DNA from: Loxodes magnus
Lineage: Eukaryota > Ciliophora > Karyorelictea > Loxodida > Loxodidae
DNA: 64,000 nucleotides
Assembly (NCBI GenBank): GCA_946699065.1
Contig: CAMPDV010000116.1
Location: 1 to 64,000 of the forward strand
Reading direction: 5' to 3'
Position numbers and translations under genes: made by a program. Below are positions 1 to 64,000 of the stretch, in pieces. Within the stretch, counting starts at the first letter, position 1. Each line of letters opens with the position of its first letter. The notes beneath the pieces are model-generated. The model saw nothing but the letters and a program-made list of their open reading frames with translations, made no database searches and was not told the origin of the DNA.

Positions 1-16
1 TAGCCACAGCATATAC

Positions 17-1759
17 TTAACTAGTGTGAACACTCATGGTCTTACAGGTACCTGTCTTGACGTTCCATAGTCTCACCGTCTTATCATCACTTCCCGATAC
101 GATGAACTCTGAATCACTGGATATAGCCACAGCATATACATAACTAGTGTGAGCACTCATGGTCTTACAGGTACCTGTCTTGACGTCCCATAGTCTCACC
201 GTCTTATCATCACTTCCCGATACGATGAACTCTGAATCACTGGATATAGCCACAGCATATACATAACTAGTGTGACCACTCATGGTCTTACAGGTACCTG
301 TCTTGACGTTCCATAGTCTCACCGTCTTATCATCACTTCCCGATACGATGAACTCTGAATCACTGGATATAGCCACAGCATATACATAACTAGTGTGACC
401 ACTCATGGTCTTACAGGTACCTGTCTTGACGTCCCATAGTCTCACCGTCTTATCATCACTTCCCGATACGATGAACTCTGAATCACTGGATATAGCCACA
501 GCATATACATAACTAGTGTGAGCACTCATGGTCTTACAGGTACCTGTCTTGACGTTCCATAGTCTCACCGTCTTATCATCACTTCCCGATACGATGAACT
601 CTGAATCACTGGATATAGCCACAGCATATACATAACTAGTGTGACCACTCATGGTCTTACAGGTACCTGTCTTGACGTTCCATAGTCTCACCGTCTTATC
701 ATGACTTCCCGATACGATGAACTCTGAATCACTGGATATAGCCACAGCATAAACAGAACTAGTGTGAACACTCATGGTCTTACAGGTACCTGTCTTGACG
801 TTCCATAGTCTCACCGTCTTATCATCACTTCCCGATACGATGAACTCTGAATCACTGGATATAGCCACAGCATATACATAACTAGTGTGACCACTCATGG
901 TCTTACAGGTACCTGTCTTGACGTCCCATAGTCTCACCGTCTTATCATGACTTCCCGATACGATGAACTCTGAATCACTGGATATAGCCACAGCATATAC
1001 ATAACTAGTGTGACCACTCATGGTCTTACAGGTACCTGTCTTGACGTTCCATAGTCTCACCGTCTTATCATGACTTCCCGATACGATGAACTCTGAATCA
1101 CTGGATATAGCCACAGCATATACATAACTAGTGTGACCACTCATGGTCTTACAGGTACCTGTCTTGACGTTCCATAGTCTCACCGTCTTATCATGACTTC
1201 CCGATACGATGAACTCTGAATCACTGGATATAGCCACAGCATATACATAACTAGTGTGACCACTCATGGTCTTACAGGTACCTGTCTTGACGTTCCATAG
1301 TCTCACCGTCTTATCATGACTTCCCGATACGATGAACTCTGAATCACTGGATATAGCCACAGCATAAACAGAACTAGTGTGACCACTCATGGTCTTACAG
1401 GTACCTGTCTTGACGTTCCATAGTCTCACCGTCTTATCATGACTTCCCGATACGATGAACTCTGAATCACTGGATATAGCCACAGCATATACATAACTAG
1501 TGTGACCACTCATGGTCTTACAGGTACCTGTCTTGACGTTCCATAGTCTCACCGTATAATCATAACTTCCCGATACGATGAACTCTGAATCACTGGATAT
1601 AGCCACAGCATATACATAACTAGTGTGACCACTCATGGTCTTACAGGTACCTGTCTTGACGTTCCATAGTCTCACCGTCTTATCATGACTTCCCGATACG
1701 ATGAACTCTGAATCACTGGATATAGCCACAGCATATACATAACTAGTGTGACCACTCAT
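17..1759 (-). CDS. WD40-repeat open segment, 580 aa (about 14 units)
   Basis: Fourteen units in the common array frame. It ends at a TAA at 17-19 where Tyr7 (TAT) has become TAA, the only TAA found in the array. S-V-H and S-A-H replace S-G-H in several units, and W-N is commoner than W-D. The upstream edge is not a true start: it is the Met1 of a unit just below the TGA at 1793. Probably a fragment of a longer interrupted frame rather than a gene of its own. Confidence 0.45.
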   Translation of the reverse strand: MSGHTSYVYAVAISSDSEFIVSGSHDKTVRLWNVKTGTCKTMSGHTSYVYAVAISSDSEFIVSGSYDYTVRLWNVKTGTCKTMSGHTSYVYAVAISSDSEFIVSGSHDKTVRLWNVKTGTCKTMSGHTSSVYAVAISSDSEFIVSGSHDKTVRLWNVKTGTCKTMSGHTSYVYAVAISSDSEFIVSGSHDKTVRLWNVKTGTCKTMSGHTSYVYAVAISSDSEFIVSGSHDKTVRLWNVKTGTCKTMSGHTSYVYAVAISSDSEFIVSGSHDKTVRLWDVKTGTCKTMSGHTSYVYAVAISSDSEFIVSGSDDKTVRLWNVKTGTCKTMSVHTSSVYAVAISSDSEFIVSGSHDKTVRLWNVKTGTCKTMSGHTSYVYAVAISSDSEFIVSGSDDKTVRLWNVKTGTCKTMSAHTSYVYAVAISSDSEFIVSGSDDKTVRLWDVKTGTCKTMSGHTSYVYAVAISSDSEFIVSGSDDKTVRLWNVKTGTCKTMSGHTSYVYAVAISSDSEFIVSGSDDKTVRLWDVKTGTCKTMSAHTSYVYAVAISSDSEFIVSGSDDKTVRLWNVKTGTCKTMSVHTS

Positions 1760-1792
1760 GGTCTTACAGGTACCTGTCTTGAAGTCCCATAG

Positions 1793-3235
1793 TCACACCG
1801 TCTTATCATGACTTCCCGATACGATGAACTCTGAATCACTGGATATAGCCACAGCATATACATAACTAGTGTGAACACTCATGGTCTTACAGGTACCTTT
1901 CTTGACGTCCCATAGTCTCACCGTCTTATCATCACTTCCCGATACGATGAACTCTGAATCACTGGATATAGCCACAGCATATACATAACTAGTGTGACCA
2001 CTCATGGTCTTACAGGTACCTGTCTTGACGTCCCATAGTCTCACCGTCTTATCATCACTTCCCGATACGATGAACTCTGAATCACTGGATATAGCCACAG
2101 CATATACATAACTAGTGTGACCACTCATGGTCTTACAGGTACCTGTCTTGACGTTCCATAGTCTCACCGTCTTATCATGACTTCCCGATACGATGAACTC
2201 TGAATCACTGGATATAGCCACAGCATATACATAACTAGTGTGACCACTCATGGTCTTACAGGTACCTGTCTTGACGTTCCATAGTCTCACCGTCTTATCA
2301 TGACTTCCCGATACGATGAACTCTGAATCACTGGATATAGCCACAGCATATACATAACTAGTTTGACAACTCATGGTCTTACAGGTACCTGTCTTGACGT
2401 CCCATAGTCTCACCGTCTTATCATGACTTCCCGATACGATGAACTCTGAATCACTGGATATAGCCACAGCATATACATAACTAGTGTGACCACTCATGGT
2501 CTTACAGGTACCTGTCTTGACGTTCCATAGTCTCACCGTCTTATCATGACTTCCCGATACGATGAACTCTGAATCACTGGATATAGCCACAGCATAAACA
2601 GAACTAGTGTGACCACTCATGGTCTTACAGGTACCTGTCTTGACGTCCCATAGTCTCACCGTCTTATCATGACTTCCCGATACGATGAACTCTGAATCAC
2701 TGGATATAGCCACAGCATATACATAACTAGTGTGACCACTCATGGTCTTACAGGTACCTGTCTTGACGTTCCATAGTCTCACCGTCTTATCATGACTTCC
2801 CGATACGATGAACTCTGAATCACTGGATATAGCCACAGCATAAACAGAACTAGTTTGACAACTCATGGTCTTACAGGTACCTGTCTTGACGTTCCATAGT
2901 CTCACCGTCTTATCATGACTTCCCGATACGATGAACTCTGAATCACTGGATATAGCCACAGCATATACATAACTAGTGTGACCACTCATGGTCTTACAGG
3001 TACCTGTCTTGACGTTCCATAGTCTCACCGTCTTATCATGACTTCCCGATACGATGAACTCTGAATCACTGGATATAGCCACAGCATAAACAGAACTAGT
3101 GTGAACACTCATGGTCTTACAGGTACCTGTCTTGACGTTCCATAGTCTCACCGTCTTATCATCACTTCCCGATACGATGAACTCTGAATCACTGGATATA
3201 GCCACAGCATATACATAACTAGTGTGACCACTCAT
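1793..3235 (-). CDS. WD40-repeat open segment, 480 aa (about 12 units)
   Basis: Ends at TGA (1793-1795) replacing Arg30; the same unit carries Val34 to Phe. The segment has two S-C-Q units, in which the G3-H4 dipeptide is lost, and one unit near 1897 with K-K-G in place of K-T-G. No independent start is visible; the upstream boundary is the next copy of the TGA haplotype at 3269. Confidence 0.45.
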   Translation of the reverse strand: MSGHTSYVYAVAISSDSEFIVSGSDDKTVRLWNVKTGTCKTMSVHTSSVYAVAISSDSEFIVSGSHDKTVRLWNVKTGTCKTMSGHTSYVYAVAISSDSEFIVSGSHDKTVRLWNVKTGTCKTMSCQTSSVYAVAISSDSEFIVSGSHDKTVRLWNVKTGTCKTMSGHTSYVYAVAISSDSEFIVSGSHDKTVRLWDVKTGTCKTMSGHTSSVYAVAISSDSEFIVSGSHDKTVRLWNVKTGTCKTMSGHTSYVYAVAISSDSEFIVSGSHDKTVRLWDVKTGTCKTMSCQTSYVYAVAISSDSEFIVSGSHDKTVRLWNVKTGTCKTMSGHTSYVYAVAISSDSEFIVSGSHDKTVRLWNVKTGTCKTMSGHTSYVYAVAISSDSEFIVSGSDDKTVRLWDVKTGTCKTMSGHTSYVYAVAISSDSEFIVSGSDDKTVRLWDVKKGTCKTMSVHTSYVYAVAISSDSEFIVSGSHDKTV

Positions 3236-3268
3236 GGTCTTACAGGTACCTGTCTTGAAGTCCCATAG

Positions 3269-3481
3269 TCACACCGTCTTATCATGACTTCCCGATACGA
3301 TGAACTCTGAATCACTGGATATAGCCACAGCATATACATAACTAGTGTGAACACTCATGGTCTTACAGGTACCTGTCTTGACGTTCCATAGTCTCACCGT
3401 CTTATCATGACTTCCCGATACGATGAACTCTGAATCACTGGATATAGCCACAGCATATACATAACTAGTGTGACCACTCAT
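3269..3481 (-). CDS. Short WD40 open segment between two TGA-30 units, 70 aa
   Basis: Under two units long, trapped between TGA-30/Phe34 haplotypes at 3269 and 3515, which lie exactly two units apart. This is best read as remnant coding sequence and not a small gene. Confidence 0.3.
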   Translation of the reverse strand: MSGHTSYVYAVAISSDSEFIVSGSHDKTVRLWNVKTGTCKTMSVHTSYVYAVAISSDSEFIVSGSHDKTV

Positions 3482-3514
3482 GGTCTTACAGGTACCTGTC
3501 TTGAAGTCCCATAG

Positions 3515-4381
3515 TCACACCGTCTTATCATGACTTCCCGATACGATGAACTCTGAATCACTGGATATAGCCACAGCATATACATAACTAGTGTGAACAC
3601 TCATGGTCTTACAGGTACCTGTCTTGACGTCCCATAGTCTCACCGTCTTATCATCACTTCCCGATACGATGAACTCTGAATCACTGGATATAGCCACAGC
3701 ATATACATAACTAGTGTGACCACTCATGGTCTTACAGGTACCTGTCTTGACGTTCCATAGTCTCACCGTCTTATCATGACTTCCCGATACGATGAACTCT
3801 GAATCACTGGATATAGCCACAGCAGATACATAACTAGTGTGACCACTCGTGGTCTTACAGGTACCTGTCTTGACGTCCCATAGTCTCACCGTCTCATCAT
3901 GACTTCCCGATACGATGAACTCTGAATCACTGGATATAGCCACAGCATATACATAACTAGTGTGACCACTCATGGTCTTACAGGTACCTGTCTTGACGTT
4001 CCATAGTCTCACCGTCTTATCATGACTTCCCGATACGATGAACTCTGAATCACTGGATATAGCCACAGCATATACATAACTAGTGTGAACACTCATGGTC
4101 TTACAGGTACCTGTCTTGACGTTCCATAGTCTCACCGTCTTATCATCACTTCCCGATACGATGAACTCTGAATCACTGGATATAGCCACAGCATATACAT
4201 AACTAGTGTGACCACTCATGGTCTTACAGGTACCTGTCTTGACGTCCCATAGTCTCACCGTCTTATCATCACTTCCCGATACGATGAACTCTGAATCACT
4301 GGATATAGCCACAGCATATACATAACTAGTGTGACCACTCATGGTCTTACAGGTACCTGTCTTGACGTTCCATAGTCTCAC
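3515..4381 (-). CDS. WD40-repeat open segment, 288 aa (7 units)
   Basis: Seven units between TGA-30 at 3515 and TAG-27 at 4385. It includes a D-E variant unit with T-T-S in place of T-M-S, and a V-S-A unit. The apparent first codon is GTG of Val29 just after the stop, so it is not a credible initiation site. The length equals one seven-bladed propeller, but this follows from where the stops fall. Confidence 0.4.
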   Translation of the reverse strand: MRLWNVKTGTCKTMSGHTSYVYAVAISSDSEFIVSGSDDKTVRLWDVKTGTCKTMSGHTSYVYAVAISSDSEFIVSGSDDKTVRLWNVKTGTCKTMSVHTSYVYAVAISSDSEFIVSGSHDKTVRLWNVKTGTCKTMSGHTSYVYAVAISSDSEFIVSGSHDETVRLWDVKTGTCKTTSGHTSYVSAVAISSDSEFIVSGSHDKTVRLWNVKTGTCKTMSGHTSYVYAVAISSDSEFIVSGSDDKTVRLWDVKTGTCKTMSVHTSYVYAVAISSDSEFIVSGSHDKTV

Positions 4382-4384
4382 CGT

Positions 4385-5203
4385 CTAATCATTACTTCCC
4401 GATACGATGAACTCTGAATCACTGGATATAGCCACAGCATATACATAACTAGTGTGACCACTCATGGTCTTACAGGTACCTGTCTTGACGTCCCATAGTC
4501 TCACCGTCTTATCATGACTTCCCGATACGATGAACTCTGAATCACTGGATATAGCCACAGCAGATACATAACTAGTGTGACCACTCGTGGTCTTACAGGT
4601 ACCTGTCTTGACGTCCCATAGTCTCACCGTCTCATCATGACTTCCCGATACGATGAACTCTGAATCACTGGATATAGCCACAGCATATACATAACTAGTG
4701 TGACCACTCATGGTCTTACAGGTACCTGTCTTGACGTTCCATAGTCTCACCGTCTTATCATGACTTCCCGATACGATGAACTCTGAATCACTGGATATAG
4801 CCACAGCATAAACAGAACTAGTGTGACCACTCATGGTCTTACAGGTACCTGTCTTGACGTTCCATAGTCTCACCGTCTTATCATGACTTCCCGATACGAT
4901 GAACTCTGAATCACTGGATATAGCCACAGCATATACATAACTAGTGTGACCACTCATGGTCTTACAGGTACCTGTCTTGACGTTCCATAGTCTCACCGTA
5001 TAATCATAACTTCCCGATACGATGAACTCTGAATCACTGGATATAGCCACAGCATATACATAACTAGTGTGACCACTCATGGTCTTACAGGTACCTGTCT
5101 TGACGTTCCATAGTCTCACCGTCTTATCATGACTTCCCGATACGATGAACTCTGAATCACTGGATATAGCCACAGCATATACATAACTAGTGTGACCACT
5201 CAT
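4385..5203 (-). CDS. WD40-repeat open segment, 272 aa (about 6.6 units)
   Basis: Ends at TAG (4385-4387) in an S-N-D-stop unit. Its upstream units, H-D-K, Y-D-Y, H-D-K then T-S-S, match the upstream end of the segment at 17-1759 with an offset of 3444 bp, exactly 28 units, which indicates an older segmental duplication. Confidence 0.4.
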   Translation of the reverse strand: MSGHTSYVYAVAISSDSEFIVSGSHDKTVRLWNVKTGTCKTMSGHTSYVYAVAISSDSEFIVSGSYDYTVRLWNVKTGTCKTMSGHTSYVYAVAISSDSEFIVSGSHDKTVRLWNVKTGTCKTMSGHTSSVYAVAISSDSEFIVSGSHDKTVRLWNVKTGTCKTMSGHTSYVYAVAISSDSEFIVSGSHDETVRLWDVKTGTCKTTSGHTSYVSAVAISSDSEFIVSGSHDKTVRLWDVKTGTCKTMSGHTSYVYAVAISSDSEFIVSGSND

Positions 5204-5236
5204 GGTCTTACAGGTACCTGTCTTGAAGTCCCATAG

Positions 5237-5941
5237 TCACACCGTCTTATCATGACTTCCCGATACGATGAACTCTGAATCACTGGATATAGCCACAGCA
5301 TATACATAACTAGTGTGAACACTCATGGTCTTACAGGTACCTGTCTTGACGTCCCATAGTCTCACCGTCTTATCATCACTTCCCGATACGATGAACTCTG
5401 AATCACTGGATATAGCCACAGCATATACATAACTAGTGTGACCACTCATGGTCTTACAGGTACCTGTCTTGACGTCCCATAGTCTCACCGTCTTATCATC
5501 ACTTCCCGATACGATGAACTCTGAATCACTGGATATAGCCACAGCATATACATAACTAGTGTGACCACTCATGGTCTTACAGGTACCTGTCTTGACGTTC
5601 CATAGTCTCACCGTCTTATCATGACTTCCCGATACGATGAACTCTGAATCACTGGATATAGCCACAGCATATACATAACTAGTGTGACCACTCATGGTCT
5701 TACAGGTACCTGTCTTGACGTTCCATAGTCTCACCGTATAATCATAACTTCCCGATACGATGAACTCTGAATCACTGGATATAGCCACAGCATATACATA
5801 ACTAGTGTGACCACTCATGGTCTTACAGGTACCTGTCTTGACGTTCCATAGTCTCACCGTCTTATCATGACTTCCCGATACGATGAACTCTGAATCACTG
5901 GATATAGCCACAGCATATACATAACTAGTGTGACCACTCAT
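5237..5941 (-). CDS. WD40-repeat open segment, 234 aa (about 5.7 units)
   Basis: Bounded by TGA-30/Phe34 haplotypes at 5237 and 5975, six units apart. Its upstream H-D-K, Y-D-Y, H-D-K order repeats that of the preceding segment six units away. A fragment of the array frame. Confidence 0.4.
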   Translation of the reverse strand: MSGHTSYVYAVAISSDSEFIVSGSHDKTVRLWNVKTGTCKTMSGHTSYVYAVAISSDSEFIVSGSYDYTVRLWNVKTGTCKTMSGHTSYVYAVAISSDSEFIVSGSHDKTVRLWNVKTGTCKTMSGHTSYVYAVAISSDSEFIVSGSDDKTVRLWDVKTGTCKTMSGHTSYVYAVAISSDSEFIVSGSDDKTVRLWDVKTGTCKTMSVHTSYVYAVAISSDSEFIVSGSHDKTV

Positions 5942-5974
5942 GGTCTTACAGGTACCTGTCTTGAAGTCCCATAG

Positions 5975-7087
5975 TCACACCGTCTTATCATGACTTCCCG
6001 ATACGATGAACTCTGAATCACTGGATATAGCCACAGCATATACATAACTAGTGTGAACACTCATGGTCTTACAGGTACCTGTCTTGACGTCCCATAGTCT
6101 CACCGTCTTATCATCACTTCCCGATACGATGAACTCTGAATCACTGGATATAGCCACAGCATATACATAACTAGTGTGACCACTCATGGTCTTACAGGTA
6201 CCTGTCTTGACGTTCCATAGTCTCACCGTCTTATCATGACTTCCCGATACGATGAACTCTGAATCACTGGATATAGCCACAGCATAAACAGAACTAGTTT
6301 GACAACTCATGGTCTTACAGGTACCTGTCTTGACGTTCCATAGTCTCACCGTCTTATCATGACTTCCCGATACGATGAACTCTGAATCACTGGATATAGC
6401 CACAGCATATACATAACTAGTGTGAACACTCATGGTCTTACAGGTACCTGTCTTGACGTCCCATAGTCTCACCGTCTTATCATGACTTCCCGATACGATG
6501 AACTCTGAATCACTGGATATAGCCACAGCATAAACAGAACTAGTTTGACAACTCGTGGTCTTACAGGTACCTGTCTTGACGTCCCATAGTCTCACCGTCT
6601 CATCATGACTTCCCGATACGATGAACTCTGAATCACTGGATATAGCCACAGCATATACATAACTAGTGTGACCACTCATGGTCTTACAGGTACCTGTCTT
6701 GACGTTCCATAGTCTCACCGTCTTATCATGACTTCCCGATACGATGAACTCTGAATCACTGGATATAGCCACAGCATATACATAACTAGTGTGAACACTC
6801 ATGGTCTTACAGGTACCTGTCTTGACGTTCCATAGTCTCACCGTCTTATCATCACTTCCCGATACGATGAACTCTGAATCACTGGATATAGCCACAGCAT
6901 ATACATAACTAGTGTGACCACTCATGGTCTTACAGGTACCTGTCTTGACGTCCCATAGTCTCACCGTCTTATCATCACTTCCCGATACGATGAACTCTGA
7001 ATCACTGGATATAGCCACAGCATATACATAACTAGTGTGACCACTCATGGTCTTACAGGTACCTGTCTTGACGTTCCATAGTCTCAC
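5975..7087 (-). CDS. WD40-repeat open segment, 370 aa (9 units)
   Basis: Nine units between TGA-30 at 5975 and TAG-27 at 7091. It carries two S-C-Q/T-S-S units, one of them with T-T-S, and several S-V-H units; the last S-V-H unit near 6793 marks the end of that variant's range in the window. Confidence 0.4.
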   Translation of the reverse strand: MRLWNVKTGTCKTMSGHTSYVYAVAISSDSEFIVSGSDDKTVRLWDVKTGTCKTMSGHTSYVYAVAISSDSEFIVSGSDDKTVRLWNVKTGTCKTMSVHTSYVYAVAISSDSEFIVSGSHDKTVRLWNVKTGTCKTMSGHTSYVYAVAISSDSEFIVSGSHDETVRLWDVKTGTCKTTSCQTSSVYAVAISSDSEFIVSGSHDKTVRLWDVKTGTCKTMSVHTSYVYAVAISSDSEFIVSGSHDKTVRLWNVKTGTCKTMSCQTSSVYAVAISSDSEFIVSGSHDKTVRLWNVKTGTCKTMSGHTSYVYAVAISSDSEFIVSGSDDKTVRLWDVKTGTCKTMSVHTSYVYAVAISSDSEFIVSGSHDKTV

Positions 7088-7090
7088 CGT

Positions 7091-7333
7091 CTAATCATTA
7101 CTTCCCGATACGATGAACTCTGAATCACTGGATATAGCCACAGCATATACATAACTAGTGTGACCACTCATGGTCTTACAGGTACCTGTCTTGACGTTCC
7201 ATAGTCTCACCGTCTTATCATCACTTCCCGATACGATGAACTCTGAATCACTGGATATAGCCACAGCATATACATAACTAGTGTGACCACTCATGGTCTT
7301 ACAGGTACCTGTCTTGACGTTCCATAGTCTCAC
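7091..7333 (-). CDS. Two-unit WD40 open segment between TAG codons, 80 aa
   Basis: Two units between S-N-D-TAG units at 7091 and 7337. The two stop units have the same Asn25-Asp26-TAG context, so one is probably a copy of the other. Confidence 0.3.
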   Translation of the reverse strand: MRLWNVKTGTCKTMSGHTSYVYAVAISSDSEFIVSGSDDKTVRLWNVKTGTCKTMSGHTSYVYAVAISSDSEFIVSGSND

Positions 7334-7336
7334 CGT

Positions 7337-10300
7337 CTAATCATTACTTCCCGATACGATGAACTCTGAATCACTGGATATAGCCACAGCATATACATAA
7401 CTAGTGTGACCACTCATGGTCTTACAGGTACCTGTCTTGACGTTCCATAGTCTCACCGTCTTATCATGACTTCCCGATACGATGAACTCTGAATCACTGG
7501 ATATAGCCACAGCATAAACAGAACTAGTTTGACAACTCATGGTCTTACAGGTACCTGTCTTGACGTCCCATAGTCTCACCGTCTTATCATGACTTCCCGA
7601 TACGATGAACTCTGAATCACTGGATATAGCCACAGCATATACATAACTAGTGTGACCACTCATGGTCTTACAGGTACCTGTCTTGACGTCCCATAGTCTC
7701 ACCGTCTTATCATCACTTCCCGATACGATGAACTCTGAATCACTGGATATAGCCACAGATGATACATAATCTGTGTGACCACTCATGGTCTTACAGGTAC
7801 CTGTCTTGACGTCCCATAGTCTCACCGTCTTATCATCACTTGCCGATACGATGAACTCTGAATCACTGGATATAGCCACAGCATATACATAACTAGTGTG
7901 ACCACTCATGGTCTTACAGGTACCTGTCTTGACGTTCCATAGTCTCACCGTCTTATCATCACTTGCCGATACGATGAACTCTGAATCACTGGATATAGCC
8001 ACAGCAGATACATAACTAGTGTGACCACTCGTGGTCTTACAGGTACCTGTCTTGACGTCCCATAGTCTCACCGTCTTATCATCACTTGCCGATACGATGA
8101 ACTCTGAATCACTGGATATAGCCACAGCATATACATAACTAGTGTGACCACTCATGGTCTTACAGGTACCTGTCTTGACGTTCCATAGTCTCACCGTCTT
8201 ATCATCACTTCCCGATACGATGAACTCTGAATCACTGGATATAGCCACAGCATATACATAACTAGTGTGACCACTCATGGTCTTACAGGTACCTGTCTTG
8301 ACGTTCCATAGTCTCACCGTCTTATCATCACTTCCCGATACGATGAACTCTGAATCACTGGATATAGCCACAGCATAAACAGAACTAGTTTGACAACTCA
8401 TGGTCTTACAGGTACCTGTCTTGACGTCCCATAGTCTCACCGTCTTATCATGACTTCCCGATACGATGAACTCTGAATCACTGGATATAGCCACAGCATA
8501 TACATAACTAGTGTGACCACTCGTGGTCTTACAGGTACCTGTCTTGACGTCCCATAGTCTCACCGTCTCATCATGACTTCCCGATACGATGAACTCTGAA
8601 TCACTGGATATAGCCACAGATGATACATAACTAGTGTGACCACTCATGGTCTTACAGGTACCTGTCTTGACGTTCCATAGTCTCACCGTCTTATCATGAC
8701 TTCCCGATACGATGAACTCTGAATCACTGGATATAGCCACAGCATAAACAGAACTAGTTTGACAACTCATGGTCTTACAGGTACCTGTCTTGACGTCCCA
8801 TAGTCTCACCGTCTTATCATGACTTCCCGATACGATGAACTCTGAATCACTGGATATAGCCACAGCAGATACATAACTAGTGTGACCACTCGTGGTCTTA
8901 CAGGTACCTGTCTTGACGTCCCATAGTCTCACCGTCTCATCATCACTTCCCGATACGATGAACTCTGAATCACTGGATATAGCCACAGCATATACATAAC
9001 TAGTGTGACCACTCATGGTCTTACAGGTACCTGTCTTGACGTTCCATAGTCTCACCGTCTTATCATGACTTCCCGATACGATGAACTCTGAATCACTGGA
9101 TATAGCCACAGCATATACATAACTAGTGTGACCACTCATGGTCTTACAGGTACCTGTCTTGACGTTCCATAGTCTCACCGTCTTATCATCACTTCCCGAT
9201 ACGATGAACTCTGAATCACTGGATATAGCCACAGCATATACATAACTAGTGTGACCACTCATGGTCTTACAGGTACCTGTCTTGACGTTCCATAGTCTCA
9301 CCGTCTTATCATGACTTCCCGATACGATGAACTCTGAATCACTGGATATAGCCACAGCATAAACAGAACTAGTTTGACAACTCATGGTCTTACAGGTACC
9401 TGTCTTGACGTCCCATAGTCTCACCGTCTTATCATGACTTCCCGATACGATGAACTCTGAATCACTGGATATAGCCACAGCATATACATAACTAGTGTGA
9501 CCACTCATGGTCTTACAGGTACCTGTCTTGACGTTCCATAGTCTCACCGTCTTATCATGACTTCCCGATACGATGAACTCTGAATCACTGGATATAGCCA
9601 AAGATAATACATAACTAGTGTGACCACTCATGGTCTTACAGGTACCTGTCTTGACGTTCCATAGTCTCACCGTCTTATCATGACTTCCCGATACGATGAA
9701 CTCTGAATCACTGGATATAGCCACAGCAGATACATAACTAGTGTGACCACTCGTGGTCTTACAGGTACCTGTCTTGACGTCCCATAGTCTCACCGTCTTA
9801 TCATCACTTGCCGATACGATGAACTCTGAATCACTGGATATAGCCACAGCATATACATAACTAGTGTGACCACTCATGGTCTTACAGGTACCTGTCTTGA
9901 CGTTCCATAGTCTCACCGTCTTATCATCACTTCCCGATACGATGAACTCTGAATCACTGGATATAGCCACAGCATATACATAACTAGTGTGACCACTCAT
10001 GGTCTTACAGGTACCTGTCTTGACGTTCCATAGTCTCACCGTCTTATCATGACTTCCCGATACGATGAACTCTGAATCACTGGATATAGCCACAGCATAA
10101 ACAGAACTAGTTTGACAACTCATGGTCTTACAGGTACCTGTCTTGACGTCCCATAGTCTCACCGTCTTATCATGACTTCCCGATACGATGAACTCTGAAT
10201 CACTGGATATAGCCACAGCATATACATAACTAGTGTGACCACTCGTGGTCTTACAGGTACCTGTCTTGACGTCCCATAGTCTCACCGTCTCATCATGACT

Positions 10301-13300
10301 TCCCGATACGATGAACTCTGAATCACTGGATATAGCCACAGATGATACATAACTAGTGTGACCACTCATGGTCTTACAGGTACCTGTCTTGACGTTCCAT
10401 AGTCTCACCGTCTTATCATGACTTCCCGATACGATGAACTCTGAATCACTGGATATAGCCACAGCATAAACAGAACTAGTTTGACAACTCATGGTCTTAC
10501 AGGTACCTGTCTTGACGTCCCATAGTCTCACCGTCTTATCATGACTTCCCGATACGATGAACTCTGAATCACTGGATATAGCCACAGCAGATACATAACT
10601 AGTGTGACCACTCGTGGTCTTACAGGTACCTGTCTTGACGTCCCATAGTCTCACCGTATAATCATAACTTGCCGATACGATGAACTCTGAATCACTGGAT
10701 ATAGCCACAGCAGATACATAACTAGTGTGACCACTCATGGTCTTACAGGTACCTGTCTTGACGTCCCATAGTCTCACCGTCTTATCATCACTTCCCGATA
10801 CGATGAACTCTGAATCACTGGATATAGCCACAGATGATACATAACTAGTGTGACCACTCATGGTCTTACAGGTACCTGTCTTGACGTCCCATAGTCTCAC
10901 CGTATAATCATAACTTGCCGATACGATGAACTCTGAATCACTGGATATAGCCACAGCAGATACATAACTAGTGTGACCACTCATGGTCTTACAGGTACCT
11001 GTCTTGACGTCCCATAGTCTCACCGTCTTATCATGACTTCCCGATACGATGAACTCTGAATCACTGGATATAGCCACAGCATATACATAACTAGTGTGAC
11101 CACTCATGGTCTTACAGGTACCTGTCTTGACGTTCCATAGTCTCACCGTCTTATCATGACTTCCCGATACGATGAACTCTGAATCACTGGATATAGCCAC
11201 AGCATAAACAGAACTAGTGTGACCACTCATGGTCTTACAGGTACCTGTCTTGACGTCCCATAGTCTCACCGTCTTATCATGACTTCCCGATACGATGAAC
11301 TCTGAATCACTGGATATAGCCACAGCATATACATAACTAGTGTGACCACTCATGGTCTTACAGGTACCTGTCTTGACGTTCCATAGTCTCACCGTCTTAT
11401 CATGACTTCCCGATACGATGAACTCTGAATCACTGGATATAGCCACAGCATAAACAGAACTAGTTTGACAACTCATGGTCTTACAGGTACCTGTCTTGAC
11501 GTTCCATAGTCTCACCGTCTTATCATCACTTGCCGATACGATGAACTCTGAATCACTGGATATAGCCACAGCAGATACATAACTAGTGTGACCACTCGTG
11601 GTCTTACAGGTACCTGTCTTGACGTCCCATAGTCTCACCGTCTTATCATCACTTGCCGATACGATGAACTCTGAATCACTGGATATAGCCACAGCATATA
11701 CATAACTAGTGTGACCACTCATGGTCTTACAGGTACCTGTCTTGACGTTCCATAGTCTCACCGTCTTATCATCACTTCCCGATACGATGAACTCTGAATC
11801 ACTGGATATAGCCACAGCATATACATAACTAGTGTGACCACTCATGGTCTTACAGGTACCTGTCTTGACGTTCCATAGTCTCACCGTCTTATCATCACTT
11901 CCCGATACGATGAACTCTGAATCACTGGATATAGCCACAGCATATACATAACTAGTGTGACCACTCATGGTCTTACAGGTACCTGTCTTGACGTTCCATA
12001 GTCTCACCGTCTTATCATCACTTCCCGATACGATGAACTCTGAATCACTGGATATAGCCACAGCATAAACAGAACTAGTTTGACAACTCATGGTCTTACA
12101 GGTACCTGTCTTGACGTCCCATAGTCTCACCGTCTTATCATCACTTGCCGATACGATGAACTCTGAATCACTGGATATAGCCAAAGATAATACATAACTA
12201 GTGTGACCACTCATGGTCTTACAGGTACCTGTCTTGACGTCCCATAGTCTCACCGTCTTATCATGACTTCCCGATACGATGAACTCTGAATCACTGGATA
12301 TAGCCACAGATGATACATAACTAGTGTGACCACTCATGGTCTTACAGGTACCTGTCTTGACGTTCCATAGTCTCACCGTCTTATCATGACTTCCAGATAC
12401 GATGAACTCTGAATCACTGGATATAGCCACAGATGATACATAACTAGTGTGACCACTCATGGTCTTACAGGTACCTGTCTTGACGTCCCATAGTCTCACC
12501 GTCTTATCATCACTTCCCGATACGATGCACTCTGAATCACTGGATATAGCCACAGCATATACATAACTAGTGTGACCACTCATGGTCTTACAGGTACCTG
12601 TCTTGACGTTCCATAGTCTCACCGTCTTATCATCACTTCCCGATACGATGAACTCTGAATCACTGGATATAGCCACAGCATAAACAGAACTAGTTTGACA
12701 ACTCATGGTCTTACAGGTACCTGTCTTGACGTCCCATAGTCTCACCGTCTTATCATCACTTCCCGATACGATGAACTCTGAATCACTGGATATAGCCACA
12801 GCATATACATAACTAGTGTGACCACTCATGGTCTTACAGGTACCTGTCTTGACGTCCCATAGTCTCACCGTCTTATCATGACTTCCCGATACGATGAACT
12901 CTGAATCACTGGATATAGCCACAGCATATACATAACTAGTGTGACCACTCATGGTCTTACAGGTACCTGTCTTGACGTTCCATAGTCTCACCGTCTTATC
13001 ATGACTTCCCGATACGATGAACTCTGAATCACTGGATATAGCCACAGATGATACATAACTAGTTTGACAACTCATGGTCTTACAGGTACCTGTCTTGACG
13101 TCCCATAGTCTCACTGTCTTATCATCACTTCCCGATACGATGAACTCTGAATCACTGGATATAGCCACAGATGATACATAACTAGTGTGACCAATCATGG
13201 TCTTACAGGTACCTGTCTTGACGTCCCATAGTCTCACCGTCTCATCATCACTTCCCGATACGATGAACTCTGAATCACTGGATATAGCCACAGATGATAC

Positions 13301-15451
13301 ATAACTAGTTTGACAACTCATGGTCTTACAGGTACCTGTCTTGACGTCCCATAGTCTCACTGTCTTATCATCACTTCCCGATACGATGAACTCTGAATCA
13401 CTGGATATAGCCACAGCATATACATAACTAGTGTGACCACTCATTGTCTTACAGGTACCTGTCTTGACGTCCCATAGTCTCACCGTCTCATCATCACTTC
13501 CCGATACGATGAACTCTGAATCACTGGATATAGCCACAGCATAAACAGAACTAGTTTGACAACTCATGGTCTTACAGGTACCTGTCTTGACGTTCCATAG
13601 TCTCACCGTCTTATCATCACTTCCCGATACGATGAACTCTGAATCACTGGATATAGCCACAGCATATACATAACTAGTGTGACCACTCATGGTCTTACAG
13701 GTACCTGTCTTGACGTTCCATAGTCTCACCGTCTTATCATGACTTCCCGATACGATGAACTCTGAATCACTGGATATAGCCACAGCAGATACATAACTAG
13801 TGTGACCACTCGTGGTCTTACAGGTAACTGTCTTGACGTCCCATAGTCTCACCGTCTTATCATGACTTCCCGATACGATGAACTCTGAATCACTGGATAT
13901 AGCCACAGATGATACATAACTAGTGTGACCACTCATGGTCTTACAGGTACCTGTCTTGACGTCCCATAGTCTCACCGTCTTATCATGACTTCCCGATACG
14001 ATGAACTCTGAATCACTGGATATAGCCACAGATGATACATAACTAGTGTGACCACTCATGGTCTTACAGGTACCTGTCTTGACGTCCCATAGTCTCACCG
14101 TCTTATCATCACTTCCCGATACGATGAACTCTGAATCACTGGATATAGCCACAGATGATACATAACTAGTGTGACCAATCATGGTCTTACAGGTACCTGT
14201 CTTGACGTCCCATAGTCTCACCGTCTCATCATCACTTCCCGATACGATGAACTCTGAATCACTGGATATAGCCACAGATGATACATAACTAGTTTGACAA
14301 CTCATGGTCTTACAGGTACCTGTCTTGACGTCCCATAGTCTCACTGTCTTATCATCACTTCCCGATACGATGAACTCTGAATCACTGGATATAGCCACAG
14401 CATATACATAACTAGTGTGACCACTCATGGTCTTACAGGTACCTGTCTTGACGTCCCATAGTCTCACCGTCTCATCATCACTTCCCGATACGATGAACTC
14501 TGAATCACTGGATATAGCCACAGCATAAACAGAACTAGTTTGACAACTCATGGTCTTACAGGTACCTGTCTTGACGTTCCATAGTCTCACCGTCTTATCA
14601 TCACTTCCCGATACGATGAACTCTGAATCACTGGATATAGCCACAGCATATACATAACTAGTGTGACCACTCATGGTCTTACAGGTACCTGTCTTGACGT
14701 TCCATAGTCTCACCGTCTTATCATGACTTCCAGATACGATGAACTCTGAATCACTGGATATAGCCACAGATGATACATAACTAGTGTGACCACTCATGGT
14801 CTTACAGGTACCTGTCTTGACGTCCCATAGTCTCACCGTCTTATCATCACTTCCCGATACGATGCACTCTGAATCACTGGATATAGCCACAGCATATACA
14901 TAACTAGTGTGACCACTCATGGTCTTACAGGTACCTGTCTTGACGTTCCATAGTCTCACCGTCTTATCATGACTTCCCGATACGATGAACTCTGAATCAC
15001 TGGATATAGCCACAGCAGATACATAACTAGTGTGACCACTCGTGGTCTTACAGGTAACTGTCTTGACGTCCCATAGTCTCACCGTCTTATCATGACTTCC
15101 CGATACGATGAACTCTGAATCACTGGATATAGCCACAGCATATACATAACTAGTGTGACCACTCATGGTCTTACAGGTACCTGTCTTGACGTCCCATAGT
15201 CTCACCGTCTTATCATGACTTCCCGATACGATGAACTCTGAATCACTGGATATAGCCACAGATGATACATAACTAGTGTGACCACTCATGGTCTTACAGG
15301 TACCTGTCTTGACGTCCCATAGTCTCACCGTCTTATCATCACTTCCCGATACGATGAACTCTGAATCACTGGATATAGCCACAGCATATACATAACTAGT
15401 GTGACCACTCATGGTCTTACAGGTACCTGTCTTGACGTCCCATAGTCTCAC
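7337..15451 (-). CDS. Longest open WD40 segment, 2704 aa (66 units)
   Basis: Sixty-six consecutive units (8.1 kb) without a stop or frameshift, bounded by TAG-27 at 7337 and 15455. Units mix V-Y-A, V-S-S, V-S-A and V-L-S-L at strand-b positions, H/D/Y at 25, K/E/Y at 27, and S-C-Q, S-G-H or I-G-H at the GH turn. It contains an eight-unit tandem duplication near 13.1-14.8 kb and rare F19-to-C units at 12521 and 14858. If translated it would give about nine seven-bladed rings. No start, ribosome-binding site or leader is visible; the first codon is GTG of Val29 inside a unit. The best candidate for retained coding constraint in the first half of the window. Confidence 0.55.
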   Translation of the reverse strand: MRLWDVKTGTCKTMSGHTSYVYAVAISSDSEFIVSGSDDKTVRLWDVKTGTCKTMSGHTSYVSSVAISSDSEFIVSGSHDKTVRLWDVKTGTCKTMSGHTSYVYAVAISSDSEFIVSGSHDKTVRLWDVKTVTCKTTSGHTSYVSAVAISSDSEFIVSGSHDKTVRLWNVKTGTCKTMSGHTSYVYAVAISSDSECIVSGSDDKTVRLWDVKTGTCKTMSGHTSYVSSVAISSDSEFIVSGSHDKTVRLWNVKTGTCKTMSGHTSYVYAVAISSDSEFIVSGSDDKTVRLWNVKTGTCKTMSCQTSSVYAVAISSDSEFIVSGSDDETVRLWDVKTGTCKTMSGHTSYVYAVAISSDSEFIVSGSDDKTVRLWDVKTGTCKTMSCQTSYVSSVAISSDSEFIVSGSDDETVRLWDVKTGTCKTMIGHTSYVSSVAISSDSEFIVSGSDDKTVRLWDVKTGTCKTMSGHTSYVSSVAISSDSEFIVSGSHDKTVRLWDVKTGTCKTMSGHTSYVSSVAISSDSEFIVSGSHDKTVRLWDVKTVTCKTTSGHTSYVSAVAISSDSEFIVSGSHDKTVRLWNVKTGTCKTMSGHTSYVYAVAISSDSEFIVSGSDDKTVRLWNVKTGTCKTMSCQTSSVYAVAISSDSEFIVSGSDDETVRLWDVKTGTCKTMSGHTSYVYAVAISSDSEFIVSGSDDKTVRLWDVKTGTCKTMSCQTSYVSSVAISSDSEFIVSGSDDETVRLWDVKTGTCKTMIGHTSYVSSVAISSDSEFIVSGSDDKTVRLWDVKTGTCKTMSCQTSYVSSVAISSDSEFIVSGSHDKTVRLWNVKTGTCKTMSGHTSYVYAVAISSDSEFIVSGSHDKTVRLWDVKTGTCKTMSGHTSYVYAVAISSDSEFIVSGSDDKTVRLWDVKTGTCKTMSCQTSSVYAVAISSDSEFIVSGSDDKTVRLWNVKTGTCKTMSGHTSYVYAVAISSDSECIVSGSDDKTVRLWDVKTGTCKTMSGHTSYVSSVAISSDSEFIVSGSHDKTVRLWNVKTGTCKTMSGHTSYVSSVAISSDSEFIVSGSHDKTVRLWDVKTGTCKTMSGHTSYVLSLAISSDSEFIVSASDDKTVRLWDVKTGTCKTMSCQTSSVYAVAISSDSEFIVSGSDDKTVRLWNVKTGTCKTMSGHTSYVYAVAISSDSEFIVSGSDDKTVRLWNVKTGTCKTMSGHTSYVYAVAISSDSEFIVSGSDDKTVRLWNVKTGTCKTMSGHTSYVYAVAISSDSEFIVSASDDKTVRLWDVKTGTCKTTSGHTSYVSAVAISSDSEFIVSASDDKTVRLWNVKTGTCKTMSCQTSSVYAVAISSDSEFIVSGSHDKTVRLWNVKTGTCKTMSGHTSYVYAVAISSDSEFIVSGSHDKTVRLWDVKTGTCKTMSGHTSSVYAVAISSDSEFIVSGSHDKTVRLWNVKTGTCKTMSGHTSYVYAVAISSDSEFIVSGSHDKTVRLWDVKTGTCKTMSGHTSYVSAVAISSDSEFIVSASYDYTVRLWDVKTGTCKTMSGHTSYVSSVAISSDSEFIVSGSDDKTVRLWDVKTGTCKTMSGHTSYVSAVAISSDSEFIVSASYDYTVRLWDVKTGTCKTTSGHTSYVSAVAISSDSEFIVSGSHDKTVRLWDVKTGTCKTMSCQTSSVYAVAISSDSEFIVSGSHDKTVRLWNVKTGTCKTMSGHTSYVSSVAISSDSEFIVSGSHDETVRLWDVKTGTCKTTSGHTSYVYAVAISSDSEFIVSGSHDKTVRLWDVKTGTCKTMSCQTSSVYAVAISSDSEFIVSGSHDKTVRLWNVKTGTCKTMSGHTSYVYAVAISSDSEFIVSGSDDKTVRLWNVKTGTCKTMSGHTSYVYAVAISSDSEFIVSASDDKTVRLWDVKTGTCKTTSGHTSYVSAVAISSDSEFIVSGSHDKTVRLWNVKTGTCKTMSGHTSYVLSLAISSDSEFIVSGSHDKTVRLWNVKTGTCKTMSGHTSYVYAVAISSDSEFIVSGSHDKTVRLWDVKTGTCKTMSCQTSSVYAVAISSDSEFIVSGSHDKTVRLWNVKTGTCKTMSGHTSYVYAVAISSDSEFIVSGSDDKTVRLWNVKTGTCKTMSGHTSYVYAVAISSDSEFIVSGSHDKTVRLWNVKTGTCKTMSGHTSYVYAVAISSDSEFIVSGSDDETVRLWDVKTGTCKTTSGHTSYVSAVAISSDSEFIVSGSHDKTVRLWDVKTGTCKTMSCQTSSVYAVAISSDSEFIVSGSHDKTVRLWNVKTGTCKTMSGHTSYVSSVAISSDSEFIVSGSHDETVRLWDVKTGTCKTTSGHTSYVYAVAISSDSEFIVSGSHDKTVRLWDVKTGTCKTMSCQTSSVYAVAISSDSEFIVSGSDDKTVRLWNVKTGTCKTMSGHTSYVYAVAISSDSEFIVSGSDDKTVRLWNVKTGTCKTMSGHTSYVYAVAISSDSEFIVSASDDKTVRLWDVKTGTCKTTSGHTSYVSAVAISSDSEFIVSASDDKTVRLWNVKTGTCKTMSGHTSYVYAVAISSDSEFIVSASDDKTVRLWDVKTGTCKTMSGHTDYVSSVAISSDSEFIVSGSDDKTVRLWDVKTGTCKTMSGHTSYVYAVAISSDSEFIVSGSHDKTVRLWDVKTGTCKTMSCQTSSVYAVAISSDSEFIVSGSHDKTVRLWNVKTGTCKTMSGHTSYVYAVAISSDSEFIVSGSND
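13100..14760 (-). repeat. Eight-unit (984-bp) tandem duplication
   Basis: The I-G-H marker at 13191 and 14175 and the Thr28 ACA codon marker at 13357 and 14341 are each 984 bp apart. The surrounding order (S-C-Q/V-S-S, D-E/I-G-H, V-S-S, D-K) is the same in both copies. Confidence 0.75.
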
Positions 15452-15454
15452 CGT

Positions 15455-17296
15455 CTAATCATAACTTCCCGATACGATGAACTCTGAATCACTGGATATA
15501 GCCACAGCATATACATAACTAGTGTGACCACTCATTGTCTTACAGGTACCTGTCTTGACGTCCCATAGTCTCACCGTCTTATCATCACTTCCCGATACGA
15601 TGAACTCTGAATCACTGGATATAGCCACAGCATATACATAACTAGTGTGACCACTCATGGTCTTACAGGTACCTTTCTTGACGTCCCATAGTCTCACCAT
15701 CTTATCATAACTTCCCGATACGATGAACTCTGAATCACTGGATATAGCCACAGCATATACATAACTAGTGTGACCACTCATGGTCTTACAGGTACCTGTC
15801 TTGACGTTCCATAGTCTCACCGTCTTATCATGACTTCCCGATACGATGAAATCTGAATCACTGGATATAGCCACAGCATAAACAGAACTAGTTTGACAAC
15901 TCATGGTCTTACAGGTACCTGTCTTGACGTTCCATAGTCTCACCGTCTTATCATCACTTCCCGATACGATGAACTCTGAATCACTGGATATAGCCACAGC
16001 ATATACATAACTAGTGTGACCACTCATGGTCTTACAGGTACCTGTCTTGACGTTCCATAGTCTCACCGTCTTATCATGACTTCCCGATACGATGAACTCT
16101 GAATCACTGGATATAGCCACAGCATATACATAACTAGTGTGACCACTCATGGTCTTACAGGTACCTGTCTTGACGTTCCATAGTCTCACCGTCTTATCAT
16201 GACTTCCCGATACGATGAACTCTGAATCACTGGATATAGCCACAGCATAAACAGAACTAGTTTGACAACTCATGGTCTTACAGGTACCTGTCTTGACGTT
16301 CCATAGTCTCACCGTCTTATCATGACTTCCCGATACGATGAACTCTGAATCACTGGATATAGCCACAGCATATACATAACTAGTGTGACCACTCATGGTC
16401 TTACAGGTACCTGTCTTGACGTTCCATAGTCTCACCGTCTTATCATCACTTCCCGATACGATGAACTCTGAATCACTGGATATAGCCACAGCATATACAT
16501 AACTAGTGTGACCACTCATGGTCTTACAGGTACCTGTCTTGACGTCCCATAGTCTCACCGTCTTATCATCACTTCCCGATACGATGAACTCTGAATCACT
16601 GGATATAGCCACAGCAGATACATAACTAGTGTGACCACTCGTGGTCTTACAGGTAACTGTCTTGACGTCCCATAGTCTCACCGTCTTATCATCACTTCCC
16701 GATACGATGAACTCTGAATCACTGGATATAGCCACAGCATATACATAACTAGTGTGACCACTCATGGTCTTACAGGTACCTGTCTTGACGTTCCATAGTC
16801 TCACCGTCTTATCATCACTTCCCGATACGATGAACTCTGAATCACTGGATATAGCCACAGCAGATACATAACTAGTGTGACCACTCGTGGTCTTACAGGT
16901 AACTGTCTTGACGTCCCATAGTCTCACCGTCTTATCATCACTTCCCGATACGATGAACTCTGAATCACTGGATATAGCCACAGCATATACATAACTAGTG
17001 TGACCACTCGTGGTCTTACAGGTAACTGTCTTGACGTCCCATAGTCTCACCGTCTTATCATGACTTCCCGATACGATGAACTCTGAATCACTGGATATAG
17101 CCACAGCATATACATAACTAGTGTGACCACTCATGGTCTTACAGGTACCTGTCTTGACGTCCCATAGTCTCACCGTCTTATCATCACTTCCCGATACGAT
17201 GAACTCTGAATCACTGGATATAGCCACAGCATATACATAACTAGTGTGACCACTCATGGTCTTACAGGTACCTGTCTTGACGTCCCATAGTCTCAC
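15455..17296 (-). CDS. WD40-repeat open segment, 613 aa (15 units)
   Basis: Bounded by S-Y-D-TAG units at 15455 and 17300. Units with Gly37-to-Val (K-T-V-T-C) are concentrated here, each followed by T-T-S-G-H. One unit near 15700 has K-M-V in place of K-T-V and another near 15850 has D18 in place of E18. Confidence 0.45.
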   Translation of the reverse strand: MRLWDVKTGTCKTMSGHTSYVYAVAISSDSEFIVSGSDDKTVRLWDVKTGTCKTMSGHTSYVYAVAISSDSEFIVSGSHDKTVRLWDVKTVTCKTTSGHTSYVYAVAISSDSEFIVSGSDDKTVRLWDVKTVTCKTTSGHTSYVSAVAISSDSEFIVSGSDDKTVRLWNVKTGTCKTMSGHTSYVYAVAISSDSEFIVSGSDDKTVRLWDVKTVTCKTTSGHTSYVSAVAISSDSEFIVSGSDDKTVRLWDVKTGTCKTMSGHTSYVYAVAISSDSEFIVSGSDDKTVRLWNVKTGTCKTMSGHTSYVYAVAISSDSEFIVSGSHDKTVRLWNVKTGTCKTMSCQTSSVYAVAISSDSEFIVSGSHDKTVRLWNVKTGTCKTMSGHTSYVYAVAISSDSEFIVSGSHDKTVRLWNVKTGTCKTMSGHTSYVYAVAISSDSEFIVSGSDDKTVRLWNVKTGTCKTMSCQTSSVYAVAISSDSDFIVSGSHDKTVRLWNVKTGTCKTMSGHTSYVYAVAISSDSEFIVSGSYDKMVRLWDVKKGTCKTMSGHTSYVYAVAISSDSEFIVSGSDDKTVRLWDVKTGTCKTMSGHTSYVYAVAISSDSEFIVSGSYD

Positions 17297-17299
17297 CGT

Positions 17300-18772
17300 C
17301 TAATCATAACTTCCCGATACGATGAACTCTGAATCACTGGATATAGCCACAGCATATACATAACTAGTGTGACCACTCATGGTCTTACAGGTACCTGTCT
17401 TGACGTTCCATAGTCTCACCGTCTTATCATCACTTCCCGATACGATGAACTCTGAATCACTGGATATAGCCACAGCATATACATAACTAGTGTGACCACT
17501 CATGGTCTTACAGGTACCTGTCTTGACGTCCCATAGTCTCACCGTCTTATCATGACTTCCCGATACGATGAACTCTGAATCACTGGATATAGCCACAGAT
17601 GATACATAACTAGTGTGACCACTCATGGTCTTACAGGTACCTGTCTTGACGTCCCATAGTCTCACCGTCTTATCATCACTTCCCGATACGATGAACTCTG
17701 AATCACTGGATATAGCCACAGCATATACATAACTAGTGTGACCAGTCATGGTCTTACAGGTACCTGTCTTGACGTCCCATAGTCTCACCGTCTTATCATC
17801 ACTTCCCGATACGATGAACTCTGAATCACTGGATATAGCCACAGCATATACATAACTAGTGTGACCACTCATGGTCTTACAGGTACCTGTCTTGACGTTC
17901 CATAGTCTCACCGTCTTATCATCACTTCCCGATACGATGAACTCTGAATCACTGGATATAGCCACAGCATAAACAGAACTAGTTTGACAACTCATGGTCT
18001 TACAGGTACCTGTCTTGACGTTCCATAGTCTCACCGTCTTATCATGACTTCCCGATACGATGAACTCTGAATCACTGGATATAGCCACAGCATATACATA
18101 ACTAGTGTGACCACTCATGGTCTTACAGGTACCTGTCTTGACGTTCCATAGTCTCACCGTCTTATCATCACTTCCCGATACGATGAACTCTGAATCACTG
18201 GATATAGCCACAGCATATACATAACTAGTGTGACCACTCATGGTCTTACAGGTACCTGTCTTGACGTCCCATAGTCTCACCGTCTTATCATGACTTCCCG
18301 ATACGATGAACTCTGAATCACTGGATATAGCCACAGCAGATACATAACTAGTGTGACCACTCGTGGTCTTACAGGTAACTGTCTTGACGTCCCATAGTCT
18401 CACCGTCTTATCATCACTTCCCGATACGATGAACTCTGAATCACTGGATATAGCCACAGCAGATACATAACTAGTGTGACCACTCGTGGTCTTACAGGTA
18501 ACTGTCTTGACGTCCCATAGTCTCACCGTCTTATCATGACTTCCCGATACGATGAACTCTGAATCACTGGATATAGCCACAGCATATACATAACTAGTGT
18601 GACCACTCATGGTCTTACAGGTACCTGTCTTGACGTCCCATAGTCTCACCGTCTTATCATCACTTCCCGATACGATGAACTCTGAATCACTGGATATAGC
18701 CACAGCATATACATAACTAGTGTGACCACTCATGGTCTTACAGGTACCTGTCTTGACGTCCCATAGTCTCAC
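17300..18772 (-). CDS. WD40-repeat open segment, 490 aa (12 units)
   Basis: Exactly one copy of a 12-unit (1476-bp) spacing between S-Y-D-TAG units at 17300 and 18776. Its downstream five units are repeated in the next segment, including a lone M-T-G-H at 17741 matched at 19217. Its upstream units match those of 15455-17296, again 1476 bp apart. Confidence 0.45.
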   Translation of the reverse strand: MRLWDVKTGTCKTMSGHTSYVYAVAISSDSEFIVSGSDDKTVRLWDVKTGTCKTMSGHTSYVYAVAISSDSEFIVSGSHDKTVRLWDVKTVTCKTTSGHTSYVSAVAISSDSEFIVSGSDDKTVRLWDVKTVTCKTTSGHTSYVSAVAISSDSEFIVSGSHDKTVRLWDVKTGTCKTMSGHTSYVYAVAISSDSEFIVSGSDDKTVRLWNVKTGTCKTMSGHTSYVYAVAISSDSEFIVSGSHDKTVRLWNVKTGTCKTMSCQTSSVYAVAISSDSEFIVSGSDDKTVRLWNVKTGTCKTMSGHTSYVYAVAISSDSEFIVSGSDDKTVRLWDVKTGTCKTMTGHTSYVYAVAISSDSEFIVSGSDDKTVRLWDVKTGTCKTMSGHTSYVSSVAISSDSEFIVSGSHDKTVRLWDVKTGTCKTMSGHTSYVYAVAISSDSEFIVSGSDDKTVRLWNVKTGTCKTMSGHTSYVYAVAISSDSEFIVSGSYD

Positions 18773-18775
18773 CGT

Positions 18776-19387
18776 CTAATCATAACTTCCCGATACGATG
18801 AACTCTGAATCACTGGATATAGCCACAGCATATACATAACTAGTGTGACCACTCATGGTCTTACAGGTACCTGTCTTGACGTTCCATAGTCTCACCGTCT
18901 TATCATCACTTCCCGATACGATGAACTCTGAATCACTGGATATAGCCACAGCATATACATAACTAGTGTGACCACTCATGGTCTTACAGGTACCTGTCTT
19001 GACGTCCCATAGTCTCACCGTCTTATCATGACTTCCCGATACGATGAACTCTGAATCACTGGATATAGCCACAGATGATACATAACTAGTGTGACCACTC
19101 ATGGTCTTACAGGTACCTGTCTTGACGTCCCATAGTCTCACCGTCTTATCATCACTTCCCGATACGATGAACTCTGAATCACTGGATATAGCCACAGCAT
19201 ATACATAACTAGTGTGACCAGTCATGGTCTTACAGGTACCTGTCTTGACGTCCCATAGTCTCACCGTCTTATCATCACTTCCCGATACGATGAACTCTGA
19301 ATCACTGGATATAGCCACAGCATATACATAACTAGTGTGACCACTCATGGTCTTACAGGTACCTGTCTTGACGTCCCATAGTCTCAC
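18776..19387 (-). CDS. WD40-repeat open segment, 203 aa (5 units)
   Basis: Second copy of the five units that end the segment at 17300, differing at residue 33 of the first unit. It starts just after an S-A-D-TAG unit at 19391. Confidence 0.4.
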   Translation of the reverse strand: MRLWDVKTGTCKTMSGHTSYVYAVAISSDSEFIVSGSDDKTVRLWDVKTGTCKTMTGHTSYVYAVAISSDSEFIVSGSDDKTVRLWDVKTGTCKTMSGHTSYVSSVAISSDSEFIVSGSHDKTVRLWDVKTGTCKTMSGHTSYVYAVAISSDSEFIVSGSDDKTVRLWNVKTGTCKTMSGHTSYVYAVAISSDSEFIVSGSYD

Positions 19388-19390
19388 CGT

Positions 19391-19756
19391 CTAATCTGCA
19401 CTTCCCGATACGATGAACTCTGAATCACTGGATATAGCCACAGCAGATACAACACTAGTGTGACCAGTCATGGTCTTACAGGTACCTGTCTTGACGTCCC
19501 ATAGTCTCACCGTCTTATCATTACTTGCCGATACGATGAACTCTGAATCACTGGATATAGCCACAGATGATACATAACTAGTGTGACCACTCATGGTCTT
19601 ACAGGTACCTGTCTTGACGTCCCATAGTCTCACCGTCTTATCATCACTTCCCGATACGATGAACTCTGAATCACTGGATATAGCCACAGATGATACATAA
19701 CTAGTGTGACCACTCATGGTCTTACAGGTACCTGTCTTGACGTCCCATAGTCTCAC
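19391..19756 (-). CDS. WD40-repeat open segment, 121 aa (3 units)
   Basis: Three units between the only two S-A-D-TAG units seen, at 19391 and 19760. It contains the first T-S-V-V-S-A unit (about 19447), marking the edge of the zone where that variant is common. Confidence 0.35.
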   Translation of the reverse strand: MRLWDVKTGTCKTMSGHTSYVSSVAISSDSEFIVSGSDDKTVRLWDVKTGTCKTMSGHTSYVSSVAISSDSEFIVSASNDKTVRLWDVKTGTCKTMTGHTSVVSAVAISSDSEFIVSGSAD

Positions 19757-19759
19757 CGT

Positions 19760-20002
19760 CTAATCTGCACTTCCCGATACGATGAACTCTGAATCACTGG
19801 AAATAGCCACAGCATATACATAACTAGTGTGACCACTCATGGTCTTACAGGTACCTGTCTTGACGTCCCATAGTCTCACCGTCTTATCATGACTTCCCGA
19901 TACGATGAACTCTGAATCACTGGATATAGCCACAGCATATACATAACTAGTGTGACCACTCATGGTCTTACAGGTACCTGTCTTGACGTCCCATAGTCTC
20001 AC
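19760..20002 (-). CDS. Two-unit WD40 open segment, 80 aa
   Basis: Two units between TAG at 19760 and TAG at 20006. The following unit (20006-20131) is enclosed by TAG at both ends, so three stops fall within 370 bp. This is the densest cluster of stops outside the indel patches. Confidence 0.3.
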   Translation of the reverse strand: MRLWDVKTGTCKTMSGHTSYVYAVAISSDSEFIVSGSHDKTVRLWDVKTGTCKTMSGHTSYVYAVAISSDSEFIVSGSAD

Positions 20003-20128
20003 CGTCTAATCATTACTTCCCGATACGATGAACTCTGAATCACTGGATATAGCCACAGATGATACATAACTAGTGTGACCACTCATGGTCTTACAGGTAC
20101 CTGTCTTGACGTCCCATAGTCTCACCGT

Positions 20129-23100
20129 CTAATCATTACTTCCCGATACGATGAACTCTGAATCACTGGATATAGCCACAGATGATACATAACTAGTGTG
20201 ACCACTCATGGTCTTACAGGTACCTGTCTTGACGTCCCATAGTCTCACCGTCTTATCATGACTTCCCGATACGATGAACTCTGAATCACTGGATATAGCC
20301 ACAGCATATACATAACTAGTGTGACCACTCATGGTCTTACAGGTACCTGTCTTGACGTCCCATAGTCTCACCGTATAATCATAACTTCCCGATACGATGA
20401 ACTCTGAATCACTGGATATAGCCACAGCATATACATAACTAGTGTGACCACTCATGGTCTTACAGGTACCTGTCTTGACGTCCCATAGTCTCACCGTCTT
20501 ATCATGACTTCCCGATACGATGAACTCTGAATCACTGGATATAGCCACAGCATATACATAACTAGTGTGACCACTCATTGTCTTACAGGTACCTGTCTTG
20601 ACGTCCCATAGTCTCACCGTATTATCATGACTTCCCGATACGATGAACTCTGAATCACTGGATATAGCCACAGCAGATACATAACTAGTGTGACCACTCG
20701 TGGTCTTACAGGTACCTGTCTTGACGTCCCATAGTCTCACCGTATAATCATAACTTCCCGATACGATGAACTCTGAATCACTGGATATAGCCACAGCAGA
20801 TACAACACTAGTGTGACCAGTCATGGTCTTACAGGTACCTGTCTTGACGTTCCATAGTCTCACCGTATTATCATGACTTCCCGATACGATGAACTCTGAA
20901 TCACTGGATATAGCCACAGCAGATACAACACTAGTGTGACCAGTCATGGTCTTACAGGTACCTGTCTTGACGTCCCATAGTCTCACCGTATAATCATAAC
21001 TTCCCGATACGATGAACTCTGAATCACTGGATATAGCCACAGCAGATACAACACTAGTGTGACCAGTCATTGTCTTACAGGTACCTGTCTTGACGTCCCA
21101 TAGTCTCACCGTATTATCATGACTTCCCGATACGATGAACTCTGAATCACTGGATATAGCCACAGCATATACATAACTAGTGTGACCACTCATTGTCTTA
21201 CAGGTACCTGTCTTGACGTCCCATAGTCTCACCGTATAATCATAACTTCCCGATACGATGAACTCTGAATCACTGGATATAGCCACAGCATATACATAAC
21301 TAGTGTGACCACTCGTGGTCTTACAGGTACCTGTCTTGACGTCCCATAGTCTCACCGTCTTATCATGACTTCCCGATACGATGAACTCTGAATCACTGGA
21401 TATAGCCACAGCAGATACAACACTAGTGTGACCAGTCATGGTCTTACAGGTACCTGTCTTGACGTTCCATAGTCTCACCGTCTTATCATAACTTCCCGAT
21501 ACGATGAACTCTGAATCACTGGATATAGCCACAGATGATACAACACTAGTGTGACCAGTCATGGTCTTACAGGTACCTGTCTTGACGTCCCATAGTCTCA
21601 CCGTATTATCATGACTTCCCGATACGATGAACTCTGAATCACTGGATATAGCCACAGCAGATACAACACTAGTGTGACCAGTCATGGTCTTACAGGTACC
21701 TGTCTTGACGTCCCATAGTCTCACCGTCTTATCATTACTTCCCGATACGATGAACTCTGAATCACTGGATATAGCCACAGCATATACATAACTAGTGTGA
21801 CCACTCATGGTCTTACAGGTACCTGTCTTGACGTCCCATAGTCTCACCGTCTTATCATCACTTCCCGATACGATGAACTCTGAATCACTGGATATAGCCA
21901 CAGATGATACATAACTAGTGTGACCACTCATGGTCTTACAGGTACCTGTCTTGACGTTCCATAGTCTCACCGTCTTATCATGACTTCCCGATACGATGAA
22001 CTCTGAATCACTGGATATAGCCACAGCAGATACATAACTAGTGTGACCACTCGTGGTCTTACAGGTAACTGTCTTGACGTCCCATAGTCTCACCGTCTTA
22101 TCATGACTTCCCGATACGATGAACTCTGAATCACTGGATATAGCCACAGATGATACATAACTAGTGTGACCACTCATGGTCTTACAGGTACCTGTCTTGA
22201 CGTCCCATAGTCTCACCGTCTTATCATGACTTCCCGATACGATGAACTCTGAATCACTGGATATAGCCACAGATGATACATAACTAGTGTGACCACTCAT
22301 GGTCTTACAGGTACCTGTCTTGACGTTCCATAGTCTCACCGTCTTATCATAACTTCCCGATACGATGAACTCTGAATCACTGGATATAGCCACAGCATAT
22401 ACATAACTAGTGTGACCACTCATGGTCTTACAGGTACCTGTCTTGACGTCCCATAGTCTCACCGTATAATCATAACTTCCCGATACGATGAACTCTGAAT
22501 CACTGGATATAGCCACAGCAGATACAACACTAGTGTGACCAGTCATGGTCTTACAGGTACCTGTCTTGACGTTCCATAGTCTCACCGTCTTATCATAACT
22601 TCCCGATACGATGAACTCTGAATCACTGGATATAGCCACAGATGATACAGAATCTGTGTGACCACTCATGGTCTTACAGGTACCTGTCTTGACGTCCCAT
22701 AGTCTCACCGTCTTATCATCACTTCCCGATACGATGAACTCTGAATCACTGGATATAGCCACAGATGATACATAACTAGTGTGACCACTCATGGTCTTAC
22801 AGGTACCTGTCTTGACGTTCCATAGTCTCACCGTCTTATCATGACTTCCCGATACGATGAACTCTGAATCACTGGATATAGCCACAGCAGATACATAACT
22901 AGTGTGACCACTCGTGGTCTTACAGGTAACTGTCTTGACGTCCCATAGTCTCACCGTCTTATCATGACTTCCCGATACGATGAACTCTGAATCACTGGAT
23001 ATAGCCACAGATGATACATAACTAGTGTGACCACTCATGGTCTTACAGGTACCTGTCTTGACGTCCCATAGTCTCACCGTCTTATCATGACTTCCCGATA

Positions 23101-24307
23101 CGATGAACTCTGAATCACTGGATATAGCCACAGATGATACATAACTAGTGTGACCAATCATGGTCTTACAGGTACCTGTCTTGACGTCCCATAGTCTCAC
23201 CGTCTCATCATCACTTCCCGATACGATGAACTCTGAATCACTGGATATAGCCACAGCATATACATAACTAGTGTGACCACTCATGGTCTTACAGGTACCT
23301 GTCTTGACGTTGCATAGTCTCACCGTCTTATCATCACTTGCCGATACGATGAACTCTGAATCACTGGATATAGCCAAAGATAATACATAACTAGTGTGAC
23401 CACTCATGGTCTTACAGGTACCTGTCTTGACGTCCCATAGTCTCACCGTCTTATCATCACTTCCCGATACGATGAACTCTGAATCACTGGATATAGCCAC
23501 AGCAGATACATAACTAGTGTGACCACTCGTGGTCTTACAGGTACCTGTCTTGACGTTCCATAGTCTCACCGTCTCATCTATACTTGCCGATACGATGAAC
23601 TCTGAATCACTGGATATAGCCACAGCAGATACATAACTTGTGTGACCACTCATGGTCTTACAGGTACCTGTCTTGACGTCCCATAGTCTCACCGTATAAT
23701 CATAACTTCCCGATACGATGAACTCTGAATCACTGGATATAGCCACAGCATATACATAACTAGTGTGACCACTCATGGTCTTACAGGTACCTGTCTTGAC
23801 GTTCCATAGTCTCACCGTCTTATCATGACTTCCAGATACGATGAACTCTGAATCACTGGATATAGCCACAGATGATACATAACTAGTGTGACCACTCATG
23901 GTCTTACAGGTACCTGTCTTGACGTTCCATAGTCTCACCGTCTTATCATCACTTCCAGATACGATGAACTCTGAATCACTGGATATAGCCACAGCAGATA
24001 CATAACTAGTGTGACCACTCATGGTCTTACAGGTACCTGTCTTGACGTCCCATAGTCTCACCGTATAATCATAACTTCCCGATACGATGAACTCTGAATC
24101 ACTGGATATAGCCACAGCATATACATAACTAGTGTGACCACTCATGGTCTTACAGGTACCTGTCTTGACGTCCCATAGTCTCACCGTCTTATCATGACTT
24201 CCCGATACGATGAACTCTGAATCACTGGATATAGCCACAGATGATACATAACTAGTGTGACCACTCATGGTCTTACAGGTACCTGTCTTGACGTCCCATA
24301 GTCTCAC
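20129..24307 (-). CDS. Long open WD40 segment, 1392 aa (34 units)
   Basis: Thirty-four units between S-N-D-TAG at 20129 and 24311. Rich in M-T-G-H/T-S-V-V-S-A, Y-D-Y and H-D-N units, with T-D-S-V-S-S near 22640. The Leu-Cys-Asn variant (W32 to C) first appears near 23311, and S-I-D-E near 23575. No start or upstream signal. Confidence 0.5.
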   Translation of the reverse strand: MRLWDVKTGTCKTMSGHTSYVSSVAISSDSEFIVSGSHDKTVRLWDVKTGTCKTMSGHTSYVYAVAISSDSEFIVSGSYDYTVRLWDVKTGTCKTMSGHTSYVSAVAISSDSEFIVSGSDDKTVRLWNVKTGTCKTMSGHTSYVSSVAISSDSEFIVSGSHDKTVRLWNVKTGTCKTMSGHTSYVYAVAISSDSEFIVSGSYDYTVRLWDVKTGTCKTMSGHTSYVSAVAISSDSEFIVSASIDETVRLWNVKTGTCKTTSGHTSYVSAVAISSDSEFIVSGSDDKTVRLWDVKTGTCKTMSGHTSYVLSLAISSDSEFIVSASDDKTVRLCNVKTGTCKTMSGHTSYVYAVAISSDSEFIVSGSDDETVRLWDVKTGTCKTMIGHTSYVSSVAISSDSEFIVSGSHDKTVRLWDVKTGTCKTMSGHTSYVSSVAISSDSEFIVSGSHDKTVRLWDVKTVTCKTTSGHTSYVSAVAISSDSEFIVSGSHDKTVRLWNVKTGTCKTMSGHTSYVSSVAISSDSEFIVSGSDDKTVRLWDVKTGTCKTMSGHTDSVSSVAISSDSEFIVSGSYDKTVRLWNVKTGTCKTMTGHTSVVSAVAISSDSEFIVSGSYDYTVRLWDVKTGTCKTMSGHTSYVYAVAISSDSEFIVSGSYDKTVRLWNVKTGTCKTMSGHTSYVSSVAISSDSEFIVSGSHDKTVRLWDVKTGTCKTMSGHTSYVSSVAISSDSEFIVSGSHDKTVRLWDVKTVTCKTTSGHTSYVSAVAISSDSEFIVSGSHDKTVRLWNVKTGTCKTMSGHTSYVSSVAISSDSEFIVSGSDDKTVRLWDVKTGTCKTMSGHTSYVYAVAISSDSEFIVSGSNDKTVRLWDVKTGTCKTMTGHTSVVSAVAISSDSEFIVSGSHDNTVRLWDVKTGTCKTMTGHTSVVSSVAISSDSEFIVSGSYDKTVRLWNVKTGTCKTMTGHTSVVSAVAISSDSEFIVSGSHDKTVRLWDVKTGTCKTTSGHTSYVYAVAISSDSEFIVSGSYDYTVRLWDVKTGTCKTMSGHTSYVYAVAISSDSEFIVSGSHDNTVRLWDVKTGTCKTMTGHTSVVSAVAISSDSEFIVSGSYDYTVRLWDVKTGTCKTMTGHTSVVSAVAISSDSEFIVSGSHDNTVRLWNVKTGTCKTMTGHTSVVSAVAISSDSEFIVSGSYDYTVRLWDVKTGTCKTTSGHTSYVSAVAISSDSEFIVSGSHDNTVRLWDVKTGTCKTMSGHTSYVYAVAISSDSEFIVSGSHDKTVRLWDVKTGTCKTMSGHTSYVYAVAISSDSEFIVSGSYDYTVRLWDVKTGTCKTMSGHTSYVYAVAISSDSEFIVSGSHDKTVRLWDVKTGTCKTMSGHTSYVSSVAISSDSEFIVSGSND

Positions 24308-24310
24308 CGT

Positions 24311-25906
24311 CTAATCATTACTTCCCGATACGATGAACTCTGAATCACTGGAAATAGCCACAGCATATACATAACTAGTGTGACCACTCGTGGTCTTACA
24401 GGTACCTGTCTTGACGTCCCATAGTCTCACCGTCTTATCATGACTTCCCGATACGATGAACTCTGAATCACTGGATATAGCCACAGCAGATACAACACTA
24501 GTGTGACCAGTCATGGTCTTACAGGTACCTGTCTTGACGTTCCATAGTCTCACCGTCTTATCATAACTTCCCGATACGATGAACTCTGAATCACTGGATA
24601 TAGCCACAGCATAAACAGAACTAGTTTGACAACTCATGGTCTTACAGGTACCTGTCTTGACGTTCCATAGTCTCACCGTCTTATCATGACTTCCCGATAC
24701 GATGAACTCTGAATCACTGGATATAGCCACAGCATATACATAACTAGTGTGACCACTCATGGTCTTACAGGTACCTGTCTTGACGTTCCATAGTCTCACC
24801 GTCTTATCATCACTTCCCGATACGATGAACTCTGAATCACTGGATATAGCCACAGCATATACATAACTAGTGTGACCACTCATGGTCTTACAGGTACCTG
24901 TCTTGACGTCCCATAGTCTCACCGTCTTATCATGACTTCCCGATACGATGAACTCTGAATCACTGGATATAGCCATAGCAGATACATAACTAGTGTGACC
25001 ACTCGTGGTCTTACAGGTAACTGTCTTGACGTCCCATAGTCTCACCGTCTTATCATCACTTCCCGATACGATGAACTCTGAATCACTGGATATAGCCACA
25101 GCATATACATAACTAGTGTGACAACTCATGGTCTTACAGGTACCTGTCTTGACGTCCCATAGTCTCACCGTCTTATCATGACTTCCAGATACGATGAACT
25201 CTGAATCACTGGATATAGCCACAGATAATACATAACTAGTGTGACCACTCATGGTCTTACAGGTACCTGTCTTGACGTCCCATAGTCTCACCGTATAATC
25301 ATAACTTCCCGATACGATGAACTCTGAATCACTGGATATAGCCACAGCAGATACAACACTAGTGTGACCAGTCATGGTCTTACAGGTACCTGTCTTGACG
25401 TCCCATAGTCTCACCGTATAATCATAACTTCCCGATACGATGAACTCTGAATCACTGGATATAGCCACAGCATATACATAACTAGTGTGACCACTCGTGG
25501 TCTTACAGGTACCTGTCTTGACGTCCCATAGTCTCACCGTCTTATCATGACTTCCCGATACGATGAACTCTGAATCACTGGATATAGCCACAGCAGATAC
25601 AACACTAGTGTGACCAGTCATGGTCTTACAGGTACCTGTCTTGACGTTCCATAGTCTCACCGTCTTATCATAACTTCCCGATACGATGAACTCTGAATCA
25701 CTGGATATAGCCACAGATGATACAGAATCTGTGTGACCACTCATGGTCTTACAGGTACCTGTCTTGACGTTCCATAGTCTCACCGTCTTATCATGACTTC
25801 CAGATACGATGAACTCTGAATCACTGGATATAGCCACAGCAGATACATAACTAGTGTGACCACTCATGGTCTTACAGGTACCTGTCTTGACGTCCCATAG
25901 TCTCAC
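24311..25906 (-). CDS. WD40-repeat open segment, 531 aa (13 units)
   Basis: Between S-N-D-TAG units at 24311 and 25910. It carries S-C-H (near 25120), V-L-S-V, and a single V11-to-M unit (S-A-M-A) near 24973. The M-T-G-H/T-S-V-V-S-A units continue. Confidence 0.45.
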   Translation of the reverse strand: MRLWDVKTGTCKTMSGHTSYVSAVAISSDSEFIVSGSHDKTVRLWNVKTGTCKTMSGHTDSVSSVAISSDSEFIVSGSYDKTVRLWNVKTGTCKTMTGHTSVVSAVAISSDSEFIVSGSHDKTVRLWDVKTGTCKTTSGHTSYVYAVAISSDSEFIVSGSYDYTVRLWDVKTGTCKTMTGHTSVVSAVAISSDSEFIVSGSYDYTVRLWDVKTGTCKTMSGHTSYVLSVAISSDSEFIVSGSHDKTVRLWDVKTGTCKTMSCHTSYVYAVAISSDSEFIVSGSDDKTVRLWDVKTVTCKTTSGHTSYVSAMAISSDSEFIVSGSHDKTVRLWDVKTGTCKTMSGHTSYVYAVAISSDSEFIVSGSDDKTVRLWNVKTGTCKTMSGHTSYVYAVAISSDSEFIVSGSHDKTVRLWNVKTGTCKTMSCQTSSVYAVAISSDSEFIVSGSYDKTVRLWNVKTGTCKTMTGHTSVVSAVAISSDSEFIVSGSHDKTVRLWDVKTGTCKTTSGHTSYVYAVAISSDSEFIVSGSND

Positions 25907-25909
25907 CGT

Positions 25910-28900
25910 CTAATCATTACTTCCCGATACGATGAACTCTGAATCACTGGATATAGCCACAGATGATACATAACTAGTGTGACCACTCATGGTCTTACAG
26001 GTACCTGTCTTGACGTCCCATAGTCTCACCGTATAATCATAACTTCCCGATACGATGAACTCTGAATCACTGGATATAGCCACAGCATATACATAACTAG
26101 TGTGACCACTCGTGGTCTTACAGGTACCTGTCTTGACGTCCCATAGTCTCACCGTCTTATCATGACTTCCCGATACGATGAACTCTGAATCACTGGATAT
26201 AGCCACAGCATATACATAACTAGTGTGACCACTCATGGTCTTACAGGTACCTGTCTTGACGTCCCATAGTCTCACCGTATTATCATGACTTCCCGATACG
26301 ATGAACTCTGAATCACTGGAAATAGCCACAGCATATACATAACTAGTGTGACCACTCATGGTCTTACAGGTACCTGTCTTGACGTCCCATAGTCTCACCG
26401 TATAATCATAACTTCCCGATACGATGAACTCTGAATCACTGGATATAGCCACAGCAGATACAACACTAGTGTGACCAGTCATGGTCTTACAGGTACCTGT
26501 CTTGACGTTCCATAGTCTCACCGTATTATCATGACTTCCCGATACGATGAACTCTGAATCACTGGATATAGCCACAGCAGATACAACACTAGTGTGACCA
26601 GTCATGGTCTTACAGGTACCTGTCTTGACGTCCCATAGTCTCACCGTCTTATCATAACTTCCCGATACGATGAACTCTGAATCACTGGATATAGCCACAG
26701 ATGATACATAACTAGTGTGACCACTCATGGTCTTACAGGTACCTGTCTTGACGTCCCATAGTCTCACCGTATAATCATAACTTCCCGATACGATGAACTC
26801 TGAATCACTGGATATAGCCACAGCATATACATAACTAGTGTGACAACTCATGGTCTTACAGGTACCTGTCTTGACGTCCCATAGTCTCACCGTCTTATCA
26901 TGACTTCCCGATACGATGAACTCTGAATCACTGGATATAGCCACAGATAATACATAACTAGTGTGACCACTCATGGTCTTACAGGTACCTGTCTTGACGT
27001 CCCATAGTCTCACCGTATAATCATAACTTCCCGATACGATGAACTCTGAATCACTGGATATAGCCACAGCATATACATAACTAGTGTGACAACTCATGGT
27101 CTTACAGGTACCTGTCTTGACGTCCCATAGTCTCACCGTCTTATCATGACTTCCAGATACGATGAACTCTGAATCACTGGATATAGCCACAGATAATACA
27201 TAACTAGTGTGACCACTCATGGTCTTACAGGTACCTGTCTTGACGTCCCATAGTCTCACCGTATAATCATAACTTCCCGATACGATGAACTCTGAATCAC
27301 TGGATATAGCCACAGCAGATACAACACTAGTGTGACCAGTCATGGTCTTACAGGTACCTGTCTTGACGTTCCATAGTCTCACCGTCTTATCATAACTTCC
27401 CGATACGATGAACTCTGAATCACTGGATATAGCCACAGATGATACAGAATCTGTGTGACCACTCATGGTCTTACAGGTACCTGTCTTGACGTCCCATAGT
27501 CTCACCGTCTTATCATCACTTCCCGATACGATGAACTCTGAATCACTGGATATAGCCACAGATGATACATAACTAGTGTGACCACTCATGGTCTTACAGG
27601 TACCTGTCTTGACGTCCCATAGTCTCACCGTATAATCATAACTTCCCGATACGATGAACTCTGAATCACTGGATATAGCCACAGCATATACATAACTAGT
27701 GTGACAACTCATGGTCTTACAGGTACCTGTCTTGACGTCCCATAGTCTCACCGTCTTATCATGACTTCCCGATACGATGAACTCTGAATCACTGGATATA
27801 GCCACAGCAGATACATAACTAGTGTGACCACTCGTGGTCTTACAGGTACCTGTCTTGACGTCCCATAGTCTCACCGTCTCATCATCACTTCCCGATACGA
27901 TGAACTCTGAATCACTGGATATAGCCACAGCATATACATAACTAGTGTGACCACTCATGGTCTTACAGGTACCTGTCTTGACGTTCCATAGTCTCACCGT
28001 CTTATCATGACTTCCCGATACGATGAACTCTGAATCACTGGATATAGCCACAGCATATACATAACTAGTGTGACCACTCATGGTCTTACAGGTACCTGTC
28101 TTGACGTCCCATAGTCTCACCGTCTTATCATCACTTCCCGATACGATGAACTCTGAATCACTGGATATAGCCACAGCATATACATAACTAGTGTGACCAC
28201 TCATGGTCTTACAGGTACCTGTCTTGACGTTCCATAGTCTCACCGTCTTATCATAACTTCCCGATACGATGAACTCTGAATCACTGGATATAGCCACAGA
28301 GCATACATAACTAGTGTGACCACTCATGGTCTTACAGGTACCTGTCTTGACGTTCCATAGTCTCACCGTCTTATCATTACTTCCAGATACGATGAACTCT
28401 GAATCACTGGATATAGCCACAGCAGATACATAACTAGTGTGACCACTCATGGTCTTACAGGTACCTGTCTTGACGTTCCATAGTCTCACCGTCTTATCAT
28501 AACTTCCCGATACGATGAACTCTGAATCACTGGATATAGCCACAGATGATACAGAATCTGTGTGACCACTCATGGTCTTACAGGTACCTGTCTTGACGTT
28601 CCATAGTCTCACCGTCTTATCATGACTTCCAGATACGATGAACTCTGAATCACTGGATATAGCCACAGATAATACATAACTAGTGTGACCACTCATGGTC
28701 TTACAGGTACCTGTCTTGACGTCCCATAGTCTCACCGTCTTATCATGACTTCCCGATACGATGAACTCTGAATCACTGGATATAGCCACAGCAGATACAA
28801 CACTAGTGTGACCAGTCATGGTCTTACAGGTACCTGTCTTGACGTTCCATAGTCTCACCGTCTTATCATAACTTCCCGATACGATGAACTCTGAATCACT

Positions 28901-29227
28901 GGATATAGCCACAGATGATACAGAATCTGTGTGACCACTCATGGTCTTACAGGTACCTGTCTTGACGTCCCATAGTCTCACCGTATAATCATAACTTCCC
29001 GATACGATGAACTCTGAATCACTGGATATAGCCACAGCATATACATAACTAGTGTGACCACTCATGGTCTTACAGGTACCTGTCTTGACGTTCCATAGTC
29101 TCACCGTCTTATCATGACTTCCAGATACGATGAACTCTGAATCACTGGATATAGCCACAGCAGATACATAACTAGTGTGACCACTCATGGTCTTACAGGT
29201 ACCTGTCTTGACGTTCCATAGTCTCAC
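25910..29227 (-). CDS. Long open WD40 segment, 1105 aa (27 units)
   Basis: Twenty-seven units between TAG at 25910 (N-D) and 29231 (Y-D). A block of S-C-H, Y-D-Y and V-L-S-V units recurs at 26.8, 27.1 and 27.7 kb. One unit near 28301 has V-C-S, the only Cys9 seen. The last T-S-V-V-S-A unit is near 28795. Confidence 0.5.
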   Translation of the reverse strand: MRLWNVKTGTCKTMSGHTSYVSAVAISSDSEFIVSGSHDKTVRLWNVKTGTCKTMSGHTSYVYAVAISSDSEFIVSGSYDYTVRLWDVKTGTCKTMSGHTDSVSSVAISSDSEFIVSGSYDKTVRLWNVKTGTCKTMTGHTSVVSAVAISSDSEFIVSGSHDKTVRLWDVKTGTCKTMSGHTSYVLSVAISSDSEFIVSGSHDKTVRLWNVKTGTCKTMSGHTDSVSSVAISSDSEFIVSGSYDKTVRLWNVKTGTCKTMSGHTSYVSAVAISSDSEFIVSGSNDKTVRLWNVKTGTCKTMSGHTSYVCSVAISSDSEFIVSGSYDKTVRLWNVKTGTCKTMSGHTSYVYAVAISSDSEFIVSGSDDKTVRLWDVKTGTCKTMSGHTSYVYAVAISSDSEFIVSGSHDKTVRLWNVKTGTCKTMSGHTSYVYAVAISSDSEFIVSGSDDETVRLWDVKTGTCKTTSGHTSYVSAVAISSDSEFIVSGSHDKTVRLWDVKTGTCKTMSCHTSYVYAVAISSDSEFIVSGSYDYTVRLWDVKTGTCKTMSGHTSYVSSVAISSDSEFIVSGSDDKTVRLWDVKTGTCKTMSGHTDSVSSVAISSDSEFIVSGSYDKTVRLWNVKTGTCKTMTGHTSVVSAVAISSDSEFIVSGSYDYTVRLWDVKTGTCKTMSGHTSYVLSVAISSDSEFIVSGSHDKTVRLWDVKTGTCKTMSCHTSYVYAVAISSDSEFIVSGSYDYTVRLWDVKTGTCKTMSGHTSYVLSVAISSDSEFIVSGSHDKTVRLWDVKTGTCKTMSCHTSYVYAVAISSDSEFIVSGSYDYTVRLWDVKTGTCKTMSGHTSYVSSVAISSDSEFIVSGSYDKTVRLWDVKTGTCKTMTGHTSVVSAVAISSDSEFIVSGSHDNTVRLWNVKTGTCKTMTGHTSVVSAVAISSDSEFIVSGSYDYTVRLWDVKTGTCKTMSGHTSYVYAVAISSDSEFIVSGSHDNTVRLWDVKTGTCKTMSGHTSYVYAVAISSDSEFIVSGSHDKTVRLWDVKTGTCKTTSGHTSYVYAVAISSDSEFIVSGSYDYTVRLWDVKTGTCKTMSGHTSYVSSVAISSDSEFIVSGSND

Positions 29228-29230
29228 CGT

Positions 29231-31564
29231 CTAATCATAACTTCCAGATACGATGAACTCTGAATCACTGGATATAGCCACAGCAGATACATAACTTGTG
29301 TGACCACTCATGGTCTTACAGGTACCTGTCTTGACGTCCCATAGTCTCACCGTATAATCATAACTTCCCGATACGATGAACTCTGAATCATTGGATATAG
29401 CCACAGCATATACATAACTAGTGTGACCACTCATGGTCTTACAGGTACCTGTCTTGACGTCCCATAGTCTCACCGTCTTATCATAACTTCCCGATACGAT
29501 GAACTCTGAATCACTGGATATAGCCACAGATGATACAGAATCTGTGTGACCACTCATGGTCTTACAGGTACCTGTCTTGACGTCCCATAGTCTCACCGTC
29601 TTATCATGACTTCCCGATACGATGAACTCTGAATCACTGGATATAGCCACAGCAGATACATAACTAGTGTGACCACTCGTGGTCTTACAGGTACCTGTCT
29701 TGACGTTCCATAGTCTCACCGTCTCATCTATACTTGCCGATACGATGAACTCTGAATCACTGGATATAGCCACAGCAGATACATAACTTGTGTGACCACT
29801 CATGGTCTTACAGGTACCTGTCTTGACGTCCCATAGTCTCACCGTATAATCATAACTTCCCGATACGATGAACTCTGAATCACTGGATATAGCCACAGCA
29901 TATACATAACTAGTGTGACCACTCATGGTCTTACAGGTACCTGTCTTGACGTTCCATAGTCTCACCGTCTTATCATGACTTCCAGATACGATGAACTCTG
30001 AATCACTGGATATAGCCACAGCATATACATAACTAGTGTGACCACTCATGGTCTTACAGGTACCTGTCTTGACGTTCCATAGTCTCACCGTCTTATCATC
30101 ACTTCCCGATACGATGAACTCTGAATCACTGGATATAGCCACAGCATATACATAATGTCTGTGACCACTCATGGTCTTACAGGTACCTGTCTTGACGTCC
30201 CATAGTCTCACCGTCTTATCATGACTTCCCGATACGATGAACTCTGAATCACTGGATATAGCCACAGCATATACATAACTAGTGTGACCACTCATGGTCT
30301 TACAGGTACCTGTCTTGACGTCCCATAGTCTCACCGTCTTATCATGACTTCCAGATACGATGAACTCTGAATCACTGGATATAGCCACAGATGATACATA
30401 ACTAGTGTGACCACTCATGGTCTTACAGGTACCTGTCTTGACGTCCCATAGTCTCACCGTATAATCATAACTTCCCGATACGATGAACTCTGAATCACTG
30501 GATATAGCCACAGCATATACATAACTAGTGTGACCACTCGTGGTCTTACAGGTACCTGTCTTGACGTTCCATAGTCTCACCGTCTTATCATGACTTCCAG
30601 ATACGATGAACTCTGAATCACTGGATATAGCCACAGCATATACATAACTAGTGTGACCACTCATGGTCTTACAGGTACCTGTCTTGACGTTCCATAGTCT
30701 CACCGTCTTATCATGACTTCCCGATACGATGAACTCTGAATCACTGGATATAGCCACAGATGATACATAACTTGTGTGACCACTCATGGTCTTACAGGTA
30801 CCTGTCTTGACGTCCCATAGTCTCACCGTCTTATCATGACTTCCAGATACGATGAACTCTGAATCACTGGATATAGCCACAGCATATACATAACTAGTGT
30901 GACCACTCATGGTCTTACAGGTACCTGTCTTGACGTTCCATAGTCTCACCGTCTTATCATGACTTCCCGATACGATGAACTCTGAATCACTGGATATAGC
31001 CACAGCATATACATAACTAGTGTGACCACTCATGGTCTTACAGGTACCTGTCTTGACGTTCCATAGTCTCACCGTCTTATCATGACTTCCAGATACGATG
31101 AACTCTGAATCACTGGATATAGCCACAGATGATACATAACTAGTGTGACCACTCATGGTCTTACAGGTACCTGTCTTGACGTTCCATAGTCTCACCGTCT
31201 TATCATGACTTCCAGATACGATGAACTCTGAATCACTGGATATAGCCACAGATGATACATAACTAGTGTGACCACTCATGGTCTTACAGGTACCTGTCTT
31301 GACGTTCCATAGTCTCACCGTCTTATCATCACTTCCCGATACGATGAACTCTGAATCACTGGATATAGCCACAGCATATACATAACTAGTGTGACCACTC
31401 ATGGTCTTACAGGTACCTGTCTTGACGTCCCATAGTCTCACCGTCTTATCATGACTTCCAGATACGATGAACTCTGAATCACTGGATATAGCCACAGCAT
31501 ATACATAACTAGTGTGACCACTCATGGTCTTACAGGTACCTGTCTTGACGTTCCATAGTCTCAC
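29231..31564 (-). CDS. WD40-repeat open segment, 777 aa (19 units)
   Basis: Nineteen units, exactly the length of the next segment (2337 bp between TAG codons). Both end with an I-S-N-D unit followed by V-S-A and S-Y-D-TAG. It contains the only G-H-R-H-Y-V unit (about 30152). The Ser22 codon is often TCT in place of TCG from here on. Confidence 0.5.
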   Translation of the reverse strand: MRLWNVKTGTCKTMSGHTSYVYAVAISSDSEFIVSGSHDKTVRLWDVKTGTCKTMSGHTSYVYAVAISSDSEFIVSGSDDKTVRLWNVKTGTCKTMSGHTSYVSSVAISSDSEFIVSGSHDKTVRLWNVKTGTCKTMSGHTSYVSSVAISSDSEFIVSGSHDKTVRLWNVKTGTCKTMSGHTSYVYAVAISSDSEFIVSGSHDKTVRLWNVKTGTCKTMSGHTSYVYAVAISSDSEFIVSGSHDKTVRLWDVKTGTCKTMSGHTSYVSSVAISSDSEFIVSGSHDKTVRLWNVKTGTCKTMSGHTSYVYAVAISSDSEFIVSGSHDKTVRLWNVKTGTCKTTSGHTSYVYAVAISSDSEFIVSGSYDYTVRLWDVKTGTCKTMSGHTSYVSSVAISSDSEFIVSGSHDKTVRLWDVKTGTCKTMSGHTSYVYAVAISSDSEFIVSGSHDKTVRLWDVKTGTCKTMSGHRHYVYAVAISSDSEFIVSGSDDKTVRLWNVKTGTCKTMSGHTSYVYAVAISSDSEFIVSGSHDKTVRLWNVKTGTCKTMSGHTSYVYAVAISSDSEFIVSGSYDYTVRLWDVKTGTCKTMSGHTSYVSAVAISSDSEFIVSASIDETVRLWNVKTGTCKTTSGHTSYVSAVAISSDSEFIVSGSHDKTVRLWDVKTGTCKTMSGHTDSVSSVAISSDSEFIVSGSYDKTVRLWDVKTGTCKTMSGHTSYVYAVAISNDSEFIVSGSYDYTVRLWDVKTGTCKTMSGHTSYVSAVAISSDSEFIVSGSYD

Positions 31565-31567
31565 CGT

Positions 31568-33901
31568 CTAATCATAACTTCCAGATACGATGAACTCTGA
31601 ATCACTGGATATAGCCACAGCAGATACATAACTTGTGTGACCACTCATGGTCTTACAGGTACCTGTCTTGACGTCCCATAGTCTCACCGTATAATCATAA
31701 CTTCCCGATACGATGAACTCTGAATCATTGGATATAGCCACAGCATATACATAACTAGTGTGACCACTCATGGTCTTACAGGTACCTGTCTTGACGTTCC
31801 ATAGTCTCACCGTCTTATCATAACTTCCAGATACGATGAACTCTGAATCACTGGATATAGCCACAGCAGATACATAACTTGTGTGACCACTCATGGTCTT
31901 ACAGGTACCTGTCTTGACGTCCCATAGTCTCACCGTATAATCATAACTTCCCGATACGATGAACTCTGAATCATTGGATATAGCCACAGCATATACATAA
32001 CTAGTGTGACCACTCATGGTCTTACAGGTACCTGTCTTGACGTCCCATAGTCTCACCGTATAATCATAACTTCCCGATACGATGAACTCTGAATCACTGG
32101 ATATAGCCAAAGATAATACATAACTAGTGTGACCACTCATGGTCTTACAGGTACCTGTCTTGACGTCCCATAGTCTCACCGTCTTATCATGACTTCCCGA
32201 TACGATGAACTCTGAATCACTGGATATAGCCACAGCAGATACATAACTAGTGTGACCACTCGTGGTCTTACAGGTACCTGTCTTGACGTCCCATAGTCTC
32301 ACCGTCTCATCTATACTTGCCGATACGATGAACTCTGAATCACTGGATATAGCCACAGCAGATACATAACTTGTGTGACCACTCATGGTCTTACAGGTAC
32401 CTGTCTTGACGTCCCATAGTCTCACCGTATAATCATAACTTCCCGATACGATGAACTCTGAATCACTGGATATAGCCACAGCATATACATAACTAGTGTG
32501 ACCACTCATGGTCTTACAGGTACCTGTCTTGACGTTCCATAGTCTCACCGTCTTATCATGACTTCCAGATACGATGAACTCTGAATCACTGGATATAGCC
32601 ACAGATGATACATAACTAGTGTGACCACTCATGGTCTTACAGGTACCTGTCTTGACGTTCCATAGTCTCACCGTCTTATCATCACTTCCAGATACGATGA
32701 ACTCTGAATCACTGGATATAGCCACAGCAGATACATAACTAGTGTGACCACTCATGGTCTTACAGGTACCTGTCTTGACGTTCCATAGTCTCACCGTCTT
32801 ATCATCACTTCCCGATACGATGAACTCTGAATCACTGGATATAGCCACAGCATATACATAACTAGTGTGACCACTCATGGTCTTACAGGTACCTGTCTTG
32901 ACGTCCCATAGTCTCACCGTATAATCATAACTTCCCGATACGATGAACTCTGAATCACTGGATATAGCCACAGCATATACATAACTAGTGTGACCACTCA
33001 TGGTCTTACAGGTACCTGTCTTGACGTTCCATAGTCTCACCGTCTTATCATGACTTCCAGATACGATGAACTCTGAATCACTGGATATAGCCACAGATGA
33101 TACATAACTAGTGTGACCACTCATGGTCTTACAGGTACCTGTCTTGACGTTCCATAGTCTCACCGTCTTATCATGACTTCCAGATACGATGAACTCTGAA
33201 TCACTGGATATAGCCACAGATGATACATAACTAGTGTGACCACTCATGGTCTTACAGGTACCTGTCTTGACGTTCCATAGTCTCACCGTCTTATCATCAC
33301 TTCCCGATACGATGAACTCTGAATCACTGGATATAGCCACAGCATATACATAACTAGTGTGACCACTCATGGTCTTACAGGTACCTGTCTTGACGTCCCA
33401 TAGTCTCGCCGTATAATCATAACTTCCCGATACGATGAACTCTGAATCACTGGATATAGCCACAGCATATACATAACTAGTGTGACCACTCATGGTCTTA
33501 CAGGTACCTGTCTTGACGTTCCATAGTCTCACCGTCTTATCATGACTTCCAGATACGATGAACTCTGAATCACTGGATATAGCCACAGATGATACATAAC
33601 TAGTGTGACCACTCATGGTCTTACAGGTACCTGTCTTGACGTCCCATAGTCTCACCGTATAATCATAACTTCCCGATACGATGAACTCTGAATCACTGGA
33701 TATAGCCACAGCATATACATAACTAGTGTGACCACTCATGGTCTTACAGGTACCTGTCTTGACGTTCCATAGTCTCACCGTCTTATCATGACTTCCAGAT
33801 ACGATGAACTCTGAATCACTGGATATAGCCACATCAGATACATAACTAGTGTGACCACTCATGGTCTTACAGGTACCTGTCTTGACGTTCCATAGTCTCA
33901 C
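31568..33901 (-). CDS. WD40-repeat open segment, 777 aa (19 units)
   Basis: Nineteen units between S-Y-D-TAG at 31568 and a 1-bp deletion near 33913. It carries I-S-N-D at 31727 and 31973, L-S-L at 32108 and S-I-D-E at 32301. One unit near 33407 has T28 to A (Y-T-A-R-L-W), unique in the window, and one near 33830 has V-S-D. Confidence 0.5.
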   Translation of the reverse strand: MRLWNVKTGTCKTMSGHTSYVSDVAISSDSEFIVSGSHDKTVRLWNVKTGTCKTMSGHTSYVYAVAISSDSEFIVSGSYDYTVRLWDVKTGTCKTMSGHTSYVSSVAISSDSEFIVSGSHDKTVRLWNVKTGTCKTMSGHTSYVYAVAISSDSEFIVSGSYDYTARLWDVKTGTCKTMSGHTSYVYAVAISSDSEFIVSGSDDKTVRLWNVKTGTCKTMSGHTSYVSSVAISSDSEFIVSGSHDKTVRLWNVKTGTCKTMSGHTSYVSSVAISSDSEFIVSGSHDKTVRLWNVKTGTCKTMSGHTSYVYAVAISSDSEFIVSGSYDYTVRLWDVKTGTCKTMSGHTSYVYAVAISSDSEFIVSGSDDKTVRLWNVKTGTCKTMSGHTSYVSAVAISSDSEFIVSGSDDKTVRLWNVKTGTCKTMSGHTSYVSSVAISSDSEFIVSGSHDKTVRLWNVKTGTCKTMSGHTSYVYAVAISSDSEFIVSGSYDYTVRLWDVKTGTCKTMSGHTSYVSAVAISSDSEFIVSASIDETVRLWDVKTGTCKTTSGHTSYVSAVAISSDSEFIVSGSHDKTVRLWDVKTGTCKTMSGHTSYVLSLAISSDSEFIVSGSYDYTVRLWDVKTGTCKTMSGHTSYVYAVAISNDSEFIVSGSYDYTVRLWDVKTGTCKTMSGHTSYVSAVAISSDSEFIVSGSYDKTVRLWNVKTGTCKTMSGHTSYVYAVAISNDSEFIVSGSYDYTVRLWDVKTGTCKTMSGHTSYVSAVAISSDSEFIVSGSYD

Positions 33902-34821
33902 CGTATAATCATACTTCCAGATACGATGAACTCTGAATCACTGGATATAGCCACAGCAGATACATAACTTGTGTGACCACTCATGGTCTTACAGGTACCT
34001 GTCTTGACGTCCCATAGTCTCACCGTATAATCATAACTTCCCGATACGATGAACTCTGAATCATTGGATATAGCCACAGCATATACATAACTAGTGTGAC
34101 CACTCATGGTCTTACAGGTACCTGTCTTGACGTCCCATAGTCTCACCGTATAATCATAACTTCCCGATACGATGAACTCTGAATCACTGGATATAGCCAA
34201 AGATAATACATAACTAGTGTGACCACTCATGGTCTTACAGGTACCTGTCTTGACGTCCCATAGTCTCACCGTCTTATCATGACTTCCCGATACGATGAAC
34301 TCTGAATCACTGGATATAGCCACAGCAGATACATAACTAGTGTGACCACTCGTGGTCTTACAGGTACCTGTCTTGACGTTCCATAGTCTCACCGTCTCAT
34401 CTATACTTGCCGATACGATGAACTCTGAATCACTGGATATAGCCACAGCAGATACATAACTTGTGTGACCACTCATGGTCTTACAGGTACCTGTCTTGAC
34501 GTCCCATAGTCTCACCGTATAATCATAACTTCCCGATACGATGAACTCTGAATCACTGGATATAGCCACAGCATATACATAACTAGTGTGACCACTCATG
34601 GTCTTACAGGTACCTGTCTTGACGTTCCATAGTCTCACCGTCTTATCATGACTTCCAGATACGATGAACTCTGAATCACTGGATATAGCCACAGATGATA
34701 CATAACTAGTGTGACCACTCATGGTCTTACAGGTACCTGTCTTGACGTTCCATAGTTCACCGATCATGACTTCCAGATACGATGAACTCTGAATCACTGG
34801 ATATAGCCACAGCATATACAT
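33898..34821 (-). pseudogene. Frameshifted WD40 segment between indels, 307 aa
   Basis: About seven units in a frame shifted by one base relative to the array below 33.9 kb. The lower end runs into a TGA because of a missing base in the unit at 33.9 kb; the upper end starts in out-of-frame sequence and enters the WD40 frame at deletions near 34757. Unit content copies the I-S-N-D, L-S-L, S-I-D-E module seen from 31973. Confidence 0.4.
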
Positions 34822-34833
34822 AACTAGTGTGAC

Positions 34834-35226
34834 TCATGGTCTTACAGGTATGACGTCCCATATCACCGTATAATCATAACTTCCAGATACGATGAACTCT
34901 GAATCACTGGATATAGCCACAGATGATACATAACTAGTGTGACCACTCATGGTCTTACAGGTACCTGTCTTGACGTTCCATAGTCTCACCGTCTTATCAT
35001 GACTTCCAGATACGATGAACTCTGAATCACTGGATATAGCCACAGCAGATACATAACTTGTGTGACCACTCATGGTCTTACAGGTACCTGTCTTGACGTC
35101 CCATAGTCTCACCGTATAATCATAACTTCCCGATACGATGAACTCTGAATCATTGGATATAGCCACAGCATATACATAACTAGTGTGACCACTCATGGTC
35201 TTACAGGTACCTGTCTTGACGTCCAT
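34834..35226 (-). pseudogene. WD40 segment between indels, 130 aa
   Basis: Three units between the deletion cluster at 34756-34868, which nets minus 18 bp, and a single-base deletion near 35222. The last residues at the upstream end are out of frame. It includes I-S-N-D at 35152. Confidence 0.35.
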
Positions 35227-35780
35227 AGTCTCACCGTATAATCATAACTTCCCGATACGATGAACTCTGAATCACTGGATATAGCCAAAGATAATACATA
35301 ACTAGTGTGACCACTCATGGTCTTACAGGTACCTGTCTTGACGTCCCATAGTCTCACCGTATTATCATGACTTCCCGATACGATGAACTCTGAATCACTG
35401 GATATAGCCACAGCAGATACATAACTAGTGTGACCACTCGTGGTCTTACAGGTACCTGTCTTGACGTCCCATAGTCTCACCGTCTCATCTATACTTGCCG
35501 ATACGATGAACTCTGAATCACTGGATATAGCCACAGCAGATACATAACTTGTGTGACCACTCATGGTCTTACAGGTACCTGTCTTGACGTCCCATAGTCT
35601 CACCGTATAATCATAACTTCCCGATACGATGAACTCTGAATCACTGGATATAGCCACAGCATATACATAACTAGTGTGACCACTCATGGTCTTACAGGTA
35701 CCTGTCTTGACGTTCCATAGTCTCACCGTCTTATCATGACTTCCCGATACGATGAACTCTGAATCACTGGATATAGCCAC
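35193..35780 (-). pseudogene. WD40 segment between indels, 195 aa
   Basis: About five units in the frame reached after the base lost near 35222. Third copy of the L-S-L (35286) and S-I-D-E (35479) module, here with H-D-N in place of H-D-K. Its upstream end is disrupted by further deletions at 35788-35870. Confidence 0.35.
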
Positions 35781-35855
35781 AGCATAAACGAACTAGTGTG
35801 AACTCATGTCTTACAGGTACCTGTCTTGACGTTCCATAGTCTCACCGTCTTATCA

Positions 35856-37073
35856 TCATCCAGATACGATGAACTCTGAATCACTGGATATAGCCACAGC
35901 AGATACATAACTAGTGTGACCACTCATGGTCTTACAGGTACCTGTCTTGACGTTCCATAGTCTCACCGTATAATCATGACTTCCCGATACGATGAACTCT
36001 GAATCACTGGATATAGCCACAGCATATACATAACTAGTGTGACCACTCATGGTCTTACAGGTACCTGTCTTGACGTTCCATAGTCTCACCGTCTTATCAT
36101 CACTTCCCGATACGATGAACTCTGAATCACTGGATATAGCCACAGCATATACATAACTAGTGTGACCACTCATGGTCTTACAGGTACCTGTCTTGACGTT
36201 CCATAGTCTCACCGTCTTATCATGACTTCCAGATACGATGAACTCTGAATCACTGGATATAGCCACAGCAGATACATAACTAGTGTGACCACTCGTGGTC
36301 TTACAGGTACCTGTCTTGACGTTCCATAGTCTCACCGTATAATCATAACTTCCAGATACGATGAACTCTGAATCACTGGATATAGCCACAGTAGATACAT
36401 AACTTGTGTGACCACTCATGGTCTTACAGGTACCTGTCTTGACGTCCCATAGTCTCACCGTCTTATCATCACTTGCCGATACGATGAACTCTGAATCACT
36501 GGATATAGCCACAGATGATACATAACTAGTGTGACCACTCATGGTCTTACAGGTACCTGTCTTGACGTCCCATAGTCTCACCGTCTCATCTATACTTGCC
36601 GATACGATGAACTCTGAATCACTGGATATAGCCACAGCATATACATAACTAGTGTGACCACTCATGGTCTTACAGGTACCTGTCTTGACGTTCCATAGTC
36701 TCACCGTCTTATCATGACTTCCAGATACGATGAACTCTGAATCACTGGATATAGCCACAGATGATACATAACTAGTGTGACCACTCATGGTCTTACAGGT
36801 ACCTGTCTTGACGTTCCATAGTCTCACCGTCTTATCATCACTTCCCGATACGATGAACTCTGAATCACTGGATATAGCCACAGCATATACATAACTAGTG
36901 TGACCACTCATGGTCTTACAGGTACCTGTCTTGACGTTCCATAGTCTCACCGTCTTATCATGACTTCCCGATACGATGAACTCTGAATCACTGGATATAG
37001 CCACAGCATAAACAGAACTAGTTTGACAACTCATGGTCTTACAGGTACCTGTCTTGACGTTCCATAGTCTCAC
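35856..37073 (-). CDS. WD40-repeat open segment, 405 aa (10 units)
   Basis: Ten units between the indels near 35856 and S-Y-D-TAG at 37077. It includes an H-D-Y chimera, S-I-D-E at 36588, a V-S-T unit at about 36391 and an S-C-Q/T-S-S unit near 37020, far from the main S-C-Q zone. Confidence 0.4.
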   Translation of the reverse strand: MRLWNVKTGTCKTMSCQTSSVYAVAISSDSEFIVSGSHDKTVRLWNVKTGTCKTMSGHTSYVYAVAISSDSEFIVSGSDDKTVRLWNVKTGTCKTMSGHTSYVSSVAISSDSEFIVSGSHDKTVRLWNVKTGTCKTMSGHTSYVYAVAISSDSEFIVSASIDETVRLWDVKTGTCKTMSGHTSYVSSVAISSDSEFIVSASDDKTVRLWDVKTGTCKTMSGHTSYVSTVAISSDSEFIVSGSYDYTVRLWNVKTGTCKTTSGHTSYVSAVAISSDSEFIVSGSHDKTVRLWNVKTGTCKTMSGHTSYVYAVAISSDSEFIVSGSDDKTVRLWNVKTGTCKTMSGHTSYVYAVAISSDSEFIVSGSHDYTVRLWNVKTGTCKTMSGHTSYVSAVAISSDSEFIVSG

Positions 37074-37076
37074 CGT

Positions 37077-38009
37077 CTAATCATAACTTCCAGATACGAT
37101 GAACTCTGAATCACTGGATATAGCCACAGATGATACATAACTAGTGTGACCACTCATGGTCTTACAGGTACCTGTCTTGACGTTCCATAGTCTCACCGTC
37201 TTATCATCACTTCCCGATACGATGAACTCTGAATCACTGGATATAGCCACAGCATATACATAACTAGTGTGACCACTCATGGTCTTACAGGTACCTGTCT
37301 TGACGTCCCATAGTCTCACCGTATAATCATAACTTCCCGATACGATGAACTCTGAATCACTGGATATAGCCACAGCATATACATAACTAGTGTGACCACT
37401 CATGGTCTTACAGGTACCTGTCTTGACGTTCCATAGTCTCACCGTCTTATCATGACTTCCAGATACGATGAACTCTGAATCACTGGATATAGCCACAGAT
37501 GATACATAACTAGTGTGACCACTCATGGTCTTACAGGTACCTGTCTTGACGTTCCATAGTCTCACCGTCTTATCATGACTTCCAGATACGATGAACTCTG
37601 AATCACTGGATATAGCCACAGATGATACATAACTAGTGTGACCACTCATGGTCTTACAGGTACCTGTCTTGACGTTCCATAGTCTCACCGTCTTATCATC
37701 ACTTCCCGATACGATGAACTCTGAATCACTGGATATAGCCACAGCATATACATAACTAGTGTGACCACTCATGGTCTTACAGGTACCTGTCTTGACGTTC
37801 CATAGTCTCACCGTCTTATCATGACTTCCAGATACGATGAACTCTGAATCACTGGATATAGCCACAGCATATACATAACTAGTGTGACCACTCATGGTCT
37901 TACAGGTACCTGTCTTGACGTTCCATAGTCTCACCGTCTTATCATGACTTCCAGATACGATGAACTCTGAATCACTGGATATAGCCACAGATGATAATAG
38001 TGTGACCAC
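37077..38009 (-). CDS. WD40-repeat open segment, 310 aa (7.6 units)
   Basis: Ends at S-Y-D-TAG (37077). The upstream edge is a 5-bp deletion near 37994 that removes part of the T-S-Y-V codons. Most units are V-S-S with Ser22 as TCT. Confidence 0.4.
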   Translation of the reverse strand: MVTLLSSVAISSDSEFIVSGSHDKTVRLWNVKTGTCKTMSGHTSYVYAVAISSDSEFIVSGSHDKTVRLWNVKTGTCKTMSGHTSYVYAVAISSDSEFIVSGSDDKTVRLWNVKTGTCKTMSGHTSYVSSVAISSDSEFIVSGSHDKTVRLWNVKTGTCKTMSGHTSYVSSVAISSDSEFIVSGSHDKTVRLWNVKTGTCKTMSGHTSYVYAVAISSDSEFIVSGSYDYTVRLWDVKTGTCKTMSGHTSYVYAVAISSDSEFIVSGSDDKTVRLWNVKTGTCKTMSGHTSYVSSVAISSDSEFIVSGSYD

Positions 38010-38370
38010 TCATGGTCTTACAGGTACCTGTCTTGACGTTCCATACTCACCGTCTTATCATGACTTCCAGATACGATGAACTCTGAATCACTGGATATAG
38101 CCACAGCATATACATAACTAGTGTGACCACTCATGGTCTTACAGGTACCTGTCTTGACGTTCCATAGTCTCACCGTCTTATCATCACTTCCCGATACGAT
38201 GAACTCTGAATCACTGGATATAGCCACAGCATATACATACTAGTGTGACCACTCAGTCTTACAGGTACCTTGACGTTCATAGGTCTTATTACAGATACGA
38301 TGAACTCTGAATCACTGGATATAGACGATACATAACTAGTGTGACCATAGTCTTACAGGTACCTGTCTTG
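37990..38370. other. Second deletion patch
   Basis: A 5-bp loss near 37994, 2 bp near 38044 and many short losses at 38238-38370 leave one unit badly shortened. The array is regular again from about 38390. Confidence 0.7.
38018..38227 (-). pseudogene. WD40 remnant inside an indel patch, 69 aa
   Basis: Less than two units of readable WD40 frame between deletions near 38044 and 38238. Frame and length are set by the indels, so it is not a gene. Confidence 0.25.
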
Positions 38371-41300
38371 ACGTCCCATAGTCTCACCGTATTATCATGA
38401 CTTCCCGATACGATGAACTCTGAATCACTGGAAATAGCCACAGCATATACATAACTAGTGTGACCACTCATGGTCTTACAGGTACCTGTCTTGACGTTCC
38501 ATAGTCTCACCGTCTTATCATGACTTCCAGATACGATGAACTCTGAATCACTGGATATAGCCACAGATGATACATAACTAGTGTGACCACTCATGGTCTT
38601 ACAGGTACCTGTCTTGACGTTCCATAGTCTCACCGTCTTATCATGACTTCCAGATACGATGAACTCTGAATCACTGGATATAGCCACAGATGATACATAA
38701 CTAGTGTGACCACTCATGGTCTTACAGGTACCTGTCTTGACGTCCCATAGTCTCACCGTCTCATCTATACTTGCCGATACGATGAACTCTGAATCACTGG
38801 ATATAGCCACAGCATATACATAACTAGTGTGACCACTCATGGTCTTACAGGTACCTGTCTTGACGTTCCATAGTCTCACCGTCTTATCATGACTTCCAGA
38901 TACGATGAACTCTGAATCACTGGATATAGCCACAGATGATACATAACTAGTGTGACCACTCATGGTCTTACAGGTACCTGTCTTGACGTCCCATAGTCTC
39001 ACCGTATTATCATGACTTCCCGATACGATGAACTCTGAATCACTGGAAATAGCCACAGCATATACATAACTAGTGTGACCACTCATGGTCTTACAGGTAC
39101 CTGTCTTGACGTTCCATAGTCTCACCGTCTTATCATGACTTCCCGATACGATGAACTCTGAATCACTGGATATAGCCACAGCATATACATAACTAGTGTG
39201 ACCACTCATGGTCTTACAGGTACCTGTCTTGACGTCCCATAGTCTCACCGTATAATCATAACTTCCCGATACGATGAACTCTGAATCACTGGATATAGCC
39301 ACAGCATATACATAACTAGTGTGACCACTCATGGTCTTACAGGTACCTGTCTTGACGTTCCATAGTCTCACCGTCTTATCATGACTTCCAGATACGATGA
39401 ACTCTGAATCACTGGATATAGCCACAGATGATACATAACTAGTGTGACCACTCATGGTCTTACAGGTACCTGTCTTGACGTTCCATAGTCTCACCGTCTT
39501 ATCATGACTTCCAGATACGATGAACTCTGAATCACTGGATATAGCCACAGATGATACATAACTAGTGTGACCACTCATGGTCTTACAGGTACCTGTCTTG
39601 ACGTTCCATAGTCTCACCGTCTTATCATCACTTCCCGATACGATGAACTCTGAATCACTGGATATAGCCACAGCATATACATAACTAGTGTGACCACTCA
39701 TGGTCTTACAGGTACCTGTCTTGACGTTCCATAGTCTCACCGTCTTATCATGACTTCCAGATACGATGAACTCTGAATCACTGGATATAGCCACAGATGA
39801 TACATAACTAGTGTGACCACTCATGGTCTTACAGGTACCTGTCTTGACGTCCCATAGTCTCACCGTATTATCATGACTTCCCGATACGATGAACTCTGAA
39901 TCACTGGAAATAGCCACAGCATATACATAACTAGTGTGACCACTCATGGTCTTACAGGTACCTGTCTTGACGTTCCATAGTCTCACCGTCTTATCATGAC
40001 TTCCCGATACGATGAACTCTGAATCACTGGATATAGCCACAGCATATACATAACTAGTGTGACCACTCATGGTCTTACAGGTACCTGTCTTGACGTCCCA
40101 TAGTCTCACCGTATTATCATAACTCCCCGATACGATGAACTCTGAATCACTGGATATAGCCACAGCATATACATAACTAGTGTGACCACTCATGGTCTTA
40201 CAGGTACCTGTCTTGACGTCCCATAGTCTCACCGTATAATCATAACTTCCCGATACGATGAACTCTGAATCACTGGATATAGCCACAGCATATACATAAC
40301 TAGTGTGACCACTCATGGTCTTACAGGTACCTGTCTTGACGTCCCATAGTCTCACCGTCTTATCATGACTTCCCGATACGATGAACTCTGAATCACTGGA
40401 TATAGCCACAGCAGATACATAACTAGTGTGACCACTCATGGTCTTACAGGTACCTGTCTTGACGTTCCATAGTCTCACCGTCTTATCATGACTTCCCGAT
40501 ACGATGAACTCTGAATCACTGGATATAGCCACAGCATATACATAACTAGTGTGACCACTCATGGTCTTACAGGTACCTGTCTTGACGTTGCATAGTCTCA
40601 CCGTCTTATCATGACTTCCCGATACGATGAACTCTGAATCACTGGATATAGCCACAGCATAAACAGAACTAGTGTGACCACTCATGGTCTTACAGGTACC
40701 TGTCTTGACGTTGCATAGTCTCACCGTCTTATCATCACTTGCCGATACGATGAACTCTGAATCACTGGATATAGCCAAAGCAGAAACATAACTAGTGTGA
40801 CCACTCATGGTCTTACAGGTACCTGTCTTGACGTCCCATAGTCTCACCGTATTATCATGACTTCCCGATACGATGAACTCTGAATCACTGGAAATAGCCA
40901 CAGCATATACATAACTAGTGTGACCACTCATGGTCTTACAGGTACCTGTCTTGACGTTCCATAGTCTCACCGTCTTATCATGACTTCCCGATACGATGAA
41001 CTCTGAATCACTGGATATAGCCACAGCATATACATAACTAGTGTGACCACTCATGGTCTTACAGGTACCTGTCTTGACGTTCCATAGTCTCACCGTCTCA
41101 TCTATACTTCCCGATACGATGAACTCTGAATCACTGGATATAGCCACAGCATATACATAACTAGTGTGACCACTCATGGTCTTACAGGTACCTGTCTTGA
41201 CGTTCCATAGTCTCACCGTCTTATCATGACTTCCAGATACGATGAACTCTGAATCACTGGATATAGCCACAGCATATACATAACTAGTGTGACCACTCAT

Positions 41301-41516
41301 GGTCTTACAGGTACCTGTCTTGACGTTCCATAGTCTCACCGTCTTATCATGACTTCCCGATACGATGAACTCTGAATCACTGGATATAGCCACAGCAGAT
41401 ACATAACTAGTGTGACCACTCATGGTCTTATAGGTACCTGTCTTGACGTCCCATAGTCTCACCGTATTATCTCTACTTCCCGATACGATGAACTCTGAAT
41501 CACTGGATATAGCCAC
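38289..41516 (-). CDS. Long open WD40 segment, 1075 aa (26 units)
   Basis: Twenty-six units. The upstream end lies just below V-TGA-S at 41520; the lower end runs into the damaged sequence at 38.24-38.37 kb. The first units carry S-R-D-N and G-T-Y-K (C39 to Y), a pairing repeated at 53.0-53.1 kb. Also Leu-Cys-Asn units near 40590-40720, S-A-L-A at 40777 and several H-D-N units. Confidence 0.5.
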   Translation of the reverse strand: MAISSDSEFIVSGSRDNTVRLWDVKTGTYKTMSGHTSYVSAVAISSDSEFIVSGSHDKTVRLWNVKTGTCKTMSGHTSYVYAVAISSDSEFIVSGSHDKTVRLWNVKTGTCKTMSGHTSYVYAVAISSDSEFIVSGSIDETVRLWNVKTGTCKTMSGHTSYVYAVAISSDSEFIVSGSHDKTVRLWNVKTGTCKTMSGHTSYVYAVAISSDSEFIVSGSHDNTVRLWDVKTGTCKTMSGHTSYVSALAISSDSEFIVSASDDKTVRLCNVKTGTCKTMSGHTSSVYAVAISSDSEFIVSGSHDKTVRLCNVKTGTCKTMSGHTSYVYAVAISSDSEFIVSGSHDKTVRLWNVKTGTCKTMSGHTSYVSAVAISSDSEFIVSGSHDKTVRLWDVKTGTCKTMSGHTSYVYAVAISSDSEFIVSGSYDYTVRLWDVKTGTCKTMSGHTSYVYAVAISSDSEFIVSGSYDNTVRLWDVKTGTCKTMSGHTSYVYAVAISSDSEFIVSGSHDKTVRLWNVKTGTCKTMSGHTSYVYAVAISSDSEFIVSGSHDNTVRLWDVKTGTCKTMSGHTSYVSSVAISSDSEFIVSGSHDKTVRLWNVKTGTCKTMSGHTSYVYAVAISSDSEFIVSGSDDKTVRLWNVKTGTCKTMSGHTSYVSSVAISSDSEFIVSGSHDKTVRLWNVKTGTCKTMSGHTSYVSSVAISSDSEFIVSGSHDKTVRLWNVKTGTCKTMSGHTSYVYAVAISSDSEFIVSGSYDYTVRLWDVKTGTCKTMSGHTSYVYAVAISSDSEFIVSGSHDKTVRLWNVKTGTCKTMSGHTSYVYAVAISSDSEFIVSGSHDNTVRLWDVKTGTCKTMSGHTSYVSSVAISSDSEFIVSGSHDKTVRLWNVKTGTCKTMSGHTSYVYAVAISSDSEFIVSASIDETVRLWDVKTGTCKTMSGHTSYVSSVAISSDSEFIVSGSHDKTVRLWNVKTGTCKTMSGHTSYVSSVAISSDSEFIVSGSHDKTVRLWNVKTGTCKTMSGHTSYVYAVAISSDSEFIVSGSHDNTVRLWDVKTGTCKTMVTLVMYRLYPVIQSSSYL

Positions 41517-41519
41517 AGA

Positions 41520-42569
41520 TCATACATAACTAGTGTGACCACTCATGGTCTTACAGGTACCTGTCTTGACGTTGCATAGTCTCACCGTCTTATCATCACT
41601 TCCCGATACGATGAACTCTGAATCACTGGATATAGCCACAGCATATACATAACTAGTGTGACCACTCATGGTCTTACAGGTACCTGTCTTGACGTTGCAT
41701 AGTCTCACCGTCTTATCATCACTTGCCGATACGATGAACTCTGAATCACTGGATATAGCCACAGCATATACATAACTAGTGTGACCACTCATGGTCTTAC
41801 AGGTACCTGTCTTGACGTCCCATAGTCTCACCGTATAATCATAACTTCCCGATACGATGAACTCTGAATCACTGGATATAGCCACAGCATATACATAACT
41901 AGTGTGACCACTCATGGTCTTACAGGTACCTGTCTTGACGTCCCATAGTCTCACCGTCTTATCATGACTTCCCGATACGATGAACTCTGAATCACTGGAT
42001 ATAGCCACAGCAGATACATAACTAGTGTGACCACTCGTGGTCTTACAGGTACCTGTCTTGACGTCCCATAGTCTCACCGTCTTATCATGACTTCCCGATA
42101 CGATGAACTCTGAATCACTGGATATAGCCACAGCATATACATAACTAGTGTGACCACTCATGGTCTTACAGGTACCTGTCTTGACGTCCCATAGTCTCAC
42201 CGTCTTATCATCACTTCCCGATACGATGAACTCTGAATCACTGGATATAGCCACAGCATATACATAACTAGTGTGACCACTCATGGTCTTACAGGTACCT
42301 GTCTTGACGTCCCATAGTCTCACCGTTTTATCATCACTTGCCGATACGATGAACTCTGAATCACTGGATATAGCCACAGCATATACATAACTAGTGTGAC
42401 CACTCATGGTCTTACAGGTACCTGTCTTGACGTCCCATAGTCTCACCGTCTTATCATCACTTCCCGATACGATGAACTCTGAATCACTGGATATAGCCAA
42501 AGATAATACATAACTAATGTGACCACTCATGGTCTTACAGGTACCTGTCTTGACGTTCCATAGTCTCAC
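41520..42569 (-). CDS. WD40-repeat open segment, 349 aa (8.5 units)
   Basis: Ends at TGA replacing Tyr9 (V-TGA-S) at 41520-41522; begins just below D-D-TAG at 42573, the only TAG preceded by Asp-Asp. It holds two Leu-Cys-Asn units and an I5-bearing G-H-I-S unit near 42514. Confidence 0.45.
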   Translation of the reverse strand: MRLWNVKTGTCKTMSGHISYVLSLAISSDSEFIVSGSDDKTVRLWDVKTGTCKTMSGHTSYVYAVAISSDSEFIVSASDDKTVRLWDVKTGTCKTMSGHTSYVYAVAISSDSEFIVSGSDDKTVRLWDVKTGTCKTMSGHTSYVYAVAISSDSEFIVSGSHDKTVRLWDVKTGTCKTTSGHTSYVSAVAISSDSEFIVSGSHDKTVRLWDVKTGTCKTMSGHTSYVYAVAISSDSEFIVSGSYDYTVRLWDVKTGTCKTMSGHTSYVYAVAISSDSEFIVSASDDKTVRLCNVKTGTCKTMSGHTSYVYAVAISSDSEFIVSGSDDKTVRLCNVKTGTCKTMSGHTSYV

Positions 42570-42572
42570 CGT

Positions 42573-44045
42573 CTAATCATCACTTCCCGATACGATGAAC
42601 TCTGAATCACTGGATATAGCCACAATATATACATAACCTGTGTGACCACTCATTGTCTTACAGGTACCTGTCTTGACGTCCCATAGTCTCACCGTCTTAT
42701 CATGACTTCCCGATACGATGAACTCTGAATCACTGGATATAGCCACAGCATATACATAACTAGTGTGACCACTCATGGTCTTACAGGTACCTGTCTTGAC
42801 GTCCCATAGTCTCACTGTCTTATCATCACTTCCCGATACGATGAACTCTGAATCACTGGATATAGCCACAGCATATACATAACTAGTGTGACCACTCATG
42901 GTCTTACAGGTACCTGTCTTGACGTCCCATAGTCTCACCGTCTTATCATGACTTCCCGATACGATGAACTCTGAATCACTGGATATAGCCACAGCATATA
43001 CATAACTAGTGTGACCACTCATTGTCTTACAGGTACCTGTCTTGACGTTCCATAGTCTCACCGTCTTATCATGACTTCCCGATACGATGAACTCTGAATC
43101 ACTGGATATAGCCACAGCATATACATAACTAGTGTGACCACTCATGGTCTTACAGGTACCTGTCTTGACGTCCCATAGTCTCACCGTCTTATCATGACTT
43201 CCCGATACGATGAACTCTGAATCACTGGATATAGCCACAGCAGATACATAACTAGTGTGACCACTCATGGTCTTACAGGTACCTGTCTTGACGTTCCATA
43301 GTCTCACCGTCTTATCATCACTTGCCGATACGATGAACTCTGAATCACTGGATATAGCCAAAGCAGAAACATAACTAGTGTGACCACTCATGGTCTTACA
43401 GGTACCTGTCTTGACGTTCCATAGTCTCACCGTCTTATCATGACTTCCAGATACGATGAACTCTGAATCACTGGATATAGCCACAGATGATACATAACTA
43501 GTGTGACCACTCATGGTCTTACAGGTACCTGTCTTGACGTTCCATAGTCTCACCGTCTTATCATGACTTCCAGATACGATGAACTCTGAATCACTGGATA
43601 TAGCCACAGATGATACATAACTAGTGTGACCACTCATGGTCTTACAGGTACCTGTCTTGACGTTCCATAGTCTCACCGTCTTATCATGACTTCCAGATAC
43701 GATGAACTCTGAATCACTGGATATAGCCACAGATGATACATAACTAGTGTGACCACTCATGGTCTTACAGGTACCTGTCTTGACGTTCCATAGTCTCACC
43801 GTATAATCATAACTTCCCGATACGATGAACTCTGAATCACTGGAAATAGCCACAGATGATACATAACTAGTGTGACCACTCATGGTCTTACAGGTACCTG
43901 TCTTGACGTCCCATAGTCTCACCGTCTTATCATCACTTCCCGATACGATGAACTCTGAATCACTGGATATAGCCACAGCATATACATAACTAGTGTGACC
44001 ACTCATGGTCTTACAGGTACCTGTCTTGACGTTCCATAGTCTCAC
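42573..44045 (-). CDS. WD40-repeat open segment, 490 aa (12 units)
   Basis: Twelve units between D-D-TAG (42573) and N-D-TAG (44049). A T-G-Y-V-Y-I-V unit occurs near 42621, repeated at 51752 and 62699. The Y-D-Y, three V-S-S, S-A-L-A block at 43.3-43.97 kb is duplicated seven units away. Confidence 0.45.
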   Translation of the reverse strand: MRLWNVKTGTCKTMSGHTSYVYAVAISSDSEFIVSGSDDKTVRLWDVKTGTCKTMSGHTSYVSSVAISSDSEFIVSGSYDYTVRLWNVKTGTCKTMSGHTSYVSSVAISSDSEFIVSGSHDKTVRLWNVKTGTCKTMSGHTSYVSSVAISSDSEFIVSGSHDKTVRLWNVKTGTCKTMSGHTSYVSSVAISSDSEFIVSGSHDKTVRLWNVKTGTCKTMSGHTSYVSALAISSDSEFIVSASDDKTVRLWNVKTGTCKTMSGHTSYVSAVAISSDSEFIVSGSHDKTVRLWDVKTGTCKTMSGHTSYVYAVAISSDSEFIVSGSHDKTVRLWNVKTGTCKTMSGHTSYVYAVAISSDSEFIVSGSHDKTVRLWDVKTGTCKTMSGHTSYVYAVAISSDSEFIVSGSDDKTVRLWDVKTGTCKTMSGHTSYVYAVAISSDSEFIVSGSHDKTVRLWDVKTGTCKTMSGHTGYVYIVAISSDSEFIVSGSDD

Positions 44046-44836
44046 CGTCTAATCATTACTTCCCGATACGATGAACTCTGAATCACTGGATATAGCCACA
44101 GCATATACATAACTAGTGTGACCACTCATGGTCTTACAGGTACCTGTCTTGACGTTGCATAGTCTCACCGTCTTATCATCACTTGCCGATACGATGAACT
44201 CTGAATCACTGGATATAGCCAAAGCAGAAACATAACTAGTGTGACCACTCATGGTCTTACAGGTACCTGTCTTGACGTTCCATAGTCTCACCGTCTTATC
44301 ATGACTTCCAGATACGATGAACTCTGAATCACTGGATATAGCCACAGATGATACATAACTAGTGTGACCACTCATGGTCTTACAGGTACCTGTCTTGACG
44401 TTCCATAGTCTCACCGTCTTATCATGACTTCCAGATACGATGAACTCTGAATCACTGGATATAGCCACAGATGATACATAACTAGTGTGACCACTCATGG
44501 TCTTACAGGTACCTGTCTTGACGTTCCATAGTCTCACCGTCTTATCATGACTTCCAGATACGATGAACTCTGAATCACTGGATATAGCCACAGATGATAC
44601 ATAACTAGTGTGACCACTCATGGTCTTACAGGTACCTGTCTTGACGTTCCATAGTCTCACCGTATAATCATAACTTCCCGATACGATGAACTCTGAATCA
44701 CTGGAAATAGCCACAGATGATACATAACTAGTGTGACCACTCATGGTCTTACAGGTACCTGTCTTGACGTCCCATAGTCTCACCGTCTTATCATCACTTC
44801 CCGATACGATGAACTCTGAATCACTGGATATAGCCA
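43300..44836 (-). repeat. Seven-unit (861-bp) tandem duplication
   Basis: The S-A-L-A marker at 43360 and 44221 is 861 bp apart. From about 43300 to 43975 the variant order, including the Ile13 ATT codon near 43843, matches 44161-44836. Confidence 0.75.
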
Positions 44837-47297
44837 CAGTAGATACATAACTAGTGTGACCACTCATGGTCTTACAGGTACCTGTCTTGACGTTCCATAG
44901 TCTCACCGTATAATCATAACTTCCCGATACGATGAACTCTGAATCACTGGATATAGCCACAGCATATACATAACTAGTGTGACCACTCATGGTCTTACAG
45001 GTACCTGTCTTGACGTTCCATAGTCTCACCGTCTTATCATGACTTCCCGATACGATGAACTCTGAATCACTGGAAATAGCCACAGCATATACATAACTAG
45101 TGTGACCACTCATGGTCTTACAGGTACCTGTCTTGACGTTCCATAGTCTCACCGTCTTATCATCACTTCCCGATACGATGAACTCTGAATCACTGGATAT
45201 AGCCACAGTAGATACATAACTTGTGTGACCACTCATGGTCTTACAGGTACCTGTCTTGACGTCCCATAGTCTCACCGTATAATCATAACTTCCCGATACG
45301 ATGAACTCTGAATCACTGGATATAGCCACAGATGATACATAACTAGTGTGACCACTCATGGTCTTACAGGTACCTGTCTTGACGTTCCATAGTCTCACCG
45401 TCTTATCATCACTTCCCGATACGATGAACTCTGAATCACTGGATATAGCCACAGCAGATACATAACTAGTGTGACCACTCATGGTCTTACAGGTACCTGT
45501 CTTGACGTTCCATAGTCTCACCGTCTTATCATCACTTCCCGATACGATGAACTCTGAATCACTGGATATAGCCACAGCATATACATAACTAGTGTGACCA
45601 CTCATGGTCTTACAGGTACCTGTCTTGACGTTCCATAGTCTCACCGTCTTATCATCACTTCCCGATACGATGAACTCTGAATCACTGGATATAGCCACAG
45701 ATGATACATAACTAGTGTGACCACTCATGGTCTTACAGGTACCTGTCTTGACGTCCCATAGTCTCACCGTATAATCATAACTTCCCGATACGATGAACTC
45801 TGAATCACTGGATATAGCCACAGCATATACATAACTAGTGTGACCACTCATGGTCTTACAGGTACCTGTCTTGACGTTCCATAGTCTCACCGTATAATCA
45901 TAACTTCCCGATACGATGAACTCTGAATCACTGGATATAGCCACAGCATATACATAACTAGTGTGACCACTCATGGTCTTACAGGTACCTGTCTTGACGT
46001 TCCATAGTCTCACCGTCTTATCATGACTTCCAGATACGATGAACTCTGAATCACTGGATATAGCCACAGATGATACATAACTAGTGTGACCACTCATGGT
46101 CTTACAGGTACCTGTCTTGACGTCCCATAGTCTCACCGTATAATCATAACTTCCCGATACGATGAACTCTGAATCACTGGATATAGCCACAGCATATACA
46201 TAACTAGTGTGACCACTCATGGTCTTACAGGTACCTGTCTTGACGTTCCATAGTCTCACCGTCTTATCATGACTTCCCGATACGATGAACTCTGAATCAC
46301 TGGATATAGCCACAGCATATACATAACTAGTGTGACCACTCATGGTCTTACAGGTACCTGTCTTGACGTTCCATAGTCTCACCGTCTTATCATGACTTCC
46401 AGATACGATGAACTCTGAATCACTGGATATAGCCACAGATGATACATAACTAGTGTGACCACTCATGGTCTTACAGGTACCTGTCTTGACGTCCCATAGT
46501 CTCACCGTCTTATCATCACTTCCCGATACGATGAACTCTGAATCACTGGATATAGCCACAGCAGATACATAACTAGTGTGACCACTCATGGTCTTACAGG
46601 TACCTGTCTTGACGTTCCATAGTCTCACCGTCTTATCATCACTTCCCGATACGATGAACTCTGAATCACTGGATATAGCCACAGCATATACATAACTAGT
46701 GTGACCACTCATGGTCTTACAGGTACCTGTCTTGACGTTCCATAGTCTCACCGTCTTATCATCACTTCCCGATACGATGAACTCTGAATCACTGGATATA
46801 GCCACAGTAGATACATAACTAGTGTGACCACTCATGGTCTTACAGGTACCTGTCTTGACGTTCCATAGTCTCACCGTCTTATCATGACTTCCCGATACGA
46901 TGAACTCTGAATCACTGGATATAGCCACAGCATATACATAACTAGTGTGACCACTCATGGTCTTACAGGTACCTGTCTTGACGTTCCATAGTCTCACCGT
47001 CTTATCATGACTTCCCGATACGATGAACTCTGAATCACTGGATATAGCCACAGCAGATACATAACTAGTGTGACCACTCATGGTCTTACAGGTACCTGTC
47101 TTGACGTTCCATAGTCTCACCGTCTTATCATGACTTCCCGATACGATGAACTCTGAATCACTGGATATAGCCACAGCATATACATAACTAGTGTGACCAC
47201 TCATGGTCTTACAGGTACCTGTCTTGACGTTCCATAGTCTCACCGTCTTATCATCACTTCCCGATACGATGAACTCTGAATCACTGGATATAGCCAC
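44049..47297 (-). CDS. Long open WD40 segment, 1082 aa (26 units)
   Basis: Between N-D-TAG at 44049 and V-TGA-S at 47301. It contains the second copy of the seven-unit-shifted block (44.16-44.84 kb) and several V-S-T units (45209, 46805). The upstream four units are duplicated in the next segment. Confidence 0.5.
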   Translation of the reverse strand: MAISSDSEFIVSGSDDKTVRLWNVKTGTCKTMSGHTSYVYAVAISSDSEFIVSGSHDKTVRLWNVKTGTCKTMSGHTSYVSAVAISSDSEFIVSGSHDKTVRLWNVKTGTCKTMSGHTSYVYAVAISSDSEFIVSGSHDKTVRLWNVKTGTCKTMSGHTSYVSTVAISSDSEFIVSGSDDKTVRLWNVKTGTCKTMSGHTSYVYAVAISSDSEFIVSGSDDKTVRLWNVKTGTCKTMSGHTSYVSAVAISSDSEFIVSGSDDKTVRLWDVKTGTCKTMSGHTSYVSSVAISSDSEFIVSGSHDKTVRLWNVKTGTCKTMSGHTSYVYAVAISSDSEFIVSGSHDKTVRLWNVKTGTCKTMSGHTSYVYAVAISSDSEFIVSGSYDYTVRLWDVKTGTCKTMSGHTSYVSSVAISSDSEFIVSGSHDKTVRLWNVKTGTCKTMSGHTSYVYAVAISSDSEFIVSGSYDYTVRLWNVKTGTCKTMSGHTSYVYAVAISSDSEFIVSGSYDYTVRLWDVKTGTCKTMSGHTSYVSSVAISSDSEFIVSGSDDKTVRLWNVKTGTCKTMSGHTSYVYAVAISSDSEFIVSGSDDKTVRLWNVKTGTCKTMSGHTSYVSAVAISSDSEFIVSGSDDKTVRLWNVKTGTCKTMSGHTSYVSSVAISSDSEFIVSGSYDYTVRLWDVKTGTCKTMSGHTSYVSTVAISSDSEFIVSGSDDKTVRLWNVKTGTCKTMSGHTSYVYAVAISSDSEFIVSGSHDKTVRLWNVKTGTCKTMSGHTSYVYAVAISSDSEFIVSGSYDYTVRLWNVKTGTCKTMSGHTSYVSTVAISSDSEFIVSGSDDKTVRLWDVKTGTCKTMSGHTSYVSSVAISSDSEFIVSGSYDYTVRLWNVKTGTCKTMSGHTSYVSSVAISSDSEFIVSGSHDKTVRLWNVKTGTCKTMSGHTSYVSSVAISSDSEFIVSGSHDKTVRLWNVKTGTCKTMSGHTSYVSSVAISSDSEFIVSGSHDKTVRLWNVKTGTCKTMSGHTSYVSALAISSDSEFIVSASDDKTVRLCNVKTGTCKTMSGHTSYVYAVAISSDSEFIVSGSND

Positions 47298-48170
47298 AGA
47301 TCATACATAACTAGTGTGACCACTCATGGTCTTACAGGTACCTGTCTTGACGTCCCATAGTCTCACCGTATAATCATAACTTCCCGATACGATGAACTCT
47401 GAATCACTGGATATAGCCACAGCATATACATAACTAGTGTGACCACTCATGGTCTTACAGGTACCTGTCTTGACGTCCCATAGTCTCACCGTATAATCAT
47501 AACTTCCCGATACGATGAACTCTGAATCACTGGATATAGCCACAGCATATACATAACTAGTGTGACCACTCATGGTCTTACAGGTACCTGTCTTGACGTT
47601 CCATAGTCTCACCGTCTTATCATGACTTCCCGATACGATGAACTCTGAATCACTGGATATAGCCACAGTAGATACATAACTAGTGTGACCACTCATGGTC
47701 TTACAGGTACCTGTCTTGACGTTCCATAGTCTCACCGTCTTATCATGACTTCCCGATACGATGAACTCTGAATCACTGGATATAGCCACAGCATATACAT
47801 AACTAGTGTGACCACTCATGGTCTTACAGGTACCTGTCTTGACGTTCCATAGTCTCACCGTCTTATCATGACTTCCCGATACGATGAACTCTGAATCACT
47901 GGATATAGCCACAGCAGATACATAACTAGTGTGACCACTCATGGTCTTACAGGTACCTGTCTTGACGTTCCATAGTCTCACCGTCTTATCATGACTTCCC
48001 GATACGATGAACTCTGAATCACTGGATATAGCCACAGCATATACATAACTAGTGTGACCACTCATGGTCTTACAGGTACCTGTCTTGACGTTCCATAGTC
48101 TCACCGTCTTATCATCACTTCCCGATACGATGAACTCTGAATCACTGGATATAGCCACAGATCATACATA
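46800..48170 (-). repeat. Seven-unit (861-bp) tandem duplication carrying V-TGA-S
   Basis: V-S-T at 46805 and 47666 and V-TGA-S at 47301 and 48162 are both 861 bp apart, with the same unit order between them. Confidence 0.75.
47301..48158 (-). CDS. Seven-unit WD40 open segment, 285 aa
   Basis: Exactly seven units separate V-TGA-S at 47301 from V-TGA-S at 48162. The upstream four units, ending at the V-S-T unit (47666), match those ending at 46805 in the neighbouring segment. This is a tandem step the size of one canonical propeller. Confidence 0.45.
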   Translation of the reverse strand: MAISSDSEFIVSGSDDKTVRLWNVKTGTCKTMSGHTSYVYAVAISSDSEFIVSGSHDKTVRLWNVKTGTCKTMSGHTSYVSAVAISSDSEFIVSGSHDKTVRLWNVKTGTCKTMSGHTSYVYAVAISSDSEFIVSGSHDKTVRLWNVKTGTCKTMSGHTSYVSTVAISSDSEFIVSGSHDKTVRLWNVKTGTCKTMSGHTSYVYAVAISSDSEFIVSGSYDYTVRLWDVKTGTCKTMSGHTSYVYAVAISSDSEFIVSGSYDYTVRLWDVKTGTCKTMSGHTSYV

Positions 48171-50378
48171 ACTAGTGTGACCACTCATGGTCTTACAGGT
48201 ACCTGTCTTGACGTCCCATAGTCTCACCGTATAATCATAACTTCCCGATACGATGAACTCTGAATCACTGGATATAGCCACAGCATATACATAACTAGTG
48301 TGACCACTCATGGTCTTACAGGTACCTGTCTTGACGTCCCATAGTCTCACCGTATAATCATAACTTCCCGATACGATGAACTCTGAATCACTGGATATAG
48401 CCACAGCATATACATAACTAGTGTGACCACTCATGGTCTTACAGGTACCTGTCTTGACGTTCCATAGTCTCACCGTCTTATCATGACTTCCCGATACGAT
48501 GAACTCTGAATCACTGGATATAGCCACAGCAGATACATAACTAGTGTGACCACTCATGGTCTTACAGGTACCTGTCTTGACGTCCCATAGTCTCACCGTA
48601 TAATCATAACTTCCCGATACGATGAACTCTGAATCACTGGATATAGCCACAGCATATACATAACTAGTGTGACCACTCATGGTCTTACAGGTACCTGTCT
48701 TGACGTTCCATAGTCTCACCGTCTTATCATGACTTCCCGATACGATGAACTCTGAATCACTGGATATAGCCACAGCATATACATAACTAGTGTGACCACT
48801 CATGGTCTTACAGGTACCTGTCTTGACGTCCCATAGTCTCACCGTCTTATCATCACTTCCAGATACGATGAACTCTGAATCACTGGATATAGCCACAGAT
48901 GATACATAACTAGTGTGACCACTCATGGTCTTACAGGTACCTGTCTTGACGTTCCATAGTCTCACCGTCTTATCATCACTTCCCGATACGATGAACTCTG
49001 AATCACTGGATATAGCCACAGCATATACATAACTAGTGTGACCACTCATGGTCTTACAGGTACCTGTCTTGACGTTCCATAGTCTCACCGTATAATCATA
49101 ACTTCCCGATACGATGAACTCTGAATCACTGGATATAGCCACAGCATATACATAACTAGTGTGACCACTCATGGTCTTACAGGTACCTGTCTTGACGTTC
49201 CATAGTCTCACCGTCTTATCATGACTTCCCGATACGATGAACTCTGAATCACTGGATATAGCCACAGCATATACATAACTAGTGTGACCACTCATGGTCT
49301 TACAGGTACCTGTCTTGACGTTCCATAGTCTCACCGTCTCATCTATACTTGCCGATACGATGAACTCTGAATCACTGGATATAGCCACAGATGATACATA
49401 ACTAGTGTGACCACTCATGGTCTTACAGGTACCTGTCTTGACGTCCCATAGTCTCACCGTATAATCATAACTTCCCGATACGATGAACTCTGAATCACTG
49501 GATATAGCCACAGCATATACATAACTAGTGTGACCACTCATGGTCTTACAGGTACCTGTCTTGACGTTCCATAGTCTCACCGTCTTATCATGACTTCCAG
49601 ATACGATGAACTCTGAATCACTGGATATAGCCACAGATGATACATAACTAGTGTGACCACTCATGGTCTTACAGGTACCTGTCTTGACGTTCCATAGTCT
49701 CACCGTCTTATCATCACTTCCCGATACGATGAACTCTGAATCACTGGATATAGCCACAGATGATACATAACTAGTGTGACCACTCATGGTCTTACAGGTA
49801 CCTGTCTTGACGTTCCATAGTCTCACCGTCTTATCATGACTTCCAGATACGATGAACTCTGAATCACTGGATATAGCCACAGATGATACATAACTAGTGT
49901 GACCACTCATGGTCTTACAGGTACCTGTCTTGACGTTCCATAGTCTCACCGTCTTATCATCACTTCCCGATACGATGAACTCTGAATCACTGGATATAGC
50001 CACAGATGATACATAACTAGTGTGACCACTCATGGTCTTACAGGTACCTGTCTTGACGTCCCATAGTCTCACCGTATAATCATAACTTCCCGATACGATG
50101 AACTCTGAATCACTGGATATAGCCACAGCATATACATAACTAGTGTGACCACTCATGGTCTTACAGGTACCTGTCTTGACGTTCCATAGTCTCACCGTCT
50201 TATCATGACTTCCCGATACGATGAACTCTGAATCACTGGATATAGCCACAGCATATACATAACTAGTGTGACCACTCATGGTCTTACAGGTACCTGTCTT
50301 GACGTTCCATAGTCTCACCGTCTTATCATGACTTCCCGATACGATGAACTCTGAATCACTGGATATAGCCACAGCCAC
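48162..50378 (-). CDS. WD40-repeat open segment, 738 aa (18 units)
   Basis: Eighteen units from V-TGA-S at 48162 to a 6-bp ccacag duplication near 50372 that adds Val-Ala at its upstream edge. V-S-S units with Ser22 TCT are frequent; S-I-D-E occurs near 49340. Confidence 0.45.
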   Translation of the reverse strand: MAVAISSDSEFIVSGSHDKTVRLWNVKTGTCKTMSGHTSYVYAVAISSDSEFIVSGSHDKTVRLWNVKTGTCKTMSGHTSYVYAVAISSDSEFIVSGSYDYTVRLWDVKTGTCKTMSGHTSYVSSVAISSDSEFIVSGSDDKTVRLWNVKTGTCKTMSGHTSYVSSVAISSDSEFIVSGSHDKTVRLWNVKTGTCKTMSGHTSYVSSVAISSDSEFIVSGSDDKTVRLWNVKTGTCKTMSGHTSYVSSVAISSDSEFIVSGSHDKTVRLWNVKTGTCKTMSGHTSYVYAVAISSDSEFIVSGSYDYTVRLWDVKTGTCKTMSGHTSYVSSVAISSDSEFIVSASIDETVRLWNVKTGTCKTMSGHTSYVYAVAISSDSEFIVSGSHDKTVRLWNVKTGTCKTMSGHTSYVYAVAISSDSEFIVSGSYDYTVRLWNVKTGTCKTMSGHTSYVYAVAISSDSEFIVSGSDDKTVRLWNVKTGTCKTMSGHTSYVSSVAISSDSEFIVSGSDDKTVRLWDVKTGTCKTMSGHTSYVYAVAISSDSEFIVSGSHDKTVRLWNVKTGTCKTMSGHTSYVYAVAISSDSEFIVSGSYDYTVRLWDVKTGTCKTMSGHTSYVSAVAISSDSEFIVSGSHDKTVRLWNVKTGTCKTMSGHTSYVYAVAISSDSEFIVSGSYDYTVRLWDVKTGTCKTMSGHTSYVYAVAISSDSEFIVSGSYDYTVRLWDVKTGTCKTMSGHTSYV

Positions 50379-50860
50379 AGATATACATAACTAGTGTGAC
50401 CACTCATGGTCTTACAGGTACCTGTCTTGACGTTCCATAGTCTCACCGTCACCGTCTTATCATCATGCCGATACTTCCCGATACGATGAACTCTGAATCA
50501 CTGGATATAGCTGAATCACTGGAAATAGCCACAGCATATACATAACTAGACCACTCATGGTACAGGTACCTGTCTTGACGTTCCATAGTCTCACCGTCTT
50601 ATCATGACTTCCCGATACGATGAACTCTGAATCACTGGATATAGCCACAGATGATACATAACTAGTGTGACCACCATAGTCTCACCGTCACCGTTATCAT
50701 GCCGATACTTCCCGATACGATGAACTCTGAATCACTGGATATAGCCACAGATAGCCACAGCATATACATAACTAGTGTGACCACTCATGGTCTTACAGGT
50801 ACCTGTCTTGACGTTGCATAGTCTCACCGTCTTATCATCTTGACTTCCATGACTTCCCGA
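50365..50860. other. Patch of short duplications and deletions, net plus 29 bp
   Basis: Inserted copies include ccacag (50372), accgtc (50450), a second ctgaatcactgg (50511) and a second catgacttcc (near 50848); there is also a deletion of about 30 bp near 50672. Markers on either side (42621 to 51752, and 41518 to 53109) are both 29 bp over a whole number of units, which measures the net change. Confidence 0.7.
50463..50648 (-). pseudogene. WD40 remnant inside the 50.4-50.9 kb patch, 61 aa
   Basis: One and a half units with frame changes on both sides: deletions and short duplications near 50510, 50550 and 50670. Only the middle reads as WD40. Confidence 0.25.
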
Positions 50861-53107
50861 TACGATGAACTCTGAATCACTGGATATAGCCACAGCATAT
50901 ACATAACTAGTGTGACCACTCATGGTCTTACAGGTACCTGTCTTGACGTTGCATAGTCTCACCGTCTTATCATCACTTGCCGATACGATGAACTCTGAAT
51001 CACTGGATATAGCCAAAGCAGAAACATAACTTGTGTGACCACTCATGGTCTTACAGGTACCTGTCTTGACGTTCCATAGTCTCACCGTCTTATCATGACT
51101 TCCAGATACGATGAACTCTGAATCACTGGATATAGCCACAGATGATACATAACTAGTGTGACCACTCATGGTCTTACAGGTACCTGTCTTGACGTTCCAT
51201 AGTCTCACCGTCTTATCATGACTTCCAGATACGATGAACTCTGAATCACTGGATATAGCCACAGATGATACATAACTAGTGTGACCACTCATGGTCTTAC
51301 AGGTACCTGTCTTGACGTTCCATAGTCTCACCGTCTTATCATCACTTCCCGATACGATGAACTCTGAATCACTGGATATAGCCACAGCATATACATAACT
51401 AGTGTGACCACTCATGGTCTTACAGGTACCTGTCTTGACGTCCCATAGTCTCACCGTATAATCATAACTTCCCGATACGATGAACTCTGAATCACTGGAT
51501 ATAGACACAGCATATACATAACTAGTGTGACCACTCATGGTCTTACAGGTACCTGTCTTGACGTTCCATAGTCTCACCGTATAATCATAACTTCCCGATA
51601 CGATGAACTCTGAATCACTGGATATAGCCACAGCAGATACATAACTTGTGTGACCACTCATGGTCTTACAGGTACCTGTCTTGACGTCCCATAGTCTCAC
51701 CGTCTTATCATCACTTCCCGATACGATGAACTCTGAATCACTGGATATAGCCACAATATATACATAACCTGTGTGACCACTCATGGTCTTACAGGTACCT
51801 GTCTTGACGTTCCATAGTCTCACCGTCTTATCATTACTTCCCGATACGATGAACTCTGAATCACTGGATATAGCCACAGCATATACATAACTAGTGTGAC
51901 CACTCATGGTCTTACAGGTACCTGTCTTGACGTTCCATAGTCTCACCGTCTTATCATCACTTCCCGATACGATGAACTCTGAATCACTGGATATAGCCAC
52001 AGCAGATACATAACTAGTGTGACCACTCATGGTCTTACAGGTACCTGTCTTGACGTTCCATAGTCTCACCGTCTTATCATGACTTCCCGATACGATGAAC
52101 TCTGAATCACTGGATATAGCCACAGCATATACATAACTAGTGTGACCACTCATGGTCTTACAGGTACCTGTCTTGACGTTCCATAGTCTCACCGTCTTAT
52201 CATGACTTCCCGATACGATGAACTCTGAATCACTGGATATAGCCACAGCATATACATAACTAGTGTGACCACTCATGGTCTTACAGGTACCTGTCTTGAC
52301 GTCCCATAGTCTCACCGTATAATCATAACTTCCCGATACGATGAACTCTGAATCACTGGATATAGCCACAGCATATACATAACTAGTGTGACCACTCATG
52401 GTCTTACAGGTACCTGTCTTGACGTTCCATAGTCTCACCGTCTTATCATGACTTCCAGATACGATGAACTCTGAATCACTGGATATAGCCACAGATGATA
52501 CATAACTAGTGTGACCACTCATGGTCTTACAGGTACCTGTCTTGACGTTCCATAGTCTCACCGTCTTATCATGACTTCCAGATACGATGAACTCTGAATC
52601 ACTGGATATAGCCACAGATGATACATAACTAGTGTGACCACTCATGGTCTTACAGGTACCTGTCTTGACGTCCCATAGTCTCACCGTCTCATCTATACTT
52701 GCCGATACGATGAACTCTGAATCACTGGATATAGCCACAGCAGATACATAACTTGTGTGACCACTCATGTTCTTACAGGTACCTGTCTTGACGTCCCATA
52801 GTCTCACCGTATAATCATAACTTCCCGATACGATGAACTCTGAATCACTGGATATAGCCACAGCATATACATAACTAGTGTGACCACTCATGGTCTTACA
52901 GGTACCTGTCTTGACGTTCCATAGTCTCACCGTCTTATCATGACTTCCCGATACGATGAACTCTGAATCACTGGATATAGCCACAGCAGATACATAACTA
53001 GTGTGACCACTCATGGTCTTATAGGTACCTGTCTTGACGTCCCATAGTCTCACCGTATTATCTCTACTTCCCGATACGATGAACTCTGAATCACTGGATA
53101 TAGCCAC
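50732..53107 (-). CDS. WD40-repeat open segment, 791 aa (19 units)
   Basis: From the indel patch to V-TGA-S at 53111. Near the lower end an in-frame insertion reads S-H-G-S-Q-D-D-K (12 bp extra, near 50840). Upstream units carry S-R-D-N and G-T-Y-K as at 41.4 kb. A T-G-Y-V-Y-I-V and A-V-S-I pair at 51501-51752 reappears 89 units away. Confidence 0.45.
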   Translation of the reverse strand: MAISSDSEFIVSGSRDNTVRLWDVKTGTYKTMSGHTSYVSAVAISSDSEFIVSGSHDKTVRLWNVKTGTCKTMSGHTSYVYAVAISSDSEFIVSGSYDYTVRLWDVKTGTCKNMSGHTSYVSAVAISSDSEFIVSASIDETVRLWDVKTGTCKTMSGHTSYVSSVAISSDSEFIVSGSHDKTVRLWNVKTGTCKTMSGHTSYVSSVAISSDSEFIVSGSHDKTVRLWNVKTGTCKTMSGHTSYVYAVAISSDSEFIVSGSYDYTVRLWDVKTGTCKTMSGHTSYVYAVAISSDSEFIVSGSHDKTVRLWNVKTGTCKTMSGHTSYVYAVAISSDSEFIVSGSHDKTVRLWNVKTGTCKTMSGHTSYVSAVAISSDSEFIVSGSDDKTVRLWNVKTGTCKTMSGHTSYVYAVAISSDSEFIVSGSNDKTVRLWNVKTGTCKTMSGHTGYVYIVAISSDSEFIVSGSDDKTVRLWDVKTGTCKTMSGHTSYVSAVAISSDSEFIVSGSYDYTVRLWNVKTGTCKTMSGHTSYVYAVSISSDSEFIVSGSYDYTVRLWDVKTGTCKTMSGHTSYVYAVAISSDSEFIVSGSDDKTVRLWNVKTGTCKTMSGHTSYVSSVAISSDSEFIVSGSHDKTVRLWNVKTGTCKTMSGHTSYVSSVAISSDSEFIVSGSHDKTVRLWNVKTGTCKTMSGHTSYVSALAISSDSEFIVSASDDKTVRLCNVKTGTCKTMSGHTSYVYAVAISSDSEFIVSGSHGSQDDKTVRLCNVKTGTCKTMSGHTSYVYAVAICGYIQ

Positions 53108-53110
53108 AGA

Positions 53111-56100
53111 TCATACATAACTAGTGTGACCACTCATGGTCTTACAGGTACCTGTCTTGACGTTGCATAGTCTCACCGTCTTATCATCACTTCCCGATAC
53201 GATGAACTCTGAATCACTGGATATAGCCACAGCATATACATAACTAGTGTGACCACTCATGGTCTTACAGGTACCTGTCTTGACGTTGCATAGTCTCACC
53301 GTCTTATCATCACTTGCCGATACGATGAACTCTGAATCACTGGATATAGCCAAAGCAGAAACATAACTAGTGTGACCACTCATGGTCTTACAGGTACCTG
53401 TCTTGACGTCCCATAGTCTCACCGTATAATCATAACTTCCCGATACGATGAACTCTGAATCACTGGATATAGCCACAGCATATACATAACTAGTGTGACC
53501 ACTCATGGTCTTACAGGTACCTGTCTTGACGTTCCATAGTCTCACCGTCTTATCATGACTTCCAGATACGATGAACTCTGAATCACTGGATATAGCCACA
53601 GATGATACATAACTAGTGTGACCACTCATGGTCTTACAGGTACCTGTCTTGACGTCCCATAGTCTCACCGTATAATCATAACTTCCCGATACGATGAACT
53701 CTGAATCACTGGATATAGCCACAGCATATACATAACTAGTGTGACCACTCATGGTCTTACAGGTACCTGTCTTGACGTTCCATAGTCTCACCGTCTCATC
53801 TATACTTGCCGATACGATGAACTCTGAATCACTGGATATAGCCACAGCAGATACATAACTTGTGTGACCACTCATGGTCTTACAGGTACCTGTCTTGACG
53901 TCCCATAGTCTCACCGTATAATCATAACTTCCCGATACGATGAACTCTGAATCACTGGATATAGCCACAGCATATACATAACTAGTGTGACCACTCATGG
54001 TCTTACAGGTACCTGTCTTGACGTCCCATAGTCTCACCGTATAATCATAACTTCCCGATACGATGAACTCTGAATCACTGGATATAGCCACAGCATATAC
54101 ATAACTAGTGTGACCACTCATGGTCTTACAGGTACCTGTCTTGACGTCCCATAGTCTCACCGTATAATCATAACTTCCCGATACGATGAACTCTGAATCA
54201 CTGGATATAGCCACAGCAGATACATAACTTGTGTGACCACTCATGGTCTTACAGGTACCTGTCTTGACGTTCCATAGTCTCACCGTATAATCATAACTTC
54301 CCGATACGATGAACTCTGAATCACTGGATATAGCCACAGCATATACATAACTAGTGTGACCACTCATGGTCTTACAGGTACCTGTCTTGACGTCCCATAG
54401 TCTCACCGTATAATCATAACTTCCCGATACGATGAACTCTGAATCACTGGATATAGCCACAGCAGATACATAACTTGTGTGACCACTCATGGTCTTACAG
54501 GTACCTGTCTTGACGTCCCATAGTCTCACCGTATAATCATAACTTCCCGATACGATGAACTCTGAATCACTGGATATAGCCACAGCATATACATAACTAG
54601 TGTGACCACTCATGGTCTTACAGGTACCTGTCTTGACGTTCCATAGTCTCACCGTCTTATCATGACTTCCAGATACGATGAACTCTGAATCACTGGATAT
54701 AGCCACAGATGATACATAACTAGTGTGACCACTCATGGTCTTACAGGTACCTGTCTTGACGTTCCATAGTCTCACCGTCTTATCATGACTTCCCGATACG
54801 ATGAACTCTGAATCACTGGATATAGCCACAGCATATACATAACTAGTGTGACCACTCATGGTCTTACAGGTACCTGTCTTGACGTTGCATAGTCTCACCG
54901 TCTTATCATGACTTCCCGATACGATGAACTCTGAATCACTGGATATAGCCACAGCATATACATAACTAGTGTGACCACTCATGGTCTTACAGGTACCTGT
55001 CTTGACGTTCCATAGTCTCACCGTCTTATCATGACTTCCCGATACGATGAACTCTGAATCACTGGATATAGCCACAGCATATACATAACTAGTGTGACCA
55101 CTCATGGTCTTACAGGTACCTGTCTTGACGTTCCATAGTCTCACCGTCTTATCATCACTTCCCGATACGATGAACTCTGAATCACTGGATATAGCCACAG
55201 ATGATACATAACTAGTGTGACCACTCATGGTCTTACAGGTACCTGTCTTGACGTCCCATAGTCTCACCGTATAATCATAACTTCCCGATACGATGAACTC
55301 TGAATCACTGGATATAGCCACAGCATATACATAACTAGTGTGACCACTCATGGTCTTACAGGTACCTGTCTTGACGTCCCATAGTCTCACCGTATAATCA
55401 TAACTTCCCGATACGATGAACTCTGAATCACTGGATATAGCCACAGCATATACATAACTAGTGTGACCACTCATGGTCTTACAGGTACCTGTCTTGACGT
55501 CCCATAGTCTCACCGTATAATCATAACTTCCCGATACGATGAACTCTGAATCACTGGATATAGCCACAGCATATACATAACTAGTGTGACCACTCATGGT
55601 CTTACAGGTACCTGTCTTGACGTTCCATAGTCTCACCGTATAATCATAACTTCCCGATACGATGAACTCTGAATCACTGGATATAGCCACAGCATATACA
55701 TAACTAGTGTGACCACTCATGGTCTTACAGGTACCTGTCTTGACGTCCCATAGTCTCACCGTATAATCATAACTTCCCGATACGATGAACTCTGAATCAC
55801 TGGATATAGCCACAGCAGATACATAACTTGTGTGACCACTCATGGTCTTACAGGTACCTGTCTTGACGTCCCATAGTCTCACCGTATAATCATAACTTCC
55901 CGATACGATGAACTCTGAATCACTGGATATAGCCACAGCATATACATAACTAGTGTGACCACTCATGGTCTTACAGGTACCTGTCTTGACGTTCCATAGT
56001 CTCACCGTCTTATCATGACTTCCAGATACGATGAACTCTGAATCACTGGATATAGCCACAGATGATACATAACTAGTGTGACCACTCATGGTCTTACAGG

Positions 56101-59100
56101 TACCTGTCTTGACGTTCCATAGTCTCACCGTCTTATCATGACTTCCCGATACGATGAACTCTGAATCACTGGATATAGCCACAGCATATACATAACTAGT
56201 GTGACCACTCATGGTCTTACAGGTACCTGTCTTGACGTTGCATAGTCTCACCGTCTTATCATGACTTCCCGATACGATGAACTCTGAATCACTGGATATA
56301 GCCACAGCATATACATAACTAGTGTGACCACTCATGGTCTTACAGGTACCTGTCTTGACGTTGCATAGTCTCACCGTCTTATCATCACTTGCCGATACGA
56401 TGAACTCTGAATCACTGGATATAGCCAAAGCAGAAACATAACTAGTGTGACCACTCATGGTCTTACAGGTACCTGTCTTGACGTCCCATAGTCTCACCGT
56501 ATAATCATAACTTCCCGATACGATGAACTCTGAATCACTGGATATAGCCACAGCATATACATAACTAGTGTGACCACTCATGGTCTTACAGGTACCTGTC
56601 TTGACGTTCCATAGTCTCACCGTCTTATCATCACTTCCCGATACGATGAACTCTGAATCACTGGATATAGCCACAGCATATACATAACTAGTGTGACCAC
56701 TCATGGTCTTACAGGTACCTGTCTTGACGTTCCATAGTCTCACCGTCTTATCATGACTTCCAGATACGATGAACTCTGAATCACTGGATATAGCCACAGA
56801 TGATACATAACTAGTGTGACCACTCATGGTCTTACAGGTACCTGTCTTGACGTTCCATAGTCTCACCGTCTTATCATCACTTCCCGATACGATGAACTCT
56901 GAATCACTGGATATAGCCACAGCAGATACATAACTTGTGTGACCACTCATGGTCTTACAGGTACCTGTCTTGACGTCCCATAGTCTCACCGTATAATCAT
57001 AACTTCCCGATACGATGAACTCTGAATCACTGGATATAGCCACAGCATATACATAACTAGTGTGACCACTCATGGTCTTACAGGTACCTGTCTTGACGTT
57101 CCATAGTCTCACCGTCTTATCATCACTTGCCGATACGATGAACTCTGAATCACTGGATATAGCCAAAGCAGAAACATAACTAGTGTGACCACTCATGGTC
57201 TTACAGGTACCTGTCTTGACGTCCCATAGTCTCACCGTATAATCATAACTTCCCGATACGATGAACTCTGAATCACTGGATATAGCCACAGCAGATACAT
57301 AACTTGTGTGACCACTCATGGTCTTACAGGTACCTGTCTTGACGTCCCATAGTCTCACCGTATTATCATGACTTCCCGATACGATGAACTCTGAATCACT
57401 GGATATAGCCACAGATGATACATAACTAGTGTGACCACTCATGGTCTTACAGGTACCTGTCTTGACGTCCCATAGTCTCACCGTATAATCATAACTTCCC
57501 GATACGATGAACTCTGAATCACTGGATATAGCCACAGCATATACATAACTAGTGTGACCACTCATGGTCTTACAGGTACCTGTCTTGACGTCCCATAGTC
57601 TCACCGTATTATCATGACTTCCCGATACGATGAACTCTGAATCACTGGATATAGCCACAGATGATACATAACTAGTGTGACCACTCATGGTCTTACAGGT
57701 ACCTGTCTTGACGTCCCATAGTCTCACCGTATTATCATGACTTCCCGATACGATGAACTCTGAATCACTGGATATAGCCACAGCATATACATAACTAGTG
57801 TGACCACTCATGGTCTTACAGGTACCTGTCTTGACGTCCCATAGTCTCACCGTATAATCATGACTTCCAGATACGATGAACTCTGAATCACTGGATATAG
57901 CCACAGCATATACATAACTAGTGTGACCACTCATGGTCTTACAGGTACCTGTCTTGACGTTCCATAGTCTCACCGTCTTATCATGACTTCCCGATACGAT
58001 GAACTCTGAATCACTGGATATAGCCACAGCATATACATAACTAGTGTGACCACTCATGGTCTTACAGGTACCTGTCTTGACGTTGCATAGTCTCACCGTC
58101 TTATCATGACTTCCCGATACGATGAACTCTGAATCACTGGATATAGCCACAGCATATACATAACTAGTGTGACCACTCATGGTCTTACAGGTACCTGTCT
58201 TGACGTTGCATAGTCTCACCGTCTTATCATCACTTGCTGATACGATGAACTCTGAATCACTGGATATAGCCAAAGCAGAAACATAACTAGTGTGACCACT
58301 CATGGTCTTACAGGTACCTGTCTTGACGTCCCATAGTCTCACCGTATAATCATAACTTCCCGATACGATGAACTCTGAATCACTGGATATAGCCACAGCA
58401 TATACATAACTAGTGTGACCACTCATGGTCTTACAGGTACCTGTCTTGACGTCCCATAGTCTCACCGTATAATCATGACTTCCAGATACGATGAACTCTG
58501 AATCACTGGATATAGCCACAGCATATACATAACTAGTGTGACCACTCATGGTCTTACAGGTACCTGTCTTGACGTTCCATAGTCTCACCGTCTTATCATG
58601 ACTTCCCGATACGATGAACTCTGAATCACTGGATATAGCCACAGCATATACATAACTAGTGTGACCACTCATGGTCTTACAGGTACCTGTCTTGACGTCC
58701 CATAGTCTCACCGTATAATCATAACTTCCCGATACGATGAACTCTGAATCACTGGATATAGCCACAGCATATACATAACTAGTGTGACCACTCATGGTCT
58801 TACAGGTACCTGTCTTGACGTCCCATAGTCTCACCGTATAATCATAACTTCCCGATACGATGAACTCTGAATCACTGGATATAGCCACAGCATATACATA
58901 ACTAGTGTGACCACTCATGGTCTTACAGGTACCTGTCTTGACGTTCCATAGTCTCACCGTCTTATCATGACTTCCCGATACGATGAACTCTGAATCACTG
59001 GATATAGCCACAGCATATACATAACTAGTGTGACCACTCATGGTCTTACAGGTACCTGTCTTGACGTCCCATAGTCTCACCGTATAATCATAACTTCCCG

Positions 59101-59695
59101 ATACGATGAACTCTGAATCACTGGATATAGCCACAGCATATACATAACTAGTGTGACCACTCATGGTCTTACAGGTACCTGTCTTGACGTTCCATAGTCT
59201 CACCGTCTTATCATCACTTCCCGATACGATGAACTCTGAATCACTGGATATAGCCACAGATGATACATAACTAGTGTGACCACTCATGGTCTTACAGGTA
59301 CCTGTCTTGACGTTCCATAGTCTCACCGTCTTATCATGACTTCCAGATACGATGAACTCTGAATCACTGGATATAGCCACAGCATATACATAACTAGTGT
59401 GACCACTCATGGTCTTACAGGTACCTGTCTTGACGTCCCATAGTCTCACCGTATTATCATGACTTCCCGATACGATGAACTCTGAATCACTGGAAATAGC
59501 CACAGCATATACATAACTAGTGTGACCACTCATGGTCTTACAGGTACCTGTCTTGACGTCCCATAGTCTCACCGTCTTATCATGACTTCCCGATACGATG
59601 AACTCTGAATCACTGGATATAGCCACAGCATATACATAACTAGTGTGACCACTCATGGTCTTACAGGTACCTGTCTTGACGTCCCATAGTCTCAC
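53111..59695 (-). CDS. Second longest open WD40 segment, 2194 aa (53.5 units)
   Basis: Fifty-three units (6.6 kb) free of stops and frameshifts, from V-TGA-S at 53111 to N-D-TAG at 59699. Y-D-Y units dominate. Leu-Cys-Asn units often sit beside S-A-L-A/S-A-S units (53352, 56427, 58272), a linked block repeated at multiples of 123 bp. No start signal. With 7337-15451 it is the best candidate for constrained coding sequence. Confidence 0.55.
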   Translation of the reverse strand: MRLWDVKTGTCKTMSGHTSYVYAVAISSDSEFIVSGSHDKTVRLWDVKTGTCKTMSGHTSYVYAVAISSDSEFIVSGSHDNTVRLWDVKTGTCKTMSGHTSYVYAVAISSDSEFIVSGSHDKTVRLWNVKTGTCKTMSGHTSYVSSVAISSDSEFIVSGSDDKTVRLWNVKTGTCKTMSGHTSYVYAVAISSDSEFIVSGSYDYTVRLWDVKTGTCKTMSGHTSYVYAVAISSDSEFIVSGSHDKTVRLWNVKTGTCKTMSGHTSYVYAVAISSDSEFIVSGSYDYTVRLWDVKTGTCKTMSGHTSYVYAVAISSDSEFIVSGSYDYTVRLWDVKTGTCKTMSGHTSYVYAVAISSDSEFIVSGSHDKTVRLWNVKTGTCKTMSGHTSYVYAVAISSDSEFIVSGSHDYTVRLWDVKTGTCKTMSGHTSYVYAVAISSDSEFIVSGSYDYTVRLWDVKTGTCKTMSGHTSYVSALAISSDSEFIVSASDDKTVRLCNVKTGTCKTMSGHTSYVYAVAISSDSEFIVSGSHDKTVRLCNVKTGTCKTMSGHTSYVYAVAISSDSEFIVSGSHDKTVRLWNVKTGTCKTMSGHTSYVYAVAISSDSEFIVSGSHDYTVRLWDVKTGTCKTMSGHTSYVYAVAISSDSEFIVSGSHDNTVRLWDVKTGTCKTMSGHTSYVSSVAISSDSEFIVSGSHDNTVRLWDVKTGTCKTMSGHTSYVYAVAISSDSEFIVSGSYDYTVRLWDVKTGTCKTMSGHTSYVSSVAISSDSEFIVSGSHDNTVRLWDVKTGTCKTMSGHTSYVSAVAISSDSEFIVSGSYDYTVRLWDVKTGTCKTMSGHTSYVSALAISSDSEFIVSASDDKTVRLWNVKTGTCKTMSGHTSYVYAVAISSDSEFIVSGSYDYTVRLWDVKTGTCKTMSGHTSYVSAVAISSDSEFIVSGSDDKTVRLWNVKTGTCKTMSGHTSYVSSVAISSDSEFIVSGSHDKTVRLWNVKTGTCKTMSGHTSYVYAVAISSDSEFIVSGSDDKTVRLWNVKTGTCKTMSGHTSYVYAVAISSDSEFIVSGSYDYTVRLWDVKTGTCKTMSGHTSYVSALAISSDSEFIVSASDDKTVRLCNVKTGTCKTMSGHTSYVYAVAISSDSEFIVSGSHDKTVRLCNVKTGTCKTMSGHTSYVYAVAISSDSEFIVSGSHDKTVRLWNVKTGTCKTMSGHTSYVSSVAISSDSEFIVSGSHDKTVRLWNVKTGTCKTMSGHTSYVYAVAISSDSEFIVSGSYDYTVRLWDVKTGTCKTMSGHTSYVSAVAISSDSEFIVSGSYDYTVRLWDVKTGTCKTMSGHTSYVYAVAISSDSEFIVSGSYDYTVRLWNVKTGTCKTMSGHTSYVYAVAISSDSEFIVSGSYDYTVRLWDVKTGTCKTMSGHTSYVYAVAISSDSEFIVSGSYDYTVRLWDVKTGTCKTMSGHTSYVYAVAISSDSEFIVSGSYDYTVRLWDVKTGTCKTMSGHTSYVSSVAISSDSEFIVSGSDDKTVRLWNVKTGTCKTMSGHTSYVYAVAISSDSEFIVSGSHDKTVRLWNVKTGTCKTMSGHTSYVYAVAISSDSEFIVSGSHDKTVRLCNVKTGTCKTMSGHTSYVYAVAISSDSEFIVSGSHDKTVRLWNVKTGTCKTMSGHTSYVSSVAISSDSEFIVSGSHDKTVRLWNVKTGTCKTMSGHTSYVYAVAISSDSEFIVSGSYDYTVRLWDVKTGTCKTMSGHTSYVSAVAISSDSEFIVSGSYDYTVRLWDVKTGTCKTMSGHTSYVYAVAISSDSEFIVSGSYDYTVRLWNVKTGTCKTMSGHTSYVSAVAISSDSEFIVSGSYDYTVRLWDVKTGTCKTMSGHTSYVYAVAISSDSEFIVSGSYDYTVRLWDVKTGTCKTMSGHTSYVYAVAISSDSEFIVSGSYDYTVRLWDVKTGTCKTMSGHTSYVSAVAISSDSEFIVSASIDETVRLWNVKTGTCKTMSGHTSYVYAVAISSDSEFIVSGSYDYTVRLWDVKTGTCKTMSGHTSYVSSVAISSDSEFIVSGSHDKTVRLWNVKTGTCKTMSGHTSYVYAVAISSDSEFIVSGSYDYTVRLWDVKTGTCKTMSGHTSYVSALAISSDSEFIVSASDDKTVRLCNVKTGTCKTMSGHTSYVYAVAISSDSEFIVSGSDDKTVRLCNVKTGTCKTMSGHTSYV

Positions 59696-59698
59696 CGT

Positions 59699-61171
59699 CT
59701 AATCATTACTTCCCGATACGATGAACTCTGAATCACTGGATATAGCCACAGCATATACATAACTAGTGTGACCACTCATGGTCTTACAGGTACCTGTCTT
59801 GACGTTCCATAGTCTCACCGTCTTATCATCACTTCCCGATACGATGAACTCTGAATCACTGGATATAGCCACAGATGATACATAACTAGTGTGACCACTC
59901 ATGGTCTTACAGGTACCTGTCTTGACGTCCCATAGTCTCACCGTATAATCATAACTTCCCGATACGATGAACTCTGAATCACTGGAAATAGCCACAGCAT
60001 ATACATAACTAGTGTGACCACTCATGGTCTTACAGGTACCTGTCTTGACGTTCCATAGTCTCACCGTCTTATCATGACTTCCCGATACGATGAACTCTGA
60101 ATCACTGGATATAGCCACAGCATATACATAACTAGTGTGACCACTCATGGTCTTACAGGTACCTGTCTTGACGTCCCATAGTCTCACCGTCTCATCTATA
60201 CTTGCCGATACGATGAACTCTGAATCACTGGATATAGCCACAGCAGATACATAACTTGTGTGACCACTCATGGTCTTACAGGTACCTGTCTTGACGTCCC
60301 ATAGTCTCACCGTCTTATCATGACTTCCAGATACGATGAACTCTGAATCACTGGATATAGCCACAGCATATACATAACTAGTGTGACCACTCATGGTCTT
60401 ACAGGTACCTGTCTTGACGTCCCATAGTCTCACCGTATTATCATGACTTCCCGATACGATGAACTCTGAATCACTGGATATAGCCACAGCATATACATAA
60501 CTAGTGTGACCACTCGTGGTCTTACAGGTACCTGTCTTGACGTCCCATAGTCTCACCGTCTTATCATGACTTCCAGATACGATGAACTCTGAATCACTGG
60601 ATATAGCCACAGCATATACATAACTAGTGTGACCACTCATGGTCTTACAGGTACCTGTCTTGACGTTCCATAGTCTCACCGTCTTATCATCACTTCCCGA
60701 TACGATGAACTCTGAATCACTGGATATAGCCACAGCAGATACATAACTAGTGTGACCACTCATGGTCTTACAGGTACCTGTCTTGACGTCCCATAGTCTC
60801 ACCGTCTTATCATCACTTCCCGATACGATGAACTCTGAATCACTGGATATAGCCACAGCAGATACATAACTAGTGTGACCACTCATGGTCTTACAGGTAC
60901 CTGTCTTGACGTTCCATAGTCTCACCGTCTTATCATGACTTCCAGATACGATGAACTCTGAATCACTGGATATAGCCACAGCATATACATAACTAGTGTG
61001 ACCACTCATGGTCTTACAGGTACCTGTCTTGACGTTCCATAGTCTCACCGTCTTATCATGACTTCCCGATACGATGAACTCTGAATCACTGGATATAGCC
61101 ACAGCAGATACATAACTAGTGTGACCACTCATGGTCTTACAGGTACCTGTCTTGACGTCCCATAGTCTCAC
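59699..61171 (-). CDS. WD40-repeat open segment, 490 aa (12 units)
   Basis: Between N-D-TAG at 59699 and 61175, twelve units apart. The four downstream units match those of the next segment at 1476 bp; the four upstream units match its upstream end at 984 bp (eight units). Confidence 0.45.
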   Translation of the reverse strand: MRLWDVKTGTCKTMSGHTSYVSAVAISSDSEFIVSGSHDKTVRLWNVKTGTCKTMSGHTSYVYAVAISSDSEFIVSGSHDKTVRLWNVKTGTCKTMSGHTSYVSAVAISSDSEFIVSGSDDKTVRLWDVKTGTCKTMSGHTSYVSAVAISSDSEFIVSGSDDKTVRLWNVKTGTCKTMSGHTSYVYAVAISSDSEFIVSGSHDKTVRLWDVKTGTCKTTSGHTSYVYAVAISSDSEFIVSGSHDNTVRLWDVKTGTCKTMSGHTSYVYAVAISSDSEFIVSGSHDKTVRLWDVKTGTCKTMSGHTSYVSAVAISSDSEFIVSASIDETVRLWDVKTGTCKTMSGHTSYVYAVAISSDSEFIVSGSHDKTVRLWNVKTGTCKTMSGHTSYVYAVAISSDSEFIVSGSYDYTVRLWDVKTGTCKTMSGHTSYVSSVAISSDSEFIVSGSDDKTVRLWNVKTGTCKTMSGHTSYVYAVAISSDSEFIVSGSND

Positions 61172-61174
61172 CGT

Positions 61175-62155
61175 CTAATCATTACTTCCCGATACGATGA
61201 ACTCTGAATCACTGGATATAGCCACAGCATATACATAACTAGTGTGACCACTCATGGTCTTACAGGTACCTGTCTTGACGTTCCATAGTCTCACCGTCTT
61301 ATCATCACTTCCCGATACGATGAACTCTGAATCACTGGATATAGCCACAGATGATACATAACTAGTGTGACCACTCATGGTCTTACAGGTACCTGTCTTG
61401 ACGTCCCATAGTCTCACCGTATAATCATAACTTCCCGATACGATGAACTCTGAATCACTGGATATAGCCACAGCATATACATAACTAGTGTGACCACTCA
61501 TGGTCTTACAGGTACCTGTCTTGACGTTCCATAGTCTCACCGTCTTATCATGACTTCCAGATACGATGAACTCTGAATCACTGGATATAGCCACAGCATA
61601 TACATAACTAGTGTGACCACTCATGGTCTTACAGGTACCTGTCTTGACGTTCCATAGTCTCACCGTCTTATCATGACTTCCCGATACGATGAACTCTGAA
61701 TCACTGGATATAGCCACAGCAGATACATAACTAGTGTGACCACTCATGGTCTTACAGGTACCTGTCTTGACGTCCCATAGTCTCACCGTCTTATCATCAC
61801 TTCCCGATACGATGAACTCTGAATCACTGGATATAGCCACAGCAGATACATAACTAGTGTGACCACTCATGGTCTTACAGGTACCTGTCTTGACGTTCCA
61901 TAGTCTCACCGTCTTATCATGACTTCCAGATACGATGAACTCTGAATCACTGGATATAGCCACAGCATATACATAACTAGTGTGACCACTCATGGTCTTA
62001 CAGGTACCTGTCTTGACGTTCCATAGTCTCACCGTCTTATCATGACTTCCCGATACGATGAACTCTGAATCACTGGATATAGCCACAGCAGATACATAAC
62101 TAGTGTGACCACTCATGGTCTTACAGGTACCTGTCTTGACGTCCCATAGTCTCAC
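61175..62155 (-). CDS. WD40-repeat open segment, 326 aa (8 units)
   Basis: Eight units between N-D-TAG codons at 61175 and 62159. Both ends are near copies of the ends of 59699-61171, so this segment looks like a duplicated version of it with four units fewer. Confidence 0.45.
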   Translation of the reverse strand: MRLWDVKTGTCKTMSGHTSYVSAVAISSDSEFIVSGSHDKTVRLWNVKTGTCKTMSGHTSYVYAVAISSDSEFIVSGSHDKTVRLWNVKTGTCKTMSGHTSYVSAVAISSDSEFIVSGSDDKTVRLWDVKTGTCKTMSGHTSYVSAVAISSDSEFIVSGSHDKTVRLWNVKTGTCKTMSGHTSYVYAVAISSDSEFIVSGSHDKTVRLWNVKTGTCKTMSGHTSYVYAVAISSDSEFIVSGSYDYTVRLWDVKTGTCKTMSGHTSYVSSVAISSDSEFIVSGSDDKTVRLWNVKTGTCKTMSGHTSYVYAVAISSDSEFIVSGSND

Positions 62156-62158
62156 CGT

Positions 62159-64000
62159 CTAATCATTACTTCCCGATACGATGAACTCTGAATCACTGGA
62201 TATAGCCACAGCATATACATAACTAGTGTGACCACTCATGGTCTTACAGGTACCTGTCTTGACGTTCCATAGTCTCACCGTCTTATCATCACTTCCCGAT
62301 ACGATGAACTCTGAATCACTGGATATAGCCACAGCATATACATAACTAGTGTGACCACTCATGGTCTTACAGGTACCTGTCTTGACGTCCCATAGTCTCA
62401 CCGTATAATCATAACTTCCCGATACGATGAACTCTGAATCACTGGATATAGACACAGCATATACATAACTAGTGTGACCACTCATGGTCTTACAGGTACC
62501 TGTCTTGACGTTCCATAGTCTCACCGTATAATCATAACTTCCCGATACGATGAACTCTGAATCACTGGATATAGCCACAGCAGATACATAACTTGTGTGA
62601 CCACTCATGGTCTTACAGGTACCTGTCTTGACGTCCCATAGTCTCACCGTCTTATCATCACTTCCCGATACGATGAACTCTGAATCACTGGATATAGCCA
62701 CAATATATACATAACCTGTGTGACCACTCATGGTCTTACAGGTACCTGTCTTGACGTTCCATAGTCTCACCGTCTTATCATTACTTCCCGATACGATGAA
62801 CTCTGAATCACTGGATATAGCCACAGATGATACATAACTAGTGTGACCACTCATGGTCTTACAGGTACCTGTCTTGACGTTCCATAGTCTCACCGTCTTA
62901 TCATCACTTCCCGATACGATGAACTCTGAATCACTGGATATAGCCACAGCAGATACATAACTAGTGTGACCACTCATGGTCTTACAGGTACCTGTCTTGA
63001 CGTTCCATAGTCTCACCGTCTTATCATGACTTCCAGATACGATGAACTCTGAATCACTGGATATAGCCACAGATGATACATAACTAGTGTGACCACTCAT
63101 GGTCTTACAGGTACCTGTCTTGACGTTGCATAGTCTCACCGTCTTATCATGACTTCCAGATACGATGAACTCTGAATCACTGGATATAGCCACAGATGAT
63201 ACATAACTAGTGTGACCACTCATGGTCTTACAGGTACCTGTCTTGACGTTCCATAGTCTCACCGTCTTATCATGACTTCCAGATACGATGAACTCTGAAT
63301 CACTGGATATAGCCACAGCATATACATAACTAGTGTGACCACTCATGGTCTTACAGGTACCTGTCTTGACGTCCCATAGTCTCACCGTATAATCATAACT
63401 TCCCGATACGATGAACTCTGAATCACTGGATATAGCCACAGCATATACATAACTTGTGTGACCACTCATGGTCTTACAGGTACCTGTCTTGACGTCCCAT
63501 AGTCTCACCGTATAATCATAACTTCCCGATACGATGAACTCTGAATCACTGGATATAGCCACAGCATATACATAACTAGTGTGACCACTCATGGTCTTAC
63601 AGGTACCTGTCTTGACGTCCCATAGTCTCACCGTATAATCATAACTTCCCGATACGATGAACTCTGAATCATTGGATATAGCCACAGCATATACATAACT
63701 AGTGTGACCACTCATGGTCTTACAGGTACCTGTCTTGACGTCCCATAGTCTCACCGTCTTATCATCACTTCCCGATACGATGAACTCTGAATCACTGGAT
63801 ATAGCCACAGCATATACATAACTAGTGTGACCACTCATGGTCTTACAGGTACCTGTCTTGACGTTCCATAGTCTCACCGTCTTATCATCACTTCCCGATA
63901 CGATGAACTCTGAATCACTGGATATAGCCAAAGATAATACATAACTAGTGTGACCACTCATGGTCTTACAGGTACCTGTCTTGACGTTCCATAGTCTCAC
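62159..64000 (-). CDS. WD40-repeat open segment running off the window edge, at least 613 aa
   Basis: Fifteen units from N-D-TAG at 62159 to the last base, still open, so the true upstream extent is unknown. It includes the 62.45-62.78 kb block (A-V-S-I, T-G-Y-V-Y-I-V, S-N-D-K) copied from or to 51.5-51.83 kb, and an I-S-N-D unit near 63671. Confidence 0.45.
   Translation of the reverse strand: MRLWNVKTGTCKTMSGHTSYVLSLAISSDSEFIVSGSDDKTVRLWNVKTGTCKTMSGHTSYVYAVAISSDSEFIVSGSDDKTVRLWDVKTGTCKTMSGHTSYVYAVAISNDSEFIVSGSYDYTVRLWDVKTGTCKTMSGHTSYVYAVAISSDSEFIVSGSYDYTVRLWDVKTGTCKTMSGHTSYVYAVAISSDSEFIVSGSYDYTVRLWDVKTGTCKTMSGHTSYVYAVAISSDSEFIVSGSHDKTVRLWNVKTGTCKTMSGHTSYVSSVAISSDSEFIVSGSHDKTVRLCNVKTGTCKTMSGHTSYVSSVAISSDSEFIVSGSHDKTVRLWNVKTGTCKTMSGHTSYVSAVAISSDSEFIVSGSDDKTVRLWNVKTGTCKTMSGHTSYVSSVAISSDSEFIVSGSNDKTVRLWNVKTGTCKTMSGHTGYVYIVAISSDSEFIVSGSDDKTVRLWDVKTGTCKTMSGHTSYVSAVAISSDSEFIVSGSYDYTVRLWNVKTGTCKTMSGHTSYVYAVSISSDSEFIVSGSYDYTVRLWDVKTGTCKTMSGHTSYVYAVAISSDSEFIVSGSDDKTVRLWNVKTGTCKTMSGHTSYVYAVAISSDSEFIVSGSND

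Follow-up and report, generated by a model that had tools for sequence, protein, structure and literature searches.

A mosaic WD40 repeat array in Loxodes magnus with in-frame TAG codons at a hypervariable residue

Related repeat systems and the layout of the array

The HNWD/NWD receptors of Podospora anserina (het-d, het-e, het-r) are described as carrying near-identical tandem WD40 units with chimera-making exchange (PMC2873952, PMC12222747). Codons 7, 9, 25 and 27 of the fungal HNWD units are reported to be under positive selection (PMC2873952), and these residues are reported to make up the binding face of the beta-propeller. A functional Podospora allele typically combines 11 highly conserved repeats with HET and NACHT domains, and its phenotype is known. 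According to PMC4986451, the repeat domains of fungal NLR genes (WD, ANK, TPR) share high internal conservation with positive selection at few codons.

The window, that is, the whole analysed stretch of 64,000 nucleotides at the start of contig CAMPDV010000116.1 (C116), is a single minus-strand tandem array with period 123, about 520 copies and 95% matches (TRF). Like the Podospora receptors, it consists of near-identical tandem WD40 units with exchange between them. It continues beyond the window; the features are listed in Table 1. Under code 6, positions 5975-33937 are a single open frame of 9,320 aa. The WD40 repeat profile (PF00400, Pfam) matches seven stretches in 287 aa (E 3.6e-83), and the close sequence matches in PDB are WD40 proteins. 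The closest PDB chain by sequence, the WD-40 repeat protein 2ymu, which we take to be cyanobacterial, has near-identical blades of a like kind. However, it is a chain of 577 residues, whereas the arrays considered here span many kilobases.

Unlike the HNWD genes, the C116 array has almost 900 units, no N-terminal domain found, recoded stop codons, and exact marker copies in the hundreds of thousands in the genome. It starts in the middle of a unit and adjoins AT-rich DNA, and no start codon was found in the array frame ahead of it. Ten minus-strand frames (code 6) in the next 5.5 kb produced two Pfam matches, both below the family cut-off, and neither a HET effector nor a NACHT domain was found at this 5' end. 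A search for NACHT yielded 31 weak matches, none of them beside a listed array. Neither the NACHT search nor the C116 5' end showed any connection with a NOD domain, whereas the fungal repeat domains belong to NLR genes. As for the surroundings of other arrays, the stretch considered on C119 is still array, and one array end on C4 adjoins degenerate WD40 sequence.

We consider the window, with a probability of about 0.8, to be a recombining WD40 array in which TAG and TAA encode glutamine, codon 27 alternates between Lys, Tyr, Glu, Gln and Asn as standing genome-wide variants, and diversity is focused on the predicted binding face.

Table 1. Features of the C116 array, in window coordinates unless C116 is named
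Feature	Position	Strand	Details
Tandem array of 123-bp (41-aa) WD40 units	1..64000, on to about 110,490 of C116	-	TRF, unit extraction, flank fetch; unit consensus MSGHTSYVYAVAISSDSEFIVSGSHDKTVRLWNVKTGTCKT
Frame-intact run	38..33985	-	276 units, 11,316 codons (14 TAG, 6 TGA, 0 TAA)
Zone with remaining irregular unit spacings	33902..38387	-	122, 351, 122, 119, 121, 239, 183, 31 bp
Frame-intact run	38349..50402	-	98 units (3 TAG, 3 TGA)
Scrambled stretch	50319..50962	-	short local duplications and deletions
Frame-intact run, window part	50924..64000	-	belongs to a run of 331 units ending at C116:91636
TAG (Gln), residue 27	4385..4387	-	N-D-Q
TAG (Gln), residue 27	7091..7093	-	N-D-Q
TAG (Gln), residue 27	7337..7339	-	N-D-Q
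TAG (Gln), residue 27	15455..15457	-	Y-D-Q
TAG (Gln), residue 27	17300..17302	-	Y-D-Q
TAG (Gln), residue 27	18776..18778	-	Y-D-Q
TAG (Gln), residue 27	19391..19393	-	A-D-Q
TAG (Gln), residue 27	19760..19762	-	A-D-Q
TAG (Gln), residue 27	20006..20008	-	N-D-Q
TAG (Gln), residue 27	20129..20131	-	N-D-Q
TAG (Gln), residue 27	24311..24313	-	N-D-Q
TAG (Gln), residue 27	25910..25912	-	N-D-Q
TAG (Gln), residue 27	29231..29233	-	Y-D-Q
TAG (Gln), residue 27	31568..31570	-	Y-D-Q
TAG (Gln), residue 27	37077..37079	-	Y-D-Q
TAG (Gln), residue 27	42573..42575	-	D-D-Q
TAG (Gln), residue 27	44049..44051	-	N-D-Q
TAG (Gln), residue 27	59699..59701	-	N-D-Q
TAG (Gln), residue 27	61175..61177	-	N-D-Q
TAG (Gln), residue 27	62159..62161	-	N-D-Q
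AAT (Asn), residue 27, 19 codons	20621..60439	-	20621, 20867, 21113, 21605, 26279, 26525, 35361, 38391, 39006, 39867, 40113, 40851, 41466, 53057, 57362, 57608, 57731, 59453, 60437
TGA	1793..53113	-	residue 30: 1793, 3269, 3515, 5237, 5975; residue 9: 41520, 47301, 48162, 53111

Codon 27, the genetic code and genome-wide variants

From the window 517 units were extracted, and the 510 with at most 25 mismatches to the consensus were retained (seven dropped). Residue 27 is encoded in them by AAG (354 units), TAT (92), GAG (24), TAG (20), AAT (19) and AAA (1), and the recount agrees with the original prediction, where AAG and TAT were the common codons, accompanied by AAT and 20 TAG. In the entire C116 array, 864 of 895 units were retained (31 with more than 14 mismatches were dropped), with AAG in 529, TAT in 193, GAG in 58, TAG in 53, AAT in 30 and AAA in one. 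The six positions previously assigned to Y-D-TAG (15455, 17300, 18776, 29231, 31568, 37077) are precisely all units with TATGATTAG, 6 of the 20 TAG units of the window. The N-D-TAG units make up 11 of these 20, and 27 of 53 over the full C116 array. H-D-N (CATGATAAT) is found in 16 of the 19 AAT units of the window; the units listed earlier were confirmed, with one coordinate shifted by two bases (38391 instead of 38389).

TAG at residue 27 had been called a stop, and unit shuffling was suggested to create nonsense codons as a by-product. Each of the 31 best HSP70 matches of the genome (777 bits or more), including one on the same contig (C116:501451-503268), contains 4-11 in-frame TAG codons, 11-20 TAA codons and no TGA. 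Many of these TAA and TAG codons fall on conserved glutamines; in one copy, 9 of 19, counted by eye, coincide with Gln of the best PDB match. The near-full-length HSP70 match on C342 has two TGA codons. In related WD40 units on C1503, TGA occupies the tryptophan position of GHTD-W-VRSIAISPD in 71 of 134 units. These data indicate that UAA and UAG are read as glutamine in this genome and suggest that TGA can encode tryptophan, which fits the WD40 positions. The putative use of UGA as a stop rests on its absence from the 31 best HSP70 matches and on the published account of the genome (PMC11441545).

The karyorelict code is given there as NCBI table 27, with UAA and UAG for Gln and UGA for Trp or stop (PMC11441545). 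The HSP70 and WD40 sequences suggest the same assignments, and no difference was seen. What is new relative to table 27 is the frequent occurrence of recoded codons as alleles at hypervariable residues. Under this table the TGA codons at residues 30 and 9 of the window possibly encode Trp. Since TAG is glutamine in this ciliate, Lys, Tyr, Asn, Gln and Glu at residue 27 are all sense variants. The nonsense reading is ruled out by the HSP70 glutamines and by TGA at the WD40 tryptophan, and shuffling makes no nonsense codons. This removes a false signal, the apparent nonsense cost of shuffling, an artefact of applying the standard code to a karyorelict genome.

Genome-wide, the units were sought by protein and pattern searches. 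Exact 21-mers of all four classes are abundant: 107,019 with TAG, 84,481 with AAG, 122,468 with TAT and 59,420 with AAT. The four combinations, AAG, TAT, AAT and TAG, belong to the standing variation of a repeat family found throughout the genome. Indeed, Y-D-TAG has 38,327 exact 24-mers in the genome, and Y-D-TAG, N-D-TAG and A-D-TAG recur on the separate contigs C528, C4 and C6. A 6-kb segment of C6 comprises 44 units, 29 with TAG and 15 with AAT, and none with AAG or TAT; among the matches listed, this contig has no AAG 21-mer but many AAT 21-mers. TAG is common genome-wide, and therefore its origin need not be sought within the C116 array.

It is about an even chance that the TAG class goes back to a single founder change of AAG (Lys) or TAT into TAG (Gln) that long predated the array and was spread by duplication and between-array exchange. 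Firstly, the four codons form a square of single changes. Secondly, in the copying model the best template is a unit of the same class for all 45 testable TAG units, and likewise for all 27 testable AAT units. Thirdly, at 29231 and 31568 there are AAG sister units that span the codon (243+67 and 227+85 bp), and the genome-wide abundance of TAG points the same way. However, TAG is preceded at residue 25 by Asn, Tyr, Ala, Asp, Val, Gln or Trp, and these seven contexts require later exchange or several origins.

Variation at residues 7, 9, 25 and 27

Variation is concentrated at residues 7, 9, 25 and 27 in two distinct families of WD40 units, with 123-bp and 126-bp periods. In permutations this concentration has p from 2e-5 to 1.5e-4 in seven of eight unit sets and p=0.015 in the eighth, which has 14 units. 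The four codons have a piN of 3.9-17.7 times the overall piS in all eight sets, versus 0.25-1.38 for the other codons. In seven of the eight sets the four codons have raised synonymous diversity as well, and the ratio within those codons alone is 1.6-6.5. The numbering was equated with that of the Podospora codons from the unit sequence, and the correspondence with the positively selected HNWD codons is to be read as predicted.

Beyond the four codons the two families differ. In the 123-bp family piN/piS is 0.71-1.38, with no purifying selection, and the variants comprise 79 nonsynonymous, 16 synonymous and one TGA versus 283, 81 and five possible, respectively. In the 126-bp family the values are 0.45 and 0.25, and purifying selection is evident.

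One possibility, to which we give slightly less than even odds, is that the arrays are non-coding satellite DNA derived from a WD40 gene, with no protein made, so that the pattern at the four positions would be a passively copied fossil of past selection. The neutral appearance of the 123-bp family outside the four codons is consistent with this, as is the 5' end of the C116 array, with neither start codon nor domain. Between 91.6 and 110.5 kb of the C116 array, a +2 frameshift variant has spread and is carried by 20 units, and the sheer amount of the repeat also points to a satellite (45.9 Mb, on the assumption that every one of the 373,388 21-mers counted stands for a 123-bp unit). On the other hand, passive copying does not readily account for purifying selection in the 126-bp family, the runs of 276 and 331 units with an intact frame, the open frame of 13,854 aa on C528, or a distinct unit family varying at the same four positions. 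The satellite explanation does not conflict with our main reading as regards the code and the standing variants, and the confidences in the two overlap.

Exchange between units and the wider interpretation

Linkage disequilibrium decays, and the copying model estimates one template switch per approximately 130-200 bp versus approximately 3e-4 mutations per bp. Thus, there is fine-scale exchange between units. The four-gamete pattern reported within codon 27 is indeed present (sites 79/81), but it is not peculiar to that codon: other close site pairs show the same. Among pairs of common sites, the four-gamete state is seen in two of the 17 that lie 1-2 bp apart and in 15 of the 29 that lie 3-6 bp apart.

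Such mosaic units might partly be artefacts of assembly or polishing of a collapsed repeat. The Loxodes authors suspect misassembled tandem repeats, and the assembly is described as made by Falcon at 96% identity, plus Racon (PMC11441545). The scrambled stretch at 50.3-51.0 kb is possibly a consensus error. However, the recurrence of Y-D-TAG, N-D-TAG and A-D-TAG on separate contigs and the number of exact Y-D-TAG copies make this explanation unlikely.

The original prediction explained both TAG and AAT by exchange between Tyr and Lys units with a breakpoint inside codon 27. The flanks of distinct AAT units fit this on both sides: on the left they are Lys-type, with T73 in only 3 of 16 units versus 31 of 43 in the TAT class (p=3.3e-4), and on the right Tyr-type, with G97 in 14 of 16 versus 69 of 136 in the AAG class (p=6.6e-3). 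For distinct TAG units the fit holds on the left, where the Tyr-type T73 is seen in 10 of 22 versus 16 of 136 in the AAG class (p=4.8e-4), but not on the right, where the marker does not distinguish them from either parent (p=0.5 and 0.59). When copies from a unit's own class are left out, the copying model yields mean posteriors for a switch of 0.89 (45 TAG units) and 0.96 (27 AAT units), values that come largely from the model prior. No N-D-TAT unit that could act as the left parent of N-D-TAG exists among the 864 units, and the left posterior of N-D-TAG for TAT is about 0.01 among the rows listed.

The flanks of the six Y-D-TAG sites, which had been proposed as Tyr-unit/Lys-unit chimeras, were compared by the longest exact matches to TAT versus AAG units. 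At 17300 and 18776 the left flank favours TAT (227 vs 128 bp) and the right flank does not favour AAG (188 vs 190). At 37077 the left flank is a tie (50 and 50) and the right one is Lys-type (261 vs 48), whereas at 15455 a tie on the left (78 and 78) is followed by a Tyr-type right flank (237 vs 188). At 29231 and 31568 the left flank is Lys-type (243 and 227 vs 50). At none of the six sites is a left flank of Tyr type combined with a right flank of Lys type. Nor are the TAG flanks Lys-type only on both sides; they are mixed, and with TAG found genome-wide, a simple AAG-to-TAG change confined to this array was rejected. It is thus highly improbable that chimeras broken inside codon 27 made TAG, as a damaging stop, and AAT in this array: the four gametes, the AAT flanks, the left TAG marker and the prior-driven posteriors agree with it, but TAG encodes glutamine, N-D-TAG has no Tyr-type left parent, no Y-D-TAG site has both predicted flanks, and TAG and AAT abound elsewhere, on C6 without AAG among the matches listed.

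Under the main reading, that of a recombining WD40 array with TAG as glutamine, units would be copied and mixed by recombination within arrays, with fine-scale breakpoints, and probably between arrays as well. The mosaic pattern suggests unequal crossing over or gene conversion as the route, and amino acid diversity would be focused on residues 7, 9, 25 and 27. The arrays may be translated repeats selected as recognition surfaces, or recent descendants of such repeats. They are of a kind that matches the low-complexity tandem repeats masked by the genome authors, and they show, in a ciliate, the same signature of selection as the non-self receptors of fungi. Should the arrays be expressed, they would provide a single-celled eukaryote with a repertoire for recognition that recombines. 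No report of such WD40 arrays was found in the open-licence literature on karyorelicts or ciliates, or on hypervariable WD40, NACHT or NLR proteins.

A broader interpretation is tentative and, in our view, rather doubtful. Tens of megabases of WD40 arrays near chromosome ends would form a repertoire of recombining binding surfaces, with TAG, TAA and TGA (Gln, Gln and Trp) as common alleles at four binding-face residues, and the positions that vary in distinct families would be those of allorecognition receptors in fungi. Taken furthest, this interpretation would make the arrays, together with an 80-bp satellite whose strand polarity is largely uniform, the chromosome ends that the Loxodes authors were unable to identify (PMC11441545).

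Codon 27 and the genetic code

The entire window is a single tandem array of 123-bp WD40 units on the minus strand. On its contig (C116, 756,765 bp; the assembly has 7,843 contigs and 705,730,643 bp) the array extends to about position 110,490, where it breaks off mid-unit and adjoins DNA with 18-31% GC. Units were numbered as in the original prediction (Met = 1, Lys/Tyr codon = 27). In 510 window units codon 27 is AAG (354), TAT (92), GAG (24), TAG (20), AAT (19) or AAA (1); seven of the 517 units were too divergent and were left out. Unit extraction from the window recovered the six units predicted to have Y-D-TAG at residues 25-27, as well as the excess of H-D-N. The pattern is real and well counted, but the meaning originally given to it is wrong: in this recoded ciliate genome the variants are sense codons, and the site is a hypervariable one of the WD40 unit. 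In the whole array (864 units; 31 of 895 dropped) residue 27 is Lys in 530, Tyr in 193, Glu in 58, Gln in 53 and Asn in 30. Two regions of the window, 33902-38387 and 50319-50962, contain short scrambled duplications with odd unit lengths that resemble consensus errors.

The TAG codons had been taken for stops. They are not, as HSP70 matches in the same genome carry TAA and TAG in frame, many at Gln. A family search yielded 68 HSP70 matches. The best 31 of these (at least 777 bits, at least 590 of 599 positions), one of them on C116 itself, each contain 4-11 TAG and 11-20 TAA codons in frame, and none contains an in-frame TGA. Matches of equal coverage on contigs C626 and C342 have 8 TAG, 33 TAA and no TGA, and 8 TAG, 25 TAA and two TGA, respectively; TGA also occurs inside several partial matches. 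Translated with TAA and TAG as Gln, one copy aligns with a mitochondrial stress-70 protein. By an eye count, nine of its 19 TAA/TAG codons align with Gln residues of the top PDB match, and both Gln of the NDSQRQAT stretch are encoded by TAA/TAG. In a second WD40 unit family, on contig C1503, TGA occupies the Trp position of GHTD-W-VRSIAISPD in 71 of 134 units. TAA/TAG on Gln and TGA on Trp is what NCBI table 27 would predict, and this code is reported for Loxodes magnus in PMC11441545. On contigs C45, C86 and C854 the HSP70 matches are arranged in tandem, with at least ten near-identical copies per set; on C854 the fragments are spaced by about 2.1 kb, and one part of each has an internal TGA.

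Code 6 joins the fragments at 5975-33937 into a single open frame, 9,320 aa long, in which 13 codons are recoded. When TGA is also passed over, the frame-intact runs are those of the table below. Residue 27, read in this way, alternates between Lys, Tyr, Glu, Gln and Asn. The region 91.6-110.5 kb of C116 (pieces L013-L015), in the 5' part of the array, is not a single reading frame, since 20 units carry a compound +2 frameshift variant; nine of these are identical over the printed stretch.

Frame-intact runs of WD40 units on C116
Feature	Coordinates	Strand	Remark
276 units	38-33985	-	TGA also passed over
98 units	38349-50402	-	TGA also passed over
331 units	50924-91636	-	TGA also passed over

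Origin of the TAG and AAT codons

TAG and AAT units had been proposed to be Tyr-unit/Lys-unit chimeras with breakpoints inside codon 27. All four combinations at sites 79 and 81 are indeed present among the 864 units (529, 30, 53 and 193). Four combinations are seen in two of 17 common-site pairs at 1-2 bp, including this one, and in 15 of 29 pairs at 3-6 bp; the mean r2 between common sites of C116 drops from 0.27 to 0.06. Fitting a copying model to 25 segments of five units each, chosen at random, gave one switch per 130-200 bp and a mutation rate of 3e-4 per bp. In this model the best copy source was the unit's own class for all 45 testable TAG units and all 27 testable AAT units, eight TAG and three AAT units being untestable as they do not have two intact neighbours on each side. 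With own-class copies excluded, a switch was favoured (means 0.89 for TAG and 0.96 for AAT), mainly because switches outnumber mutations about 20-fold a priori.

Among distinct units, the markers in the flanks agree with the reciprocal chimera for AAT; for TAG the agreement holds for the left half only. For the N-D-TAG units (27 of 53 TAG units), no N-D-TAT unit that could be the left parent exists among the 864. In the longest-match table, a Tyr-type left flank is combined with a Lys-type right flank at none of the six Y-D-TAG sites.

The pattern was also counted genome-wide as exact matches of GATxxxACGGTGAGACTATGG, where xxx is codon 27. There are 122,468 matches with TAT, 107,019 with TAG, 84,481 with AAG and 59,420 with AAT, 373,388 in total; Y-D-TAG has 38,327. 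With one 123-bp unit per match this would amount to 45.9 Mb, or 6.5% of the assembly. PMC11441545 gives 706 Mbp for the macronuclear assembly of L. magnus and classes 231 Mbp as low-complexity tandem repeats. As all four codon classes are abundant genome-wide, their combinations need no local origin. A 6-kb stretch of contig C6 with 44 units contains 29 TAG, 15 AAT, no AAG and no TAT; among the matches listed in contig order, the AAG pattern passes from C5 to C8 with none on C6.

Hypervariable positions and coding potential

In C116, residues 25, 27 and 9 have the highest amino acid entropy, followed by 33, 10, 1 and 7. Residues 7, 9, 25 and 27 match, by number, the codons of Podospora HNWD repeats that are described as positively selected and modelled on the binding face (PMC2873952). 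We analysed eight unit sets from seven contigs, belonging to the 123-bp family (C116, 864 units; C528, 158 and 26; C1346, 26; C6, 44; C4, 14) and the 126-bp family (C1503, 134; C119, 40). Between 25 and 66% of total entropy falls on the four positions. Permutation p-values, only a guide as the units of one set are related by copying, range from 2e-5 to 1.5e-4 in seven sets, with 0.015 for the C4 set. Of the four, residue 7 has the weakest signal, at rank 3 to 7, and in C4 residue 27 takes only rank 17. At the four codons piN is 3.9-17.7 times the overall piS. TAA, TAG and TGA codons fall at these positions in 63 of 70 cases in C116, 85 of 85 in C6, 16 of 17 in C4, 16 of 16 and six of six in two small 123-bp sets, four of eight in C119, and none of three in the larger C528 set; in C1503 the fraction is 75 of 144, the remainder being mostly TGA at residue 1. 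Units of a third WD40 family, with 126-bp units (TLKGHG...SVAL.SDMRSIVSGS.D.TIKIWDVQTGSCTR), at the starts of C4 and C18 (L052, L065; 400 bp each), are few and differ mainly at residues 25, 27 and 9.

The arrays may be genes or a satellite. Coding WD40 repeats are suggested by the four-position pattern in two unit families, the long frame-intact runs, and purifying selection outside the four codons in the 126-bp family (piN/piS 0.25-0.45). However, the corresponding ratio in the 123-bp family is 0.71-1.38, and in C116 change outside the four codons looks neutral; the 5' part of its array has the frameshifted units, and neither a start nor an N-terminal domain was found in the DNA adjoining the 5' end. 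A NACHT search of the genome gave few and weak matches.

Arrays near contig ends

WD40 sites were listed within 90 kb of the ends of C1-C21, together with those of C116, C119 and C74 (total size not known). Of these 22 cases, compiled post hoc from among the matches listed, 21 have the coding strand directed towards the contig end (sign test p 1.1e-5). The outward cases include the arrays at the start of C116, at both ends of C4 and C6, and at the end of C119; the sole inward case is C2:2734773. Inner sites are C2:232239-248134, C3:1484420 and C14:318915. Subtelomeres are a usual place of exchange between variable gene families, and outward arrays near ends would fit a subtelomeric location. 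On the smaller contigs C528 and C412 the arrays run inward. The WD40 matches at C528:221178-227849 lie inside a stop-free stretch, 13,854 aa according to the tool.

Among 40 contig ends from C1-C21 (L049-L088, 400 bp each), four carry WD40 units. An 80-bp satellite gives a score at 20 ends, very weak at some of them, and has the same strand polarity at 18 of the 20, with the purine-rich strand outward at large-contig ends. Telomeres of Loxodes are described in PMC11441545 as having eluded detection; this satellite is a candidate for the chromosome ends missed there.
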